Assembly (NCBI RefSeq): GCF_002056795.1
Contig: NZ_CP020104.1
Location: forward strand, 2,739,001 to 2,803,000
Length of the DNA: 64,000 bases
Origin: Spirosoma aerolatum
GTDB lineage: Bacteria; Bacteroidota; Bacteroidia; Cytophagales; Spirosomataceae
Direction of reading: 5' to 3'
Shown here: positions 1 to 64,000 of the stretch, piece after piece
How positions within the stretch are numbered: position 1 is the stretch's first letter
Layout: every line of letters starts with the position of its first letter
The notes under the pieces: model-generated
What the model saw: the letters and a program-made list of their open reading frames with translations, nothing else
Told to the model about the DNA's origin: nothing
The model's database searches: none
Position numbers and translations under genes: made by a program

Positions 1-435
1 CGTTCCTGGAATCTTGTTTTCAATCCAGTATTTGCCCACGGCCAGGGTAAAATAATATGTTCCGCGCAGCACAATATCGACAATGGTATCGAAGGCTTTG
101 TACGACAGGCGCTCAGTCGGACTAATGAAATTACCGGCCGAATTGTTCAGTAATCCATCAACTTTACCAAACTTCTCAATCGTTTGCGCGAGGACGGCTT
201 CAATGTCGGCTGTATTACGAACATCGCAGGGAACTGCCAGAACTTGCCCGCCAGTCTCGTCCATTAATTCCTTCGCCGTTTCATCGATCACCGACTGGCG
301 ACGGCTACAAATGGTGATGTTTGCCCCAAGCTGAAGCAGATAGCGACTGATAGACTTACCCAGTCCCGTTCCTCCCCCGGTGACAATAATCGTTTTCCCC
401 TTAAGCGCATCATCGCGCAGCATGCCTGTTGTCAT
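1..435 (-). CDS. 2,4-dienoyl-CoA reductase-like SDR (partial)
   Basis: NAD(P)-dependent short-chain dehydrogenase whose C-terminal half lies outside the window. It starts at the ATG at 433-435; a second in-frame ATG lies at 421-423. Visible are the N-terminal cofactor loop TGGGTGLGK, a CDV segment after strand 4, and NNSAGNFISPTERLS, which is very close to the NNAAGNF(I)SPTERLS of mitochondrial 2,4-dienoyl-CoA reductase as I remember it. That enzyme reduces 2,4-dienoyl-CoA with NADPH during oxidation of polyunsaturated fatty acids. The gene lies just downstream of a dienoyl-CoA isomerase on the same strand, which fits the same pathway. The catalytic YxxxK is beyond the window edge, so a generic SDR cannot be excluded. 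Confidence 0.85.
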   Translation of the reverse strand, partial: MTTGMLRDDALKGKTIIVTGGGTGLGKSISRYLLQLGANITICSRRQSVIDETAKELMDETGGQVLAVPCDVRNTADIEAVLAQTIEKFGKVDGLLNNSAGNFISPTERLSYKAFDTIVDIVLRGTYYFTLAVGKYWIENKIPGT

Positions 436-437
436 AA

Positions 438-518
438 TGATTGAATTGTTGAATGATTGAATGATTGAATAATTGAATAATCGAAGGAACCCCATTCAAT
501 CATTCAACAATTCAATCA
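438..518. repeat. 26-bp perfect inverted repeat
   Basis: Arms 438-463 and 493-518 are exact reverse complements, separated by a 29-nt loop. The arms consist of the near-repeating unit ATTGAATG. The element fills the gap between the isomerase and reductase genes, so it would be transcribed between two genes of one operon. It belongs to the palindrome set found across the window. Confidence 0.95.
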
Positions 519-527
519 TTCACTCAT

Positions 528-1367
528 TTAGTATCCTCTGTCTATTTTCTTGTTGAATTCGGCTTTACGTTTTTCCTGCGTGGCTTGCATGGCTTCCGAA
601 AAATCGGCTGACTGGAGTTGGCTGGAGTTCCAGACGGCCACATACTGCAAACCGTCTTCGATGGATTTGTTGAGGCTGTAGTTCAAGACTCGTTTGGCTC
701 CCTGTACGGCTGTTGCCGGATTGTCGGCTATTTGATGGGCTAGTTTGTCGGCGGCTTCGAAGAGCTGATCGGGCGTATCGTAAACATGATTGACCAGGCC
801 AGTCCGCTCGGCAAAGGCGGAGTCGTAGTCGGCCCCGGTAAAGGCCATTTCGCGGGTAAAGCCCTGACCGATGATCTGGGGTAGAAACTGTAGACCGCCA
901 ATATCGGGCGTAATGGCCAGCTTCACTTCCCGGAGGCTGAATTTAGCATCGCGAGAGCATAGCCGGATATCGGCCGCTGCGATCATATTTAAGCCTCCAC
1001 CTATACACCAGCCATGCACAGCCGCAATAACGGGTTTGGGCGACTCATGCATTTTTTGAAACCCCGACTGCATTTGCCGAATCTGCGCCATCAGGTCGAC
1101 TCGTTGGTGGGCCAGTACGGTGCCCGTAGTCATTGTTCCAAGGCGCGGAAGCATTTGCATCACATTGAGGCCATAGCTGAAATGATCACCACTTCCCCGA
1201 AACACCAGGCAGCGAACGTCGGGCTTTTGGTTCAGTTCGTCCATGGCTCTGGGAAGTTCTTCCCAAAACTCAGGGCCCATCGCATTGCCTTTGCCAGGGC
1301 CAAGTAAAGAAATGGTCATCACCCCATCGGTCTGTGCGAAGGATAGTGACTGATAGGTTTGTTCCAT
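528..1367 (-). CDS. Enoyl-CoA hydratase/isomerase family, dienoyl-CoA isomerase-like
   Basis: Crotonase-fold enzyme of 279 residues. The oxyanion-hole glycines are at SYGLN (about 66) and GWCIGGG (about 119-125). Three acidic residues line up with those of the peroxisomal delta3,5-delta2,4-dienoyl-CoA isomerase ECH1: Asp133 (AADIR), Glu147 (REVKL) and Asp155 (TPDIGGLQ). This favours a dienoyl-CoA isomerase over a plain hydratase, because hydratases carry a Glu pair instead. It would shift double bonds of 3,5-dienoyl-CoA in the cytoplasm, feeding the reductase encoded just downstream. The two genes are 92 bp apart, with only a palindrome between them. Confidence 0.88.
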   Translation of the reverse strand: MEQTYQSLSFAQTDGVMTISLLGPGKGNAMGPEFWEELPRAMDELNQKPDVRCLVFRGSGDHFSYGLNVMQMLPRLGTMTTGTVLAHQRVDLMAQIRQMQSGFQKMHESPKPVIAAVHGWCIGGGLNMIAAADIRLCSRDAKFSLREVKLAITPDIGGLQFLPQIIGQGFTREMAFTGADYDSAFAERTGLVNHVYDTPDQLFEAADKLAHQIADNPATAVQGAKRVLNYSLNKSIEDGLQYVAVWNSSQLQSADFSEAMQATQEKRKAEFNKKIDRGY

Positions 1368-1520
1368 CGAGCTTAGGCTAAGTGGCTAGTCGTTCTTTCC
1401 TGTACTAATAAAAGAACGGATTAGGCAATAATCTAATTAGTATGCAAGCATACGATTGATGTAAAGGTAGCAGAATTGCACCATGAAACGCAACAGCCCT
1501 TTGGGTTGACGAACAAATTC

Positions 1521-3029
1521 TCAGCCGGTAACCTGAACGGAATAAGACCCAGTGTACACTAATTTACCATCCAGACGAATATTTTTGACGGACGTATTTT
1601 GGCTGATGGTGACCGTATGCCCGGCGTTTACTTTTACATATTCGTTGGCAAACGGAACGCGCCCAACAGTCCATATCGATTTGTCCTGCCAGTTGCCCGA
1701 TGCCACCGTTTCGACGGTATCTGAGAAAAGCGATATGGTGGGGAAAGGATGAAAAAGTAATGAGTTTGTCGTTGTGGAAGCGGTGCCAAACCAGTCGTTG
1801 AGGATGTCGGTATAAACCCGCCGGAAGTCGATCTGCATCGTGATATCTTTGTTGCCAGTCTGACCCGTCAGATTGGCAAGATCGGGGTTCTGACCAAAGG
1901 TGCGGTGCTTTAAATTACTGCCGAAAACGAACATGGGAGCCGCAACACCGTGATCGGTGCCTCGCGAATTGTTGGAGTTGGCCCGTCGTCCAAACTCGGA
2001 GAACGTCATGCCAACCACTTTGTCTTCGGTGCCCTGCAACTTTAAATCCTGCTGAAAGGCACTGATGGCCGTCGATACTTTGCCCAGTAAGTCGGCATGG
2101 GCTCCAATCAGCACGTTGGTTGGATCGACCTGGGTTGAATGGGTATCGAACCCACTGAGCGAGACAAAATAGATTTTCGTTTTCAGTCCTCCGTGGATCA
2201 ACCGGGCTACGATTTTCAACTGGTCGGCCAGTGAGTTCTTGGCCGATGCATCGGGATAAGTGGCCATGTTCTGACCCGCATCGGCAGCTGCCTTAATCTC
2301 GGTCGCATAGCCAACCGACAGAACCTGTTGCTGCCGGATAAATGCAATCAGTTCGCCTGCATCGCAACAGGGCACATCGCCCGGCGATGTAGTGCCCCCC
2401 GATCCGACCAACTGGTAAAAACTATCGGGGTCACTGAGAGCAATGCCCATGGATTGCTGACTCCCCAATAGGGCTGTTGAGGTCAGATAGCCGATCTGAA
2501 TCGCCAGTGGGTCTTCCATCTGCGGATTCGGATAGCCAACTGGATAGCCAGGGAATCGATTTTCGAGATAACGGCCCGCCCAGCCCGAATCCGATGTAAC
2601 GTTGGCATCGACGGCGGTCATCCAGATGTCGGTAGCCCGGTAATGCGACTGATCAGGGTTGGGGTACGAAACCGAGTGAATGATTGAGAGTTTACCGGTA
2701 TTGTACAGATCGCGCATGCCGGTCATGGCCGGATGGAGGCCAGTTGCCGGATTGCCATCCAGCGCCAAGACTGCGTTTTCGGGAATGGCGATGTTGCTTC
2801 GTAATCCTGTATAGAGCGAGTATTGATCCCGTGGAATTACGGTGTTCAGGCCGTCATTCCCGCCATTGAGATACACGATTACCAGGACCCGATCGGTAGC
2901 CAGGGCTCCCGTTTGCAACAGGGATCGAACCAGAGCGGATTGGCTCGTCATGGCTTTCAGCCCAAATCCATCCAGCATTACAGGCACCAGGCTCGCGGAG
3001 GCTGCTGCCAAAAAGTCTCTACGTTTCAT
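1521..3029 (-). CDS. DUF1501 family exported protein
   Basis: A 502-residue protein starting KRRDFL, followed by an Ala-rich hydrophobic stretch, a Tat-like export signal. The body is a DUF1501 domain (alkaline phosphatase-like fold in remote comparisons), with YLNGGNDGLNTV near residue 55, SHYRATDIW, SLSGFDTH and a TFSEFGRR segment near the metal-site region. The last 65 or so residues (SGNWQDKSIWTVGRVP...AGHTVTI) resemble the G8/beta-helix caps of Bacteroidota surface proteins. It is 67 bp downstream of a DUF1800 gene on the same strand; DUF1501 and DUF1800 are commonly paired, but their function is unknown. Confidence 0.9.
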   Translation of the reverse strand: MKRRDFLAAASASLVPVMLDGFGLKAMTSQSALVRSLLQTGALATDRVLVIVYLNGGNDGLNTVIPRDQYSLYTGLRSNIAIPENAVLALDGNPATGLHPAMTGMRDLYNTGKLSIIHSVSYPNPDQSHYRATDIWMTAVDANVTSDSGWAGRYLENRFPGYPVGYPNPQMEDPLAIQIGYLTSTALLGSQQSMGIALSDPDSFYQLVGSGGTTSPGDVPCCDAGELIAFIRQQQVLSVGYATEIKAAADAGQNMATYPDASAKNSLADQLKIVARLIHGGLKTKIYFVSLSGFDTHSTQVDPTNVLIGAHADLLGKVSTAISAFQQDLKLQGTEDKVVGMTFSEFGRRANSNNSRGTDHGVAAPMFVFGSNLKHRTFGQNPDLANLTGQTGNKDITMQIDFRRVYTDILNDWFGTASTTTNSLLFHPFPTISLFSDTVETVASGNWQDKSIWTVGRVPFANEYVKVNAGHTVTISQNTSVKNIRLDGKLVYTGSYSVQVTG

Positions 3030-3042
3030 TGGTCAAAGAGTG

Positions 3043-3098
3043 AAAGAGCGAATGAGTGAAAGAGTGGCTGACGCGTTTTGTTCACTCATTCACTCTTT
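3043..3098. repeat. Inverted repeat, AAAGAG family
   Basis: Arms 3043-3060 and 3081-3098 (18 bp) match with one mismatch. The right arm covers the first two bases of the DUF1800 stop codon (3097-3099, minus strand). The sequence is built from AAAGAG/TGAGTG units and resembles the larger palindrome at 47664-47762. Confidence 0.85.
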
Positions 3099-4725
3099 AA
3101 AAAAGTTGATATTCAGCCATGCGGAGCATGTATTTCATTAAATTCTGTAATCGGTACAGCACTGCATTTTTTCGGTTCATGTTCGTTGGGTTTGAGCGAT
3201 AATTGTTCCACTCAACTGTCCAAGACGAACGCGGAATACCTTGCATCATAATCGTGTCGATCAAAAAGTTGGTCTGCGACGGAAACAGATCGAGGGCAAA
3301 CAGATTTTTAGAAAAGGCAGCCTGAACATCAACGCATGAAATCGCAGGCGTTCCGGCTACATCCGAAAAGTTGGGTTGAAGCGATGTGACCCAGCCCAGT
3401 AGGTCGATGCCCATTTTATAGGTTGGTTTTACCTGAAGCCAGCGCCAGATATAGGCATCGGTATAATCGCTCCGAAGCGCCAGCGTAGTCGTATTGATCC
3501 AGATTCTCGAATAACCGGTCTGATAGTAGGCGTCATACCCAAAAACGGACGGCTGATCGATCAGCGCCATCTGCATGTCACGCATACGCCAGAACATGAA
3601 ATCGCAGTACACCTTAAACGCAGCATAGTCGGTAGTCATATCCGGTACAGGCTGATTGAAGAACCGCATAGCCCCCACGGCCAGATCGACCGGTGATTTT
3701 ACCAGAGACCCGCGATTGGTGTCATCGAAAAAAATCTGGCTGGTTAGTAATTTGACAATGACCGGCTGAATGGCGTAGTTATTTGATGGACTGGCAAAAA
3801 ACTGGGCTAGTGGAACAATGACGTTATCCTCGATTGTCTGGGTAACGTTAGGATTTACGTACCACCGATACAGTTTCCGACAGATAAACCGTGACGTTTG
3901 TGGGTGATTCAGCAGCATAGTCACCAGGTCGGCTAGTTCATCGTCACCTGCCGTTGTTGTCGATCGACCTGTAATGGTGGTATTGTTATACTGTGCCGAA
4001 AAGGTTTTGTTGGTTTTGTCGTGTTTCGACAGTGAAAAAGTACTGCTGAAACTGGTCGAGCCAACTACCCAATAATTGGTGTACTTCCAACCTGTGAGCA
4101 CCCGGGCTGCTGCTTTTACATCGTCTTCGGTATAATTTTTATTTCCGACAAAATCAAATGCGCCTACTGTAAACAATTCCTGAAGTTCACGAGCATAATT
4201 CTCGTTGGGCTTGCCGACCTCATTTTCGTTGCCGTTCAGGTAACGCAGCATAGCCGGGTCTTTACTGATCTGAGTGACCAGCGTACGGAAATTTCCCAAA
4301 GCATTGTTGCGCAACAACTGCATATACTGATTGACAAAGCGATAGTCATCGACGACTTCGCGGGTCGTTACAAAATGATTTTGCCAGAATAGGGTTAGTT
4401 TATCAAGCAGGCTCGGTGGGGTTGTTTGGGAGGCCATCAGGCCCAACCACCAATACCGTAAATAATGGCCAAAATCAAAATTTCGGTCGCCGTTGAACGG
4501 TTTATCGAGGTACGTTTGCCCGGCCGTTGGTTGGTTACTATCCAGGTCAACGGGTGGCGGTGGCGAGTAGTCAGCATTGCTGATAAGCTGCTGAACTGCC
4601 TGTGTAGCCGTTAAGCCCGTGAAACTGGTGATTTCGGTCTGGGTGGGCCCGAAGGTTGCCCGCCGAAGCAAATGGGCAGCCGTCTTGGCCGTAAGCAGGG
4701 TGGTATACGGCTCCAGATAAGGCAT
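3097..4725 (-). CDS. DUF1800 family protein (copy 2)
   Basis: A 542-residue DUF1800 protein with the family's usual N-terminal HLLRRATFGPT motif (about 18-28), LLDKLTLFWQNHFVT, LRYLNGNEN, NYARELQELFTVG and FICRKLYRWYV. No signal peptide is evident at the chosen ATG. It is a close paralogue of the gene immediately upstream (4859-6496): long stretches are identical, so the pair is a tandem duplication. Both precede the DUF1501 gene, probably as one transcript. No biochemical function is established for DUF1800. Confidence 0.92.
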   Translation of the reverse strand: MPYLEPYTTLLTAKTAAHLLRRATFGPTQTEITSFTGLTATQAVQQLISNADYSPPPPVDLDSNQPTAGQTYLDKPFNGDRNFDFGHYLRYWWLGLMASQTTPPSLLDKLTLFWQNHFVTTREVVDDYRFVNQYMQLLRNNALGNFRTLVTQISKDPAMLRYLNGNENEVGKPNENYARELQELFTVGAFDFVGNKNYTEDDVKAAARVLTGWKYTNYWVVGSTSFSSTFSLSKHDKTNKTFSAQYNNTTITGRSTTTAGDDELADLVTMLLNHPQTSRFICRKLYRWYVNPNVTQTIEDNVIVPLAQFFASPSNNYAIQPVIVKLLTSQIFFDDTNRGSLVKSPVDLAVGAMRFFNQPVPDMTTDYAAFKVYCDFMFWRMRDMQMALIDQPSVFGYDAYYQTGYSRIWINTTTLALRSDYTDAYIWRWLQVKPTYKMGIDLLGWVTSLQPNFSDVAGTPAISCVDVQAAFSKNLFALDLFPSQTNFLIDTIMMQGIPRSSWTVEWNNYRSNPTNMNRKNAVLYRLQNLMKYMLRMAEYQLF

Positions 4726-4858
4726 TCACTACGATTACGTTACGGTTAAAGACGATCTGAACGGATTGTGAACTAGTTTTTAATCGTCTGATAAATAACA
4801 AGTTTACTGATTTGTTGAAAAATATACAATAAATCAGCGGTTTAAAACGAGGTCTGCT

Positions 4859-6496
4859 TTAACAGATATGATACTCGGCCATCCGAAGCATATATTTCAT
4901 TAGGTTCTCTAAGCGAGAGCGAACCTCATACCGGGCTCCTCCGTCGTTTGTATTGGTTCGGTACGCATTCCATTGGAATGTCCAGGATGTACGCGGCAGG
5001 CCCTGCATCATAATTGTATCGATCAGAAAGTCTTTTTGTGATTGTTGTAAGTCAATGGCAAACAGATTTTTAGAAAAGCCTGTCTGCACATCGGCACAGG
5101 AAATGGCAGGGGTTCCAGCGACATCCGAAAAGTTCGGTTGGAGCGACGTAGCCCAAGCCAGTACATCAATCCCCATCAGATACGTGGGGTCAATCTGAAG
5201 ATACCTTAACACATAGGCATCGGTATACTCATAGCGGTAACCAATGGTAGTGGTGTTGATCCAGATTTTGGTGTAGCCAGTATCGTAATAAGGTTCATAG
5301 CCAAACACCGAGGGTTGATCCAACAAAGGCATGAGCATGTCCTGCATGCGATAGAACATAAAATCGGTATAATTCCGAAAACCGACATAATGCGTTGGCA
5401 ATACTGGCACAGGCTGGTTGAAGAACCGCATGGCCCCCACGGCCAGATCGACCGGCGACTTTACCAGTGCACCGATGTTTGCCGTATCGAAAAATACCTG
5501 ACTCGTCAGCAGTTTTTCGATAACTGGTTGAATGGCAAAATTATTGGTGACGAAAAGCTGCGCGAGCGGAATAATAATGTCGTCTTCAATCGCTTGTGTA
5601 ACGTTGGGGTTGACGTACCACCGATATAGTTTCCGGCAAATGAACCGGGCCGACGCTGGGTGGCTCAGTAGCATATTAACCAGATCGCTGAGTTCGGCAT
5701 CGCCTGCCGTGACGGTAGGCGATGGGTTCGTTGATCGACCTATAATCACCGTATTGTTATAACTAGCCGAAAAGGTTTTGTCCGTAGTATCGTGGTTGGC
5801 CAGATTAAAGATGGTTGTAAAACTGGTCGAATTGTCAACTTCGTAGTTCGTATACTCCCAGCCAGTCAGCACTTTAGCGGCTGCCTTTACGTCATCTTCG
5901 GTATAGTTCTTATTCCCGGCGAAATCAAAAACGCCAACGGTAAACAGCTCCTGAAGCTCCCGGGCATAATTCTCGTTGGGGTGTCCTACAATGTTCTCAT
6001 TCCCGTTCAGGTAGCGCAGCATGGCCGGATCTTTGGTAACCTGAATAACCAGATTCCGAAAGTTGCCCAGTGCATTATTGCGCAGCAACAGCAGATACTG
6101 ATTCAGAAACCGATAATCGCCAACAGTTGATCGGGTCGTTACGAAATGATTTTGCCAGAACAGGGTCAACTTATCGAGCAGGCTGAGCGGGGTTGTTTGG
6201 GAGGCCATCAGGCCCAGCCACCAACAGCTCAGGTAGTGGCCAAAATCGAAATTTCGGTTGTGATTGAACGGCTTATCCAGATACGTCTGCCCGGCTGTTG
6301 GCTGATTTTCGTCCAGGTCAACAGGCGGGGTGGGCGAATAATTGGCATTGGCAATAAGCAACTGAACCGCCTGCGTAGCAGTCAGGCCGGTAAAGCTGGT
6401 AATCTCGGTCTGGGTTGGTCCGAAGGTTGCCCGTCGGAGCAAATGCGCGGCTGTTTTAGCCGTAAGCGGAGTGGTGTAGGTCGCCAGAGAAGGCAT
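4859..6496 (-). CDS. DUF1800 family protein (copy 1)
   Basis: A 545-residue DUF1800 protein, first of the minus-strand run 6496-1521. It has the same landmarks as copy 2: HLLRRATFGPT, LTLFWQNHFVTT, NGNEN, NENYARELQELFTVG, DDVKAAAKVLTGW and FICRKLYRWYV. It differs from copy 2 mainly in the region after the TGW motif and near the C-terminus, and has a short insertion (NPSPT) after the GRST segment. A 133-bp gap separates it from copy 2. Export route and function are unknown. Confidence 0.92.
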   Translation of the reverse strand: MPSLATYTTPLTAKTAAHLLRRATFGPTQTEITSFTGLTATQAVQLLIANANYSPTPPVDLDENQPTAGQTYLDKPFNHNRNFDFGHYLSCWWLGLMASQTTPLSLLDKLTLFWQNHFVTTRSTVGDYRFLNQYLLLLRNNALGNFRNLVIQVTKDPAMLRYLNGNENIVGHPNENYARELQELFTVGVFDFAGNKNYTEDDVKAAAKVLTGWEYTNYEVDNSTSFTTIFNLANHDTTDKTFSASYNNTVIIGRSTNPSPTVTAGDAELSDLVNMLLSHPASARFICRKLYRWYVNPNVTQAIEDDIIIPLAQLFVTNNFAIQPVIEKLLTSQVFFDTANIGALVKSPVDLAVGAMRFFNQPVPVLPTHYVGFRNYTDFMFYRMQDMLMPLLDQPSVFGYEPYYDTGYTKIWINTTTIGYRYEYTDAYVLRYLQIDPTYLMGIDVLAWATSLQPNFSDVAGTPAISCADVQTGFSKNLFAIDLQQSQKDFLIDTIMMQGLPRTSWTFQWNAYRTNTNDGGARYEVRSRLENLMKYMLRMAEYHIC

Positions 6497-6686
6497 TTAA
6501 TCCGTCTGTTCCAGTGAAAAGCTAGCATAGTGGGTTAGGAGGGGTAAACAATTTAAGCCCTGATGGCAAAAGAACCAGCAGAATCCTGCAATTTCGATAA
6601 CAAAAAATGAGCCGTTTTTACGGTTTGGTAGGCTTAGTCAACTGTATTTGGTTTACTGTTGACCGTTTGCCTTAAAATTCTCGGTT

Positions 6687-7805
6687 ATGCACTTCGATAC
6701 ACTTGCCCTCCGCGCTACCCATCAGCCCGACCCGATCACTGGGGTAGTTGTGCCTCCTATTCATTTGTCGACCACCTATGCCCGAAACGAAGCCAATGAG
6801 CTACCGGGTCCTTACATCTATACCCGCCCGAACAACCCGACGCGGGAGGCTCTGGAAAAAACCCTTGCAATGCTCGAAGGAGGGGCTGTCGGGATGGCGT
6901 TTGGATCGGGTCAGGCAGCCACAATGACTTTATTTCAGGCGCTCAGCCCCGGTGACCATGTGTTGCTATCGACCGACGCGTATTATGGTACTCCCGCTCT
7001 GCTCGAACAGGTGTTTCATCCGTGGGGGCTTACCTATACACGGGTAGATATGCGCGATCTGGAAGCCGTACGCGCGTCGATCCACGAGAATACCCGCGTA
7101 CTCTGGTGCGAAACGCCTTCCAATCCCATGCTCGATATTGCCGATTTACGGTCGATCAGTCAACTGGCTCACGACGCTGGAGCGATCTGCGTATGCGACA
7201 ATACGTGGGCGACACCCGTTCTGCAACGGCCTATCGAGCTAGGTTGTGATGTGGTGATGCATTCCACCACAAAATATTTGAGTGGACACAGCGATGTGCT
7301 GGGTGGAGCGCTGATTTTTAAGGAAGAGGCCGAATTTACCCAACGAGTGCGGTTGTTACAGGGATTATCGGGAGCTGTTCCATCCCCGTTCGATTGCTGG
7401 CTGGTTAGTCGGGGAATCAAAACATTGGGTGTGCGAGTACGTGCCCAAAGTGATACCGCGCAGCGCATTGCGGAGTTCCTGACCAATCATTTGGCGGTTG
7501 AGAGCGTACATTACCCCGGCCTGGAAAACCACCCACAACGGTCAATTATTCAGCAACAGATGAAAGGGCCTGGAGCCATGCTATCGGTGCAGGTAAAAGG
7601 GGGAGCCGACGAAGCGCTTCGCTTTATTGGGAAGCTAACGCTGTTTACACGAGCTACGAGCCTGGGTGGCGTTGAATCGCTGATCGAGCATCGGGCCACG
7701 GCAGAAGGACCAAACTCGATAACGCCGAAAAATCTGTTGCGTATATCAGTTGGTCTTGAACATGCCGACGATTTGCTGGCTGATTTGGCCCAGGCTCTGG
7801 ACTAA
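6687..7805 (+). CDS. Transsulfuration family PLP enzyme (cystathionine gamma-synthase/beta-lyase type)
   Basis: A 372-residue Cys/Met metabolism PLP enzyme. Landmarks: Y/TRPNNPTREALE (about 45-56), SGQAA phosphate-binding loop (about 74-78), ETPSNPMLDI, Asp171 (CDNTWATP) that holds the pyridine nitrogen, and the PLP lysine Lys196 in MHSTTKYLSGHSD. The C-terminal SLGGVESLIEHRA is characteristic of the family. Sequence alone does not separate synthase, beta-lyase and methionine gamma-lyase activities, so no symbol is given. It is convergent with the next gene: the two stops are 3 bp apart. Confidence 0.92.
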   Translation: MHFDTLALRATHQPDPITGVVVPPIHLSTTYARNEANELPGPYIYTRPNNPTREALEKTLAMLEGGAVGMAFGSGQAATMTLFQALSPGDHVLLSTDAYYGTPALLEQVFHPWGLTYTRVDMRDLEAVRASIHENTRVLWCETPSNPMLDIADLRSISQLAHDAGAICVCDNTWATPVLQRPIELGCDVVMHSTTKYLSGHSDVLGGALIFKEEAEFTQRVRLLQGLSGAVPSPFDCWLVSRGIKTLGVRVRAQSDTAQRIAEFLTNHLAVESVHYPGLENHPQRSIIQQQMKGPGAMLSVQVKGGADEALRFIGKLTLFTRATSLGGVESLIEHRATAEGPNSITPKNLLRISVGLEHADDLLADLAQALD

Positions 7806-7808
7806 TGA

Positions 7809-8120
7809 CTACCGCCGTTTTTTCGGAATGGGTTGGGTACCTGGATTCCAGTAATACAGCTTTTTAGAGTCCAGGTTCTTAAGCTGGATTGTGTAGGATG
7901 TAGACGAGTCGGGCACTTTTATCGGCATATTATCCAGGGTGGCTCGCACAACGGTTTTGGGGTCCATAGGATGCCGGTAAAATGAATTATTCGGCTGCAC
8001 GTTTGGCATAAGGTCGGGTGGGAAAACAGAAGGCAGCGAATCTTTCCGGATTCGAGTGGCTGGTGCCTGAGCCATCGCACAGGTTATGCTGAACAGGGTG
8101 AGGATGCAGACGAGTCTCAT
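7809..8120 (-). CDS. Small exported hypothetical protein
   Basis: Unrecognised. From the ATG at 8118-8120 it gives 103 residues with a clear signal peptide (MRLVCILTLFSITCAMAQ), cleaved after AMA or AQ. The open frame extends 22 codons further upstream, but those residues would precede the signal peptide, so I prefer the internal ATG. The mature part is basic and Pro-rich, ending IPKKRR, with no catalytic motif. Orientation is convergent to the PLP enzyme and divergent from the FMN reductase. Confidence 0.7.
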   Translation of the reverse strand: MRLVCILTLFSITCAMAQAPATRIRKDSLPSVFPPDLMPNVQPNNSFYRHPMDPKTVVRATLDNMPIKVPDSSTSYTIQLKNLDSKKLYYWNPGTQPIPKKRR

Positions 8121-8257
8121 GGTAGCTAGTAATTTGATTAATAAGCTATTGAAAAGACTCCGTTCGTACCAATAGGGTTGCAACATACGACAAAAAAGAG
8201 TACGAACTAAAGCAACAGCGTCGGGGTTCTCTAAGCGAATTGAATTAGCTTACTACA

Positions 8258-8854
8258 ATGAAAATTGCGCTTATAGCCACCTCGTCGCGCAAGAACAGCA
8301 ATTCGTTGCGCTTTGTGACCTACCTTCGCCGTCTGTTGGCCGAAGAAGGCGACCATGAGGTTTCGATCATAGATTTTGAGGAGTACGATATACCGTTTGT
8401 TGGTCAGGGGGCTGTCAAAAAAGATGGCCTGACACCGTTTCAGGAAGAACTCATCCGTAACTGGGAGACTGCCGACCTGGTAATTTTTGCCATGCCTGAG
8501 TATAACTGGACCGCTCCTCCACAGGCAACCAACACGATTCACCAGTTGGGTGGCCCTGCCTTCAAGCACTTATTCGATAATAAAGTGTTTGCAATGGTGG
8601 GCGTTTCGAACGGACGCGGAGGCCGACAGCCTGCTCTCGATATGACTACAGTAGTGAACAAAATTATCAGCTTTACCAACAGCTATTCGATTGTATCGCC
8701 CAAGTTGTACGAGTCGCACGAAACGGCGATTAATCTGGACGAGCACGGTCATTTTGTCGGGCATGAAGTTTATGAGCGAACTGTGAGGTCTTTTGTCGAC
8801 TATACGCTGAATGTAGCGCAGCGATGGACGAGCCCCAGTTTAATTGAGAAATAA
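8258..8854 (+). CDS. NAD(P)H-dependent FMN reductase family
   Basis: A 198-residue flavodoxin-fold reductase. The FMN phosphate loop is SSRKNSNSLRF (about 9-19) and the flavin/substrate loop is MPEYNWTAPP (about 82-91), as in NADPH-dependent FMN/quinone/azo reductases. It would use NAD(P)H to reduce FMN or quinone-like acceptors in the cytosol. It is monocistronic, ended by a strong hairpin at 8860-8890. The physiological substrate is unknown. Confidence 0.9.
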   Translation: MKIALIATSSRKNSNSLRFVTYLRRLLAEEGDHEVSIIDFEEYDIPFVGQGAVKKDGLTPFQEELIRNWETADLVIFAMPEYNWTAPPQATNTIHQLGGPAFKHLFDNKVFAMVGVSNGRGGRQPALDMTTVVNKIISFTNSYSIVSPKLYESHETAINLDEHGHFVGHEVYERTVRSFVDYTLNVAQRWTSPSLIEK

Positions 8855-8859
8855 AAACG

Positions 8860-8892
8860 ACGAGCCGCTGAGAAAATCTCAGCGGCTCGTTT
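8860..8892 (+). terminator. Rho-independent-type terminator after FMN reductase
   Basis: Perfect 14-bp stem 8860-8873 / 8877-8890 with a 3-nt loop AAA, GC-rich, followed by TT. It begins 6 bp after the reductase stop codon and sits between convergent genes, so it may act in both directions. Confidence 0.8.
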
Positions 8893-8919
8893 GCTAGATT
8901 CCCGCTTTTTGTGACTACT

Positions 8920-11205
8920 TCACTCTACGGCTACCCGCATCAGCGACTGGCGTGATTCGGTACTTGCCTTTAGCATATACGTACCCGCAGAGATACCATC
9001 GATCGGCCATTCGACCAGTTTTTTACCACTGAAAGCTGGTATCTGGTAGATTCGAATCGCTCGCCCTGCTGCATCAAGCAGGTGAACCTGTATAGCCGAT
9101 CGTTCCAACTGCTCAATCTCCAGACGCAGAAGATTGACTACAGGATTAGGCACTATGCGTACCGTTAAAGTAGACTTAGGTTCTTCCAGAGCCGTCAGTA
9201 CAAAGTTGAAGGCATCGGAAGGGGGAGAGGCACAGCCATTGACCGTTACAATCACGGTGTATAAGCCACTCGCGTAGGGAACCAGCGTGGCACTAGTCGC
9301 ATTTGAAACAGCCGTAGCCGAATTCGTTCCGGTTTGCAAATACCATTGGACGCCACTCGTTTGATTGACAACCAGACTACTAGTAGAAATCTGACTAATA
9401 ATCGGTTTGGCAGGTGTCGGATTCTGCGCTTTAATCGTGACAAATAAAGTGGACGTTGTGCAACGGTTGCTGTCCCGAACGCTGACCGTGTAGGTTCCCT
9501 CCAGTAAATTGATCTGAGTGGCTGTATAGGGCTTTAATGTGTCCAGGCGTTCCGTTGTCCAGAAATAGGTAAATGGTTTGGTGCCCCCGGCCACCTGCAC
9601 GGTCGCTTCGCCATTTCGACTACCCGGGCAACTTGCATTTTTAACCGTACCCGTCGATAAGGTCAGCGCTCCTCCATCCGTGACAATCGCTGTTGTTGTA
9701 TCACTACATCCACCATCATCGACTACCCGAACCCGATAGGGGCTGGGTGTTAGGTTATTAATCTGGCTACTGATTTGTAAGGCCTGTCCAAGTATCTGAA
9801 AACGAAGCCCTGTACCTGTGCCACCGGTAGCCGCCAGTTTAATCGCCCCGGTTGGACATGTACAGCATGTAGCCGGTATGGGCGTGGCCTGTATTTTTAC
9901 AGGAGTAATGTTCCCAATCGTTACGGATACGATACCGGTGCAGCCATTCGCATCGGTACCTACCACGGTATAGGTACCCGCCGTAAGCCCGTTCAGGACG
10001 CTGGTACTTTGAGGGGTAGAACTACTGGTAGCCTGATAAAGAACGGTTCCGGTTCCTCCAGACGGTGTGATGGTGATGGCTCCGGTATTGGGGCCTGAGC
10101 AGAGCACAGGTCTCGCTGTTGCGTTAAGAGCCAGGGGAGCCGGTTGTGGCACAGCTACACTTTGCTTGCCTCTACAGCCATTGGCATCCATCACGGTTAT
10201 TTCATAGCTGGTAGCCGCTAACCCGGTAAATTGGGTGCCTGCTTGAAACGTTCCATTACCAAGCTGATATTGATAAGGAGACAAGCCACCTGTAGCCGAA
10301 ACGCTGATGCTTCCATCGACCGAGCCCGTGCAGCGTGTTGGTACGGGGGTTAGTTTGATGGAAAAAGGGGCAGGCTGGCCAATATAAACCGGTTTATATA
10401 ACACACAGTTATTTTTATCCGATACAATCAGTGTATAGGTTGAGTCAGCTTTAAGTCCATAAAAGGCATTGCTTTCCTGCGGGGGAGTTCCCTGAAGTGC
10501 GTAGCGATAATCGCCAACGCCCCCTGCCGCTACTGCTACCAGTTGACCATCCCGACTACCCACACATTTGGCGTTGACGACCATGACGTTTGCCGTTATG
10601 GGAGGGGGCTGCGGTAGCTCGGCAGTCGTTTTTAGCATACAACCTGCCGAATCCTTAACCACAACCGGATAACTACCTGCTTTGAAGGGGCCAAAGGCAT
10701 TGAACGTCTGGAAAGGAAAATCACCAAGTTGATACTGCAATAGACCAACACCACCGCTGCCATTGATCACTATACCTCCGTCCAGCAGATTGTAGCAGGA
10801 AGGGGGGCGGTAGTCAAATGAAATGACGATAGGGCGGTAAACCCGAACGGTACCTACGGCAGTGGTTGTGGTTATGGCGGTGGTACTGCCTGAGCCCGCT
10901 ACCTGACAAATGGCGGTATAGGAAGTTGTCTGTTGGGGAGTAACGACGATAGTCCCCCCCGTTTGCGTTGTTGACCAGCGGACAGTACCCCCTGTAGGGC
11001 AGCCTGATGCAGTGAGGGTTGTGCTGGTGCCAGCGCAAACCGATACTGTTCCGCTTACCGTCACAACCAGATCCGTTGGGGCAGTTGCCGTGGTCAGATC
11101 ATCGGCCCAGGCAGGTAACCAGAGAATAAGTCCTATGAGCATACATAGGATTGATTGGCCTGATCGTGCTGGAAACAAGGAAAAAGGATGTATAGAACCG
11201 ATCAT
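8920..11205 (-). CDS. SprB-repeat surface protein with T9SS C-terminal domain
   Basis: About 761 residues from the ATG at 11203-11205; a TTG-started frame reaches 11229, but a TATCTTTG promoter element at 11231-11238 would place transcription start between the two. Signal peptide ends near LPAWA. Next come a Cys-containing Ig-like segment and six SprB-type repeats of about 75-80 residues (each with C..S.DG.I.V...GG...Y.YQ...GTY.V.V.D..GC), then another Ig-like module. The C-terminal 80 residues (VRIVPNPV...LLDAAGR...GTYMLKA) are a type A T9SS sorting domain, so the protein is exported by the Por/type IX system. SprB is the gliding adhesin of Flavobacterium; this protein is far shorter and may be an adhesin. 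Confidence 0.9.
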   Translation of the reverse strand: MIGSIHPFSLFPARSGQSILCMLIGLILWLPAWADDLTTATAPTDLVVTVSGTVSVCAGTSTTLTASGCPTGGTVRWSTTQTGGTIVVTPQQTTSYTAICQVAGSGSTTAITTTTAVGTVRVYRPIVISFDYRPPSCYNLLDGGIVINGSGGVGLLQYQLGDFPFQTFNAFGPFKAGSYPVVVKDSAGCMLKTTAELPQPPPITANVMVVNAKCVGSRDGQLVAVAAGGVGDYRYALQGTPPQESNAFYGLKADSTYTLIVSDKNNCVLYKPVYIGQPAPFSIKLTPVPTRCTGSVDGSISVSATGGLSPYQYQLGNGTFQAGTQFTGLAATSYEITVMDANGCRGKQSVAVPQPAPLALNATARPVLCSGPNTGAITITPSGGTGTVLYQATSSSTPQSTSVLNGLTAGTYTVVGTDANGCTGIVSVTIGNITPVKIQATPIPATCCTCPTGAIKLAATGGTGTGLRFQILGQALQISSQINNLTPSPYRVRVVDDGGCSDTTTAIVTDGGALTLSTGTVKNASCPGSRNGEATVQVAGGTKPFTYFWTTERLDTLKPYTATQINLLEGTYTVSVRDSNRCTTSTLFVTIKAQNPTPAKPIISQISTSSLVVNQTSGVQWYLQTGTNSATAVSNATSATLVPYASGLYTVIVTVNGCASPPSDAFNFVLTALEEPKSTLTVRIVPNPVVNLLRLEIEQLERSAIQVHLLDAAGRAIRIYQIPAFSGKKLVEWPIDGISAGTYMLKASTESRQSLMRVAVE

Positions 11206-11230
11206 AACTAGGTATTCATAGCCTGACAAA

Positions 11231-11238
11231 CAAAGATA
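11231..11238 (-). promoter_or_regulatory. Bacteroidota -7 element for the SprB-repeat gene
   Basis: Read on the minus strand this is TATCTTTG, an exact TAnnTTTG. No convincing -33 TTTG lies 19-20 nt upstream. It sits 26 nt before the ATG at 11205 and so argues for that start. Confidence 0.4.
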
Positions 11239-11382
11239 GTCTGTTCAGTCACGAAACCGATACGATGGGGTAAAGTATTCAGATGGGATCAGAAGCATTT
11301 ATTCTGTGGAAGCTTCCAGTCGAAACCGATTAGAGTGTGAAGACGAAGCTATTCGAATAAGACTTCTGGCACTAAACGAGCG

Positions 11383-11877
11383 CTAGTAAAAGAGTCCCCA
11401 GTCATCCGGGGCGTCATTGTCCTTATCGAAGCTGTTTACCCATTCTACGAACAGGATGCGAAACTGTTCGATTTCATCCCGAAGTAGGTTCAAATAAGCG
11501 GTTGCGGCTAATTTTTCGGCTTTGCAGTAGGAGGTTTGCGCCAAAAGCTCGCGGGCATGCATTTTGATGATGACGGCATTTTCCATGCGCAGGGTGTACA
11601 AATCGCCCCCTTCTGCTCCAACGATTTTAGGGGCCAGCATCATTGCATTGGCCAGCATCTGTTCATGCATCATCAGCACATCGTCTTCCTTATTGATGGT
11701 TTCCACAATAGCCTGTGTAAGTTCCATCAATTCGTTGGCTTTCCGCAGAATAGGCAGATTCTTGATGCGTCGGTTTTCGGCTTCCATTTCGGCACGAGCC
11801 TCTTCCGGGTCATAATCCTCATCGAAGCCATCCCAGTCCAGAAAGCTATCGTCGTCGTCTTCGTCGTCAAAGTTCAT
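11383..11877 (-). CDS. Acidic conserved-looking hypothetical protein
   Basis: Unrecognised family. From the ATG at 11875-11877 it gives 164 residues. It begins with an extremely acidic segment (NFDDEDDDDSFLDWDGFDEDYD), followed by an alpha-helical, Met/Leu/Glu-rich body with no signal peptide or membrane segment, so a cytosolic protein is likely. The frame extends 16 codons upstream, but a good promoter at 11915-11945 overlaps that extension, which supports the internal ATG. It is transcribed alone, divergent from the Anbu operon. Confidence 0.75.
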   Translation of the reverse strand: MNFDDEDDDDSFLDWDGFDEDYDPEEARAEMEAENRRIKNLPILRKANELMELTQAIVETINKEDDVLMMHEQMLANAMMLAPKIVGAEGGDLYTLRMENAVIIKMHARELLAQTSYCKAEKLAATAYLNLLRDEIEQFRILFVEWVNSFDKDNDAPDDWGLFY

Positions 11878-11914
11878 TGCAAAATGGGCAAAGGGAATAT
11901 CACCTTCCGCTTGC

Positions 11915-11945
11915 CAAAGTAACACAAACGTTTCCCAAAAACAAA
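11915..11945 (-). promoter_or_regulatory. Bacteroidota promoter of the acidic protein gene
   Basis: On the minus strand: TTTG (11942-11945), a 19-nt spacer, then TTACTTTG (11915-11922), seven of eight matches to TAnnTTTG. It lies about 38 nt before the ATG at 11877. Confidence 0.55.
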
Positions 11946-12171
11946 CCTTTTTTCCTAAAAACCCTCTGTATAGCGGCCAATAGTTGTCAACTTTTCTGCT
12001 CTATATGTATTGGGCGGATTCCATGAATTTTAGCTGTAACAGTTGAGCTTCTAGGAAATGTAAAGCATAGCGCATCAAACGATTATGGCCAAACATCAGT
12101 GTCTGTTGGCATCCTACCTTAATTTTGAAGAAAAACCAACAGGTAAATCGAACAAAAATTGGGGTAACCTG

Positions 12172-12179
12172 TATATTTG
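12172..12179 (+). promoter_or_regulatory. Bacteroidota -7 element for the Anbu operon
   Basis: TATATTTG matches TAnnTTTG exactly and ends 34 nt before the ATG at 12214. No clear -33 TTTG is seen. It lies inside the longer open frame that begins at 12085 and so supports the shorter protein. Confidence 0.4.
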
Positions 12180-12213
12180 TCGGGTTTACGATTTGCTTTT
12201 CCCACTGTATAGA

Positions 12214-12954
12214 ATGACGTATTGCTTAGGTGTTAAGGTGGCGTCGGGCCTAGTTGCCATTGCCGACAGACGATTGACTTCGGGTACGGAGGTCTCTTCG
12301 AACCGAAAAATCTCCGTTCATGAAGTTGAGAATCACTCCCTGTTTATCATGACTTCAGGACTACGGTCTGTCCGTGATAAAGCCATTACCTATTTTAGTG
12401 AAGTGCTTACCGAACAGGATCGATCATTCAATAAACTCTACAAAGCTGTTAACGCATTCGGTGAGCAGGTTAAGCGCGTAGCCCAGGAGGATAAAGCGTC
12501 GATTATTGCCAATGGGCTGAATTTCAATCTGAACGCCATTGTGGGTGGTCAACTTGAAGACGATACGGAACACAAGTTGTTTTTACTTTATCCCGAAGGG
12601 AACTGGGTAGAGGTAGATCAGGGGTCGCCGTTTAAAATTATTGGTAATTCGGGCTACGGAAAGCCTTTGTTATTCCGAAACCTGTCGTACGAATCCAGTA
12701 TGCAGGATGCGCTTAAAATTGGTTTTTTGGCCTTCGATGCCACGCGGGTTAGCGCCAACGATGTTGATTACCCACTCGATGTGGTGATCTATCCAAAAAA
12801 CAGCTTCCATATGACGGAATACCGACTCGATAAGGAAGATATGGACGAAATATCGCACCAATGGAGTGCCCTGCTGAGCAACTCCGTTCGGAAACTGCCT
12901 TCCTACTGGATGGACCCCATCTTTGAAAAAGTTCGCGCCGTAAAAAATGTATGA
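12214..12954 (+). CDS. Anbu-type proteasome-related peptidase
   Basis: Ntn-hydrolase of the proteasome/HslV superfamily, Anbu branch. The ATG at 12214 gives 246 residues starting MTYCLGVKV: removal of Met exposes Thr as the N-terminal nucleophile, as required for this fold. A longer frame from 12085 would bury that Thr behind 43 residues, so I reject it. The segment VAIADRRLTSG and later Lys residues match the family's beta-sandwich start; GNSGYGKPLL lies in the middle. Anbu is normally linked to a transglutaminase-like protein, an alpha-E protein and an ATP-grasp protein; here only the transglutaminase follows, 79 bp downstream. The physiological substrate is unknown. Confidence 0.88.
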   Translation: MTYCLGVKVASGLVAIADRRLTSGTEVSSNRKISVHEVENHSLFIMTSGLRSVRDKAITYFSEVLTEQDRSFNKLYKAVNAFGEQVKRVAQEDKASIIANGLNFNLNAIVGGQLEDDTEHKLFLLYPEGNWVEVDQGSPFKIIGNSGYGKPLLFRNLSYESSMQDALKIGFLAFDATRVSANDVDYPLDVVIYPKNSFHMTEYRLDKEDMDEISHQWSALLSNSVRKLPSYWMDPIFEKVRAVKNV

Positions 12955-13033
12955 GGCAGGTAGTATACTAAAGGAGGTAAACGTTCTCCGATAGAATCAA
13001 ACAACCTATATCATACAGTATATCTATCTTCAC

Positions 13034-13864
13034 ATGCGTCTGCACGTTCGGCATGAATCTGAGTACACATACGATGCACCTGTCGCTTTAGGGCCACAAA
13101 CGCTGTACCTGTATCCGCGTATGTACCCGTATCAGCGGCTACTATCGTACACGTTGCAGATTGATCCCGAACCAGCACGCATTGTGCGTAATGTTGATGT
13201 AGAAGGGAATGTACAGCAGGTCGTGTACTTCAGTCATCTGACTTCACATTTGCGGGTAACTGTTGAAATGGAACTGGAATCTGACGAATTCAACTCGTTC
13301 GATTTTGTTTTGTTTCCCTTTGATACCCAGCAGGTTCCTTTTCGGTATCCTAAAGCAGAAGACGAACTGCTGCGTCCGTACCTGGACGAACTGAGTGTAA
13401 CAGAGCAGGTCGAAAGCTGGGCCAGAGAGTTAGCGGCTCAGGCCGATTGGCAGACAACAGCGTTTCTGATGGCACTGAACCAGGCTATCTGGAAATTTAC
13501 GTATGAAGTTCGTGAGGAAGGTCTTCCGTTACCCCCCGAGCAAACGCTGCGTCAACGGAAAGGCTCCTGCCGCGATTATACAACCCTATTTATGGCGGCC
13601 TGCCGGAGCTTAGGGATTGCCTCCCGATTTGTGAGTGGTTATTTGCTGGGTAATCCTCAGCAGGAGCATCAGCTTCATGCCTGGGCAGAGGTGTATTTGC
13701 CCGGAGCAGGCTGGCGCGGTTTCGACCCTACCGAAGGCACGCTGGTGGTAAATCGGCATGTTTTTCTGACATCGACGGCCAAACCAGAGCTGGCAGCGCC
13801 AATCAGTGGCACGTTTATGGGGCGGGCCAATTCTACCTTACGATCAGAATTGACATTCATCTAA
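13034..13864 (+). CDS. Transglutaminase-like cysteine peptidase family protein
   Basis: A 276-residue protein with a bacterial transglutaminase N-terminal beta domain (MRLHVRHESEYTYDAPV, about 1-95) and a papain-like core. The catalytic triad is visible as Cys179 (RKGSCRDYT), His215 (LHAWAEV) and Asp231 (GFDPTEG). It has no signal peptide, so it is cytosolic. It is the usual genomic partner of Anbu and probably shares its transcript. Members may cleave or form isopeptide bonds; which applies here cannot be told. Confidence 0.92.
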   Translation: MRLHVRHESEYTYDAPVALGPQTLYLYPRMYPYQRLLSYTLQIDPEPARIVRNVDVEGNVQQVVYFSHLTSHLRVTVEMELESDEFNSFDFVLFPFDTQQVPFRYPKAEDELLRPYLDELSVTEQVESWARELAAQADWQTTAFLMALNQAIWKFTYEVREEGLPLPPEQTLRQRKGSCRDYTTLFMAACRSLGIASRFVSGYLLGNPQQEHQLHAWAEVYLPGAGWRGFDPTEGTLVVNRHVFLTSTAKPELAAPISGTFMGRANSTLRSELTFI

Positions 13865-14039
13865 ACTAGCTACGAAGGCTCGCTCGTTTATCGTTTATAC
13901 AGACACGTGGTCGCTACTGAACCCGTCTCTATACCGGAAATTGACAACTTACCATTAAATAAGTAATGGTAATTAACCAACGACTGACAACGATCAACTA
14001 TTTTTACAATTTAACCGAAACAATTATCCAACCCGTCAC

Positions 14040-15452
14040 GTGGCATTAATAAAGTCTATTTCCGGCATTCGAGGAACGATTGGAGGACAGAGTGGAGAAG
14101 GCCTGACACCTTTAGATGTCGTTAAATTTACAGCCGCCTTTGGGCAATGGCTGCGACAGCGTAACCCCGATCGTCAGACGGTGGTCATTGGCCGGGATGG
14201 TCGACTGTCGGGCGAAATGATTTCTAAATTAGTGGCAGCTACGTTGCAGGGGCTTGGCCTCAACGTGATTGATCTGGGCCTGTCCACAACCCCTACTGTC
14301 GAACTGGCTGTTCCCGGCGAAGGGGCTTCCGGAGGCATTATCTTAACCGCCAGCCATAACCCAATCCAGTGGAATGCCCTTAAACTACTCAATGAAGCGG
14401 GTGAGTTTATTTCAGCACAGGATGGAGCCGAGGTATTGTCCATTGCCGAAGCTGAGTCGTTCGATTTTGCCGAGGTGCGAAAGTTAGGCCAATACCGGGC
14501 CGACTCGACCTGGCTTCAGAAACATATCGACCAGATTCTGGCTCTGCCTCTGGTTGATAAAGAAGCGATTGCCGCCCGAAACTTCCGTATAGTGGTAGAT
14601 GCTGTTAACTCAACGGGTGGTCTGGCCGTGCCGATGTTGCTGGAAGCACTGGGTGTTGAACAGGTGACTAAACTGCACTGCGAACCGACCGGAAACTTTG
14701 CCCATAATCCTGAACCATTACCAGAGAACCTTCGGGATATCATTAAAGAAATGCAGAAAGGCAAAGCGGATCTCGGCATTGTTGTCGATCCTGACGTTGA
14801 TCGGCTGGCCCTGATTTGCGAAGACGGTTCTCCCTTTGGCGAAGAATACACGCTGGTAGCTGTTGCGGATTATGTTCTGAAAAATAATCCAGTTGGAAGC
14901 CCCCGATCGAGCAATACCGTGTCGAATATGTCGAGTACAGTCGCTTTGCGGGATGTAACTCAGAAATACAGTGGGCAACATTTTGCATCGGCCGTTGGGG
15001 AGGTGAACGTGGTGGATATGATGAAGGAAAACGACGCTGTGATTGGGGGTGAAGGTAATGGGGGAATTATTTACCCTGACCTCCATTATGGGCGTGATGC
15101 ACTGGTAGGTATTGCGCTGTTCCTGACTCATCTGGCCAAGTCGGGTAAGTTGGCTTCCATACTTCGACGGACGTACCCCAACTATTACATCTCGAAAAAT
15201 AAAATAGAGCTCACCCCCGATATTAACGTCGATGCCGTGCTTGATCGAATACAGGCCAAATATGCCCGAAATCCGATTAATACCCTCGATGGGGTAAAAA
15301 TCGAGTTTAATAAAGAGTGGGTTCATCTGCGCAAATCCAACACCGAGCCTATTATCCGAATCTACTCCGAATCGGATACACTGGCTACGGCCGATTATCT
15401 GGCTGGGAAGATCATCAGCGACATTCGGGAAGTTATCGCTGAGAAGCGGTAA
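14040..15452 (+). CDS. glmM: Phosphoglucosamine mutase/phosphomannomutase family enzyme
   Basis: A 470-residue alpha-D-phosphohexomutase beginning at GTG (14040); no ATG is available in frame upstream. The active-site phosphoserine is Ser105 in ILTASHNP, the magnesium loop is DPDVDR (Asp250, 252, 254), the sugar-binding loop GEGNGG is at 337-342, and the C-terminal phosphate-binding loop is RKSNTEPIIR. In Bacteroidota this type is generally annotated as GlmM, which makes glucosamine-1-phosphate for UDP-GlcNAc, but a phosphomannomutase/phosphoglucomutase role is possible. A hairpin at 15499-15522 may end the transcript. Confidence 0.85.
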   Translation: MALIKSISGIRGTIGGQSGEGLTPLDVVKFTAAFGQWLRQRNPDRQTVVIGRDGRLSGEMISKLVAATLQGLGLNVIDLGLSTTPTVELAVPGEGASGGIILTASHNPIQWNALKLLNEAGEFISAQDGAEVLSIAEAESFDFAEVRKLGQYRADSTWLQKHIDQILALPLVDKEAIAARNFRIVVDAVNSTGGLAVPMLLEALGVEQVTKLHCEPTGNFAHNPEPLPENLRDIIKEMQKGKADLGIVVDPDVDRLALICEDGSPFGEEYTLVAVADYVLKNNPVGSPRSSNTVSNMSSTVALRDVTQKYSGQHFASAVGEVNVVDMMKENDAVIGGEGNGGIIYPDLHYGRDALVGIALFLTHLAKSGKLASILRRTYPNYYISKNKIELTPDINVDAVLDRIQAKYARNPINTLDGVKIEFNKEWVHLRKSNTEPIIRIYSESDTLATADYLAGKIISDIREVIAEKR

Positions 15453-15498
15453 CCGCCCGACCCATCAGTAAAACAGATTTTCTAGACTTTACATTACC

Positions 15499-15527
15499 GG
15501 GCTGCTACAGGTGTAGTGGCCCTTTGT
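15499..15527 (+). terminator. Possible terminator after the phosphohexomutase
   Basis: Stem 15499-15509 / 15512-15522 (GGGC...CTACA / TGTAG...GCCC) with one internal mismatch region, followed by TTTGTTTG. Confidence 0.45.
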
Positions 15528-15702
15528 TTGCCCTATCCTGTAGAAAAAAATACTCAGAACTTGTAGATACAGTCGATACTAATAAACAAAAAATAGAATT
15601 TTGTGTCTGATAAACAATTGGTTAGCGATTGCTCAGGCGAAATGGCATACTTTTTTTTACAGATTCTTTAATCGTAAATCAAAACTGAAAACAAACACGA
15701 TT

Positions 15703-16065
15703 ATGAGCTTTCTAAGAGGAGTATTAGCTGGTCTGGCCATTGGTTATCTGACAGCTCCCCGTAGCGGGAAAGAAACACGCGAAAAACTATCGCAGGGAAT
15801 GGACGATTTGCAACGCCAATGGGAAGACGGTGTTGACCAGGTAAAATCTCAGGTCGACCGAGTGGTTGGGAAAGCAAGCAATTCCGCCAATCAGTATGCC
15901 AATGAGGCCGAACAGATATTTGATAAATACAAGGAGGAAGGACAGGCCAAAGCTGATCAGAAGCTAGGTCAGGCGAAAAGAGCTTATAACAATACTGTTG
16001 ATAATGCTGCCAACTCAGCCGAAGAAGGAATCGATCGGGCTCAGGAAGCATTGAAGATCGACTAA
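15703..16065 (+). CDS. YtxH-domain protein
   Basis: A 120-residue protein from the ATG at 15703; the frame extends upstream to a TTG at 15601, but those residues are not part of the domain. The N-terminus SFLRGVLAGLAIGYLTAPRSGKETREKL is the YtxH signature: a short membrane segment followed by TAP.SG...R. The rest is a long polar helix with alternating charges, resembling LEA/apolipoprotein-like stress proteins. Likely a membrane-anchored general stress protein. Its stop is followed at once by a long palindrome. Confidence 0.88.
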   Translation: MSFLRGVLAGLAIGYLTAPRSGKETREKLSQGMDDLQRQWEDGVDQVKSQVDRVVGKASNSANQYANEAEQIFDKYKEEGQAKADQKLGQAKRAYNNTVDNAANSAEEGIDRAQEALKID

Positions 16066-16075
16066 TAGCCAAACT

Positions 16076-16143
16076 AATGTCGATCAACAAGCCGAAAGGT
16101 CCTGAACATGTGTTCAGGACCTTTCGGCTTGTTGATCGACATT
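16076..16143. repeat. 33-bp perfect palindrome between convergent genes
   Basis: Arms 16076-16108 and 16111-16143 are exact reverse complements with only a 2-nt loop. It lies between the stops of YtxH (plus) and DUF2911 (minus), so it could act as a bidirectional terminator, but it lacks a long T-run and is much longer than the other terminators here. Confidence 0.95.
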
Positions 16144-16147
16144 AAAC

Positions 16148-16693
16148 CTACTTAATCGAGATGGGAACATCGACGGTATCCCATTTCAGGTCTACGCCTT
16201 TGCTGTTGACCTCATACACGAGTTTTTCGGTCATGGCCGTTTTCTTGGGTTTAACCTCTACGGTCAGCACGTCGTTGGCTGGGTCACGGTTGGCTTCGCC
16301 ACCCCGCTTAATGCCCCACTGGCCGGTTTGTGAATTGAAAATGATTTTCCAGTCTTTTTCGCCAGGTGTAGCAAACAGGCTGTATTTACCGGCCGGTAAG
16401 GTTTTACCTTCTACTTTGATGTCTTTGTCGGTTTCAAAGATGGTGGCTTCATTGGCACCAGCCCGCCATACTTTGCCGTAAGGAGCCAGCGTTCCAGCGG
16501 GGTCCCATACGTTCCGACCTTTTACAGATGGACTGCTGTAGTTGATGGTGATGGTGGCTCCACCAATTTTACCGCTAGCTGTAGCGGGAGGACTGGGGCG
16601 GCTGGCTTTGTCGCCTTGTGCGAAACTGATCATAGTCATACATACACCAGCTAACGTGAGAGCCAGAATCCGAGTCATTTGTAAGGTTTTCAT
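16148..16693 (-). CDS. DUF2911 family exported protein
   Basis: A 181-residue protein with an N-terminal signal peptide (ending CMTMISFAQ). The mature part is a single DUF2911 domain: ATITINYSSPSVKGRNVW near residue 45-63, YGKVWRAGANEATIFET, LPAGKYSLFATPG and WDTVDVPISI at the end. The family is common in Bacteroidota and has no established function. It sits between the long palindrome and guaA and is transcribed separately from guaA, which has its own terminator. Confidence 0.92.
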   Translation of the reverse strand: MKTLQMTRILALTLAGVCMTMISFAQGDKASRPSPPATASGKIGGATITINYSSPSVKGRNVWDPAGTLAPYGKVWRAGANEATIFETDKDIKVEGKTLPAGKYSLFATPGEKDWKIIFNSQTGQWGIKRGGEANRDPANDVLTVEVKPKKTAMTEKLVYEVNSKGVDLKWDTVDVPISIK

Positions 16694-16745
16694 ACAGAAA
16701 CAAAAGGTTAGAATTGCGGGCGAAAGTATGCATTTTTTCCAAAAT

Positions 16746-16774
16746 AAAACGCCCGATTACTAAGTCGGGCGTTT
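16746..16774 (-). terminator. Terminator of guaA
   Basis: Stem AAACGCCCGA / TCGGGCGTTT around a loop of 8-9 nt; on the minus strand it is followed by TTTTATTTT. It is about 100 bp downstream of the guaA stop. Confidence 0.75.
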
Positions 16775-16871
16775 GTAAAAATTGTTAACTCTAAACCTGA
16801 TCGTAAACTGCAGGGACGTTAAGGCGCAAAAAGCCATTAATTTATTGGTAGTGTCCTGGTAGTTGGTCAAT

Positions 16872-18404
16872 TTATTCCCATTCGATGGTAGCAGGTGGCT
16901 TCGACGAAATGTCATACACCACGCGGTTGACCCCCTTTACCCGGTTAATGATTTCGTTCGATACATCAGCCAGGAATTCGTAAGGCAGATGTGCCCAGTC
17001 GGCGGTCATCCCGTCCACAGAGGTTACGGCCCGTAAGGCAACTACACGCTCATATGTACGCTCATCGCCCATAACGCCAACCGATTGAACCGGCAGCAGC
17101 ATAGCACCCGCCTGCCATACTTTATCATAAAGTCCTTCGCGCTTCAGCCCGTCAATAAACAGGGCATCGACCTGTTGCAGAATCGCTACTTTTTCGGGCG
17201 TAATATCGCCCAGAATCCGAATCGCTAACCCTGGGCCGGGGAACGGGTGGCGTCCCAGGATGAAATCGGGAAGACCGAGTGTACGACCGACGGCCCGCAC
17301 TTCATCTTTGAAGAGGGTATTCAGTGGCTCTACGACTTTAAGCTTCATGAAATCGGGGAGACCACCCACGTTATGGTGCGATTTGATAGTAGCCGAAGGG
17401 CCTTTTACGGATACGGATTCGATCACGTCCGGGTAAATAGTGCCCTGCCCCAGCCACGAAACTCCTTCGATCAGGTGCGCTTCATGGTCGAATACATCGA
17501 TAAAGGTTTTACCGATGGCTTTCCGCTTGGCTTCGGGATCGGTCAGACCTGCTAATGCGCTATAGAATCGGTCTTTGGCATCGACGCCTTTAACGTTGAG
17601 CCCCAGTGTTTTGTACGATTCGAGTACCGATTCGAATTCGTCTTTCCGCAGCACACCGTTATCGACAAAAATGCAATAGAGGTTGCTGCCGATGGCCTGG
17701 TGAATCAGCATGGCGGCAACCGATGAGTCGACACCGCCCGATAAGCCCAGCACGACTTTGTCGTTCTTTAGTTTTTGCTTCAATTGGGTTACGGTACTTT
17801 CGACAAACGATTCGGATGTCCAGTTCTGCGCACAGCCGCAAATGTCGACAACGAAATTGTGAAGCAGAGTTTTACCCTGGAGTGAGTGCGTCACTTCGGG
17901 ATGGAACTGAATCCCATAGGTAGGCTCGCCCTCAATGTGGAAAGCGGCTACCCGAACGGTATCGGTGGAGGCAATGACTGTGAAATTATCGGGAACGCTG
18001 GTAATGGTGTCGGCATGCGACATCCAGACCTGCGAATGCTGGTCAATACCTTTCAGAAGCGGACTTTCGGTATCGACTGTGCCAAGTTTGGCCCGGCCGT
18101 ATTCACGAATGGAAGAAGGCTGTACGTCGCCCCCGCTGGTGTGCGCCAGTAACTGAGCGCCATAGCATACCCCTAAAATGGGGAGTTTATGCCGAAAAGC
18201 TGCCAGATGAACTTCAGGGGCATCAGTATCACGAACGGATGATGGACTACCTGAAAGAATAATGCCCTTGACGTCAGCCGTGATTGTGGGAATGTGATTA
18301 TACGGATGGATTTCGCAGTAAACGTTCAGTTCGCGCACCCGGCGGGCAATGAGTTGGGTGTATTGCGAACCAAAATCCAGAATCAGAATTTGTTCGGTGG
18401 CCAT
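16872..18404 (-). CDS. guaA: GMP synthase (glutamine-hydrolysing)
   Basis: Converts XMP to GMP using glutamine and ATP. The ATG at 18402-18404 ([17 protein letters not shown]) gives 510 residues; an upstream in-frame ATG at 18425 overlaps the promoter's -7 element and is rejected. The N-terminal class I amidotransferase has Cys80 (GVCYGAQ) and FHPEVTHS; the ATP pyrophosphatase domain has the P-loop LSGGVDSS; the C-terminal dimerisation domain ends KPPATIEWE, as is usual for GuaA. Cytosolic, monocistronic, with its own promoter and terminator. Confidence 0.97.
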
Positions 18405-18422
18405 GAATTGGTCTCTAAAATG

Positions 18423-18452
18423 CAAAGTTAGAGCATTTTTCGTTTGACCAAC
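18423..18452 (-). promoter_or_regulatory. Bacteroidota promoter of guaA
   Basis: On the minus strand: a TTG-containing -33 element (18448-18452), an 18-nt spacer and TAACTTTG (18423-18430), an exact TAnnTTTG. It ends 18 nt before the ATG at 18404, giving a very short leader with no room for a purine riboswitch. Confidence 0.6.
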
Positions 18453-18598
18453 TCAATTTTCACCACAAAAAGCGATTAAGGCTTTAGATACTGTAGTGTC
18501 GGCACTATGGTTTGGCAGTGGTGTCGGTTACTAATAACCGACACCGTGAAATAGGATGTTTAGATCTTCTGCGGCCCTTGGAGCTACTAACCGGCCAG

Positions 18599-20872
18599 CT
18601 ACTGTTTGATGGGTAGCCAAATGGTAAATGTTGTTCCCTGATCGGGGACCGTATCGAAGGTTAGGGAGCCAGCATGCCCTTTGGTGACGATGTCGTAACT
18701 GAGTGATAAGCCTAAGCCGGTTCCCTGCCCGGTAGGCTTGGTCGTAAAAAAAGGATTGAACACTTTGGCCCGGACCTGATCGGCGATGCCCGTACCATTG
18801 TCATGAATTGTGATTCTGATCCCAGTATCTTCCTGATACGTACGTACAACGACGATTGGCTGGTATGCTCCAGTAGCCTTAGTCGCTTTTTCGCGAACGG
18901 CATGGAACGCATTGCTGAATAAATTGAGTAGTACGCGCCCCATATCCTGAGGCACTACAGTTACCTCTTTCAGATTGGGGTCGAAATGAGTTTCCAGTTG
19001 GGCGTTAAACTGCTTGTCTGTTGCCAGGAGGCCATGATAGGCCAACCGAAGGTATTCGTTACAGAGGGTATTCAGGTCGGTTGGCTCCCGCTGACCAGTA
19101 CTGGTGCGGGCATGACCCAGCATGCCTTTGATAATACTTGCTGCCCGACTACCGTGTTGCCGAATCTTTTGCAGATTACCCGTCAGATCGTCCAGCAGTT
19201 CTTCTTCGAGTGTTAGGTCGCGGTTCGTCCCTTTTTGTTGTTCGTCCCGAAGTTCGACCAGTAACTCGCCCGATACCTCGGCAAAGTTATTGACGAAGTT
19301 GAGTGGGTTTTGTATTTCGTGGGCTATACCCGCTGTAAGCTCGCCCAGGCTAGCCATTTTTTCGCGTTGAATTAGCTGTTGCTGTGTCTCGCGAAGTTCG
19401 GTCAGCGATTGCGTCAGTTCAGATGTGCGCTGGGTCACCTGTTGTTCGAGGGTTTCGTTTTGCTGGGTCAGAATATTTTCTTTTTCGGCAGATAGCTGTT
19501 GCACCTGTACCAGTCGTTCTTCCAGCGTTTTGTTCGTCTGGGCATGTTCACGGGCTAGTATGATAGCAAATGTGATCGGTAGTGTCAGGAAGAAAAGCAG
19601 ATTCGTCATGGCTGACAAAATTGCATTATAAGCCGGGAAGTGGATTGATAACCACCAGCTCATAAAGCCACCCAGCAGCAGGATGACCAGCATGACAAGA
19701 ATACTACTGAGCATGAACCGGGCATTTATTTGTTTGGCCCGAATGGCATTGATGCTGACCCGTATGCCATCGGCAAATAGCCCGGTAATGGCCAGAATGG
19801 ATATAATGCTGGCGACTTGCCAGGATGACGATAAGGACATTATACACCGGGGGATAATCAGCAAAATACCCTCTATGACTAAAAACCAGGGTAAGGGCTG
19901 ATCCAGGTAGACGTAATAGGTGACCAGGAGCATCAGCATAAAGAGCGATACGAGTAATCCCTGGCTTACGATAAGCCATTCGCCAATTGATGGATCGGTG
20001 ATGAGGCCCAGCAATTCGACCAGTGTAATGCAGAAAGCCCCCGAAAGCATGGTTAGTCCGAATACCAGATTGACCCGCTTTCGGCGGTAGTAATAATAAA
20101 GAAAGTGGATAACCCCCAGCATGAAGAAGATACCGACCAGCAGGTAATTGCCAAGCGCCTGGGTATACAGTCGGTTAAACTGACTCGTGGCTAAGTGCTG
20201 CGCTTCGAACAACGTAATTTGGAAAACAGGCAGGGTAAAATAAAGGAACTTAGGCGAATACCAGGGGGGCAGTTGCTGCGAAAGCCGTATAGCCAGTACA
20301 TGACGACCGGGAGCTAAGGGGGGCAGAAGGTAGATCGCATGATCGGATGGCGTATAAGATCGCTGAGTCTGGTAGGTTGACCCGACTCGTCCCAGTTGTT
20401 GCCATCGTGACCCGTCTATATAAATGTCCGAAGCCCCGGCCTGATTGAGCGTAGCTGCCAGAGAAACAGGCAGCGTATCTGTATTAAGCGTGAAGGTATA
20501 GCGCAGCCAGCCAAGGGGATGGTTTTTGACGTTGTCCAGACGCGTTATTGGACGGCCTGGCCGGATGGTATCCCATCGGCTATCATCGAACGAGGGATTA
20601 GCCCAGGCCGGGTTATCGCCGGTATGCCAGCGCCAGCCCTTTACTAGCGACAATCCATCAGCGGGCAGGCTGTCGATTCGGGTTACCGATTGAGCATACG
20701 TGGTCAGTGCCCTCAACATAGACAGCGCCAACAGCAGAGATAGAATATGGGTACGTAGTCGATTCGTTGTCCAAATTGGCTGATGTGTCGTATCGATTGT
20801 AATCATTGGCCAGTTAATCACTGTAAAACTCTTACTTTTACGTTGTAGAACAAAATAACAGTCGCTAGTCAA
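18599..20872 (-). CDS. Membrane sensor histidine kinase with sugar-binding-like sensor
   Basis: A 757-residue kinase (735 if the ATG at 20806 is used). A signal anchor (about 41-60) is followed by a galactose-binding-like beta domain (about 70-215: GWRWHTGDNPAW, FDDSRWDTI, GWLRYTF), seven predicted membrane helices (about 240-440, 7TMR-DISM type), a coiled coil (445-500) and a kinase core. His518 lies in GIAHEIQNPLNFV; also present are the N box (LLNLFSNAFHAV), DNGTGI, the F box PFFTTKP and GTGLGLSLS. No response regulator is adjacent. It probably senses a periplasmic ligand. Confidence 0.92.
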   Translation of the reverse strand: MTSDCYFVLQRKSKSFTVINWPMITIDTTHQPIWTTNRLRTHILSLLLALSMLRALTTYAQSVTRIDSLPADGLSLVKGWRWHTGDNPAWANPSFDDSRWDTIRPGRPITRLDNVKNHPLGWLRYTFTLNTDTLPVSLAATLNQAGASDIYIDGSRWQQLGRVGSTYQTQRSYTPSDHAIYLLPPLAPGRHVLAIRLSQQLPPWYSPKFLYFTLPVFQITLFEAQHLATSQFNRLYTQALGNYLLVGIFFMLGVIHFLYYYYRRKRVNLVFGLTMLSGAFCITLVELLGLITDPSIGEWLIVSQGLLVSLFMLMLLVTYYVYLDQPLPWFLVIEGILLIIPRCIMSLSSSWQVASIISILAITGLFADGIRVSINAIRAKQINARFMLSSILVMLVILLLGGFMSWWLSIHFPAYNAILSAMTNLLFFLTLPITFAIILAREHAQTNKTLEERLVQVQQLSAEKENILTQQNETLEQQVTQRTSELTQSLTELRETQQQLIQREKMASLGELTAGIAHEIQNPLNFVNNFAEVSGELLVELRDEQQKGTNRDLTLEEELLDDLTGNLQKIRQHGSRAASIIKGMLGHARTSTGQREPTDLNTLCNEYLRLAYHGLLATDKQFNAQLETHFDPNLKEVTVVPQDMGRVLLNLFSNAFHAVREKATKATGAYQPIVVVRTYQEDTGIRITIHDNGTGIADQVRAKVFNPFFTTKPTGQGTGLGLSLSYDIVTKGHAGSLTFDTVPDQGTTFTIWLPIKQ

Positions 20873-20966
20873 TAGTAGTCAGTTTATCGGTAGGATTCAC
20901 GGCTAAAAACATCTTTTTTATACGACCTACAATGGACAATTATCGACAAACGACGAACCACTCAAC

Positions 20967-22193
20967 TTGAACGTCCCTGTTTTTTTAGCCCGTAAGGTTC
21001 GCCACGCGCCAGAGGGCAGTTTTTCGGCTACGGTTACTCGAATCGGCATTGGCAGTATTGCGCTGGGTTTAGCCATTCTGATTGTAGCCTTTGCGGTCCT
21101 TTATGGGTTTAAACATACGATTCAGCAGAAGATTTTTCTGTTTGGGGCGCATCTGGGCGTGAGCAAGTTTACCAACAATATGTCGTATGAAGAAACGGCC
21201 CTGCCTCTGCATTCCAACCTGTACGACGACAGTACGAAAATTCCGGGCATTCGGCATATTCAGGCGGTAGCGCTAAAGGCGGGTATCCTCAAAACCAAAG
21301 AGGAACTGAGTGGGGTGATTCTGAAAGGTGTGGGCCGCGATTATGACTGGAATCTGTTTCAGGGATCGCTGGTAGCCGGAAAAGTCCCCGTTGTTGGAGC
21401 CGATACAGGTTCCGGATCGACCCAACTGTTGCTGAGTCAGTACATGGCAAACCAACTGGGGGTAAACGTGGGCGAAAGTGTGCCTTTGTATTTCCTGGGG
21501 AATGCCCCGCGGGCTCGTAAGATGACCGTTGTTGGTATTTATGACACCGGGCTGGAAGAAGTCGATAAAACCATTGCCCTGGGTGATATTCGACTCATTC
21601 AACGGCTGAATCGCTGGGGGCCTGATTCAGTAGGAAGCTACGAGATTTTTGTCAATGATTTTGCCCGACTCGACCAGACAGCCGCCAACGTTTTTCAGGC
21701 CCTGTCGCCCGATATGCGCCTGACGCGCGTAACGGATCAGTATCGACCCTTGTTCGACTGGATGCTTCTGCTCGACCGAAATATGGTTATCCTACTGAGC
21801 CTGATTACGTTTATTGCTTCGTTCAATATGATTTCGGTGTTGCTGGTGCTGATGATGGAGCGAACACCTATGGTTGGTTTGTTGAAAGCACTGGGAGCCG
21901 CTAATCCGCTCATACGGCGCATGTTTGTATTTGTCGGGCTCAATATGGTTAGTTGGGGACTACTGATTGGCAACGTAGTCGGGTTGGGGCTTTGCTATAT
22001 ACAGGACCGTTTCAAACTGATTCCGCTCGATCCCAAAAATTACTTTATGAACTATGTACCCATTGTGTGGGACTGGCCGACTATTCTGGCCTTAAATGGA
22101 GGGGCCGTTTTGCTAATTGCGCTGGTGCTTTGGTTTCCAACATTCATCATTAACCGGATTCAGCCGGTAAAAGCGCTGGCCTTTAAAAAGTAA
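20967..22193 (+). CDS. FtsX/LolCE-type ABC transporter permease
   Basis: A 408-residue permease. No ATG fits, and the frame opens with TTG at 20967. An N-terminal membrane helix (GIGSIALGLAILIVAFAVLYGFK, about 27-49) is followed by a large periplasmic MacB-like domain and three C-terminal helices (MVILLSLITFIASFNMISVLLVLM; MFVFVGLNMVSWGLLIGNVVGLGL; the last before the end). This is the layout of LolC/LolE and related permeases, which work with a LolD-type ATPase; no ATPase gene is adjacent. Likely lipoprotein release or another envelope task. Confidence 0.88.
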   Translation: MNVPVFLARKVRHAPEGSFSATVTRIGIGSIALGLAILIVAFAVLYGFKHTIQQKIFLFGAHLGVSKFTNNMSYEETALPLHSNLYDDSTKIPGIRHIQAVALKAGILKTKEELSGVILKGVGRDYDWNLFQGSLVAGKVPVVGADTGSGSTQLLLSQYMANQLGVNVGESVPLYFLGNAPRARKMTVVGIYDTGLEEVDKTIALGDIRLIQRLNRWGPDSVGSYEIFVNDFARLDQTAANVFQALSPDMRLTRVTDQYRPLFDWMLLLDRNMVILLSLITFIASFNMISVLLVLMMERTPMVGLLKALGAANPLIRRMFVFVGLNMVSWGLLIGNVVGLGLCYIQDRFKLIPLDPKNYFMNYVPIVWDWPTILALNGGAVLLIALVLWFPTFIINRIQPVKALAFKK

Positions 22194-22266
22194 GCCTGTT
22201 TACGGGTTTTCCCTATCAGCTGTAACCTTCGCGGCTCCTTGAAGTTTCCAGCGAAACGGAACGTTT

Positions 22267-23760
22267 ATGCGCGTACAAAGAGGTCAGACCTGGGCTGTAT
22301 TGGCAGCTTATTTTATTGTATTGGTAAATTCATTGGGCTTCGGTCAACAGAGGCCAGCGAAGGAAGGAACTCACCAAACACCCAGTGAGGTCGATGCCTT
22401 TCTTCGGAAAAAGCTAAGTGAACGTCGGATTACCGGGTTACAGGTAACGGTGGTTCAGCAGGGGAAGATTGTCCTGTCGAAGTCGTACGGTATGGCGAAT
22501 GTGCAGGATGGAGTACCCGTTACCAATCGGAGTATTTTCCCGATCAACTCCTGCACCAAAGCGTTTACAGGCGTGGCGATCATGCAACTTGTGGAAGAAG
22601 GGAAAATAGACCTTTCGGCCCCGGTATCCCGGTATCTGGATAGCCTTCCTCAGGCCTGGCGGCCCGTCACGATCCGCCAGTTATTGACTCACGTTTCGGG
22701 GCTGCCCGACATCAATCAACTACTCAATCCTGGTACATACGGGCTGGAAGGCGTTGGCACCGAAGAAGCGGCTTTTGCTAAAATTCAGACGTTTCCGATG
22801 GATTTTCCAACCGGAACGCAGTTCAGCTACAATCAGACCAATTATCTGCTGCTCGGTAAAATCATCGACAAATTTCGAGGTAAACCCTTTGCACAGGTAT
22901 TCAAAGAACGTCAGTTCGATGTGGTCGGCATGCCTGGTACGGTCTTTGGCGATTCACGCGATGTGATTCCGGGTATGGTACAATCGTATCGGTATGTGAC
23001 CCGTCTGGATGGTAAACCGCTGGGCGAAGAAAAGCTGATTACCAATTACGCCGAGTTTCCGCCCATGCGCCGAACGGCTTCGGGTATGAACAGTACGGCT
23101 GAAGATATGGCCCGTTGGATTATAGCATTGCAACAGGGCAAATTGCTGAAAACAAAAGAAGCTTTAAAAACGCTCTGGACACCAGGCTCTTACAATAACG
23201 GAAGTCCTACGCAGTGGGCGCTTGGCTGGACGGTGAAGCCACGCCCTAAACATGACGCTATTTTGATTACAGGAGGAGGTCGTTCGGCTATGTGTGTGTA
23301 CCCCGAGGATGAACTGGCCATAGTTGTTCTGACGAATCTGGCAGGCTCGTATCCCGAGGAGTTTGTGGATGAACTGGCTGGTTTCTTTAATCCGGCAATC
23401 CCTTTGTCGGATCCGATTACGGCTTTACGTATGCAACTGGAGAAGCAGGGCTTCGATCAGGCATCAGCCATCTTTGCTGAGCTGAAACGAACAAACCCGG
23501 GTTTTCAACCAACCGAGACTGATCTGAACGATTGGGGATATCGACTCCTGAATGGACAGGGAAAACCGAAGGAAGCATTGGCAGTATTTAAACTGATCGT
23601 AAAACAATACCCTGATAGCTGGAATGCCTACGATAGTCTTGGCGAAGCGTTATTGAAGAACGGGAGAAAAGAAGAAGCCATCAGCATGTACCAGAAATCC
23701 GTTACTCTCAATCCTGATAATCAGAACGGGAAAAAGATGCTGGAGTGGATTGCGAAGTAA
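22267..23760 (+). CDS. Serine hydrolase (class C beta-lactamase fold) with TPR tail
   Basis: A 497-residue exported protein. Signal peptide about 1-26. The beta-lactamase/transpeptidase-like domain (about 40-380) has the nucleophile motif Ser95-Cys-Thr-Lys98 and a tyrosine motif at 188-190 that reads YNQ instead of the usual YxN, and ITGGGRSA in place of the HxG/KTG strand. The last 110 residues contain a TPR-like repeat (DSWNAYDSLGEALLKNGRKEEAISMYQKSVTLNPDN). Probably a periplasmic esterase or D-amino peptidase; true beta-lactamase activity is unlikely. Confidence 0.9.
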   Translation: MRVQRGQTWAVLAAYFIVLVNSLGFGQQRPAKEGTHQTPSEVDAFLRKKLSERRITGLQVTVVQQGKIVLSKSYGMANVQDGVPVTNRSIFPINSCTKAFTGVAIMQLVEEGKIDLSAPVSRYLDSLPQAWRPVTIRQLLTHVSGLPDINQLLNPGTYGLEGVGTEEAAFAKIQTFPMDFPTGTQFSYNQTNYLLLGKIIDKFRGKPFAQVFKERQFDVVGMPGTVFGDSRDVIPGMVQSYRYVTRLDGKPLGEEKLITNYAEFPPMRRTASGMNSTAEDMARWIIALQQGKLLKTKEALKTLWTPGSYNNGSPTQWALGWTVKPRPKHDAILITGGGRSAMCVYPEDELAIVVLTNLAGSYPEEFVDELAGFFNPAIPLSDPITALRMQLEKQGFDQASAIFAELKRTNPGFQPTETDLNDWGYRLLNGQGKPKEALAVFKLIVKQYPDSWNAYDSLGEALLKNGRKEEAISMYQKSVTLNPDNQNGKKMLEWIAK

Positions 23761-23767
23761 TAGAGAT

Positions 23768-23845
23768 TAGATTAAACACGGAGCCGCAGAGCGCACAGAG
23801 GAAATATAAATTCTCTGTGCGCTCTGCGGCTCCGTGTTTAATCTA
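23768..23845. repeat. 33-bp perfect inverted repeat
   Basis: Arms 23768-23800 and 23813-23845 are exact reverse complements with a 12-nt AT-rich loop. The arm contains the ACGGAGCCGCAGAGC type of sequence that recurs in many bacterial genomes. The right arm includes the S9 peptidase stop codon (23843-23845, minus). It lies between convergent genes. Confidence 0.95.
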
Positions 23846-26275
23846 TAATCGCTCTTCGAACAATTTCAGAATACGCTTGTATTCGTCCATCCAACTGGTA
23901 GGCTCCACAAACCCATGATCTTCGACAGGATAGGCGGCTACTTCCCAGTTCTCTTTTCGAAGCTCGATTAGTCGCTGAATGAGCCGGACCGTATCCTGAA
24001 AATGAACGTTTACATCGACCATACCGTGGCAGATGAGGAGATAATTTTTCAGCCCTTCAGCAAAGTTGATGGGCGACGACAAACGGTACGATAGCGAATC
24101 TAACTGGGGCTCGTTCAGGATGTTAGCCGTATAGCCGTGGTTGTAGGCCGCCCAGTCGGTTACAGGACGAAGCGCGGCACCGGCTTTGAATACATCTGGT
24201 GTGGTAAACATCGCCATCAGCGTAATAAACCCACCATACGATCCGCCATAAATGCCAATCCGGTTCGCATCTACACCATGGTTCTGCACCAGCCATTTGG
24301 CCGCATCGACATGGTCATCTAAATCCTTACCACCCATGTGCCGATAGATGCCCGTTCGCCAGTCACGACCGTAGCCAGCACTGGCCCGATAGTCAATGTC
24401 CAGTACCGTATACCCCTTGTCGGTGAGTAAGTTATGGAACATATACTCGCGAAAGTACTGGCTCCACCATTTGTGTGCATTCTGTAAATAACCTGCGCCA
24501 TGAACGAACACAACCGCTTTTCCACTTGCTTTTGTCGGTTTATATAGCCGGGCATAAATCGTTTGGCCATCGCGGGCGGGAATGGTTACCAAAGCCGGTT
24601 CGCGCCAGGGATATTTTTTGAATTCGGCGGTAGGCGAGTCGGTCAGTTTGAGCGCGTCTTTCCCAATATCCCCCTTTTTCGCATCAGCCTTGATGTCGGT
24701 AACGTAAAGCTCCCAGGGCTGGTTGCTCGACGAGTAGCGAATGGCCATCCGTGTTTCGTTAGGGGCCAGGGTTACATCGTTGGCTCCCGGCATAGTGGTG
24801 AGCTTTACTCGTTCACCGCCCGTAACGGCCATCCGGTAATAGTGCTGTTCGCCGGGATGGACTTCGTTGGTTTGCAGGAAAAAGTATTTTTTATCTCTCG
24901 ATAACTGCACCTGTTGTACTTCAAACTTTCCCGATGTCAGTTGTTTTTTCTCGCCCGTCAGCACATTAACCGTGTAGATGTGCGAATAGCCGTCTGCTTC
25001 CGACTGGAACCAGATCGTTTGATTGTCGGCCAGAAAGTTCATGTTACCAGCCGATGGGCCGAAGCCCTGAATACCCGGCCCGCCAATCCAGGCATCGTCG
25101 TGCTGCCGATCCAGAACGGTGAGTTTCTGGGTTTCCAAGTCGAGCCGCATAATCCAGCGATCTTTATTATCGAACGACCGGGCGGTTACCACGGCCAGTT
25201 TGCCATCGTCCGACCAAAGCACACTGGTCATGGTCACTGGACGCATTTTCTTGCTGGTGTCGGCTTTTGCTTTGGCCGTCGTTTTCAGATAGGCGGGTTG
25301 GTCATAAATTCCGGGAATAGCTTTCAGGCTAACGGTTCGCACGGTATCTTTTACCCGATCGTATACAAAAAACTCCTGCGTAGCGGCTGGCACCCCTACT
25401 TTAGTACGAGCCGCAATTTCTTCGGTATAGCCCGATTCGGTAACATAATTGGGGACCTGGGCTGTTTTAACATTCGACGCACTTTTTGACAGTCGATACG
25501 TAATGAACCGGCCATCAGGACTAAGTTGTGGGCCGAGCAATTGCCGTTCTTCCAGGTAAACTTCCTTCGGGCGTTTGGGACGGTCGGCTTTGCTGATACG
25601 TTCGCCTTCGTCCTTTTTCTCTTTTCGTTCCGTCAGCACCGTCGAAAGCCGTAACGCATCCTGTTTCAGAAATTTCTCCTCATCGGAGGGTTTGGGATCG
25701 GGCTTTTTCGAGCCGGGCCGGAAGTCGGTTAGCTGGTCCAGTTGGCCCGTTTTCAGATCGATACTGAACAGGTTGTTACTGCGCCGGAAGACTACCCGTT
25801 GCTCATCGCCCGAAAAATTTGGATCATTTTCAACCTCAACCGTATTCGTCAGTTGCCGGATAGCACCCGTTTTTACGTCGAGCAAATACAAATCACCCTG
25901 CCGTTCGAACAGCCGTTGGGTATACGCCCGGTTGTAGGCGGCTACAGGTGGCGTGGGCAATGCCCGACGCTCGGCGGGGCTAACCTTTACAGGTTTTGAT
26001 GCCGTCAGAGGTTTGCCTTTAGCAGTTGGTACGAACGTTACCTTATAAAGCGAATCACTTTTCGCTTTTTCGGGGTTCCAGTTAAAATAAAGCGTCTGTG
26101 AATCTTCGGACCAGAATGGGTTGGAAGGGGACGTGCCGACCCAATTTTTAGGGTCTTGCATAATCGTTTCGACGGTGAGTTGCGGAAGCTCCGGCGTTCC
26201 CGACGATTTGGGCGCTGATTGGGCAAGCACCGATGCCGTAAGAAGTGTGAGTGGCCAGTAAAAGAGGTGTTTCAT
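23843..26275 (-). CDS. S9 family peptidase (prolyl oligopeptidase/DPP-IV type)
   Basis: About 810 residues from the ATG at 26273-26275, which places a signal peptide (MKHLFYWPLTLLTASVLAQ) at the N-terminus; an in-frame ATG at 26383 would add 36 residues before it. A WD40-like beta-propeller (about 40-560) is followed by an alpha/beta-hydrolase domain with Ser in GIYGGSYGGF, Asp in HGMVDVNVHFQD and His in VEDHGF. It would cleave dipeptides or short peptides, often after proline, in the periplasm. It is divergent from the MNT/HEPN remnant. Confidence 0.93.
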   Translation of the reverse strand: MKHLFYWPLTLLTASVLAQSAPKSSGTPELPQLTVETIMQDPKNWVGTSPSNPFWSEDSQTLYFNWNPEKAKSDSLYKVTFVPTAKGKPLTASKPVKVSPAERRALPTPPVAAYNRAYTQRLFERQGDLYLLDVKTGAIRQLTNTVEVENDPNFSGDEQRVVFRRSNNLFSIDLKTGQLDQLTDFRPGSKKPDPKPSDEEKFLKQDALRLSTVLTERKEKKDEGERISKADRPKRPKEVYLEERQLLGPQLSPDGRFITYRLSKSASNVKTAQVPNYVTESGYTEEIAARTKVGVPAATQEFFVYDRVKDTVRTVSLKAIPGIYDQPAYLKTTAKAKADTSKKMRPVTMTSVLWSDDGKLAVVTARSFDNKDRWIMRLDLETQKLTVLDRQHDDAWIGGPGIQGFGPSAGNMNFLADNQTIWFQSEADGYSHIYTVNVLTGEKKQLTSGKFEVQQVQLSRDKKYFFLQTNEVHPGEQHYYRMAVTGGERVKLTTMPGANDVTLAPNETRMAIRYSSSNQPWELYVTDIKADAKKGDIGKDALKLTDSPTAEFKKYPWREPALVTIPARDGQTIYARLYKPTKASGKAVVFVHGAGYLQNAHKWWSQYFREYMFHNLLTDKGYTVLDIDYRASAGYGRDWRTGIYRHMGGKDLDDHVDAAKWLVQNHGVDANRIGIYGGSYGGFITLMAMFTTPDVFKAGAALRPVTDWAAYNHGYTANILNEPQLDSLSYRLSSPINFAEGLKNYLLICHGMVDVNVHFQDTVRLIQRLIELRKENWEVAAYPVEDHGFVEPTSWMDEYKRILKLFEERL

Positions 26276-26348
26276 GAAAAAATAGCGTAAGCAGATGAAG
26301 GGAAAGCCTGAAATTAGGAAGAAAAGGGCGAATCGCTTACTTTTCGGC

Positions 26349-26678
26349 GTGAAAACGCGCATTAATCCGGCCATCGAACCCATCGTGAGGGAGTTAAAAC
26401 CAGCCTACAGACGCTTTACGGCGACCGTCTGCACGATGTGGTGCTGTATGGTTCGTATGCCAGGGGAGATTACGACGAGGAGTCGGACATTGACCTGATG
26501 GTACTACTGAACGACGAAAACGTAAATACCTATGCCGAGCTATTCCGATTAAGTGATATTACAATGGATTTTATTCTTCGGTAAGGCAGTATCGGTTTTA
26601 CCCGCTTCCGTTAAGCGGTATCAACAATCGTTTAGGCCTGTTTATCAAAATGCTCGAAGAGAAGGAGTATTGGTATGA
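26349..26678 (+). pseudogene. MNT-type nucleotidyltransferase antitoxin, frameshifted
   Basis: A minimal nucleotidyltransferase read in three pieces. From GTG 26349: VKTRINPAIEPIVRELK. After the A4 run at 26396-26399 the reading must shift by one base to TSLQTLYGDRLHDVVLYGSYARGDYDEESDIDLMVLL, which holds the GSYARGD and DxD motifs of the fold. After the T4 run at 26569-26572 it shifts back to FFGKAVSVLPASVKRYQQ, ending at TGA 26676-26678. That stop overlaps the HEPN start as ATGA, the normal layout of MNT/HEPN pairs. One missing A and one extra T would restore one protein of about 110 residues. MNT proteins neutralise HEPN toxins by AMPylation. Confidence 0.8.
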
Positions 26679-27001
26679 AAGAACAGATTGATCGCTTTTT
26701 AGAACATGCTTCTGATACTCTGGACGATGCCCAGTTTCTGCATCAGAATGGCCGTGTTTTAGCGCTGGTAAATAGAGCATATTATGCAATCTTTTATTGT
26801 GTCTGCGCTTTACTATTGACAGAAGGCATCACCACAAAAAAACACGAGGGAGCACGGGTTAAATTTCATGAGCTATTCATAAAAACTGGTCGCTTTTCTC
26901 GTGACGCTGGTAAAATTCTGGAACGGAATTTCGCTGCCCGTCAGTCAGCAGACTACGATATGGAAGCTTTTCTAAGCGATGAAGAAGCAAAACTCTGTTA
27001 G
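26675..27001 (+). CDS. HEPN domain protein (UPF0332 type), C-terminus altered
   Basis: A 108-residue HEPN protein: EHASDTLDDAQFL at the start, NRAYYAIFYCVCALLLTEGI (the family's central helix) and NFAARQSADYD near the end. In MNT/HEPN modules it is the toxin, a probable RNase; I do not see a clear RX4-6H motif. The end EEAKLC is not the usual one: adding one A to the A4 run at 26989-26992 gives EEAKTLLDDARTFYE and a stop at 27025-27027, which matches the family better. It starts inside the MNT stop (ATGA). Confidence 0.78.
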   Translation: MKEQIDRFLEHASDTLDDAQFLHQNGRVLALVNRAYYAIFYCVCALLLTEGITTKKHEGARVKFHELFIKTGRFSRDAGKILERNFAARQSADYDMEAFLSDEEAKLC

Positions 27002-27098
27002 ATGATGCCCGGACCTTCTACGAATGAATGATCGCTTGTTTTACAGCAAACCCACTAGCTTAATCCAGTCCTAGCTGGTCAATACACTCATAATACTT

Positions 27099-27386
27099 AT
27101 GCAATACGTTGTTCACGCATACGACCATACCGACCCCGATGCGCTGGATCGGCGGATGGCCGCCCGTCCGGCTCATTTTGAGTACGTCCGTCAACTGAAA
27201 GAAAAAGGAGAGTTTATTTTGGGCGGTGCCCTGCTCGATCCCGATGGGAAAATGATTGGTTCGATGCTTTTACTAAATCTCGAATCGAAGGACCGATTGG
27301 ATGATTACTTGCAAAATGACCCGTATATTGTGCAGGGCGTTTGGGAAACCATCGATGTAAAACCCTTCCGTCAGGCGAGTGTGTAA
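27099..27386 (+). CDS. YciI family protein
   Basis: A 95-residue single-domain YciI protein with a dimeric alpha/beta (ferredoxin-like) fold: MQYVVHAYDH, the conserved RPAHFEYVRQLKEKGEFILGGALLD, and DPYIVQGVWETIDVKPF. Family members are small cytosolic enzymes, one characterised as a dehydrochlorinase-like protein, but most are unassigned. Full length, start ATG. Confidence 0.92.
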   Translation: MQYVVHAYDHTDPDALDRRMAARPAHFEYVRQLKEKGEFILGGALLDPDGKMIGSMLLLNLESKDRLDDYLQNDPYIVQGVWETIDVKPFRQASV

Positions 27387-27462
27387 ATGAATAATGAACA
27401 ATGGATAATGTAATTCTTCGATTGATGTTCAATTATTCATTGTTCGTTTTGCATTATTCATC
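27387..27462. repeat. Imperfect inverted repeat, AT-rich
   Basis: Left half around 27387-27410 and right half around 27431-27462 pair as ATGAATAATG / CATTATTCAT and GAACAATG / CATTGTTC, with a few extra bases in the right arm. It lies between the YciI and HAD genes and belongs to the same AT-rich style of palindrome as 438-518. Confidence 0.7.
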
Positions 27463-27485
27463 AACTTAATGACCTACAACCTATT

Positions 27486-28175
27486 TTGATACAAGCAGCA
27501 ATATTTGATATGGATGGCCTTCTGGTGGATTCGGAACCCCACTGGCGAGCTATGGAACGTGAGGTATTTGCCACGGTTGGGCTATACCTGACTGACGAAG
27601 AGTGCAAACAGACGACGGGATTGCCCATTCTGGATGTGGTACATTACTGGTTTGCCCGCCGTCCGTGGGCTGACCCAACAGCAATAGGGCGAGGGTTTCA
27701 GGAACTGGCCGACGCCATTACCGAAGGGGTTCATGAGCGAATCGCGCACATGGCAGAACCGATGCCGGGGGCTGTTGAAACACTGAATTTTTTCGCTCAG
27801 CAGGGCATGCCAACGGCCATTGCTTCGGCGTCGCCCATGAGTTTGATTGAAGTGGTTGTCGATCGGCTTGGTATCCGCCAATCGCTCACTCTCTGGCATT
27901 CGGCTACATTGGAAGCGCGTAATAAACCGGCTCCTGATGTATATTTGGGCACGGCCCGGAAACTGGGGGTATTACCTGCCGACTGTCTGGCATTTGAAGA
28001 TTCAGGCAATGGACTGAAATCGGCTCACAGTGCGGGTATGCGAACGGTGGCAGTGCCTGGTGCCTTTGAATTGAATGACCCGAAATTTGCTATAGCCGAT
28101 GTGATTCTACCTTCACTAACGGAATTTTCGGCAACCCTATTTGATACCCTACAAACCACAGAAAACTATTCCTAA
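27486..28175 (+). CDS. HAD family phosphatase (hexitol/2-deoxyglucose-6-phosphatase type)
   Basis: A 229-residue HAD subfamily I enzyme starting at TTG 27486. Nucleophile Asp8 and acid Asp10 lie in FDMDGLLVDSEP; motif II is ASASP (about residue 117), Lys of motif III is in NKPAPDVYL, and motif IV is AFEDSGNGLKSA. The four-helix cap fits sugar-phosphate phosphatases of the HxpB group. It probably dephosphorylates small sugar phosphates in the cytosol. The PhzF gene follows in 35 bp, suggesting co-transcription. Confidence 0.9.
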   Translation: MIQAAIFDMDGLLVDSEPHWRAMEREVFATVGLYLTDEECKQTTGLPILDVVHYWFARRPWADPTAIGRGFQELADAITEGVHERIAHMAEPMPGAVETLNFFAQQGMPTAIASASPMSLIEVVVDRLGIRQSLTLWHSATLEARNKPAPDVYLGTARKLGVLPADCLAFEDSGNGLKSAHSAGMRTVAVPGAFELNDPKFAIADVILPSLTEFSATLFDTLQTTENYS

Positions 28176-28210
28176 CGTGTTAATAGTGCTTGGCACATCC
28201 CTAAACCCTC

Positions 28211-29026
28211 ATGCGTATTTATCAACTTGACGCGTTTACCGATCAATTGTTTGCCGGTAATCCGGCGGCAGTTATACCGTTGACCAATTGGCTTCCTGAT
28301 GAACGGCTACAGCAAATCGCGGCAGAAAACAACCTGGCAGAAACGGCATTTTATGTAAAAACCGATCAGAAAGACACGTATCATATTCGCTGGTTTACGC
28401 CTACTATCGAAGTCGACCTATGCGGGCACGCTACCCTCGCTACAGGATACGTGCTGTTTTTCCTGGAAAATACTGAACTGGGCGATCAGGTATTTTTTAC
28501 GTCCCGATCGGGTTTGCTGAAAGTGTGCCGAAGCCAGGATGGCTGGTTAACGCTTGATTTTCCGGCTGATATAGTTCACAAAGCTAACCTCCAACCGCCT
28601 GCCTTGATCAGTAGTGTAAAGGAAAGACCCCTGGAAATTTACAAGGGTAAAACCGATTACATGCTGGTTTACAAATCGCAGGACCAGATCGAAGCGCTGG
28701 AACCTGATTTTCGGGAAATGAATACCGTACCCGCGCGGGGAGTCATTGTGACCGCACCCGCCAATCCGGATTCAGGGATTGATTTTGTAGCCCGCTTTTT
28801 CGGTCCGCAGGCAGGTATCGATGAAGACCCGGTAACGGGTTCTGCGTATACGACGCTTATGCCGTACTGGGCCGAGCGGTTAGGGAAAACGGAACTGTCG
28901 GCCCGCCAGTTGTCAAAACGAGGAGGTTATATTCGGTGTAAACTCAATGATGATGGAACCAACCCCATCCGGGTCGATATTTCAGGGCAGGTGCAGTTGT
29001 ATATGACCGGAGAAATTCATCACTGA
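28211..29026 (+). CDS. PhzF family isomerase
   Basis: A 271-residue PhzF-fold protein with the two-fold pseudo-repeat of the family. The catalytic Glu44 lies in NNLAETAF; also DLCGHATLATGY (about 75-86) and DEDPVTGSA (about 217-225). PhzF itself isomerises a phenazine precursor, but most relatives outside phenazine clusters have unknown substrates, and no phenazine genes are seen here. Start ATG; ended by the hairpin at 29062-29093. Confidence 0.92.
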   Translation: MRIYQLDAFTDQLFAGNPAAVIPLTNWLPDERLQQIAAENNLAETAFYVKTDQKDTYHIRWFTPTIEVDLCGHATLATGYVLFFLENTELGDQVFFTSRSGLLKVCRSQDGWLTLDFPADIVHKANLQPPALISSVKERPLEIYKGKTDYMLVYKSQDQIEALEPDFREMNTVPARGVIVTAPANPDSGIDFVARFFGPQAGIDEDPVTGSAYTTLMPYWAERLGKTELSARQLSKRGGYIRCKLNDDGTNPIRVDISGQVQLYMTGEIHH

Positions 29027-29061
29027 AGTAGCTTGCTATTCAATTCATCAATCACGAAGTC

Positions 29062-29100
29062 ATAGCCCGAAAGCATCAACGCCTTCGGGCTATTTCTTTT
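29062..29100 (+). terminator. Terminator after the phzF-like gene
   Basis: Stem 29062-29071 / 29084-29093 (ATAGCCCGAA / TTCGGGCTAT) with a 12-nt loop, followed by TTCTTTT. Confidence 0.8.
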
Positions 29101-29121
29101 AAAAGAAATCAATTATTTTAA

Positions 29122-29152
29122 TTTGTAATAAATCTAAACAAGCTTACCTTTG
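29122..29152 (+). promoter_or_regulatory. Bacteroidota promoter of the 51-residue protein
   Basis: TTTG at 29122-29125, exactly 19 nt, then TACCTTTG at 29145-29152. This is a full match to TTTG-N19-TAnnTTTG, the best in the window. The ATG follows 22 nt later. Confidence 0.8.
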
Positions 29153-29174
29153 TGGCAGAAAACAACAACGATTC

Positions 29175-29330
29175 ATGAGTACGGATTTGCTGACTACTGA
29201 TTATACCCTTGCTCCAAACGATGCTAAGACCCTGATTCAGAGCAACCCTTTCGTGGGCTATGAGTGCGTGTTGAAAAAATGCTGCAAGAAATATAAGAAG
29301 GGCAAACGCTGTAAAAAGTGTCCGGATTGA
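29175..29330 (+). CDS. 51-residue Cys/Lys-rich small protein
   Basis: A small open frame, ATG 29175 to TGA 29328-29330. The N-terminal half (STDLLTTDYTLAPNDAKTL) is ordinary; the C-terminal half has CVLKKCCKKYKKGKRCKKC, with five cysteines among many lysines (CX4CCX8CX2C spacing). This could bind a metal or nucleic acid. A near-perfect promoter lies immediately upstream, and the space is bounded by the PhzF terminator, so I consider it real. A GNAT gene follows 45 bp later. Function unknown. Confidence 0.75.
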   Translation: MSTDLLTTDYTLAPNDAKTLIQSNPFVGYECVLKKCCKKYKKGKRCKKCPD

Positions 29331-29375
29331 TCCGGCTTATTTTGCCCGATAGGGCCTTTTGTCCATCTTCGCTGG

Positions 29376-29828
29376 ATGGAAATACAGTATACATCCGTTT
29401 CTGAGCTTCCCCAGGAGCCTCTCCTTTCTTCACTGATCGATCTGCTTATCGCTGTTTTTTCTAATCGATCTCGTTCCAAACTACTCGCTGAACTCATTGA
29501 TCAGCAATCCCGAACAGGGTTGCAAATGCAACTGGCACTGGCCGATGGTCGGGTTGTTGGTTGTAAACTGGGCTATGAACGGAAGAAGGGCCATTATTAT
29601 AGCTGGCTCGGTGGGGTTCATTCCGATTTCAGAGGTCACGGAATTGCGTCAGAACTGATGCGCCGACAACACGAGTGGTGCCGAACCCAGAAATACCATA
29701 CCATCCGAACGCAGACCTACAATCAGTGGCGTTCCATGCTTAGTCTGAATATACACGTTGGCTTCGACATCATTGGCGTCACGCAGGGAAAACGTGGACT
29801 GGCTATTGTGCTGGAGAAAAAGTTATAA
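29376..29828 (+). CDS. GNAT family N-acetyltransferase
   Basis: A 150-residue single-domain GNAT. Motif A, the acetyl-CoA pyrophosphate loop, is GGVHSDFRGHGIASELM (about 88-104). It then has NQWRSMLSLNIHVGFDIIGV, typical of strand 5 to strand 7 of the fold. It probably acetylates a small amine or protein N-terminus in the cytosol. It follows the Cys/Lys-rich small protein on the same strand and could share its promoter, so a functional link is possible but untested. Confidence 0.88.
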   Translation: MEIQYTSVSELPQEPLLSSLIDLLIAVFSNRSRSKLLAELIDQQSRTGLQMQLALADGRVVGCKLGYERKKGHYYSWLGGVHSDFRGHGIASELMRRQHEWCRTQKYHTIRTQTYNQWRSMLSLNIHVGFDIIGVTQGKRGLAIVLEKKL

Positions 29829-29907
29829 ACGGAGGAGAGGGGGGCGTTTTCTGATTGTACTCATCTGTTTTGAACCCAACTTCCTGTTTTCTTGTCTCTA
29901 AGCAGAG

Positions 29908-31044
29908 ATGCACCTTTATTTGCACATACCGTTTTGTAAACAGGCCTGCCACTACTGCGACTTCCATTTTAGTACGAGCATGCGCCTGAAACCAGCTTTG
30001 GTTGAGGCCATTTGCACGGAAATCCGCCTACAGAAAGAATATTTGCCAACCTCGGTTCTGGAAACAGTTTATTTGGGTGGCGGAACACCCTCAATCCTGA
30101 CGGAGAATGAAGTGGCTCAGCTTTTTGAGACGATCAATAATCAGTTTGTCATAGCACCCAACGTGGAAATAACACTGGAGGCTAACCCGGACGATCTGAG
30201 TCGTGAAAAACTAACGATGCTTCGTCGATACGTAAATCGGTTGAGTATTGGTATTCAGACATTTGACGAGAAAACACTTCGCTGGATGAACCGCGCCCAT
30301 TCGGCTACGGAAGCGGAAAATTGCGTTGGTCTGGCCCGGGAAGCGGGGTTTGAAAATCTGAGCGTCGATTTGATTTATGGAATCCCGAACCGCCATGAGT
30401 CGTGCTGGCAACAGGATCTGGAGAAGATGCTGGCTTTGAACATACCACACCTCTCGGCCTATGCCCTGACCATTGAACCTGATACCGCTTTTGGGCGCTG
30501 GCAACAAAAAGGAAAGCTACCCCCGGCCGATGAAGCGCTGGCTGCCGACCAGTTTGAGGAGTTGACCCAGGCATTGATTCTGGCTGGTTACGAACATTAT
30601 GAAATCTCGAATTTTGCCCGTGCCGATCAGAAAGGTGCTGTTCAATATGCCCGGCATAATACCGCCTACTGGCAGCGCAAACCCTATTTGGGTGTCGGCC
30701 CCAGTGCCCATTCCTACAATGGTTTTTCGCGGCAATACAATATTGCCAACAATGCACGTTATATCGCTGTCATTCAACAGGGACGCGTACCTGCTGAACG
30801 CGAAGAACTAACCATCGCCGATCAGGTAAACGACTATCTGCTGACTGGATTACGGACTCAGTGGGGCTGCTCACTAACTGAATTGAACAAATTACTGGCA
30901 ATGGATTTTACCTGTCAACAGGCTGATGAGCTGTCGGCCATGTACGCATCGGGCTGGCTTATACGCGAGGGCGATTGGCTGCGTCTGACCCAGGCGGGCA
31001 AGTTGTTTGCCGATCGGGTTGCTGCAACTTTATTTGTGGAGTAG
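29908..31044 (+). CDS. hemW: Radical SAM heme chaperone HemW
   Basis: A 378-residue radical SAM protein. The 4Fe-4S cysteines are Cys10, Cys14 and Cys17 (PFCKQACHYCDFHFST); the YLGGGTPS motif (about 56-63), EANPDD and RLSIGIQTF are typical. The C-terminal HemN-type domain is present (GVGPSAHSY). HemW carries heme to respiratory enzymes and is not the oxygen-independent coproporphyrinogen oxidase, which has a different second Cys set (CPYRCYFC-like). Cytosolic or membrane-associated. Start ATG. Confidence 0.93.
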   Translation: MHLYLHIPFCKQACHYCDFHFSTSMRLKPALVEAICTEIRLQKEYLPTSVLETVYLGGGTPSILTENEVAQLFETINNQFVIAPNVEITLEANPDDLSREKLTMLRRYVNRLSIGIQTFDEKTLRWMNRAHSATEAENCVGLAREAGFENLSVDLIYGIPNRHESCWQQDLEKMLALNIPHLSAYALTIEPDTAFGRWQQKGKLPPADEALAADQFEELTQALILAGYEHYEISNFARADQKGAVQYARHNTAYWQRKPYLGVGPSAHSYNGFSRQYNIANNARYIAVIQQGRVPAEREELTIADQVNDYLLTGLRTQWGCSLTELNKLLAMDFTCQQADELSAMYASGWLIREGDWLRLTQAGKLFADRVAATLFVE

Positions 31045-31157
31045 GGGAGTGTGCTCTGCCGTAGGGCCTCGCTTTTTCGGGGATTTTGGTTTTATTCGCT
31101 AAAAAGAACGGGTTTCCACCAGCCTTACTAGTATTTTCGCGGAATGCGCCTACACCT

Positions 31158-32018
31158 ATGAATCCTCAGCAACCTGTCAATAGATTCCGTGATAGTGGTC
31201 CCCGAATACCACGCCCTAAAGTCAATCAACCCAATCCTCAACCGGAAACCCGCCGTTTCCGCCGGTCGAATCAGCAGGATTCGTCCCGTTTGGGAAAAAC
31301 CCGCCAGTTTATCCGCGAACGGCCTTTTCTGGAACGTGTGTACTGGTTTTGCCTGAAAGCGTTCCTCTGGATTTTCTTTGGTTCGCTGGGGTATGTTATT
31401 GCGTTGAAATACGTGCCGGTTGTGGTAACCCCCCTGATGGTTTCGCGTTGGATGGAGGGAGATAGTACCACGCATAGTAGTCATATTTACAAAAAATGGC
31501 GTTCCTACGACGAAATCAGTAAAGAAGCGGCATTGGCGGTTGTATCGTCGGAAGATCAGGCGTTTCCGACCCATTGGGGCTTCGATTTCGATGAAATCCA
31601 GGATGCGATTAAAGAAAATAAAACCCGCAAACGTCCACGGGGAGCCAGTACCATTTCGCAGCAGGTCGCCAAAAATGTATTTCTCTGGAACGGCCGCAGC
31701 TATATCCGAAAAGGATTGGAAGTCTATTTTACGGTGCTGATTGAGCTGATCTGGGGTAAAAAGCGGATTCTGGAAGTGTACCTGAATGTGGCCGAAACCG
31801 GACCTATGACATTTGGAGTTGAAGCTGCTTCAGAACGCTTTTACCATCATTCAGCGGCATCGCTTTCGCGTGATGAAGCCGCCCGGATAGCGGCCGTATT
31901 ACCCAATCCGCGTAAGTTTTCGATTGCTCACCCTTCTAATTACGTTCAGCGAAGAACCCGTCAGATTGCCCGTCAGATGCGCTACCTGGGTGGGCAGAAG
32001 TATATTCGGAATTTGTAA
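31158..32018 (+). CDS. mtgA: Monofunctional biosynthetic peptidoglycan transglycosylase
   Basis: About 286 residues from the ATG at 31158; a TTG-started frame from 31086 is less likely. A basic, Pro/Arg-rich cytoplasmic tail (about 1-70) precedes one membrane helix (AFLWIFFGSLGYVIALKY), then a GT51 domain with the catalytic Glu in SSEDQAFPTHWGFD and the second motif RGASTISQQVAKNVFLW. It polymerises lipid II into glycan strands at the outer face of the inner membrane. No transpeptidase domain follows, hence MtgA rather than a class A PBP. Confidence 0.92.
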   Translation: MNPQQPVNRFRDSGPRIPRPKVNQPNPQPETRRFRRSNQQDSSRLGKTRQFIRERPFLERVYWFCLKAFLWIFFGSLGYVIALKYVPVVVTPLMVSRWMEGDSTTHSSHIYKKWRSYDEISKEAALAVVSSEDQAFPTHWGFDFDEIQDAIKENKTRKRPRGASTISQQVAKNVFLWNGRSYIRKGLEVYFTVLIELIWGKKRILEVYLNVAETGPMTFGVEAASERFYHHSAASLSRDEAARIAAVLPNPRKFSIAHPSNYVQRRTRQIARQMRYLGGQKYIRNL

Positions 32019-32174
32019 TTTTCTCAGCCATCCCCCTTTCTAAAACCTAAGAAGTTCTTTGCGTTAGTCAACTTACAGCGTTTTGCTCAGGTAGGGTGAG
32101 GGCAGGTTCTTACGACCGGCCCTCACGAGCTTCAAATAGGGGTTTTAGAAAAGGGAATAGCGTGACGTTTGAGG

Positions 32175-33323
32175 TCATTTTACCGAAAATCGATACACGG
32201 TTGTGCTGTTAAACGTTTCGCCTGGGCGCAGAACGGTACTGGGGAAATTCGAATGGTTAGGCGAATCAGGGAAATGCTGGGTTTCCAGACATACCCCAAA
32301 TCGACGGCTGAGCGGCACTCCATCTTTGTTTTGCAGTTTGCCGTTCAGGTTGTTAGCAGTATACACCTGTACGGCGGGTTCGGTCGTAAAGGTTTCCATA
32401 AATCGCCCGGTAGTTGGATCATATAGCGTAGCGCCCAACTTCAATTTCTTCGATTGATCGGTGAATACCCAGCAATGGTCATAGCCTTTGCCATATTTGA
32501 TCTGAACGTTGGTGGTGTCATTGATCCGGTCGCCCAGGGGAGTTGGCTTTGTAAAGTCGAACGGAGTACCGGCTACGGGTAAAATTTCGCCTGTAGGAAT
32601 CTGTTTAGGGTCGGTCGCCAGCACCTTATTGGCCGCTACCATCAATACATGATTCATTACATCGTGTTTCATGCCACTAAGGTTGAAATACGTGTGGTTG
32701 GTCGGGTTAAAAACCGTGGGTTTGTCGGTAGTGGCTTTGTAGTCGATACGTAGTCCATTGTCCTTTTGAAGCGTATACGTAACCGTAACGGCCAGATTAC
32801 CCGGATACCCTTCTTCACCATCCTTTGCGGTATATTCCAGTACAACGGCAGGTTCGGCCCCATCTTTAGGCGTCGCTTGCCAGAGCCGCTTATCGAAACC
32901 AGTAGGACCACCATGAATGTGGTTGCCATTGTTGTTCTGGGCAAGCGTATATTCCTGTCCATCCAGCGTAAATTTCCCATTCGCAATCCGGTTGCCGTAT
33001 CGGCCAATGATAGGTCCCAGACTAGGGGTTCCTTTTATATAATCGGCGAAGGTCGGTACGCCCAGCGTCACATCATCCAGTTTCCCCGATTTATCAGGCG
33101 TAGCAATAGAAACGATATAACCGCCATAGTTGGTGATTTTTACGACCATCCCGGCGGCATTTCGGAGCGTAAACAGGTCGGCTTCGCGCCCGTCGGGGAA
33201 CGTACCAAAAAGAGTTTTTTCAATACTGGCTTTGGGCGGGAGGGTGTTGGTGGCGTTGGGCGATTCAGGCGTCATGCTGCTTAAAAAAAGCGATCCAGCT
33301 AAAAATGAGATAATACGTTTCAT
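32175..33323 (-). CDS. Aldose 1-epimerase (exported)
   Basis: A 382-residue galactose mutarotase-like protein. N-terminal signal sequence about 1-18. Landmarks: VKITNYGGYIVSIATPDK, GPIIGRYGNRIANGKFTLDGQEY, NNNGNHIHGGP, and the catalytic His in NPTNHTYFNL with the catalytic Glu in GVCLETQHFPDSPN. It interconverts anomers of aldoses, here probably in the periplasm, next to the glycan-degradation block although on the other strand and separated by 360 bp. Confidence 0.93.
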   Translation of the reverse strand: MKRIISFLAGSLFLSSMTPESPNATNTLPPKASIEKTLFGTFPDGREADLFTLRNAAGMVVKITNYGGYIVSIATPDKSGKLDDVTLGVPTFADYIKGTPSLGPIIGRYGNRIANGKFTLDGQEYTLAQNNNGNHIHGGPTGFDKRLWQATPKDGAEPAVVLEYTAKDGEEGYPGNLAVTVTYTLQKDNGLRIDYKATTDKPTVFNPTNHTYFNLSGMKHDVMNHVLMVAANKVLATDPKQIPTGEILPVAGTPFDFTKPTPLGDRINDTTNVQIKYGKGYDHCWVFTDQSKKLKLGATLYDPTTGRFMETFTTEPAVQVYTANNLNGKLQNKDGVPLSRRFGVCLETQHFPDSPNHSNFPSTVLRPGETFNSTTVYRFSVK

Positions 33324-33683
33324 TCGAACGAGCGGTTTAGGCAGGTTGGTGTAAAGATACTGGCCTTACGCCAATAAGCCGGGAAAGCGTTGGTTTTACC
33401 CGATAAAGTGTTGGATACAGGATAGGAGTTTTTAAGTTCAGGAAACGTTACTTGTTGAACATACTGACAACACAATTGTAGCATTTAAGCAGGGAGTTTA
33501 GGTGAATTTAATGGGGGATGATAATATCCTATACATTGCCGAAAAAATGATATAGACATTGGGGTCGTTTTTAGCCTTATTTTGAGATTAATATGCAATA
33601 TGACTATTTGCCTGGCGCTGGTAATGTTCAGATTGTTTAAAATTCTGTTTTTGAGGAGGATAGACTAACTGACAAAGTCACCA
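33324..33683. other. Gene-free divergent regulatory region
   Basis: 360 bp between the epimerase (minus) and the pectate lyase (plus). No open frame of note. It holds the candidate promoter at 33581-33610 and a purine-rich GAGGAGGATAG 22-32 nt before the lyase ATG. Confidence 0.7.
33581..33610 (+). promoter_or_regulatory. Candidate promoter of the glycan-degradation block
   Basis: TTTG (33581-33584), an 18-nt spacer, then ACTATTTG (33603-33610), six of eight to TAnnTTTG. It lies about 73 nt before the pectate lyase ATG. Confidence 0.35.
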
Positions 33684-35327
33684 ATGAAAAAGCTACTTAT
33701 CCCTGTTTCCCTTGCTGTTACCCTGATGTTGAGTCAGACACCCGCTTTCGCTCAGTATCCGACCATTCCGGCGGACGTTCAGAAAGAAAGCGATGAATTG
33801 CTCACAGAGACCTGGCGAAAATCGAATATTGCCTGGGAAAAGGCGAAACCAATCATCGAAAAGGAAGCGAAGGAAGGGAAACCGTATATCCCCTGGGCGG
33901 CCCGTCCGGTCGATTTACCACAGGCTAGTATTCCGGCGTTTCCGGGTGCTGAAGGGGGGGGCGCTTACACTTTCGGGGGACGGGGTGGTAAAGTTATTGT
34001 CGTAACGAGTCTGGCCGATAGTGGACCCGGTACGCTGCGCGAAGCCTGCGAACAGGGTGGCGCTCGTACCATTGTGTTCAATGTGGCCGGTATTATCAAG
34101 CTCAAAAGCCCGCTGATTATCAGAGCGCCATACATTACGATTGCTGGTCAGACAGCACCGGGCGATGGCGTTTGCGTGGCGGGTGAGTCGGTTTGGATCA
34201 ATACGCACGATGTGCTGATTCGGTACATGCGGTTCCGTCGGGGCGAGACCAACGTGGGCCGTCGCGACGATTCGATTGGCGGGAACCCAATTGGTAACAT
34301 CATGATCGACCACGTATCGGCGAGCTGGGGGCTGGACGAAAACATGTCGATGTACCGGCACATGTACAACGATAGTACCGGCAAAACCGTAGAAGAAAAA
34401 CTCCCGACGGTTAACATCACGATTCAGAACTCCATTTTCTCGGAAGCGCTCGATACCTGGAATCACGCCTTTGGCAGCACGCTGGGCGGTGAAAACTGTA
34501 CGTTCATGCGCAACCTCTGGGCCGATAATGCAGGCCGGAATCCGTCAATCGGCTGGAACGGTATTTTCAACTTTACCAATAATGTGATCTTCAACTGGGT
34601 GCACCGGTCTACCGATGGGGGCGACTATACGGCTATGTACAATATTATCAACAACTACTACAAGCCTGGCCCACAAACACCCAAAGATTCGCCCCTGGCT
34701 TATCGGATTTTAAAACCCGAATCGGGCCGGAGCAAACTGCCTTACCGGGTCTACGGACGGGCTTATGTCAATGGTAACATTGTAGAGGGGAATGATAAAG
34801 TGACAAAAGACAACTGGGATGGTGGCGTACAGGTAGAAGATATGCCCAATGCGGGTGAATATGCCTCTAAAATGAAGTGGAACGAACCTCTCCCGATGCC
34901 TAAACTGACTATTTTGTCGGCCAAACAGGCTTATGAATTTGTTCTGGCTAATGCAGGGGCAACCCTACCCAAACGTGATCCGGTCGATACGCGGGTTGTG
35001 GAGCAGGCGCGTACCGGCAAAATCGCCTACAAAGAAGGTGTTAAATTGCCCGAAACGCAGTTCAAGCACCGTCGATTGCCGATTGATTCGTACAAAAACG
35101 GCATCATCACTGACCCGATTCAGGTAGGGGGGTATCCCGAATATAAAGGAACGCCCTACGTTGATTCAGATAAAGACGGTATGCCCGATAGTTGGGAAAC
35201 CAAAAATGGATTGAATCCGAAAGATCCGTCTGATGCCAGCCAGGATAAAAACAAAGACGGCTATACCAACATCGAAGATTTTCTGAACAGTGTCGTAGCC
35301 GTTCAGACCGTACGCCCACGAACGTAG
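33684..35327 (+). CDS. Pectate lyase-like polysaccharide lyase (PL1 type)
   Basis: A 547-residue exported protein. Signal peptide about 1-23 (ending TPAFAQ). The right-handed beta-helix begins with IPAFPGAEGGGAYTFGGRGGKVIVVTSLADSGPGTLREAC, the standard PL1 opening, followed by RTIVFNVAGIIKL, TIAGQTAPGDGVCV and IRYMRFRRGE. The C-terminus has a calcium-binding thrombospondin type 3-like segment (DSDKDGMPDSWETKNGL). It should cleave polygalacturonate by beta-elimination outside the cell or in the periplasm. First gene of the 33.7-50.9 kb block. Confidence 0.9.
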   Translation: MKKLLIPVSLAVTLMLSQTPAFAQYPTIPADVQKESDELLTETWRKSNIAWEKAKPIIEKEAKEGKPYIPWAARPVDLPQASIPAFPGAEGGGAYTFGGRGGKVIVVTSLADSGPGTLREACEQGGARTIVFNVAGIIKLKSPLIIRAPYITIAGQTAPGDGVCVAGESVWINTHDVLIRYMRFRRGETNVGRRDDSIGGNPIGNIMIDHVSASWGLDENMSMYRHMYNDSTGKTVEEKLPTVNITIQNSIFSEALDTWNHAFGSTLGGENCTFMRNLWADNAGRNPSIGWNGIFNFTNNVIFNWVHRSTDGGDYTAMYNIINNYYKPGPQTPKDSPLAYRILKPESGRSKLPYRVYGRAYVNGNIVEGNDKVTKDNWDGGVQVEDMPNAGEYASKMKWNEPLPMPKLTILSAKQAYEFVLANAGATLPKRDPVDTRVVEQARTGKIAYKEGVKLPETQFKHRRLPIDSYKNGIITDPIQVGGYPEYKGTPYVDSDKDGMPDSWETKNGLNPKDPSDASQDKNKDGYTNIEDFLNSVVAVQTVRPRT

Positions 35328-35353
35328 TATAGTCCGTGCGTTTGGAGTACCCT

Positions 35354-35388
35354 TTTGTGACGTAGGTTCTTAAACCTGACGTCACAAA
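35354..35388. repeat. Short inverted repeat after the pectate lyase
   Basis: Arms 35354-35368 and 35373-35388 (TTTGTGACGT.AGGTT / AACCTGACGTCACAAA) pair with one bulged base. It lies between the pectate lyase stop and the next start, and could attenuate transcription into the block. Confidence 0.75.
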
Positions 35389-35418
35389 TACATAAGTAGC
35401 CAATTAGCCTAAATCACC

Positions 35419-38400
35419 GTGCTTAAGTCTAGCTCATTCATTCTTCTGCTTACACTGCTTGCCGCCATTTTTGGGCGAATGGCAGACGTGTATGCGCAAA
35501 AGAACAAACCGGTTCCCGCTAAACCGGTGGCAGTAGGAAATGATGGGCACCTGACGTACACTCCCGACGAGCGCGGCAATCGCATTCCCGACTTTTCGTA
35601 TTGCGGCTATAAAGCAGGTAACGAGGTCATCCCGAACGTAGCAATCAGGGTAGTTGTGCCGGTTCGGAAAGGTGATGCGACCCGGCGTATTCAGGCCGCA
35701 CTAGACTATGTGGCATCGCTACCGCTGGGCAATGATGGGTTCCGGGGAGCGGTTTTACTCGAAAAAGGGGTGTACGAAGTAGCCGGAAGCTTGCGTATCA
35801 ACGCTTCGGGCGTGGTGCTACGGGGTAGCGGCATGAACGCTGGCGGAACCACCCTTCTGGGCACAGGAACCAGCCGCGACAACGTACTTACTATTTCGGG
35901 AAAAGCAGATCGGCAATCAGCAACAGCAATCACCATTTCAGACGCCTGCGTGCCGGTCAATGCGACAAAAATGCACGTAACGAACCCAACTGCTCTCAAG
36001 GTTGGGGGTTTCGTGCAGATACGGCGACCTTCTACTAAAGAGTGGATTCAGAAACTCGGCACCGATACGTTTGGCGGTGGCCTTTCGGCATTAGGCTGGA
36101 AACCGGGTCAACGCGATCTGCACTGGGATCGGCAGATTATGGCCATCAACGGCACGGAACTGACCCTCGATGCACCCATTACAACAGCCCTGGATTCGAC
36201 CTATGGCGGAGGTACGCTGGCCAGCTACAACTGGCCAGGCCGGATCACCCAGGCGGGGGTCGAAAATCTCCAACTCGAATCTGCCTACGACAAGGCTAAT
36301 CCCAAAGACGAAGATCATCGCTGGATGGCTGTTGTACTCGAAAATGTTCAGGATGCCTGGGTTAGGCAGGTTGTTTTTCGACATTTCGCTGGCTCAGCGG
36401 TAAACATTCAGGAAACCGCCCGACGCATCACCGTCGAAGATTGCCAATCGCTGGCTCCCGTTTCCGAAATCGGTGGCGAACGTCGTAATACGTTTTTTGT
36501 GCGTGGCCAACAGGTTCTTTGTCAGCGTTTATATGCCGAATCGGGTTACCATGATTTTGCCGTCGGATTCTGTGCGGCTGGCCCTAATGCCTTTGTGCAG
36601 TGCGAATCCCATTTGCCGTACAGTTTCAGCGGCAGTATCGACAGTTGGGCATCGGGGGTGCTGTTCGATGTTGTAACGATCGATGGTAATGCCCTGCGCT
36701 TTGCCAATCGTGGGCAGGACGAGCAGGGCGCTGGCTGGAATGCAGCTAACAGCGTTTTCTGGCAGTCGACAGCCGCCCGCGTCGATTGTTACCAGCCCCC
36801 AACGGCACAAAACTGGGCGTTCGGCATCTGGGCGCAGTTTGCGGGGGATGGCTATTGGGACAATGCCAACGAGCATATTCAACCCCGGAGTTTGTATTAT
36901 GCGCAACTGAAAGACCGTCTGGGTGATAAGGTAGCTGATAGAGCCATCCTGCTGCCGGTAGAGTCCGAAGCATCGAGTAGCCCGAAAATTGAAGTGGCTG
37001 CGGCACTGACTAAACAGGCTGTCAGTCCGGCGCCAACTTTGTACGATTTTATCATGGCCGCTCCCAGTCGGCAAGCCATTTCAACAGCGTCGAACGCTCC
37101 GTCTATCGACGCCATTGGCACTCCCAAAGAAACGGCTGCTGCAAAGTCGGACCGCCGACCGGCCGAGCCGATGCAGGTTCTGCACGGAAAACTCGTTCGG
37201 GGAGCCAAACTCCTGACTGGTACACGGCAGGAAGTCACCTGGTGGAACGGTAGCGCACGACCTTATGGCCTACCGAATGCCAAACCGCACATTACCCGAT
37301 TTGTACCCGGTATGACGGGGCGCGGCCTGACCGACAATCTGGATGCCATGACCGATTCGATGAAGGCCGATAATATTCTGGCTATCGACCACAACTATGG
37401 CCTTTGGTACGACCGTCGCCGGGACGATCACGAGCGGATTCGTCGGATGGATGGCGACGTGTGGGCACCGTTTTATGAACTACCCTTCGCCCGTAGCGGC
37501 AAAGAAACCGCCTGGGATGGCCTCAGCAAATATGATCTGACGAAATACAATGCCTGGTACTGGAATCGCCTGAGGCAATACGCTGACCTCGCTGATCAAA
37601 AAGGACTGATACTCATTCACGAAAATTATTTCCAGCACAATATTATTGAAGCGGGGGCGCACTATGCCGATTTCCCCTGGCGACCGGCCAACAACATCAA
37701 TCATACGGGATTCCCGGAGCCAGTACCGTATGCCGGGGACAAGCGAATTTTCATGGCCGAGCAGTTTTACGATGTCTCGCATCCGGTTCGTCGGGCGTTG
37801 CATCGGGCTTATATCCGCAAATGCCTCGACAACTTCACGGGCAATACGGGGGTGGTGCAACTGATCGGTGCCGAGTTTACCGGGCCACTGCCTTTCGTCC
37901 AGTTCTGGCTCGACGTAATCGGTGAATGGCAGAAGGAAACGGGCCGAAAAGCAACGATTGGCTTGAGCACGACCAAAGATGTTCAGGATGCGATTCTGGC
38001 GGATGTCAAGCGGGCGTCGCTGGTTAATCTGATCGATATTCGGTACTGGTATTACCAGGCCAACGGTACGGCCTATGCACCGGCAGGTGGGCAAAATCTG
38101 GCTCCGCGCCAACACGCCCGACTGACTCCTCCGAAAAAAACATCGTTCGAGCAGGTGTACCGGGCGGTTTGTGAATACCGTCAGAAATTCCCCGAAAAAG
38201 CCGTCACCTATGCCTCTGATAGTTACGACTCAATGGGTTGGGCGGTGCTGATGGCGGGCGGCTCCATGCCAAACGTGCCCCCAGTAACCGATCCGCAATT
38301 TTTGACCGATGCCACCCAGATGCAGCCAATGGAGTTGCCGCAAAAACCAGCTAATCAATGGGCGATGGGCAGCGAAAAAACGGGCTACATCATCTACGTA

Positions 38401-38589
38401 GAAGGTAATACCCCTGTTGAGCTTGACCTGACCAAATCGGTCGGTTCATTTTCGGTGAGTTACATCAACCCCAAAACGGGCGTTTTAACCAAATCGAAAG
38501 AGGCTGTAAAAGGGGGCGGTATGGTTAGTCTGAAAAAACAGAGCGACGGACCTGAGGTGATTTGGGTAAAAAAAAGTAAAGGGCTATGA
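35419..38589 (+). CDS. Large exported beta-helix plus barrel-like glycan-active protein
   Basis: A 1056-residue protein starting at GTG 35419 with a signal peptide (about 1-26). Residues about 45-520 look like a pectate lyase superfamily beta-helix (AIRVVVPVRKGDATRRIQAALDYVAS, GAVLLEKGVYEVAGSLRI, GVVLRGSGMNAGGTTL). A linker (about 520-590) leads to a second domain (about 600-970) with LAIDHNYGLWYDRRRDDHERIRR, IHENYFQHNII and FLDVIGEWQKETGRK-like segments that suggest a TIM-barrel hydrolase; I recall such proteins as DUF6298, not certain. A small C-terminal beta domain ends it. Likely acts on pectic side chains. Stop overlaps the next ATG (ATGA). Confidence 0.8.
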   Translation: MLKSSSFILLLTLLAAIFGRMADVYAQKNKPVPAKPVAVGNDGHLTYTPDERGNRIPDFSYCGYKAGNEVIPNVAIRVVVPVRKGDATRRIQAALDYVASLPLGNDGFRGAVLLEKGVYEVAGSLRINASGVVLRGSGMNAGGTTLLGTGTSRDNVLTISGKADRQSATAITISDACVPVNATKMHVTNPTALKVGGFVQIRRPSTKEWIQKLGTDTFGGGLSALGWKPGQRDLHWDRQIMAINGTELTLDAPITTALDSTYGGGTLASYNWPGRITQAGVENLQLESAYDKANPKDEDHRWMAVVLENVQDAWVRQVVFRHFAGSAVNIQETARRITVEDCQSLAPVSEIGGERRNTFFVRGQQVLCQRLYAESGYHDFAVGFCAAGPNAFVQCESHLPYSFSGSIDSWASGVLFDVVTIDGNALRFANRGQDEQGAGWNAANSVFWQSTAARVDCYQPPTAQNWAFGIWAQFAGDGYWDNANEHIQPRSLYYAQLKDRLGDKVADRAILLPVESEASSSPKIEVAAALTKQAVSPAPTLYDFIMAAPSRQAISTASNAPSIDAIGTPKETAAAKSDRRPAEPMQVLHGKLVRGAKLLTGTRQEVTWWNGSARPYGLPNAKPHITRFVPGMTGRGLTDNLDAMTDSMKADNILAIDHNYGLWYDRRRDDHERIRRMDGDVWAPFYELPFARSGKETAWDGLSKYDLTKYNAWYWNRLRQYADLADQKGLILIHENYFQHNIIEAGAHYADFPWRPANNINHTGFPEPVPYAGDKRIFMAEQFYDVSHPVRRALHRAYIRKCLDNFTGNTGVVQLIGAEFTGPLPFVQFWLDVIGEWQKETGRKATIGLSTTKDVQDAILADVKRASLVNLIDIRYWYYQANGTAYAPAGGQNLAPRQHARLTPPKKTSFEQVYRAVCEYRQKFPEKAVTYASDSYDSMGWAVLMAGGSMPNVPPVTDPQFLTDATQMQPMELPQKPANQWAMGSEKTGYIIYVEGNTPVELDLTKSVGSFSVSYINPKTGVLTKSKEAVKGGGMVSLKKQSDGPEVIWVKKSKGL

Positions 38590-39863
38590 GATTTTTCAGC
38601 ATAAATAAAACCTCAGCAACGCGCTTTTGTCCTTCCGGGGAACGAGGAATCTCAAGCCTTCCTATTCGTAGCGTTGAGATTCCTCCTATCGTCGGAAGGA
38701 CAAAAAAGGTAGGGCGGATTAGTGTCCAAACCCTAACCTTTGTACTCGCTCTCTTCATCCAAACCTACGCGCAGGATACGGTTCGTTATGTCGGCACCAC
38801 CTTATCCAATGTCGATTATCACCACGGGCAGTTGAGTCCGGCGGTGGGTGTACATAACATTCAGGTGTTTCGGGCCAATCGGGAGCACCCTGAACTAGCG
38901 GGTGGTACCAACTGGACCTACAACCATGCGCCTATGCTGGCATACTGGAACCAGACGTTCTACCTGCAATACCTCAGCAATCCGGTTGGTGAACACGTTC
39001 CACCGGGGCAAACGCTGCTGCTGACTTCAAAAGACGGGTATTCCTGGTCGAAACCGACCATTATTTTTCCCCCGTATAAAATTCCCGATGGCTGGAAGAA
39101 AGAAGGTCGCCCGGAAGTCGCTAACGATTTGTATGCGGTCATGCACCAGCGTATGGGTTTCTTCACTGCTAAGAATGGCAGGCTATTGACACTGGCTTTC
39201 TACGGTATCGTGATGGGGCCCAAAGATGATCCCAACGACGGCAACGGCATTGGTCGGGTGGTGCGTGAAATTTATGCAGATGGCACGTTTGGGCCGATTT
39301 ACTTCATTCGATACAATTCATCCTGGGACAAGGCGAAATCGGCATATCCGTTCTATACCCGTTCGAAAGACAAGGGGTTTGTGGAGGCCTGCAACGAACT
39401 GCTGGCGAATCCGCTGATGATGCAGCAGTGGGTAGAAGAGGCCGACCGCAACGATCCGCTTATTCCGCTCAAAAAAGACATAAAGGCATTCAGCTACTAC
39501 CATTTGCCCGACAATCGGGTGGTGGGGCTTTGGAAACACGCCCTGACCAGCATCAGCAAGGATGAGGGTAAAACCTGGCTCTACAATCCGCTACGGGCAC
39601 CGGGCTTTGTGAACAGCAACGCCAAAATCTGGGGGCAACGCACCTCCGATGGGCTATTCGCCACTGTCTATAATCCGTCGGAATTTCGCTGGCCGCTGGC
39701 CGTTTCAACCAGTAAGGATGGGCTGAACTATACTAATCTGCTGCTGGTCAATGGCGAGATCACGACGATGCGGTACGGTGGGGCGTATAAATCATACGGT
39801 CCCCAGTATGTACGAGGTATTGAAGAAGGCAACGGTACGCCCCCGACGGTAATCTGTGGGTGA
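38586..39863 (+). CDS. BNR-like beta-propeller protein, 5' part of a frameshifted gene
   Basis: 425 residues, first part of one gene that continues at 39860-40561. The start ATG overlaps the previous stop (ATGA). The first 45 or so residues are encoded by a palindrome (38625-38705); a signal peptide-like stretch follows (VQTLTFVLALFIQTYAQ). Then comes a five- to six-bladed propeller with blade motifs such as LLLTSKDGYSWSKP, SISKDEGKTWLYNP and VSTSKDGLNYTN (Asp-box like). It ends NGTPPTVICG only because of one missing C in the run at 39840-39844; adding it gives NGTPPDGNLWVTYSMNKEDIW. Possibly a lyase or exo-hydrolase of the block. Confidence 0.75.
   Translation: MRFFSINKTSATRFCPSGERGISSLPIRSVEIPPIVGRTKKVGRISVQTLTFVLALFIQTYAQDTVRYVGTTLSNVDYHHGQLSPAVGVHNIQVFRANREHPELAGGTNWTYNHAPMLAYWNQTFYLQYLSNPVGEHVPPGQTLLLTSKDGYSWSKPTIIFPPYKIPDGWKKEGRPEVANDLYAVMHQRMGFFTAKNGRLLTLAFYGIVMGPKDDPNDGNGIGRVVREIYADGTFGPIYFIRYNSSWDKAKSAYPFYTRSKDKGFVEACNELLANPLMMQQWVEEADRNDPLIPLKKDIKAFSYYHLPDNRVVGLWKHALTSISKDEGKTWLYNPLRAPGFVNSNAKIWGQRTSDGLFATVYNPSEFRWPLAVSTSKDGLNYTNLLLVNGEITTMRYGGAYKSYGPQYVRGIEEGNGTPPTVICG
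38625..38705. repeat. Interrupted inverted repeat within the 5' end of the propeller gene
   Basis: Outer arms 38625-38637 / 38693-38705 and inner arms 38644-38655 / 38674-38685 pair; 6-7 nt between them do not. The core GTCCTTCCG...GAGGAATCT resembles those at 48960 and, more loosely, 42933. Confidence 0.85.
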
Positions 39864-40561
39864 CCTACAGCATGAACAAGGAGGATATCTGGGTATCGAA
39901 AATTCCGGTATCAATCACTGGTGATGTATCGACTCACCCGAACGAAACCTTTGCGCTGATGCCTGCCGGTGATGAATTGACATACTGGAACCTCTACAGT
40001 CCACTATACGCGTCGGCAAAAATCGAATCGGTAGCAGGTGCGAGAGCGCTGGTGCTTCGGGACAAAGACCCCTTCGATTACGCCAAAGCCGAGCGAGTAA
40101 TCCCTGATTCGAAGAAGCTGGCTGTCGAGTTTACGGTCGTCCCTCAGCAAGCCAACAAAGGCACACTCCAGATTGAATTTCAGGACGCCAAAGGCAACGC
40201 GGCCGTTCGACTGATGTTCGATGCGGATAGCCTGTTCAAAGCCAAAGTTGGCTACCGTGATTCGGGGATTCAGAAATATGAAGCTACTAAACAGTACGAC
40301 GTACGGATCGAGCTGGACCGCGACAAACGGATGTTTACAGCCTTCGTTAACGGCCAGCCTAAAGGAACCAGGCTATTTTTCGCGCCGGTGGCTTCGTTTC
40401 GCCGGGTAGTTTTCCGAACGGGTGGGGTTCGCCGGTTTCCCGATGCCGATACACCCACCGATCAGAACTACGATCTGCCCAAAGCGGGCGAACTGGAAGC
40501 CGAAGCGGTGTTTGTAATCAAGTCATTCAAAACGAGTTCGTTGCCGTCACGCGCTGAATAG
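39860..40561 (+). CDS. 3' part of the frameshifted propeller gene, with beta-sandwich domain
   Basis: 233 residues, and the natural continuation of 38586-39863 once one C is added to the run at 39840-39844. It starts in the last propeller blade (WVTYSMNKEDIWVSKIPV) and continues into a laminin G/LamG-like or DUF1080-like beta-sandwich (about 60-225: AVEFTVVPQQANKGTLQIEFQDAKGNAAVRLMFD, YDVRIELDRDKRMFTAFVNGQPKG). On its own it lacks a signal peptide, which supports fusion to the upstream part. The two parts together would give about 658 residues. Confidence 0.75.
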   Translation: MTYSMNKEDIWVSKIPVSITGDVSTHPNETFALMPAGDELTYWNLYSPLYASAKIESVAGARALVLRDKDPFDYAKAERVIPDSKKLAVEFTVVPQQANKGTLQIEFQDAKGNAAVRLMFDADSLFKAKVGYRDSGIQKYEATKQYDVRIELDRDKRMFTAFVNGQPKGTRLFFAPVASFRRVVFRTGGVRRFPDADTPTDQNYDLPKAGELEAEAVFVIKSFKTSSLPSRAE

Positions 40562-40671
40562 AACACAGATTTTTATGATGGTTATGATCAATTAAGATTT
40601 GCCATTGTGTCTATTGATAATCAGTTTTTTAACTAAAAAATAAATCATAACCATCATAAAAATCTGTGTTC
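40561..40671. repeat. 28-bp perfect inverted repeat over a start codon
   Basis: Arms 40561-40588 and 40644-40671 pair exactly, with a 55-nt loop. The right arm contains the GTG start (40666-40668) of the next gene, and the left arm begins at the last base of the previous stop codon. Confidence 0.95.
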
Positions 40672-42186
40672 CATAAACTGTTAGCTACCTTTTTCTTCCT
40701 CCTTTCACCACAACTGAAAGCGGAGATTGTATTGCCGCGCATTCTGGGGCATAACATGGTGCTACAGCAGGGAAAACCCTTGGCTATCTGGGGAAAAGCT
40801 GCGGCTGGCGAGACCATAACGGTTCAGTTTGCCGGGCAAAATCTCACAACCTCAGCCGATGCCGCCGGGGCATGGCGCGTTACCCTGAAACCGCTCAAAG
40901 CGTCGGCCATACCAGCTGAACTGGTCATTTCCGGGACGAATACGATCCGACTGCAAAACATTCTGGTGGGTGAAGTCTGGCTGTGTTCCGGGCAGTCGAA
41001 CATGGAGTACACGATGCGGAAAAACAGCAAAGTGAACCCGGCACTGGCTACTCAACCCGTCGATGGACACAATCCCGTTGAAGAGTTATCCTTTGCGCAC
41101 AATCCACAGATTCGGATTTTTCTGGTCAACCGCAAAGAGTTGAGCAAGCCCGATTCACTCCATCGCGGGTGGGGCGTGGCAGCAGATTCAGCGTTACGGT
41201 CGTTCTCCGCACCCGCTTATTTCTTCGCCAAAGAGCTTTACAAAAACCTGAACGTACCAATTGGTGTCATCTCGTCGGCCGTACCGGGTAGCCGGATTGA
41301 ACCGTGGATTTCGGAGACTGCTTTTCGTGAAGATATTTTTTACACGAATCAGAAGATTGACGGAGAACCGGGCAAATTTTATGAGCCGATGATTCATCCG
41401 CTGGTGCCGTTTGCCATAAAGGGTTTTCTGTGGTATCAGGGCGAATCCAATTGTTTTCTGAACGAAACCGTCACCTATTCGCACAAGCTCAAAACGCTGA
41501 TTACAAGCTGGCGAGCTGCCTGGTCAGATCAGAAACTACCGTTTTATTACGTCTCGCTGGCTCCGTTCAAGTACTCCGAATCGAAGCAGAAGATTGTGTT
41601 GAGCAAAGAAACCTTGCCCGAGTTCCGCGAAGCGCAGGAATGGGTGTTGACCATGCCCAACACAGGCATGATTACCACAACCGATCTGGCTGCTGACTTG
41701 TCCGATATTCATCCGCCTTTCAAATGGGAAATCGGTCGGCGGCTGGCCCTGCTGGCATTAGCCAACACCTACAACAAAGCTGACATCGTTGCCGAAGGGC
41801 CTGTCTTTGACAAGATGACGGTAAAAGGACGCTCCGCTGAGCTGACGTTCTCGCAAATCGGTAGTGGTCTGGTTAGCAAAGACGGTCAACCGCTTACGGG
41901 CTTTACGGTGGCTGGGGCCGATAGCGTTTTTGTTCCGGCTCAGGCGCGTATCGACGGCAAACGTGTGCTTGTTTCGTCTCCCAGTGTGGCGCATCCGATA
42001 GCCGTTCGTTTTGCCTGGGACGAAGCCGCCCAACCAAATCTGTTCAATAAAGAAGGGCTTCCCGCCCGGCCATTTCGAACGGATAATCCGCTCAAGGGTA
42101 AGCGCCTATTGGAACATAATCGCTCAGCAACGTCGGATCGTCGGAACGGACGTTCGACTCAATCAATAACCCGAAACAACCAATGA
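40666..42186 (+). CDS. Sialate O-acetylesterase-like SGNH esterase
   Basis: A 506-residue exported esterase starting at GTG 40666, with signal peptide about 1-19. Catalytic Ser111 lies in WLCSGQSNMEY; the block LWYQGESN carries the conserved Gly/Asn region, and the Asp-x-His pair is in ADLSDIHPPFKWEIG (about 340-355). It would remove acetyl groups from an acetylated glycan; in this context pectin or its side chains are more likely than sialic acid. The last 25 residues (HNRSATSDRRNGR...) look unstructured. The stop overlaps the DUF3826 ATG (ATGA). Confidence 0.9.
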   Translation: MFHKLLATFFFLLSPQLKAEIVLPRILGHNMVLQQGKPLAIWGKAAAGETITVQFAGQNLTTSADAAGAWRVTLKPLKASAIPAELVISGTNTIRLQNILVGEVWLCSGQSNMEYTMRKNSKVNPALATQPVDGHNPVEELSFAHNPQIRIFLVNRKELSKPDSLHRGWGVAADSALRSFSAPAYFFAKELYKNLNVPIGVISSAVPGSRIEPWISETAFREDIFYTNQKIDGEPGKFYEPMIHPLVPFAIKGFLWYQGESNCFLNETVTYSHKLKTLITSWRAAWSDQKLPFYYVSLAPFKYSESKQKIVLSKETLPEFREAQEWVLTMPNTGMITTTDLAADLSDIHPPFKWEIGRRLALLALANTYNKADIVAEGPVFDKMTVKGRSAELTFSQIGSGLVSKDGQPLTGFTVAGADSVFVPAQARIDGKRVLVSSPSVAHPIAVRFAWDEAAQPNLFNKEGLPARPFRTDNPLKGKRLLEHNRSATSDRRNGRSTQSITRNNQ

Positions 42187-42881
42187 AAAAGACACTCACC
42201 CTTTGTGTGTTGGTGGCTGCTATTGCCCTAACCGTTCCCGCTTACAGTCAGGAGCAATCAACCAAACCGGCCGTTCCTTCGGCTGATGCCAAAATCAAGG
42301 CAGATGCCGAACTGGATAAGAAAGCGGCCGAGTGGATTGCTTCGCTGAACCTGAACGATGCGCAAAAAGAAAGTCGCCTGACCAACGTGGTCGCAACGCA
42401 TCTGAAAGCCGTCCGCGACTGGCATAATGAGCATCCGGCCAGTACGGTTCCGGCAGGCATTAATCCTCTAACGGGTAAACCGCTATCCGAGCTTGACCGC
42501 CAACTAATTGCCGATTCGGCCATTCCGGCAACGGTTCATCAGGCATTGATGATGGGGCTGCAAAACGATCTGGATAAAAACCAGGTCAACGCCATTCTGG
42601 ACAAATACACCATCGGTAAAGTGGCTTTCACGATGAACGGCTACCGGGCTATTGTCCCCAATATCACTCCTACCGAAGAAGCAACGATTCTGGGCTTTCT
42701 GGAGCAGGCCCGCGAACAGGCAGTCGATTACAAAAGCATGAAAGAAATCTCGGCCATTTTCGAGATCTACAAAACCAAATCAGAACAGTATCTGAACGCC
42801 AACGGCCGCAACTGGCGGGAGATGTATAGTGCCTACACTGCAGCCATCAAAGCCAAAAAAGCCGCCGAGAAGAAGCCGTAA
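42183..42881 (+). CDS. DUF3826 family exported protein
   Basis: A 232-residue protein with signal peptide about 1-22 (ending VPAYSQ). The mature part is a helical DUF3826 domain: DKKAAEWIASLNLNDAQKESRLTNVVATHLKAVRDWHNEHP, VHQALMMGLQNDLDKNQVNAILDKYTIGKVAFTMNGYRAIVPN. The family occurs next to pectate lyases and related enzymes in Bacteroidota; function is not established. Translationally coupled to the esterase by a 4-bp overlap. Confidence 0.92.
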   Translation: MKKTLTLCVLVAAIALTVPAYSQEQSTKPAVPSADAKIKADAELDKKAAEWIASLNLNDAQKESRLTNVVATHLKAVRDWHNEHPASTVPAGINPLTGKPLSELDRQLIADSAIPATVHQALMMGLQNDLDKNQVNAILDKYTIGKVAFTMNGYRAIVPNITPTEEATILGFLEQAREQAVDYKSMKEISAIFEIYKTKSEQYLNANGRNWREMYSAYTAAIKAKKAAEKKP

Positions 42882-42932
42882 GGGGTATTAGTTAACGTGA
42901 ATAATGGAGGATTTACGAATAGAATAATACTC

Positions 42933-43018
42933 GTTTTTTGTCATCCCGACCTAAGGAGGGATCTTGGGCAAGGGACTATTTACCGAAGATCCCTCCTTAG
43001 GTCGGGATGACAAAAAAC
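42933..43018. repeat. 33-bp perfect inverted repeat
   Basis: Arms 42933-42965 and 42986-43018 pair exactly, with a 20-nt loop. The core TGTCATCCCGA...GGAGGGATCTT resembles the elements at 38625 and 48960. It sits in a 271-bp gap between DUF3826 and the next propeller gene. Confidence 0.95.
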
Positions 43019-43152
43019 AATAGTATAAACAACTGACAATCAGTGGAAAATTGCAGATTCTATCCGTTGTTCACGTTAGTTATCAGGATAATTTGAGATT
43101 CCTCCCTGGGGACTAGGCGTACCAGTCGGAATAAAAAAAAAGAGATAAAAAA

Positions 43153-44286
43153 ATGACGATGAAAACCCTCTATACAACCCTTTTCTTCTGTCTTACCCTG
43201 CTTAGCTCGTCAGTAGCGCAACTGGCTAAATGGCAGTCGGGATTGGTGGTGGATGAGTTTGTGGTCGAAAATCCGCCATTTCCGGAAAGCCATGCAGCTA
43301 CGATTGTCGAAACCCCGACGGGGCTGGTGTCGGCCTGGTTTGGCGGTACTAAAGAGCGTAATCCAGATGTATGTATCTGGGTGAGTCGGCAGGAAAAAGG
43401 GCACTGGCTACCTCCGCAAAACGTAGCCAACGGCATCATCAATGATACGCTTCGGTATGCCTGCTGGAACCCGGTGTTGTATCAAATTCCGAAAGGTGAT
43501 CTGATGCTGTTCTACAAAGTCGGTCCGAGTCCCTCGAAATGGTGGGGAGAATTGAAAACTTCCTCAGATGGCGGCCGTACCTGGTCGACCGCACGTAAGC
43601 TACCCAACGGCTACCTTGGCCCGGTCAAGAATAAACCCGTTCTACTCGCCAACGGAAATCTGTTCTGCCCGAGCAGTACCGAAGGCGACGGCTGGAAACT
43701 ACATTTTGAAATCACCCCCGACTTCGGTAAAACCTGGCGAAAAATCGGTCCGATCAACGCCGACCGAACGCTGAATGCCATCCAGCCGAGCATTCTGACG
43801 TACGGGAACGGTAAACTACAAATTCTGGCACGCAGCAAAGACCGGGCTATTCTTGAATCCTGGTCGATGGATAACGGTGAAACCTGGTCACCACTGGCCA
43901 AAACATCGCTGCCCAACAACAACTCCGGCACCGATGCAGTCACCCTGAAAGATGGTCGGCAGGTGCTGGTCTATAACCATGTATTGCCACCGGGCAATCT
44001 GGCGAAAGGGCCACGTACGCCCCTGAACTTAGCCGTATCGAACGATGGTAAAAACTGGTTGGCAGCCGTCATTCTGGAAGATTCTCCCATCAGTCAGTAT
44101 TCGTACCCCTCCGTGATTCAGACCAGCGATGGAATGATCCATGTGATCTACACCTGGCGTCGGCAGAAGATCAAGCACGCGGTCATTGACCCTAAAAAGC
44201 TAAAACTAAAACCCATTGAAAACGGTATCTGGCCTGCATTGGACGGCTACATAGCGCCTGTAGCGAACGAGATAACGAAAGAGTAG
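43153..44286 (+). CDS. Exo-alpha-sialidase-like (BNR_2) beta-propeller protein
   Basis: A 377-residue exported protein with signal peptide about 1-22 (ending SSSVAQ). A six-bladed propeller with Asp-boxes (SSDGGRTWS, TPDFGKTWR, SMDNGETWS, SNDGKNWL) and the opening PPFPESHAATIVETPTGLVSAWFGGTKERNPDVCIWV, typical of the PF13088 group. The FRIP motif of true sialidases is absent. Members of this group occur in polysaccharide utilisation loci and may be lyases or glycosidases for uronate- or rhamnose-containing glycans. It has no close similarity to the propeller at 38586. Confidence 0.9.
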   Translation: MTMKTLYTTLFFCLTLLSSSVAQLAKWQSGLVVDEFVVENPPFPESHAATIVETPTGLVSAWFGGTKERNPDVCIWVSRQEKGHWLPPQNVANGIINDTLRYACWNPVLYQIPKGDLMLFYKVGPSPSKWWGELKTSSDGGRTWSTARKLPNGYLGPVKNKPVLLANGNLFCPSSTEGDGWKLHFEITPDFGKTWRKIGPINADRTLNAIQPSILTYGNGKLQILARSKDRAILESWSMDNGETWSPLAKTSLPNNNSGTDAVTLKDGRQVLVYNHVLPPGNLAKGPRTPLNLAVSNDGKNWLAAVILEDSPISQYSYPSVIQTSDGMIHVIYTWRRQKIKHAVIDPKKLKLKPIENGIWPALDGYIAPVANEITKE

Positions 44287-44290
44287 AAAA

Positions 44291-44440
44291 TACCCCACCC
44301 TAATCCCTCCCCTTAACATATGGGGAGGGACTTTTTGGAGTCCATCTCATGGCCTTCCTCTGGAAAACAGACAAAAGACTATTCGGATTCCGCATTATGC
44401 CCCTCCCCTGAAATCAGGGTAGGGGTTGGGGTGGGGTTGA
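44291..44440. repeat. Two inverted CCCCACCC-type elements
   Basis: The left unit (44291-44329) and right unit (44400-44438) are inverted, imperfect copies of each other. Each also folds alone (CCCTCCCC / GGGGAGGG at 44305-44312 / 44322-44329). They lie between the propeller gene and the Fe-alcohol dehydrogenase. Confidence 0.75.
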
Positions 44441-44460
44441 TTTGAACAAGACAATAACGA

Positions 44461-45609
44461 ATGACACAGAACTTAACCATACATTTTCCCGGTAAACTGG
44501 TTTTCGGCAAGGGCTCTCTGGCGGGTCTGGCCGACGAAATCAGAGCGTTGTCGCCCCAAAGCGTTTTGCTAATAACCATCGTGCCGCTGTTAGCGCAGCT
44601 TAGCCCGTTGGTCGAAACGCTAAAGGCGAACGGTATTGCCGTACAAATCGATACCAGCATTGTTCAGGAACCGTCGTTTGCCGACTTCAAGACGTTGATG
44701 CAAACCGTCGGGCCGTTTAACCCGGATGTTGTGCTGGGTGTTGGAGGTGGCAGTGTGCTGGACGTTGCCAAACTGGTAGCCGCTCAACTCGAAAACGACC
44801 AGACGCTAACCGATATGCTGGGCATCGGCAACCTGAACGGACGCCGAAAAAAACTGATCTGCGCACCTGCTACGTCAGGAACAGGCAGCGAAGCCTCGCC
44901 CAATGCCATCCTGGTCGACGAGGCCGATAATCAGAAGAAAGGCATCATCAGCCCATTTCTGGTTCCCGACATCGTGTACGTCGATCCGTTGCTGACGCTA
45001 AGTGTACCGGCATCCATCACGGCGGCAACGGGTATCGACGCGCTCACGCATTGTCTGGAGGCATACACCAACAAGTTCGCGCAGCCGTATATCGACATGT
45101 ATGCCTACGAGGGCATGCGCCTGATTGCCGATAACATTGTTCAGGCGGTCCGTAATGGGGCCGATGAAGAGGCCCGGACACAGGTCGCGATGGGTAGTTT
45201 GCTCGGTGGTTTTTGCCTGGGGCCGGTCAATACGGCGGGGGTTCATGCGCTGGCGTACCCGTTAGGCAGCCTGTTCCATCTGCCACACGGCCTTTCCAAT
45301 GCCTTACTGCTGCCGTATGTGATGGAGTTCAACATACCAGCCTCGGTTCGTCGGTATGCACAGGTGGCGGTTGCGCTGGGCTGCGAACGAGCAGACTCCT
45401 GTGCTGAAACAGCCGCGAGTGGTGTCCAGAAAATTCGTGAACTCATTCGGGAATGCGGCATTCCGGCCCGCTTGCGGGATGTGAATGTGCCTTATGAGGC
45501 CATTCCGCAGATGGCCGACGATGCGTTGACGATCACCCGATTACTGAAAAATAATCCGCGCGACATAACCCGCGCGGATGCTATAGCTATTTATACAGCC
45601 GCTTATTAA
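44461..45609 (+). CDS. Iron-containing alcohol dehydrogenase
   Basis: A 382-residue group III dehydrogenase. NAD-binding GGGS at 95-98; metal ligands Asp193 and His197 (GIDALTHCLEAY), His262 (GVHALAYPLG) and His276 (FHLPHG). Start ATG, no signal peptide. It would oxidise or reduce an aldehyde or hydroxyacid in the cytosol. Its stop is 3 bp before the DapA-family gene, so the two are probably co-translated. In the block it may process the aldehyde or keto acid made by that lyase. Confidence 0.93.
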   Translation: MTQNLTIHFPGKLVFGKGSLAGLADEIRALSPQSVLLITIVPLLAQLSPLVETLKANGIAVQIDTSIVQEPSFADFKTLMQTVGPFNPDVVLGVGGGSVLDVAKLVAAQLENDQTLTDMLGIGNLNGRRKKLICAPATSGTGSEASPNAILVDEADNQKKGIISPFLVPDIVYVDPLLTLSVPASITAATGIDALTHCLEAYTNKFAQPYIDMYAYEGMRLIADNIVQAVRNGADEEARTQVAMGSLLGGFCLGPVNTAGVHALAYPLGSLFHLPHGLSNALLLPYVMEFNIPASVRRYAQVAVALGCERADSCAETAASGVQKIRELIRECGIPARLRDVNVPYEAIPQMADDALTITRLLKNNPRDITRADAIAIYTAAY

Positions 45610-45612
45610 CGT

Positions 45613-46527
45613 ATGAAAAAGAAATACCGGGGTGTTGTTGTTCCGCTGGTTACGCCCCTGACCGAAACGTATCGACTGGATGTAGCGGCCGTTGAACGAA
45701 TGATGGGCAACCTGCAGGCTGCCGAAGCGATGCCCTTTGTACTAGGCACAACGGGCGAAGCCACATCGCTTCCCATGTCCGTAAAGAAGGCGTATGCCAA
45801 CGAAGCTGCCCGGCTCAAATCGGCCGACATGTTGCTATACGCCGGTATTTCGGGAAATTGTCTGGAAGAGTCTGTCGAGCTGTCGAATTACTGTTTTGAT
45901 GTGGGCGTCGATGCGGTATGTGCTACGCTGCCCAGTTATTACGCTCTGTCGGATTCCCAGATGAAGCGGTATTTCGAACAACTGGCCGATCAACTGAACG
46001 GTCCATTGATCATCTACAATATCTTCGCTACAACACGCATGTCGATTCCAATTTCGCTCATCGACGAGTTAAGCTACCATCCAAACATCGTTGGGCTTAA
46101 AGATTCGGAGCGTAGTACAGAACGACTTGCCGAGTCTGTTGCGCTTTGGGCTGATCGGCCTGATTTCAGCCATTTTATGGGTTGGGCGGCCCGGTCGGCT
46201 CATGCTTTACTGGCGGGCAGTGATGGACTTGTTCCCAGCACCGGAAATCTGTTTCCCGGCATCTACCGCGATATGCTGAAGGCTGTCGAAGAGGGCGACG
46301 AAGAGAAGGCGTTTTATTATCAGAACCAGTCCGATCTGTTTGGCCACGTGTACCAGTCGGGTCGAACGCTGGGCGAGTCATTATGGGCGCTTAAAGTGCT
46401 GATGCAGGAGAATGGCCTTTGCGGTACGACCATGATGCCCCCGTTGCAACCTCTTTCCGAACAGGAAGAAACCGAGCTAAAAACCGCCTTCGCCGACCTG
46501 CTGGTTAAGGAAGAGATACAACTATAA
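45613..46527 (+). CDS. DapA-family (dihydrodipicolinate synthase-like) lyase/aldolase
   Basis: A 304-residue class I aldolase of the DapA/NanA family. The carboxylate-binding GTTGEA is at 45-50, catalytic Tyr135 is in IIYNIFATT and Schiff-base Lys163 in VGLKDSE. It forms a Schiff base with pyruvate-like keto acids. In this setting lysine synthesis is unlikely; a 2-keto-3-deoxy acid aldolase or dehydratase for sugar acids from the glycan fits better. Start ATG 3 bp after the dehydrogenase stop. Confidence 0.92.
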   Translation: MKKKYRGVVVPLVTPLTETYRLDVAAVERMMGNLQAAEAMPFVLGTTGEATSLPMSVKKAYANEAARLKSADMLLYAGISGNCLEESVELSNYCFDVGVDAVCATLPSYYALSDSQMKRYFEQLADQLNGPLIIYNIFATTRMSIPISLIDELSYHPNIVGLKDSERSTERLAESVALWADRPDFSHFMGWAARSAHALLAGSDGLVPSTGNLFPGIYRDMLKAVEEGDEEKAFYYQNQSDLFGHVYQSGRTLGESLWALKVLMQENGLCGTTMMPPLQPLSEQEETELKTAFADLLVKEEIQL

Positions 46528-46581
46528 GTTCGCCGTTTACAGCCTTCGGGTTACGGTTGGCAGATGCTAAAACTGTTGTCA

Positions 46582-46637
46582 GTAATGCGGGTGGAAACCC
46601 GCGATTTCTAAAGTTAGCGGGTTTCCACCCGCATTAC
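46582..46637. repeat. 21-bp perfect inverted repeat before the pdxA-like gene
   Basis: Arms 46582-46602 and 46617-46637 pair exactly, with a 14-nt loop. The right arm ends 3 nt before the ATG at 46641, so the RNA hairpin would occupy the ribosome-binding region. Confidence 0.95.
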
Positions 46638-46640
46638 ACG

Positions 46641-47708
46641 ATGAACACAACTAATAAACCGATAATCGGCATTACAATGGGTGACCCGGCCAGCATTGGC
46701 CCCGAAATCGCTGTGAAAGCCCTGCTGAATCCTGCTGTTTACGAGCTATGTAATCCTATTCTGGTGGGCGATGCGGACGTTTTTCGGGATATTACCGAAC
46801 GGCTAGCCCTCAATGCCCTCATCAATCCAGTTCAGGCTGTCGATGAGGCAAAATTTGAACTGGGTACGGTCGATGTATACGATCTGGCGAATGTCGATCT
46901 GGCGCAGTTGACATTCGGCGAAATATCGGCGATGGCCGGAGAAGCAGCTTTTGCTTCCGTCAAAACCGTGATCGAGCTGGCCCTGGCCGACAAAATCGAC
47001 GCGACCGTAACCGGGCCAATCAACAAGAAATCCATCAACGAAGCGGGGCATCATTTTGCGGGGCATACCGAAATCTACGCGCATTATACCAACACCAAAA
47101 AATACGGGATGCTGCTGGTGGAAGACCAAATGAAAGTGATTCACGTATCAACCCACGTATCGCTTCGACAAGCCTGTGATCTGGTCAAAAAAGACCGGAT
47201 TCTGGAAGTGATCGAGTTACTGCACAACGGGCTGATCTCACTGGGCGAAACCAATCTGAAAATTGGCGTAGCGGGTCTGAACCCACACGCGGGCGATTCG
47301 GGGCTTTTTGGGACAGAAGACGACGAGGAAATTCTGCCAGCCGTGCTGGAAGCGAAACGGCGTGGTTTTGATGTGGAAGGTCCGGTTCCGGCCGATACCC
47401 TATTCTCGAAAGCAGCAACGGGCTATTACGGCGGTGTTGTGGCCATGTACCACGACCAGGGACACATTCCATTCAAGCTGACCGGCTTCAAATGGAACGC
47501 CGAAAAAAAGCAGATGGACAGCGTAAAAGGGGTTAATATTACGATGGGCTTACCCATCATCCGCACGTCGGTCGATCATGGAACCGCCTTCGAAATTGCC
47601 GGAAAAGGCGTCGCCAGCCCCGATGCCATGGTGTTAGCCATTGAGTCGGCGGTGAGGTTATCAAAAGAGCGAAAGAGTGAAAGAGCGAAAGAGCGGCAGT
47701 TGGTATAA
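46641..47708 (+). CDS. PdxA-like 4-phospho-tetronate dehydrogenase
   Basis: A 355-residue enzyme from the ATG at 46641; an upstream ATG at 46557 would read through the palindrome, so I reject it. Landmarks: ITMGDPASIGPEI at the start, the metal-ligand His in GHHFAGHTE, HVSTHVSLR, MYHDQGHIPFK and TMGLPIIRTSVDHGTAFEIAG. Next to a DUF1537 kinase this is the PdxA2 type, which oxidises 4-phospho-threonate or -erythronate to dihydroxyacetone phosphate and CO2, rather than vitamin B6 synthesis. The last 15 residues (SKERKSERAKERQLV) are encoded by the next palindrome. Confidence 0.9.
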   Translation: MNTTNKPIIGITMGDPASIGPEIAVKALLNPAVYELCNPILVGDADVFRDITERLALNALINPVQAVDEAKFELGTVDVYDLANVDLAQLTFGEISAMAGEAAFASVKTVIELALADKIDATVTGPINKKSINEAGHHFAGHTEIYAHYTNTKKYGMLLVEDQMKVIHVSTHVSLRQACDLVKKDRILEVIELLHNGLISLGETNLKIGVAGLNPHAGDSGLFGTEDDEEILPAVLEAKRRGFDVEGPVPADTLFSKAATGYYGGVVAMYHDQGHIPFKLTGFKWNAEKKQMDSVKGVNITMGLPIIRTSVDHGTAFEIAGKGVASPDAMVLAIESAVRLSKERKSERAKERQLV

Positions 47709-47762
47709 TCTTTTCTATCGTTCAGCAATCCACGCTTTCGCTCTTTCACTCTATCGCTCTTT
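47664..47762. repeat. 28-bp inverted repeat over the 3' end of the pdxA-like gene
   Basis: Arms 47664-47691 and 47735-47762 pair with one mismatch. Both are made of AAAGAGCGAAAGAGTG-type units, as at 3043. The left arm codes for the PdxA-like C-terminus; the right arm ends 5 nt before the kinase ATG. Confidence 0.9.
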
Positions 47763-47767
47763 AAACT

Positions 47768-48928
47768 ATGCTTGCTGTTGTTGCTGATGATTTGACGGGA
47801 GCCGCTGAGCTGGCGGGGATTGGCGTTACTTATGGGTTGACCGTAGAACTTGCCATGTTCGTCAACCTCCGATCAAAAGCGGATTTGCTGGTGATTTCGA
47901 CCGATGCCCGTTCAGTTTCGGAAAAGGAGGCCGTTCGGGAAATGACGGGTGTGAGTGCAGCTTTACGCATGATGAATCCCGAACTGATTTTTAAAAAAGT
48001 TGATTCGGTACTTCGTGGACATGTCATTGCCGAAACGAAAGCGCAGTTGACGGTTCTTGGTCTGGAACGGGCATTTATTGTTCCGGCCAATCCGGCCTTG
48101 GGTAGAATCCTGATCGACGGGCATTATTACGTTCAGGGGCAACCGATCCACCAGACCCATTTTTCAAAAGACCCGGAATTCCCGATAACGGAATCGAATG
48201 TCATGAAGCGATTAGCGGTGAATGAGGCACCAATGGCTGTTCAATCTGCTACAGCAACGTTGCCTGAACGGGGGATTGTCATTGGTGAGGTGGGCACGCA
48301 GGGTGATCTGATGACCTGGGCTAACCGACTTGACGAACAGACCCTACCGGCTGGTGGAGCTGGTTTTTTTACCGCTATTCTGGAGGCTCGTTACGCCCTC
48401 AAAAAAACGGCTCGTCTGTCGGGAGCATTGGGCGTATGCAGACTTTATGTGTGTGGAAGCGCCTTTGGACACCGTGTTGAGCTGGTAAAAAATGCAGCCA
48501 TGGCCGGAAATTTCGTTTGTTATATGCCAGATGCTCTGATGGCATCCGCCGACGAGCACCCCGTCGAATTAGCCGATTGGGTGTCCAGTATTGTTACATG
48601 TTTTCAACGGCATGAGCAGGTTATTATGGCAATTAATGCCGATTCGAACGTTGATACGCAGGGATTAGCAATCCAGTTACGGACAACCCTGGCAAAAGCT
48701 GTAAAGCGCGTGCTTGGCCAGATTCCCGTAGACGAATTGATTATCGAAGGTGGCTCAACAGCATCGGCTGTGCTGCGCGAAATGGGCGTTAATCGGCTGT
48801 CTCCAACGCAGGAATTGGCCGCTGGTGTTGTCCGAAGTGCTGTTGTTGGCAATAGCCATTTGCATATAACCGTAAAGCCAGGCAGTTACCGCTGGCCAAC
48901 TGATTTATGGGCATTTCATGGTCATTGA
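47768..48928 (+). CDS. Four-carbon acid sugar kinase family (DUF1537)
   Basis: A 386-residue kinase. The N-terminal substrate domain starts VVADDLTGAAELAG and has KKVDSVLRGH (about 76-85) and VPANPALGRI; the C-terminal nucleotide domain has EGGSTASAVLREMG. Family members phosphorylate D-threonate, D-erythronate, 3-oxo-tetronates or related acids at C4. With the PdxA-like gene directly upstream, the D-threonate route (kinase, then PdxA2) is the closest known model. Cytosolic. Start ATG 5 nt after a palindrome arm. Confidence 0.92.
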   Translation: MLAVVADDLTGAAELAGIGVTYGLTVELAMFVNLRSKADLLVISTDARSVSEKEAVREMTGVSAALRMMNPELIFKKVDSVLRGHVIAETKAQLTVLGLERAFIVPANPALGRILIDGHYYVQGQPIHQTHFSKDPEFPITESNVMKRLAVNEAPMAVQSATATLPERGIVIGEVGTQGDLMTWANRLDEQTLPAGGAGFFTAILEARYALKKTARLSGALGVCRLYVCGSAFGHRVELVKNAAMAGNFVCYMPDALMASADEHPVELADWVSSIVTCFQRHEQVIMAINADSNVDTQGLAIQLRTTLAKAVKRVLGQIPVDELIIEGGSTASAVLREMGVNRLSPTQELAAGVVRSAVVGNSHLHITVKPGSYRWPTDLWAFHGH

Positions 48929-48937
48929 ATGCTGCAT

Positions 48938-49058
48938 AATAAACGTTTTCTATCTTTTTTTCTGTCATTCCGAGGAACGAGGAATCTTCGGGCGAGGAAG
49001 AAAACACGATGCTTAGCCGAAGATTCCTCGTTCCTCGGAATGACAGAAAACGTTTATT
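48938..49058. repeat. Compound inverted repeat (32-bp perfect core)
   Basis: Core arms 48960-48991 and 49017-49048 pair exactly around a 25-nt loop. Outside them, 48938-48950 pairs with 49046-49058, so the structure has a bulge. The core TGTCATTCCGAGGAACGAGG is the clearest member of this family in the window. It lies between the kinase and the symporter. Confidence 0.95.
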
Positions 49059-49106
49059 ACAATGTATAGAATGACATGCCATTAATGACACTAAATGACG
49101 ATTTAA

Positions 49107-50867
49107 ATGTCAAACCCGACCTTAAACGTAATTGATTTCCTGATAATTGGCGCCGTGTTGATTATCAATCTGTATTTCGGGCTTCGCTACGCCCGCAACC
49201 AGCGCACAACCGAAACCTATTTTGCCGCTCGTGGCCGGGTACCTGCCTGGGCCATCGGGATGTCGCTGCTGGCGACGCTGATCAGCAGCGTTACGTTTCT
49301 GGGGTATCCCAGCGAAGGCTTTTCATCGAACTGGCTTTTGTTGGTGCAGGGCCTGATGGTACCTATCGTGCTGCTCGGAACGATCTGGTTCATTGTTCCG
49401 CTGTATCGTAAAGCAATCGGTCTGAGTACCTACGAATATTTCGAAAAAAGGTTTGGTGCGTTTGCCCGCTACTATAGCTCCACAGCGTTCGTCCTCAGGC
49501 AGTTTTCGTCGATGGGAACGGTTTTCTTTCTCCTGTCGGTAGCCCTCACCAACATGACCGGTGGCGACACGTTCTACATCATTGTTGTCGTCGGCCTGAT
49601 CATCATCACTGTAAACCTGCTGGGCGGTATCGAAGCGGTTATCTGGCTCGATGTGTTTCAGGGCTTTATGCTCTTTGCGAGTGGTATTCTCTGCGTCGTG
49701 GTCATTCTGCTTTCGGTCAAGGGCGGCTTTTCGGAGGTTATCAACGTCGCTTCGGCCAACGGACGAACCGGCTTCGGGCCGTACGATCTGGACTTTACGA
49801 AGCTGACCTTCGTAGTAATGGCCATCAACGGTATGTTCTACGCCATCCAGAAATATGGAACCGACCAGACGGTAGTGCAGCGGTACCTGACTGCCAAAAC
49901 CGACAAAGCCGCCATCCGGGCGTCGATACTGGGCATTTCGCTGACCGTTCCGGTCTGGGCGTTGTTTATGTTTATTGGCACCGCTCTGTTCGTCTATTAC
50001 AAGCAGCAGCCACTTCCAGAAGGCATGCGCCCGGACGCGGTGTTCCCGTATTTTATCATGACCCGATTCCCGACGGGCGTGGTTGGGTTCATTCTGGCGG
50101 CCATGATCTCAGCCGCTATTTGTAGCCTTAGCGCCGATCTGAACTCACTGGCTGCTGTTGGTCTGGAAGATTTCTACAAAAAATTACGGCCAACCCGTAC
50201 CGACCGCGAGTACCTGACTGTTAGCAAAACGATTGTCGTCGTATCGGGCCTGATTGCCATTGGCATCGGAGCCATCTATTTGCAGGCCGGTAACGAAGGC
50301 GTTCTGGGCATTGTCTTTACGCTATACGCCATTTTTTCGGGCGGTATTGTCGGTATTTTTCTGCTGGGTATATTCAGCGCACGGGCCAACAAACAGGGTG
50401 TTAACATGGCCATAGTCGTCTGCATATTGTTTACGGCCTATGCCTTTCTGACCTCCACCCAAATCGGTTATGGCGACGGAAAAAAACTCCTGCTTGACCT
50501 CGGAGTGTATAATTTCACACACCACAAACTGATGCTGGGCGTATACAGTCACCTGATCGTGATTGGCGTGGGATATGTTGCCAGTCTGTTTTTTCCTAAA
50601 CCCGAACTGGACGCTAATTTGCTGTATAGCGGCTGGCGGAAACAGTCGAAAGCAAAGCTGGCAGAAGGTACGTCGAAACGTACAGCATATGGCAACGCAG
50701 GAAAAATCACTGCTGTTCTGCTGCTGATCAGTAGTATCGCTACAGTGGCTCAAACGTCTGACGATCTATTCAGAAAGCCACTCAAAGACGTTGTTCACCA
50801 GGCCGAAAGCCGGGAATTGGTCAGAATTCGGTATCCTGAAGAGTTGGTGAAAGACAAATATGGGTAA
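49107..50867 (+). CDS. Sodium:solute symporter (SSS family)
   Basis: A 586-residue inner-membrane transporter with about 13-14 hydrophobic helices, the first at VIDFLIIGAVLIINLYFGLRYA. SSS signatures include FAARGRVPAWAIGMSLLATLISSVTFLGYPSEG and AAMISAAICSLSADLNSLAAVGLEDFYKKL. It has a polar tail after the last helix (about 555-586). It probably imports the monosaccharide or sugar acid released by the upstream exported enzymes. It is last in the block and is followed by 589 bp without a gene. Confidence 0.93.
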   Translation: MSNPTLNVIDFLIIGAVLIINLYFGLRYARNQRTTETYFAARGRVPAWAIGMSLLATLISSVTFLGYPSEGFSSNWLLLVQGLMVPIVLLGTIWFIVPLYRKAIGLSTYEYFEKRFGAFARYYSSTAFVLRQFSSMGTVFFLLSVALTNMTGGDTFYIIVVVGLIIITVNLLGGIEAVIWLDVFQGFMLFASGILCVVVILLSVKGGFSEVINVASANGRTGFGPYDLDFTKLTFVVMAINGMFYAIQKYGTDQTVVQRYLTAKTDKAAIRASILGISLTVPVWALFMFIGTALFVYYKQQPLPEGMRPDAVFPYFIMTRFPTGVVGFILAAMISAAICSLSADLNSLAAVGLEDFYKKLRPTRTDREYLTVSKTIVVVSGLIAIGIGAIYLQAGNEGVLGIVFTLYAIFSGGIVGIFLLGIFSARANKQGVNMAIVVCILFTAYAFLTSTQIGYGDGKKLLLDLGVYNFTHHKLMLGVYSHLIVIGVGYVASLFFPKPELDANLLYSGWRKQSKAKLAEGTSKRTAYGNAGKITAVLLLISSIATVAQTSDDLFRKPLKDVVHQAESRELVRIRYPEELVKDKYG

Positions 50868-51456
50868 ATCTGTAAAAACGGACCGCTTCGATTTCTATAG
50901 TAGGTTTGACCTGTATTGACCAGATGAATACTCAAAGGGGACTACGCCAGCATGACAGTCGGACGGCCGATGTCGCTATTTTTTTTGGATCAGTAATGGC
51001 CTTCAATTCATTCGTAATGATCGTAACTCAGTGGCGATGGCTGGTCCAATGTCCCTAACCGATAGTACATAAGCGCATCGGGTAAATTAGGCTTATAACT
51101 ATTGTCATTTTCTGAACCAGTGTTTAGAAAATGTAAAATGAAAGTGGATGAATGTTTTTATAGGCCGTAGAATGATGATATATCGGTATGTTTCGGCAAT
51201 ATCACTTAAAGTTGTGTGTATTTGGAAGCTATCTGAGGATAGGTGATTTCACGAATCACCCTTATCCGCACGACGCAGTCTTATCCTGGTGACCAAAAAA
51301 CTAGTTCTAGCCTGAATTTTGTTTCAAATGTTAAATATCTATAAAACAGGCGGTTATTAACACTTCTTAACAAGTGTACTCAGCGAAGGAAGCAGCTATA
51401 CCCTGTAGTTTTGGCGAGTTCTTACAAACTATTCATGTGGCTAAATCTACCGCTAT
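50868..51456. other. Gene-free region after the glycan block
   Basis: 589 bp. No supported open frame; the longest ATG frame (50924, about 44 codons) is not convincing. A weak hairpin lies at 51237-51267 (GGTGATT / AATCACC core with GGATA / TATCC flanks). No obvious promoter for the next gene was found. Confidence 0.65.
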
Positions 51457-54432
51457 ATGCTTTCTTTCAAACGCCTGAATCGGCTTGTGGGCTGGCTCAT
51501 ATTTGCCATTGCGCTCGTGACCTATGCCATGACCGTCGAACGCACAGCCAGTTTCTGGGACTGTGGTGAGTTCATTGCTTCCTCGTTCAAACTTCAGATT
51601 CCTCACCCACCCGGCGCTCCGTTGTTTCTGATGCTGGGCCGGATTTTCTCCATGCTGTCGCTAGGGGATTTAACGCGAGTAGCTTACTGGATCAATATGG
51701 TCTCGGTCGTTGCCAGCGCCTTCACGATTCTGTTTCTATTCTGGACCATTAGCTTGCTCACGCAAAAGCTGTTAGCCACTCGATACGCCAGCCAGCCAGG
51801 CAGCGAGTACAGTCCGGCCGATAGCCGGTTGATTATTGGCTCCAGCGCTGTAGGCGCCTTGGCGTATACCTTCTCCGATACCTTCTGGTTTTCTGCTGTT
51901 GAAGCCGAAGTGTACGGCATGTCTTCGTTTTTTACGGCTATTGTGGTGTGGGCTACCTTTACTTGGGAACGTATTGAGGACGAGGCTACAGCCAATCGCT
52001 GGCTTATCCTGATTGCCTATCTGGTTGGCCTCTCGATAGGCGTTCATTTACTCAATCTGGTTATTCTACCTGCACTGACGCTTATTTATTACTTCCGCAA
52101 ATGGTCTAAACCAACGTTCTGGGGGGGCGTAATGGCAATAGGCGTTGGGCTAGCTATATTGGGACTGATCAATGCATCGATTCCTGGGCTTCCGGCCATG
52201 GCTTTCGTGGTAGAGCGATTCGGTGTCAACACGGTAGGGTTACCCTTCAACTCCGGTACGATTTTATTTGTACTAGCGATGATCGGAGCCGTGACCTATG
52301 GTCTGGTTTGGTCCATACGTCGCCAAAAGGTGCTGCTGAATACAGCGCTGCTTGCGGTTGCCTTTCTACTGATTGGGTATGCTTCCTACATGCAGGTGCT
52401 GGTCCGGGCAGGCTATAACCCGCCCATCAATGAAAACGATCCCAGTGATATCCTCAAATTCCGGGCGTATCAGAATCGGGAGCAGTATGAAAGCCGTTCC
52501 TTGCTGTATGGCCCCATTTTTACGGCACGACCCATTGACTCAAAAAAGGGTGCGCCCATCTGGAAGCGCGATAAGGATAAATATATCATCGTCGATTATT
52601 ACCCCGAATACATCTACGCTCCTGGCGACCAAATGCTGTTTCCCCGTATCTATAGTACGCACCTGAACCATCCTCAATTATACCGACAGTTGCTTGGACT
52701 GGCCGAAGGGCAGAAGCCGACCATGGGGGATAATCTGAGATTTCTGTTTACCTATCAGCTCAATCACATGTGGTGGCGCTACCTGATGTGGAATTTTGCC
52801 GGGCGGGAAAGCGATGTGGAAGGAGCTACATATCTGTTGCCTTGGTCATCGAATCAACACCTGCCCGATCTACTAAAAACCAACAAAGCCCACGACAACT
52901 TTTACATGCTGCCGTTTCTGCTGGCCCTGTTGGGGATGGTGGTTCAGTATCGGCATCGTCGACCCGATTTTGTTACGGTAGGCATACTTTTCCTGCTGAC
53001 GGGCATTGCACTCCAGATTTTCTTAAATTCTCCCCCTTCCGAACCCCGTGAACGCGACTACATCTACGTGGGGTCCTTCTATTTCTTTGCCATCTGGCTT
53101 GGACTGGGCGTGGTGGCTATGGTCGATTTCGTCCGTGCAATCATCGCGCGCTTTCAGTCTGTAGCGTTTCGCCATGAATTTGTCTTGGGAATGTGCCTAT
53201 TGATTCCAATCATGATGTGTGTCAAAAGCTGGGATAATCACAATCGGGATCACCGCTTTCACTCGGTTGATTTTGCCAAGAACATGCTCAACTCGTGCGC
53301 CTACAATGGGATTCTGTTTACCGAAGGCGATAACGATACGTTCCCCCTTTGGTATGCCCAGGAAGTGGAAGGCTTTCGGCGCGATGTACGGGTGTGTAAT
53401 CTGAGTCTGCTGGGTACAGACTGGTACATTCAGCAGATGAAGCGGAAGACCTATGAGTCAGATGCAGTTCCGATGTCGTTAGAGCTCGATCAATTTAGTA
53501 AAGGCAAGAATGATATTGTTCCCTTCTACGAGATCGCCGGGGTCAAAAACGGGATTGATCTGAAGCAATACATCAGTTTGGTTAAAGCGAACAATCCCGC
53601 CATTCAGGTGCCCTTGACGACGGGTGAAATGACGAATATTTTGCCTTCATCCGTCCTGTTTCTACCCATTGACAAACAAGCGGTGGATCAGGCAAAATTT
53701 GTTCCGGCTTCTCTACGTCCGCTGCTGAAAGACACCATGCAATGGACCATTGGTAAAAAAGATCTGCTAAAACCAGATCTGGTGATGCTCGATATGATTG
53801 CCACCAACAATTGGAAGCGCCCCATTTATTTTTCCAGTACGCTGGCCAATGAGCATTACCTAAACCTAAAAAATTACCTGCAGCTAGAAGGGTACGCGTA
53901 CCGGTTAATGCCAGTAGCGGTTCCGGGAGCCACCGACGGTTACGTCAACTCCGAGGTGATGTATGACACTATGATGCACAAGACGTTCTGGCGGGAGTTC
54001 AATAATCCTGAGGTGTACTACGATGAGACCTACAAAGGGCCGCCCGTCATTTCGGCTCGCCTGGCGTTCCTGCGATTGACGGACCAGCTTTTACGAGAAG
54101 GCCAACTGGACAAAGCACGTCAGGTGCTGGACTATTCGCTCAAGGTGATGCCCGACAAGAGTCTACCCTACGACCAGATAGTAGCGAACTATGTGCCGTG
54201 TCTGTTTGCGGTCAATGATGCTAAAAAGGCCCTGTCATTGGCGGATACGATGGTTCATCGCGCCGACCAGAACCTAACCTACGCCAAAACCAGCCAGAGC
54301 ACATTCAGCAGCCCAAACGGCGACCTGTATGTTTTGCAAACGATTGTTGAGGCCTGTAAACAAGCAAACCAGCCCGTTGCAACGGCCAAGTACGATGCTA
54401 TTTTCCAGAAGCATCTGAAGGCGTTTGACTAG
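51457..54432 (+). CDS. DUF2723 membrane protein (putative protein O-mannosyltransferase type)
   Basis: A 991-residue polytopic protein. The N-terminal DUF2723 domain starts with a helix (LVGWLIFAIALVTYAMTVERTASFWDCGEF) and has the conserved acidic pair region ASFWDCGEFIASSFKLQIPHPPGAP. About 12 membrane helices extend to residue 590. A long soluble region follows with GDNDTFPLWYAQEVEGFRRDVRVCNLSLL and a TPR-like tail (LDKARQVLDYSLKVMP). It resembles GT39-like O-glycosyltransferases, which glycosylate exported proteins. Start ATG. Confidence 0.9.
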   Translation: MLSFKRLNRLVGWLIFAIALVTYAMTVERTASFWDCGEFIASSFKLQIPHPPGAPLFLMLGRIFSMLSLGDLTRVAYWINMVSVVASAFTILFLFWTISLLTQKLLATRYASQPGSEYSPADSRLIIGSSAVGALAYTFSDTFWFSAVEAEVYGMSSFFTAIVVWATFTWERIEDEATANRWLILIAYLVGLSIGVHLLNLVILPALTLIYYFRKWSKPTFWGGVMAIGVGLAILGLINASIPGLPAMAFVVERFGVNTVGLPFNSGTILFVLAMIGAVTYGLVWSIRRQKVLLNTALLAVAFLLIGYASYMQVLVRAGYNPPINENDPSDILKFRAYQNREQYESRSLLYGPIFTARPIDSKKGAPIWKRDKDKYIIVDYYPEYIYAPGDQMLFPRIYSTHLNHPQLYRQLLGLAEGQKPTMGDNLRFLFTYQLNHMWWRYLMWNFAGRESDVEGATYLLPWSSNQHLPDLLKTNKAHDNFYMLPFLLALLGMVVQYRHRRPDFVTVGILFLLTGIALQIFLNSPPSEPRERDYIYVGSFYFFAIWLGLGVVAMVDFVRAIIARFQSVAFRHEFVLGMCLLIPIMMCVKSWDNHNRDHRFHSVDFAKNMLNSCAYNGILFTEGDNDTFPLWYAQEVEGFRRDVRVCNLSLLGTDWYIQQMKRKTYESDAVPMSLELDQFSKGKNDIVPFYEIAGVKNGIDLKQYISLVKANNPAIQVPLTTGEMTNILPSSVLFLPIDKQAVDQAKFVPASLRPLLKDTMQWTIGKKDLLKPDLVMLDMIATNNWKRPIYFSSTLANEHYLNLKNYLQLEGYAYRLMPVAVPGATDGYVNSEVMYDTMMHKTFWREFNNPEVYYDETYKGPPVISARLAFLRLTDQLLREGQLDKARQVLDYSLKVMPDKSLPYDQIVANYVPCLFAVNDAKKALSLADTMVHRADQNLTYAKTSQSTFSSPNGDLYVLQTIVEACKQANQPVATAKYDAIFQKHLKAFD

Positions 54433-55077
54433 GGTATTCGGACCGATAGGCCCTAGGAAAAAATCGATCCCAATTAATCTATGTCCCATAGCGAGCTTGT
54501 AAACCGTGCCATTTGAGGCTCTATTAAGGATGGCCGTGTTCCAGGCGCTAGCTTGGAAAAAGGATTTCTCTTCTCCAGTATTCCATCAGCTAACCTACCC
54601 GTTAGTTAGCTGATGGAATACTGAAACCTGTCCATCACTGCCAACAGGGCTACTACGGCACGGATGTATTTTTAACTATAGACAGATTTAGACCGACTGT
54701 AAAGCTGGGCCGAGGACTTAGGCAAACTCCGCTGAGCCAGAAACTAAATCAAGTCTACATTTCCCTACTCAGTTGTGTTGGAATATGGTAAAACACTACA
54801 TCTACGAAGAATAGTCCGTTTATTGGCCGATTCCAATCAGGACATGACAGGTTATAAAACTTAATCTTTTGATAGGTTTACGGAATGGCATAATTCCTGC
54901 TTAGCCTAATGGCTTCACTTAATCAAGTCATTGATTTTCATAACTATAAAATTTGAGTTTACTTCGTAGCGGATTTATAGTGTTGATTACACTGCCAGCG
55001 CTACCGAGGATACGCGGTACCAAGTTCCGCCTTCGGTAGGCGCGTAATGATTACTTCACGAATGATCAACAAATAGA
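54433..55077. other. Gene-free region before the LytTR regulator
   Basis: 645 bp with no supported open frame. It contains the palindrome at 54576-54623 and a leader hairpin (54998-55007 / 55033-55043, one bulge), 34 nt before the regulator's ATG. Confidence 0.65.
54576..54623. repeat. 19-bp perfect inverted repeat
   Basis: Arms 54576-54594 and 54605-54623 pair exactly around a 10-nt loop. No T-run follows. It is about 145 bp downstream of the DUF2723 gene. Confidence 0.9.
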
Positions 55078-55815
55078 ATGGACACCCCTTTGAAGTTGCT
55101 CGTCGTGGAGGACGACATGATCATTGCCGCCAACATCGCCCTGCAACTCACCAGACTTGGCTATGAGGTCAGCGGGATTGTGCCCAGGGGCGAAGAAGCC
55201 ATCCTACATGCTGAAACCAACCGGCCTGACCTGATTCTGCTCGATATCAGTCTCAAAGGCTCACTCGACGGTATCGATACCGCCCATGCTATCCACCAGC
55301 AGTGGAACATCCCAATTATTTACGTCACGGCCAATACCGACGAGGCTACCTTTGCCCGGGCAAAAAAAACACATCCCTACGCTTACATCGCCAAGCCGAT
55401 CCGGGCCATTGAGTTACAACGGGCTATCGAGCTGGCCATGAGCCGCCTGGCCGACGAGCCTCCCACCGCTGCCAACCCTGCCCCCGACGCACCCTTTGTG
55501 CTCAGTGACCGGATTTTTGTGCGGCACCGCGAAAAGATCGTCAAGATTTTCATCGCCGATATTCTCTACGTGGAAGCTGACCGCAACTATTGCCACCTCT
55601 ACACGGCCAACAAAGAATATCTGCTGACAACGACCCTGAAGGTGATGGAAGACAAACTCCCGGCCAACTTTTTTGTACGTGTACACCGCTCCTATCTGGC
55701 CAATCTGACGCAGGTTGATGAGGTAGGCGAAGGTCATATCGGAATTGGGGGTAAAACAATTCCGCTCAGCCACCTCCTGCGCGAGACACTACTGAAACGA
55801 ATTCAGACCATTTGA
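55078..55815 (+). CDS. LytTR-family response regulator
   Basis: A 245-residue two-component regulator. The receiver domain (about 5-122) has acidic residues Glu11, Asp12 and Asp13, phospho-acceptor Asp56 (LILLDISLKG), Thr84 and Lys106 (YIAKP). The LytTR DNA-binding domain (about 145-245) has ILYVEADRNYCHLYT and FVRVHRSYLAN. No histidine kinase lies nearby, so it is an orphan in this window; the kinase at 18599-20872 is a possible but unsupported partner. Confidence 0.93.
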   Translation: MDTPLKLLVVEDDMIIAANIALQLTRLGYEVSGIVPRGEEAILHAETNRPDLILLDISLKGSLDGIDTAHAIHQQWNIPIIYVTANTDEATFARAKKTHPYAYIAKPIRAIELQRAIELAMSRLADEPPTAANPAPDAPFVLSDRIFVRHREKIVKIFIADILYVEADRNYCHLYTANKEYLLTTTLKVMEDKLPANFFVRVHRSYLANLTQVDEVGEGHIGIGGKTIPLSHLLRETLLKRIQTI

Positions 55816-56321
55816 GACCGCCGGGCGAAACCGGCATTACCGTTCACACATCCGGTAAGAAAATCCCCCCTTTCGGACAGTAAAAGGATACGCTCGTCCG
55901 GGCGAACTAGGTTGGGAAATACGAGGGCGATAGTTTAGATCCGTTATCAGCCAAATCGCTTTGCCGGGCTGATTGGGCCGCTCCGTTTCAGACCACAGCC
56001 AAACTATGTTTAACCATGCCGTTCCCGTTTGCCACTATTCGTTCGCCGGCGATTTTTTGCTTCCTGTGTATCATGCCCGCTGCCATCTTGCAGGCCTACC
56101 GTGGCTACGATTACCACTTATACGAACCACAGCATCAGGGTAAGTTATACGCGCGGTTCAAAACAGAAACCCCTCATCTGGCGAATAGAATCGGGAACGA
56201 GTCACCTCCTGTCCGATTTTGACCTATTCGGCTGCGAGCTAATTACCGCTTCCTCCTTAACCGATTCTGTTCATGCCATCACTGGGCTGTAAATGGCGCG
56301 GTGGTTTAAACCCAAAACTTT
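55816..56321. other. Gene-free region
   Basis: 506 bp. Two overlapping short frames (from 56016 and 56029) have no recognisable domain and unlike composition, so I do not call them. Nothing else is seen. Confidence 0.6.
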
Positions 56322-57257
56322 ATGCAAACGGTAGGCATCCTTGGCGGTGCTGGCTTCATTGGCAGCTACATCACCCAAAAATTTCTGACCGAAGGATATG
56401 TCGTGAAAGTATCGGCTTCTGACCCGGCCAACGCCGAAAAGTACGCTCACCTGAGCACCCTCAACAGGGCCGAAAACCTGATGCTGGTGACCTGCGATGT
56501 GCGCGATGTGGCTGCACTTGAGTTGTTTATGCAGGGCTGCACGATTGTGGTACACGGCGGCACACCTTTTCAACTGGCAGTAGAAGACCCGCAGCGCGAC
56601 CTGCTAGACCCCACCATCCGGGGTACAGAAAATTTTCTGGCCATCGCCAAGCGAACCGAGGGGCTCAAAAGTGTGGTGTTCATCGCTTCGGTGGCGTCCT
56701 ATAATACTTCGTTTCCAATGCCTCACCCTAACCACCCCGCCGGTCAGGTATTTTCCGAAGCTGATACGCCCTGGTTCAGTGCGGAAGACCATCCCTACGG
56801 ACAAGCCAAGTTTCTGGCCAACCAGGTCGTACGGAAATTCATCGAGGACAACCCGGATTTACCCTTCGAGATCACTACCGTTTCGCCCGTTTTTGTCATT
56901 GGCACCAGCTTGTCGCCCCGCGCCGATTCAACGTCGATGGGTATGCTCCACCTGTTTAAAAACAAGTTCGCCCCCAACCCATTCGTCGAGATGCTGTTTG
57001 CCAACGATATAGCCTTTTCGGTGGTGGATGTGCGCGATGTGGCCGAGGCCGTTTTTCAGGCAGCTACCCGGTCGGGCTTGCACGGCAAAAACTACCTCCT
57101 TTCGAGTGAAAGTTACCGCATCTCCGATCTGTCGCTTATGCTGAACCAGCAACCGCCCGCAGTCGAAGCTGCACTTGTATACAGCAACACCCTGGCGACC
57201 AATGACCTTGGCGTAGCGTTCAGGTCGGCACAGGAAACGTTACAGCAGGCCGTGTAG
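56322..57257 (+). CDS. NAD-dependent epimerase/dehydratase family protein
   Basis: A 311-residue extended SDR. The cofactor loop is GILGGAGFIGSY (about 5-16), the CDVRD segment lies at about 58-62, and the catalytic pair is Tyr159 and Lys163 in HPYGQAKFLAN. SPVFVIGTSLSPRADST resembles dihydroflavonol reductase-like members, which reduce aldehydes or ketones with NADPH. It starts a plus-strand run of small enzymes and exported proteins, with 49 bp to the next gene. Confidence 0.9.
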   Translation: MQTVGILGGAGFIGSYITQKFLTEGYVVKVSASDPANAEKYAHLSTLNRAENLMLVTCDVRDVAALELFMQGCTIVVHGGTPFQLAVEDPQRDLLDPTIRGTENFLAIAKRTEGLKSVVFIASVASYNTSFPMPHPNHPAGQVFSEADTPWFSAEDHPYGQAKFLANQVVRKFIEDNPDLPFEITTVSPVFVIGTSLSPRADSTSMGMLHLFKNKFAPNPFVEMLFANDIAFSVVDVRDVAEAVFQAATRSGLHGKNYLLSSESYRISDLSLMLNQQPPAVEAALVYSNTLATNDLGVAFRSAQETLQQAV

Positions 57258-57306
57258 AAGGCTGGCTCAGGAATTCACCCGATCAACTCACATAACCTAT
57301 ACACCC

Positions 57307-58413
57307 ATGAAAACCAGTAATCTAGTTTTCCTCATGGCCCGGCTGTTGACGCTGCTGCTCCTCCCGGCTTTCGCAGCCACCACCCTCGCTCAGGGCCTCA
57401 ACCCCGAAGCGGTTGCCTTTACCAAAACCTACCAGACTGCCTATAACAAAGGTGACCGGCCCACGCTGATGACCCTTTTTGCCGACAATGTTGGCTGGGT
57501 AAACCCCGATGGCAGTGTAACGCCCGGTTCTAAAGCCGATGTAGAAGCCGACTATGTACGCGATTTCGGCGAAACGGCCGGGTCGTATATGGACTTCGCG
57601 GTGGTCAGCACCGAGGCCCAGCCCGACGGCAAGGTGAAAATCGGCACGACCGTCAGCGGCTACGATTTTGTGCGGAAAACCGGCGCGAAGCTAAACCCTA
57701 CAGCGGGCACCTACGAGATGCTGATCGGCAAGGTCGGCGGACAGTGGAAAATCAGTCAGGTCAAGTGGACTATGAACACGATTGGGCTTGAGATGCGCGA
57801 CCTGATGAAGCGATTTCAGGATGCCTACAACCGCGAGGACGTAGCGACCCTGAAAATGATGTTCACCGCCGATGCCGTGCGGACAGCTACGGACGGCACC
57901 ACCACAAAAGGGGCTGCGATAGTTGATTTTTACACACAGGGGTTTGTCGATGCTGACGTGACCAACGTCATTTCGCTGGCCAGTGTTAGCCCGCAATTCG
58001 ATGGCAGCGTGATTTTCACGGGAACCTATCACCTAACGGGGCGGTCGGCAAAAGGAGAGCGGATCGTGCGAGAAGGGGCTTATAGCAACACGGCTGTCAA
58101 AGAGAACGGGCAGTGGAAGATCAGCCGCAACACACAATCCAAACTCGTCAAAACGGTGGTTTATCACAAAGTGGCCGACTATGTCGCCTGGAAAAAAGGC
58201 TTCGATCTGTTTTATAACGAACGAATGCTGGCAGGCGAACTAAGTGCCGAAGTCAGTACGCTGGCCGACGACCCCAACACGGTTTGTATCATCAGCGAGT
58301 GGGCCTCGCCCGACGCACCGAAGGCTTTTTTTGCTCGCCCGGATTTGGCGGAAACAATGCGGAAAGATGGTGTTATTGGTAAGCCTACTATGCTGATTAT
58401 GAGCAAGGAATAA
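57307..58413 (+). CDS. Exported protein with two NTF2-like domains and a C-terminal alpha/beta domain
   Basis: A 368-residue protein with signal peptide about 1-28 (ending TTLAQ). Two SnoaL/DUF4440-like domains follow: about 35-160 (TYQTAYNKGDRPTLMTLFADNVGWVNPDG) and about 165-285 (RFQDAYNREDVATLKMMFTADAVRTATDG), similar enough to suggest an internal duplication. The C-terminal 85 residues (VVYHKVADYVAWKKGFD...ADDPNTVCIISEWASPDAPKAFF) look like a dimeric alpha/beta barrel of the monooxygenase/cyclase kind. No catalytic residues are diagnostic. Substrate unknown. Confidence 0.8.
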   Translation: MKTSNLVFLMARLLTLLLLPAFAATTLAQGLNPEAVAFTKTYQTAYNKGDRPTLMTLFADNVGWVNPDGSVTPGSKADVEADYVRDFGETAGSYMDFAVVSTEAQPDGKVKIGTTVSGYDFVRKTGAKLNPTAGTYEMLIGKVGGQWKISQVKWTMNTIGLEMRDLMKRFQDAYNREDVATLKMMFTADAVRTATDGTTTKGAAIVDFYTQGFVDADVTNVISLASVSPQFDGSVIFTGTYHLTGRSAKGERIVREGAYSNTAVKENGQWKISRNTQSKLVKTVVYHKVADYVAWKKGFDLFYNERMLAGELSAEVSTLADDPNTVCIISEWASPDAPKAFFARPDLAETMRKDGVIGKPTMLIMSKE

Positions 58414-58485
58414 TCGGTTCTGCCCCACCACATTCGCCCTTTTTATTCAGTCAGTCCAAAATTCCATAACCAATCAAACTAAACA

Positions 58486-59025
58486 TTGAGAACCAATCAA
58501 GTACCCAAGATGCTGGCCGTTGTTATGGCCTTGTTCCTGTTTGCCACAGGTTGCAATACGCCCGCAAAGGAAACGGCTACCCAAACGACCGACGCGTCGG
58601 CAATGACACCTGAACAAAAGCAGGCGATTGAACAGGAAATTTCTTCCCTTGTGAAAGAATTCTTCCAACAGGTCGAAAAACTGGACATTGAAACGTGCAT
58701 GACATACTTTGAAAATACACCTGATTTTCAGGCCGTCAATCCCGATGGCACCCTGGGCGACTACGATGCCCTCAAAAAACTGAACGCAGACGGGTTTAGC
58801 CAGATGAAGACGTTGAGTGTCGTGCCAGCTAAGGAAGTGATTCGGGTTTTGACTGACTCGCTGGTGCTTTATACGTTCTCGATGGAACAGAATGCAACGC
58901 TCAAAACCGGCCAGAAAATGAAGTTTGAGCACGTAGCGGGAACGATGCTCTTTACCAAAATCAATGGTGCGTGGAAAGCGACGTTTTACCACGAGTCGGC
59001 AGCGGCACCGGTAGCCGTTAAGTAG
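58486..59025 (+). CDS. NTF2-like lipoprotein
   Basis: A 179-residue lipoprotein with a TTG start at 58486. The lipobox is LFATGC, lipidated at Cys23. I chose TTG because the N-terminal sequence then aligns with that of the RidA lipoprotein at 61205; the next ATG (58510) would remove the charged n-region. The mature part is a DUF4440/SnoaL-like domain (EISSLVKEFFQQVEKLDIETCMTYFENTPDFQAVNPDGT). Outer- or inner-membrane anchored; function unknown. Confidence 0.8.
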   Translation: MRTNQVPKMLAVVMALFLFATGCNTPAKETATQTTDASAMTPEQKQAIEQEISSLVKEFFQQVEKLDIETCMTYFENTPDFQAVNPDGTLGDYDALKKLNADGFSQMKTLSVVPAKEVIRVLTDSLVLYTFSMEQNATLKTGQKMKFEHVAGTMLFTKINGAWKATFYHESAAAPVAVK

Positions 59026-59118
59026 CCGTATTTAAAAAAAGCAAAGTCATTCACGGCACATTGTTGAGTACTGATACTGCAAAAAAAGCCGTACTCTTTA
59101 ATTAACTACCTGCATTAG

Positions 59119-60033
59119 ATGAAGAATATGTACAAAAATAATTCACTCCTTATCATAATTACTTTATCAGTTTTATTAGCATCGGCAACCGTTCACGAAT
59201 TAATGGGTCAGGCAAATTCTACACCCGTTATTAATCAAAAAGCAGAACATATTCTACAATCAACGATTAACAGGACTACGTATCATTTATCTATTTCATT
59301 ACCTCAGCATTATTCTCCAAAAGACACAGTTCGTTATCCTGTATTATATATTCTGGACGGAGGATTAGCTTTTCCTATTGCCCATGCTGCCCGAACGTCA
59401 ATGGACATGTTTGGCGATCTGGATAAAATGATAATTGTAGGAATTGAGTACGAATGGAAACAGTCACTAACATCTTGGATGACAAATAGATGGAAAGATT
59501 ACACACCGACCAAAGATGCCGCATTTGATGCAAGTCCTACGTACACAAAAGCATTTGGTTTGACTGAAGGTTCTTTATCATCTGGAGGAGCTCCTGTTTT
59601 TTTAGATGTAATCAAAACAGAGATTATTCCATTTATTGATAAGCACTATAAAACCACAACAGAACGCGGTATTTCAGGGCATTCATTTGGCGGACTATTT
59701 GTGAGTTATTGTCTTTTTATGGCCCCAGATCTTTTCGATAAGTATGGCATAAATAGTCCCTCTTTATGGTGGAACAGTAAAGAACTGTTTAAAATTGAAA
59801 AAACATTTTCAGCAAAAAATCAATCGTTACCCGTCAAAATTTTCATGTCTGTTGGCAGCATGGAAGGCAAATCAATGACGCCTGTAATGACTGCGTTTGC
59901 AGATACGCTAAAGAGCAGAAATTACAAAGGGTTAACCCTCACTACGCACATATTTGACGATGAAACGCACATGTCGGTAGTGCCGGCGATGATTAGTCGA
60001 ACACTCAGGGTGTTGTATGGCCACAAAAAATAA
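59119..60033 (+). CDS. Exported alpha/beta hydrolase of the esterase D family
   Basis: A 304-residue hydrolase with signal peptide about 1-31. Resembles IroE/Fes-like and esterase D proteins: RYPVLYILDGGLAF near residue 75-88, Ser in ERGISGHSFGGLFVSY and His in DDETHMSVVPAM. It probably cleaves ester bonds in the periplasm. Codons are markedly AT-rich (many TTA, AAT, ATT), unlike both neighbours, which suggests recent transfer. Confidence 0.9.
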   Translation: MKNMYKNNSLLIIITLSVLLASATVHELMGQANSTPVINQKAEHILQSTINRTTYHLSISLPQHYSPKDTVRYPVLYILDGGLAFPIAHAARTSMDMFGDLDKMIIVGIEYEWKQSLTSWMTNRWKDYTPTKDAAFDASPTYTKAFGLTEGSLSSGGAPVFLDVIKTEIIPFIDKHYKTTTERGISGHSFGGLFVSYCLFMAPDLFDKYGINSPSLWWNSKELFKIEKTFSAKNQSLPVKIFMSVGSMEGKSMTPVMTAFADTLKSRNYKGLTLTTHIFDDETHMSVVPAMISRTLRVLYGHKK

Positions 60034-60117
60034 TTCATTTCAGCTAACAACAATGAGAGCACATTGAGCGCCTATAAAACCTGTATCCTCGCAGCCTTTT
60101 TTCTATTCGATAGACCC

Positions 60118-61176
60118 ATGAAGATCAGTCAATTTCTCTCTTCGCTCTTACCGGCCACTTTTGCTGTTTTGCTCATTGGCCTGACCGTTGCAGGCTGTAA
60201 CCCAAAACCAAACGCCGACAAGGCTAACGCACGCCAAACCTACTTTGCCCCCGCCGATACGGGTATACAAACCGGGGGTGTGAAAATAATCCCGATCAAG
60301 ACTCCGAAAGGCACATTCAACGTGTGGACGAAGCGGATTGGCAACAACCCAACGGTCAAGGTTTTGATTCTGCACGGCGGTCCCGGTGCAGGTCATGAGG
60401 CCTACGAGGTATTCGAGAGTTTTCTGCCCAAAGAAGGCATCGAGTTCATTTATTACGACCAGCTCGGCGCGGGTAACAGCGACCGCCCAATCGACAAGAG
60501 CTTGTGGGTGCTGCCCCGTTTTGTCGACGAACTGGAGCAGGTTCGGGTCGCTTTAGGGCTAAATAAAGACAATTTTTACCTCTATGGCCACTCGTGGGGC
60601 GGCATTCTGGGCATCGAGTACGCACTCAAATACGGGCAAAACCTCAGGGGATTAATTATCTCAGACATGATGAGCAGTGCGCCCGCCTACAGCCGCTATG
60701 CCAACGAGGTACTGGCCAAACAAATGGACCCAAAGGTGCTGGCCGAGATCAAAGCACTCGAAGCCAAAGGCGACTTCGCCGACCCGCACTATATGGAACT
60801 GTTGCTGCCCAATTATTACGAAAAACACATCTGCCGTATACCAGCTTCACAATGGCCCGAACCGCTGAACCGGGGGTTTGCCAAACTCAATCAGGAGCAG
60901 TACGTGACCATGCAGGGGCCAAGCGAGTTTGGCATGGCGGGCAATGCCAATCTAAAAAACTGGGATCGTAGCAAAGACCTGCCCAAAATTACTGTGCCGA
61001 CGTTGGTTATCGGGGCCACCTACGACACGATGGACCCCAAACACATGGAATGGATGGCCGGGCAAGTGAAAAATGGTACGTTTCTAGTATGCCCCAACGG
61101 TAGCCATTTCGCGATGTATGACGATCAGCAAACGTATTTCACCGGGCTGATATCCTTTCTGAAAAAAGGGAATTGA
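60118..61176 (+). CDS. Proline iminopeptidase-like alpha/beta hydrolase lipoprotein
   Basis: About 352 residues from the ATG at 60118; a TTG frame from 60064 adds 18 residues ahead of the signal and is rejected. The lipobox is LTVAGC, so it is a lipoprotein. The hydrolase has the oxyanion motif LHGGPGAGHEA, YYDQLGAGNSD, nucleophile GHSWGG, acid Asp in ATYDTMDP and His in NGSHFAMYDD. HGGPG plus DQ.G.G.S is the signature of proline iminopeptidase (family S33). Substrate and cell face not known. Confidence 0.9.
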   Translation: MKISQFLSSLLPATFAVLLIGLTVAGCNPKPNADKANARQTYFAPADTGIQTGGVKIIPIKTPKGTFNVWTKRIGNNPTVKVLILHGGPGAGHEAYEVFESFLPKEGIEFIYYDQLGAGNSDRPIDKSLWVLPRFVDELEQVRVALGLNKDNFYLYGHSWGGILGIEYALKYGQNLRGLIISDMMSSAPAYSRYANEVLAKQMDPKVLAEIKALEAKGDFADPHYMELLLPNYYEKHICRIPASQWPEPLNRGFAKLNQEQYVTMQGPSEFGMAGNANLKNWDRSKDLPKITVPTLVIGATYDTMDPKHMEWMAGQVKNGTFLVCPNGSHFAMYDDQQTYFTGLISFLKKGN

Positions 61177-61204
61177 TCTCTTCACATTAACCAACCAAAC
61201 CTCA

Positions 61205-61708
61205 ATGAAAGCCAATCAATTCACCATGATGCTGGCCGCTTTTGCCGCCCTGACCCTGTTTGCCGTCGGCTGCAATACCGCTCCCCAAAAAGCAGATGAG
61301 AAACCAGCGGCTCAATCCGATGCACCGGAGTACTTCCTGTTACGGCCCGACGTTGAAAAAGCGTATGGCTATTCCCATGCCGTTCGGATTGGCAATGAAC
61401 TGAAAATATCGGGTGCGGTCAGTATGGACGAGAAAGGAAACCTGACGGCGAAAGGTGATCTGGGACAACAAATGAAAAATTGCTACGCCGATCTGGACAA
61501 AATTCTGAAGCACTATGGCTACACCTGGGACGACGTTGTAGTGGAGAATATTCTGACCACGAACATGCCCGAATTTGTGAACCAGTCGGCTTACCGGAAT
61601 ACGATCTACAAAAAGCAGTTTCCGACTGGGTCGTGGTTTGGCGTAAAGGAATTAGCCTTGCCCGGCCAGTTGATTGAGATTGAGTTAGAAGCCTATAAAG
61701 TGCGCTAA
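61205..61708 (+). CDS. RidA-family lipoprotein
   Basis: A 167-residue protein. Lipobox LFAVGC with Cys23, then an unstructured linker (about 24-45) and a RidA/YjgF/YER057c domain (about 46-167) with SHAVRIGNELKISGAVSMDE, GQQMKNCYADLDKILKHYG and LALPGQLIEIELEAY. RidA proteins normally deaminate enamines and imines in the cytosol, so a lipid-anchored, exported form is unusual. The DNA of the signal peptide resembles that of the gene at 58486. Confidence 0.88.
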   Translation: MKANQFTMMLAAFAALTLFAVGCNTAPQKADEKPAAQSDAPEYFLLRPDVEKAYGYSHAVRIGNELKISGAVSMDEKGNLTAKGDLGQQMKNCYADLDKILKHYGYTWDDVVVENILTTNMPEFVNQSAYRNTIYKKQFPTGSWFGVKELALPGQLIEIELEAYKVR

Positions 61709-61812
61709 TTTGTTTAATCGGATTCGATGATGACCCTCATCGTTTTTTACAGATTCCTGCCCTGGCCCCTATCTCTCATGACACGTAGACTAGTTTTTGC
61801 CGTTATAGCGAA

Positions 61813-63057
61813 ATGACCTTTCCGCTCACCCATAAATCGGCAACCGCAGGCTCCCTCAATCCAGCGCCTTCATTCATCAAAAGCCGCATCGAGTCCATCG
61901 ACGTACTGCGGGGTCTGATTATGATCATTATGGCGCTGGACCATACGCGCGATTTCTTTCACGCTCAGGCCTATACCGACGATCCGCTCAATCTCGATAC
62001 GACCACACCGGTCCTGTACATCACCCGCTGGATTACCCACTTCTGCGCCCCTACGTTTGCCTTACTATCCGGTACGTCCATCTACCTGCAGGGCTTACGA
62101 AAATCGCGCAGCGAGTTGAGTTTGTTCCTGCTGAAACGGGGTCTATGGCTCATTGTAGCCGAGGTACTCCTGATTGCACCGGCGGATACGTTTACCCTGT
62201 TTAATCCCATCACGCTGGTTGTTTTCTGGTCGCTGGGCATCAGTATGGTGTTCATGGTCGGGCTGACCTGGCTGCCGTTCCGGGTCATACTGAGCCTTGG
62301 TTTAGCGATCGTTTTAGGCCATAATCTGCTGGATGCGGTGGAACAGGCACCGGGATTTACGTCGGGTTTTGGGTGGGCGCTGGTTCATGGCGGCAGTCAC
62401 CGTGTGTTTGACTACGCTCCCGGTCGGGTCATTGTGGTACTATACCCGTTTCTTCCCTGGCTGGGGCTAATGATGCTGGGCTACTGCCTGGGTCGTTTGT
62501 TTGAGCCAGCGGTTTCGGCCACGAAGCGTCAACAGTGGCTGGTTTATCTCGGTGCCGGAGCCATTGGGTTATTTGTTGTGCTGCGTTTGCTGAATGGATA
62601 CGGCGACCCCTTCCCCTGGAGCGTCCAGAAAGACGGCCTCACCACATTGTTCTCGTTCCTGAAGGTGCATAAATACCCACCCTCGCTGCTGTATATGTGC
62701 ATTACGGTAGGCCCGGGCCTGTTGGGCCTGGCGTTGCTGGAGAATGTACACAATCGCATTACGGGCGTGCTGCGCACCTACGGACGAACAGCCTTTTTTT
62801 ATTACACGATCCATTTTTATATGCTGCATACCCTGCGCATGCTAGTCTTTTTTGCCGCTGGTCATACCATGACGGAGGCCGATAAGTCGCTGCAAATCAT
62901 ACCAATGCGGTTTGTGCTTCCCGGCGATGGAGGCTACGATCTTGGGGTGGTTTATCTCATTTGGCTAGCCGTTGTCGCGTCGTTGTATCCCCTGTGTCGC
63001 TGGTTTGATGCCTACAAAACAACGCACAAAGAGCAGTGGTGGCTGAGCTATCTGTAA
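61813..63057 (+). CDS. DUF1624 family membrane protein
   Basis: A 414-residue polytopic protein with about 10 membrane helices. The family signature is at the start: RIESIDVLRGLIMIIMALDHTRDFFH (about 25-50), where the His of DHTRDFF may be catalytic, as in heparan-alpha-glucosaminide N-acetyltransferase-like acyltransferases. The typical FCAPTFALLSGTSIYL also occurs. It probably moves acyl groups across the inner membrane to an external acceptor; substrate unknown. Start ATG. Confidence 0.9.
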   Translation: MTFPLTHKSATAGSLNPAPSFIKSRIESIDVLRGLIMIIMALDHTRDFFHAQAYTDDPLNLDTTTPVLYITRWITHFCAPTFALLSGTSIYLQGLRKSRSELSLFLLKRGLWLIVAEVLLIAPADTFTLFNPITLVVFWSLGISMVFMVGLTWLPFRVILSLGLAIVLGHNLLDAVEQAPGFTSGFGWALVHGGSHRVFDYAPGRVIVVLYPFLPWLGLMMLGYCLGRLFEPAVSATKRQQWLVYLGAGAIGLFVVLRLLNGYGDPFPWSVQKDGLTTLFSFLKVHKYPPSLLYMCITVGPGLLGLALLENVHNRITGVLRTYGRTAFFYYTIHFYMLHTLRMLVFFAAGHTMTEADKSLQIIPMRFVLPGDGGYDLGVVYLIWLAVVASLYPLCRWFDAYKTTHKEQWWLSYL

Positions 63058-63101
63058 TCAAGGTTACCACAGAAAGTAAACAATCAAAATCTATTCAGGA
63101 A

Positions 63102-63638
63102 ATGAACAAAAGTGAAAATGTGCAAACAAGAACGGTTGTCATTCCTGACGACCTGGAAGCCGTAAAAAAATTATGGTTTGACTATTTAGTTTGGGGGAAC
63201 GACAAAATGCAGGAACTCTATGGCGTCCATCCCCATAATCCCCAAGAAGCTGTTGAACAGGATATCCAACAGATTGGCAAGTTTCAACCGCCTTACGGAC
63301 AGCTAATCCTGGCTAGTTATGACGGTAAACTATGTGGACTTGGAAGCCTAAAACGTATCAACTCCGAAATCGGTGAAATAAAACGAATGTTTATTGATCC
63401 AGCTACCAGACGAATTGGGGCTGGACGAGCGATCCTCGAAGAACTTCTACTTGAAGCGAAAAAAGTCGGCTATAAAAAACTTCGGCTTGACAGTCCCAAG
63501 TTTATGGAAGCAGCTCATTCCTTATACAGAAGTGTTGGATTTCATGACATTGACGCGTATCCGGAAATGGAAATCCCCGCAGAATTTAAAGACTATTTGT
63601 TGTTTATGGAATTGGATTTAACCGACGACACTACCTAA
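63102..63638 (+). CDS. GNAT family N-acetyltransferase
   Basis: A 178-residue GNAT from the ATG at 63102; the frame is open 22 codons further upstream, overlapping the DUF1624 gene, which I consider less likely. Motif A is KRMFIDPATRRIGAGRAILEELL, followed by LRLDSPKFMEAAHSLYRSVGFHDI. It acetylates an unknown amine in the cytosol. Codon use is more AT-rich than in neighbours, similar to the esterase at 59119, suggesting transfer. Confidence 0.88.
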   Translation: MNKSENVQTRTVVIPDDLEAVKKLWFDYLVWGNDKMQELYGVHPHNPQEAVEQDIQQIGKFQPPYGQLILASYDGKLCGLGSLKRINSEIGEIKRMFIDPATRRIGAGRAILEELLLEAKKVGYKKLRLDSPKFMEAAHSLYRSVGFHDIDAYPEMEIPAEFKDYLLFMELDLTDDTT

Positions 63639-63722
63639 ATCCGAACGGATAAGCACAGCTAAGCCCAGCCTATGGTGCTGGTGAATCGCTCTTAAAAACA
63701 GTCAAATCAACCAATCAAACCC

Positions 63723-64000
63723 ATGAAACAACTCCTGATTTCCCTATCTGCTCTTTGGCTGCTGGTTAGCCTCGGCATGTCGTCATCTGCACAGGCTCAG
63801 CAAACGGCAACGACTCAACTCAAAAGTATTCACCTTTTCGATATGCCAGCGGGGGTAACGGAGGCTCAACTGTCGGCGGTGATTGGCGAGCTGAACACGA
63901 TCATTAAACGGTTGGGGTACAGTAATGCCGGATACACACTCTACAAAGTAGAGGGAGAAGGAGCCGACAAATACCGCTACTACTTCGAGGGCAATTGGCC
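63723..64000 (+). CDS. Exported protein (partial)
   Basis: Starts at ATG 63723 and runs off the window end. Signal peptide about 1-26 (LLISLSALWLLVSLGMSSSAQA). The mature part (STATTQLK-like linker, then IHLFDMPAGVTEAQLSAVIGELNTIIKRLGYSNAGYTLYKVEGEGADKYRYYFEGNW) resembles a small alpha/beta domain that I do not recognise. The start is preceded by the same AACCAATCAAAC sequence as the lipoprotein at 58486. Confidence 0.8.
   Translation, partial: MKQLLISLSALWLLVSLGMSSSAQAQQTATTQLKSIHLFDMPAGVTEAQLSAVIGELNTIIKRLGYSNAGYTLYKVEGEGADKYRYYFEGNW

Follow-up and report, generated by a model that had tools for sequence, protein, structure and literature searches.

The 64-kb stretch of Spirosoma aerolatum DNA analysed here (the window) carries a scattered set of inverted repeats, thirteen of which had been predicted from the sequence alone. 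An inverted repeat is present at all thirteen sites of this original prediction, at the exact place or a few bases off. Six of them have perfect cores of 28–34 bp (at 438, 16075, 23768, 40561, 42933 and 48958), in keeping with the claim of exact pairing over 26–33 bp at several sites. The palindromes at 27387, 44292 and 38625 are weaker than was implied, the last having only 13 exact bp. Two further palindromes were absent from the earlier list: an imperfect one at 32027..32161 (arms of 21 at 86%, spacer 93) and a short one at 8860..8890 (arms 14/14, spacer 3).

The sequences differ between sites and fall into styles, as had been noted, and these styles represent several separate families rather than one element. 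Four palindromes consist of short units: 436..520 (TTGAATGA-type 8-mers; arms 28/28, spacer 29; 7 other loci in 1.264 Mb of genome), which lies on the 3′ side of an enoyl-CoA hydratase-type gene (528–1367, minus strand); 3043..3098 (AAAGAG-type 8-mers; arms of 18 with 1 mismatch; 22 other loci), at the gap separating two minus-strand genes; 47664..47762 (also AAAGAG-type 8-mers; arms of 28 with 1 mismatch, spacer 43; 23 other loci); and the imperfect 27386..27461 (AATAATG-type 7-mers; arms of 24 with 4–5 mismatches depending on register; 11 other loci). Three sites are doublets of a GTCAT family: 42933..43018 (ATCCC/GGGAT stem; arms 33/33, spacer 20), 48958..49050 (ATTCC/GGAAT stem; arms 34/34, spacer 25) and the hybrid 38625..38705, whose arms, one AGGAACGAGG and the other ACGATAGGAGG, both with the variant GTCCT, belong to two different subtypes of the family. 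A REPIN of a GCGGGT family occupies 46582..46637 (arms 21/21, spacer 14; 6 other loci in 1.264 Mb). The palindrome at 40558..40674 is of ACACAGATTTTTATGATG type (perfect core 28/28, spacer 55; 4 other loci), and the imperfect one at 44292..44437 is of CCCCACCC type (arms of 22 with 3 mismatches, spacer 102). The remaining three are perfect: 23768..23845, in CACGGAG/CACAGAG style, lies in a convergent gap (arms 33/33, spacer 12); 16075..16144 fills another (arms 34/34, spacer 2) and appears to be single-copy, with no other match listed in the S. aerolatum genome among the 40 of 45 candidates scored; and 54576..54623 (arms 19/19, spacer 10) lacks a second copy at E<0.05 within the sampled 1.264 Mb.

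At an arm score of at least 14 the window holds 11 inverted repeats, where 20 Markov-1 shuffles average 0.05, and at a score of at least 12 it holds 15 against 0.6, which rules out that they occur no more often than expected, a possibility that the original prediction had raised against itself. The wider census and test of intergenic enrichment that it proposed were run on 1.264 Mb (15.9% of 7.96 Mb) and yielded 174 palindromes at a score of at least 14; three shuffles of a 464-kb block gave none. Arms are perfect in 108 of the 174, and in 40 of these 108 they reach at least 26 bp. By a naive ORF caller, which leaves 11.3% of the sampled sequence intergenic, 148 palindromes are less than 20% coding, 13 intermediate and 13 more than 80% coding. 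Convergent gaps are the densest, with 2.08 palindromes per intergenic kb; tandem gaps have 1.21 and divergent ones 0.54, and the median distance past the stop codon in tandem gaps is 9.5 bp; the palindromes thus lie mostly just 3′ of genes and are rarer in divergent gaps. No Rfam family matched the window at gathering score. The searches also agreed with the statement that the window has no transposase: tblastn with four Y1 proteins found no clear Y1 gene (best E 0.008), and no other transposase type was seen among 20 window ORFs inspected.

The palindromes turn over between relatives that are about 93% identical. Of 35 S. aerolatum palindromes placed in the relative G021, 25 were judged by eye to be conserved, four to be replaced by palindromes of another family and five to be absent, with one unclear, so that the picture of identical palindromes in orthologous positions without mobility does not apply. 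Empty sites were inspected for the target-site duplications expected of a MITE of a DDE transposon: apparent ones were seen by eye only at G003 3479685 (TAGAT) and S. aerolatum 7653328 (TAAG), other empty sites being unclean. A stretch of G021 between L189 and L190 gave no alignment with S. aerolatum blocks, and synteny with G029 was not found outside a cluster at 32–50 kb. For 47664, a palindrome of matching style occupies the orthologous gap in G029, G005 and G022; for 48958, the orthologous gap in G029 and G002 carries a ACAGGATT-type palindrome. Other-family palindromes at this gap (48928|49107) in G003, G004 and G005 were ruled out by direct inspection: the gap measures 11 bp in G003, G004, G016 and G032, and G005 has no palindrome there.

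Arms change together far more often than expected by chance. We compared 43 orthologous palindromes between relatives of about 93% identity, retained from 92 ortholog rows after dropping 22 judged by eye to be replaced, absent or non-orthologous and 27 same-locus duplicates; loci with gapped arms were kept and ungapped pairs alone counted. These palindromes show 36 mirrored two-arm changes, against a mean of 3.76 (maximum 12 of 20,000) in a null built on the observed per-arm change numbers, mirrored changes included. Without three loci where another copy may have replaced the palindrome, 26 mirrored changes remain in 40 loci against 3.0 (maximum 11 of 5,000). The G021 ortholog of 16075 has six mirrored and four single-arm changes, that of 23768 has four mirrored changes and an inverted spacer, and one near-symmetric 5-bp insertion separates close relatives. 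Spacers of 8 nt or longer occur at 34 distinct conserved loci and look inverted at four of them (23768, 6039061 and the two REPINs on either side of the RAYT in L156), two strongly and two weakly (scores 0.37 and 0.45); the spacer at 23768 is short and AT-rich, and its inversion score was reached by 15 of 20,000 shuffles. The right-hand REPIN beside the RAYT-type gene of G021 is 97% like the left-hand one of S. aerolatum and so may be a replacement. The ongoing creation or correction that had been proposed for the palindromes is borne out by these mirrored changes, the near-symmetric insertion and the inverted spacers in close relatives. Slippage, offered as one cause, is more precisely described as template switching from arm to arm.

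Several observations temper this picture. The mirrored changes are confined to 16 of the 43 loci and stand beside 77 single-arm changes, which counts against template switching. None was seen at two ACAGGATT loci (6039061 and 7644464), at two CGCAAGG loci (2914693 and 6049882) or at two GTCAT loci (2918728 and 6024945), the last two having eight single-arm changes. Inverted spacers could also arise by recombination between arms or by re-insertion.

Stems might instead be kept by selection on an RNA hairpin, as a terminator or as protection of mRNA 3′ ends, with ordinary compensatory mutations restoring pairing. The position of palindromes just 3′ of genes fits this idea, as do the single stem style kept across several species in gap 47708|47768 and the AAAAAAGCC-type stems in 6 of the 174 palindromes. 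However, transcript-strand mismatches show no G.U excess (25 G.U against 30 A.C) and stems lack U-tails, with T-runs at 8 of 102 tandem-gap stems and, on the opposite side, at 5 of 102, so RNA selection is not indicated. Moreover, transversions make up 20 of the 36 mirrored changes and 29 of the 77 single-arm ones, a high share for the former, a terminator scan of two stretches with loops of 3–8 called no window palindrome, and spacer inversion has no room in such a model, which we regard as unlikely. Intrinsic (rho-independent) terminators, judged by the U-tract, and RNA-level selection, judged by the G.U/A.C and T-run tests, accordingly found no support.

The original prediction also suggested a REP-type transposase and a search for its gene, and RAYT-type genes are indeed present in S. 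aerolatum. The GCGGGT family (7 of 174 palindromes) is an extragenic, multi-copy inverted doublet of hairpin-forming repeats, each arm holding an inner GCGGGT..ACCCGC hairpin. Its palindromes sit on both sides of RAYT-type gene 5893969 and also flank related RAYT-type genes in G021, G001 and G011. The product of 5893969 (146 aa) has REP_Tyr_transpos as its sole NCBIfam match, at 34 bits under a cut-off of 80, and is aligned only to positions 29–85 of 146 of the NF047646 profile; longer frames occur in relatives. The genome also has RAYT-type gene 7571190 (217 aa; 78.9 bits, cut-off 80), which has no palindrome at its flanks. Of 30 RAYT-type loci in the genus counted by hand, 19 are bracketed by palindromes, eight have them on one side and three on neither. 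For the family of window site 46582, a REPIN family with this link to RAYT-type genes, the suggested transposase fits. The REP-transposase claim is unsupported for the other families: for 16075 no other genome match is listed, and the GTCAT evidence is set out below.

Of 36 genomes of the genus, 35 contain the GTCAT family, which is also widespread in Bacteroidota. Its arms have a nested hairpin layout like that of REPs and are set as inverted doublets: 46 arms form 20 head-to-head pairs and six singles, and of 18 arm types, 17 have a match at the two freely varying pairs of the inner stem. A recount over 120 loci (167 arms) found an opposite-strand partner for 101 arms (64 loci) and a same-strand one for 14 (nine loci). 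Across 114 in-register doublets from a single-arm profile scan, arms differ by 2.19 bases within a doublet against 6.52 between copies. Rare states are common to both arms in 16 cases (13 doublets) against a null of 1.29, and occur in one arm only in 78. Of the 44 S. aerolatum pairs in an exact-pattern listing, which omits arms departing from the pattern and leaves 12 of its 100 arms without a listed partner, the arms are identical in 37, where shuffles give 4.6; private variants occur in both arms of five listed pairs and in one arm of three.

It is tempting to read every palindrome as a REPIN moved by a RAYT (TnpA-REP) or another Y1 enzyme, with perfect arms marking recent insertion. The palindromes beside the genus RAYT-type genes, GCGGGT among them, and the REP-like nesting of GTCAT arms agree with this, and G016, the genome richest in GTCAT (645 arms), has five Y1_Tnp matches of IS200 type. 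Yet G016 matches neither RAYT query, and eight genomes match neither of these queries nor the Pfam profile Y1_Tnp at E≤1e-5, a threshold that misses weak RAYTs (5893969 of S. aerolatum scores 3.1e-4). Seven of the eight carry 8–37 GTCAT arms, and because these copies exist without a match in three Y1/RAYT searches, the REP-transposase claim lacks support for this family. Two of the negative, GTCAT-carrying genomes, G003 and G004, differ in palindrome presence. No GTCAT palindrome lies beside any of the five Y1 genes of S. aerolatum, and tblastn with four Y1 proteins found no Y1 gene at the 120 GTCAT loci. A single RAYT behind every palindrome was therefore dropped, and we consider the broader Y1 reading quite improbable.

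Alternatively, GTCAT and the other doublets might spread by way of a single-stranded hairpin, one arm serving as primer or template for the other with the help of a putative enzyme, so that copies would be born perfect and then decay. GTCAT diversity between copies is mirrored while the two orthologous GTCAT loci decay unmirrored, and private variants are found more often in both arms than in one, much as such copying would predict. Against this stand the 78 single-arm rare states and the comparison of two orthologous loci only; slow in-place template switching after insertion predicts an identical pattern among copies, and no transposition event was seen. We hold hairpin copying to be improbable, and similarly doubt its phylum-wide form for GTCAT, a RAYT-free, hairpin-templated spread of copies born perfect, with mirrored diversity and families that interchange in gaps.

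On balance, we consider it probable, though far from assured, that several families of extragenic palindromes arise by different routes and that template switching in replication homogenises their arms. The routes would comprise the RAYT-linked REPIN family, the REPIN-like GTCAT doublets, palindromes made up of 7–9 bp units, and stems that have no other copy. During replication, the polymerase may copy one arm off the other, such that a one-arm change is either mirrored or erased and the arms stay matched while their sequence drifts. In GTCAT elements, the making of a new copy would be the main step that restores matching, since the two orthologous loci compared decay one arm at a time. No template-switch event was observed as it happened.

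Related systems share parts of this pattern. Like REPIN/RAYT (TnpA-REP) elements, the palindromes include short hairpins set as extragenic inverted doublets, and GCGGGT flanks RAYT-type genes; unlike them, GTCAT was found without a linked RAYT, in genomes negative in three Y1/RAYT searches, and whole GTCAT arms, loop included, vary between copies yet tend to match within a copy. In the short tandemly repeated repetitive (STRR) sequences of cyanobacteria, degenerate units of 7–9 bp follow one another head to tail in intergenic DNA; these sequences resemble the intergenic unit arrays described here, which however form inverted pairs. Among the open-licence literature matches listed, no title or abstract opening names a Spirosoma palindrome or a GTCAT family. 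GTAG- and CGTC-tagged repeats are likewise short palindromic units, many of them inverted dimers 20–100 bp apart, and the CGTC group is listed without transposase association (PMC3733652); here, however, the tag is GTCA (GTCAT) or mostly GTAA/GTAC, and the available text of that paper mentions neither Spirosoma nor, at word starts, GTCA. Arm homogenisation with spacer inversion, the likeness to quasipalindrome correction, is a described signature of template switching (PMC8604942), which can create compensatory changes in one step (PMC8794818). In these papers the process is described for yeast genes and RNA genes (PMC8604942, PMC8794818), whereas here we infer it for long extragenic palindromes of several families in one bacterial genus.

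Palindromes that are perfect yet variable are puzzling: compensatory mutation would seem too slow, and transposition would be expected to disseminate copies of a master. The GTCAT family raises the further question of what moves a REPIN-like element in genomes without a detectable Y1 transposase. More generally, the genus offers close genomes, more than 100 palindrome loci per megabase, mirrored changes and spacer inversions, and therefore lends itself to direct measurement of how template switching, selection and transposition are balanced.

All 13 long intergenic palindromes that the original prediction placed in the window (2,739,001-2,803,000 of the 7.96-Mb, single-contig chromosome) are real inverted repeats. 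A detector requiring an exact 10-mer seed, arms matched over at least 85%, a spacer of at most 150 and a score of at least 14 found 174 palindromes in 1.264 Mb sampled from this genome; three Markov-1 shuffles of a 464-kb block yielded none. We also sampled 400 kb each from three genomes of the genus (G029, G003 and G004) and pieces of a fourth (G021). By a naive ORF caller, which leaves 11.3% of the sampled Spirosoma aerolatum sequence intergenic, 148 of the 174 palindromes overlap coding sequence by less than 20% and 13 by more than 80%, with 13 intermediate. Convergent gaps hold 2.08 palindromes per intergenic kilobase, tandem gaps 1.21 and divergent gaps 0.54; in tandem gaps, the median distance from the upstream stop codon to the palindrome is 9.5 bp.

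These palindromes are not one element. A rough, ordered regular-expression tally by arm motif divided the 174 into an AAAGAG/GAATGA 8-mer family (27), GTCAT (26), AATAATG (12), CGCAAGG (10), GCGGGT (7), smaller groups and 58 others. In the window, short-unit palindromes lie at 438, 3043, 27387 and 47664, the GTCAT type at 38625, 42933 and 48958, the GCGGGT type at 46582, and the CCCCACCC and ACACAGATTTTTATGATG types at 44292 and 40558. Those at 16075, 23768 and 54576 had no further copy at E<0.05 within the 1.264 Mb; when the search was extended to the whole genome, with 40 of 45 candidates scored, 16075 had no match but itself and 23768 gave weak partial matches only. A CCACGGTTA family occurs in G003 and G004, genomes with no detected Y1 transposase gene, and one copy (G003 3479685) has an apparent TAGAT target duplication. 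Several palindromes occupy gaps in a co-oriented gene run at 35419-50867 that looks like a glycan-utilisation (glycan-degradation-type) cluster, with DUF6298, BT_1020-like beta-propeller, sialidase-like CBM, SASA esterase, BNR, PdxA-like and sugar-binding/nucleotide-binding (SBD_N/NBD_C) domains. At 48928/49107, the S. aerolatum gap holds a GTCAT palindrome; G029 and G002 have ACAGGATT-type palindromes there, G022 has a different stem and G005 has none, and the whole gap is only 11 bp long in G003, G004, G016 and G032. At 47708/47768, the same 8-mer style recurs in S. aerolatum, G029, G005 and G022; in G004 and G032 the stems are shorter, and in G003, G002 and G016 none passes the threshold.

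How the arms change was followed in two species pairs, S. aerolatum with G021 (about 92-93% identity in long matches) and G003 with G004 (about 93% over 145 kb). Among 35 S. aerolatum palindromes whose two flanks could be located in G021, we judged 25 conserved, five absent, one ambiguous and four replaced in the same gap by another family (2903197, 6032484, 7563794 and 7651898). In the 43 loci conserved across both species pairs, 835 base pairs were unchanged, 77 were altered in a single arm and 36 in both arms alike (mirrored changes, in 16 loci); five showed unmatched double changes. The 36 mirrored changes compare with a null mean of 3.76 (maximum 12 of 20,000), and 26 against 3.0 were left in 40 loci after omission of three where replacement by another copy is plausible: the right-hand REPIN (an inverted doublet of REP hairpins) beside a RAYT gene, G003 3500979 and the 8-mer array at 7654285. 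Window palindrome 16075 carries six mirrored and four single-arm changes, and 23768 four and none; G003 3500979 differs from G004 by three mirrored changes and a 5-bp insertion in both arms at mirrored places, the two inserts differing at one base. Of 34 distinct loci whose spacer is at least 8 nt long, four appear to have it inverted, namely 23768, 6039061 and the two REPINs beside the RAYT gene, with 15, 6, 0 and 2 of 20,000 shuffles, respectively, reaching the inversion score. In one RAYT-side REPIN (L156 1392-1478 against L157 1390-1478, two cut-out loci), the spacer is inverted between two species and both 32-bp arms are identical. Counting against the mirrored pattern, GTCAT loci 2918728 and 6024945 (two and six changes) and the CGCAAGG and ACAGGATT loci show single-arm changes only. 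The excess of mirrored changes and the apparent spacer inversions support the proposal that palindromes undergo ongoing creation or correction.

Arms also match within copies of the GTCAT family. In 40 fetched doublets, arm identity was 95.1% within a copy and 77.2% between copies, with identical arms in 19; 11 of the 40 (among L076-L089) are biased, having been found via similarity to the 48958 palindrome. Of 100 S. aerolatum arms listed by exact pattern, 88 form 44 pairs, and 37 of these have identical arms (shuffle mean 4.63, maximum 13 in 20,000 shuffles), an upper view because only exact-pattern arms are counted and 12 lack a listed partner. Eighteen arm types occur among the listed pairs, and stem and loop types assort across them. 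A profile-based set of 114 in-register doublets, freer of exact-pattern bias although including a few mutually orthologous loci, showed 2.19 base differences within a copy and 6.52 between copies, with identical arms in 42. Rare states occurred in both arms 16 times (13 doublets; null 1.29, maximum 5 of 500) and in one arm only 78 times.

Each GTCAT arm consists of TTTGTCAT and a hairpin with a covarying stem (ATTCC/GGAAT, ATCCC/GGGAT, ATGCT/AGCAT or ATTTC/GAAAT). Scanned with a single-arm profile, which detects arms whether or not they pair, the 1.264 Mb yielded 46 arms at E<1, making 20 head-to-head doublets and six singles. Allowing up to two mismatches, the pattern gave 181 arms in S. aerolatum and matched 35 of 36 genus genomes, with a maximum of 645 in G016; a reversed control gave one match in total. 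The exact pattern matched at least 120 stretches in named genomes, and among the 80 matches listed 79 were from Bacteroidota (Flavobacterium, Mucilaginibacter, Pedobacter, Hymenobacter and others) and one from the cyanobacterium Dulcicalothrix desertica. These 120 loci contain 167 arms; a partner on the opposite strand lies no more than 130 bp away for 101 of them (64 loci), and one on the same strand for 14 (nine loci). At L266 and L294, from other Bacteroidota, the arms do not form inverted doublets but cluster on the same strand at intervals of about 100-240 bp. By eye, ATGCT-type doublets at 6029968 and 6114554 apparently nest between larger inverted flanks that carry GCTGTTTAAA towards their ends, suggesting a composite element roughly 200 bp long.

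The original prediction had considered a REP-type transposase as a source. S. aerolatum has five Y1_Tnp matches. Two are IS200-like genes, and a third, more distant, is of IS200 type and has a palindrome on one flank; the other two are RAYT-type genes, for which the REP-associated transposase model is the best or only NCBIfam match (78.9 and 34.1 bits, both below the 80-bit cut-off). One of the latter (5893969-5894406, L005) has GTAACGCGGGTGG-A/G-AACCCGC palindromes, of the same family as 46582, on either side. Its 146-aa product covers the profile partially, and relatives' frames exceed 200 aa, so that judging from sequence this copy may be non-functional. Used as a query, it matched 31 times across 19 of the 36 genus genomes; by manual count, 30 cut-out loci have palindromes on both sides in 19 cases, on one in eight and on neither in three, with L174 and L181 being two matches to one gene and contig ends cutting some one-sided loci. 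The flanking palindromes vary from gene to gene, a GTA start and nested hairpin being mostly common. RAYT linkage is a strong account of the origin of the GCGGGT family. For a second RAYT type (7571190-7571840, with counterparts on G021 C58 and G014 C7; 90-97% mutual identity), palindromes were not detected within 1.5 kb in any of the three genomes.

For GTCAT, tblastn with four queries found no Y1 protein in the 120 loci. Eight genus genomes (G003, G004, G005, G013, G023, G025, G031 and G033) have no Y1_Tnp at E<=1e-5, a search that misses weak RAYTs such as the 5893969 gene (3.1e-4), and no match to either RAYT query; in seven of these genomes, GTCAT arms number 8-37. A Y1 enzyme may play a part in G016, richest in GTCAT arms, because it has five Y1_Tnp matches, and the top two reach IS200-like strength.

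Selection on RNA-level pairing would be expected to leave more G.U than A.C mismatches on the transcript. The 102 tandem-gap palindromes show 25 G.U, 30 A.C and 23 others, and a T-run ends the stem 3' in eight, against five on the opposite side. Pairing is therefore better explained at the DNA level, since G.U is not in excess and 3' T-runs are few; selection may still shape placement 3' of genes. Polymerase template switching between inverted repeats would keep arms matched as they drift, and we give it slightly better than even standing as the best explanation. PMC8604942 and PMC8794818 describe arm homogenisation with spacer inversion as a template-switching signature; our mirrored changes comprise 20 transversions and 16 transitions and the single-arm changes 29 and 48, and a passage in PMC8604942 reports that earlier bacterial data favoured transversions and that its own yeast data are richer in transitions. 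Novelty is limited because part of Bertels and Rainey 2011 (PMC3116915) already describes compensatory changes as common in REPIN hairpins. Whatever keeps the arms matched, the origin of the palindromes differs from family to family.
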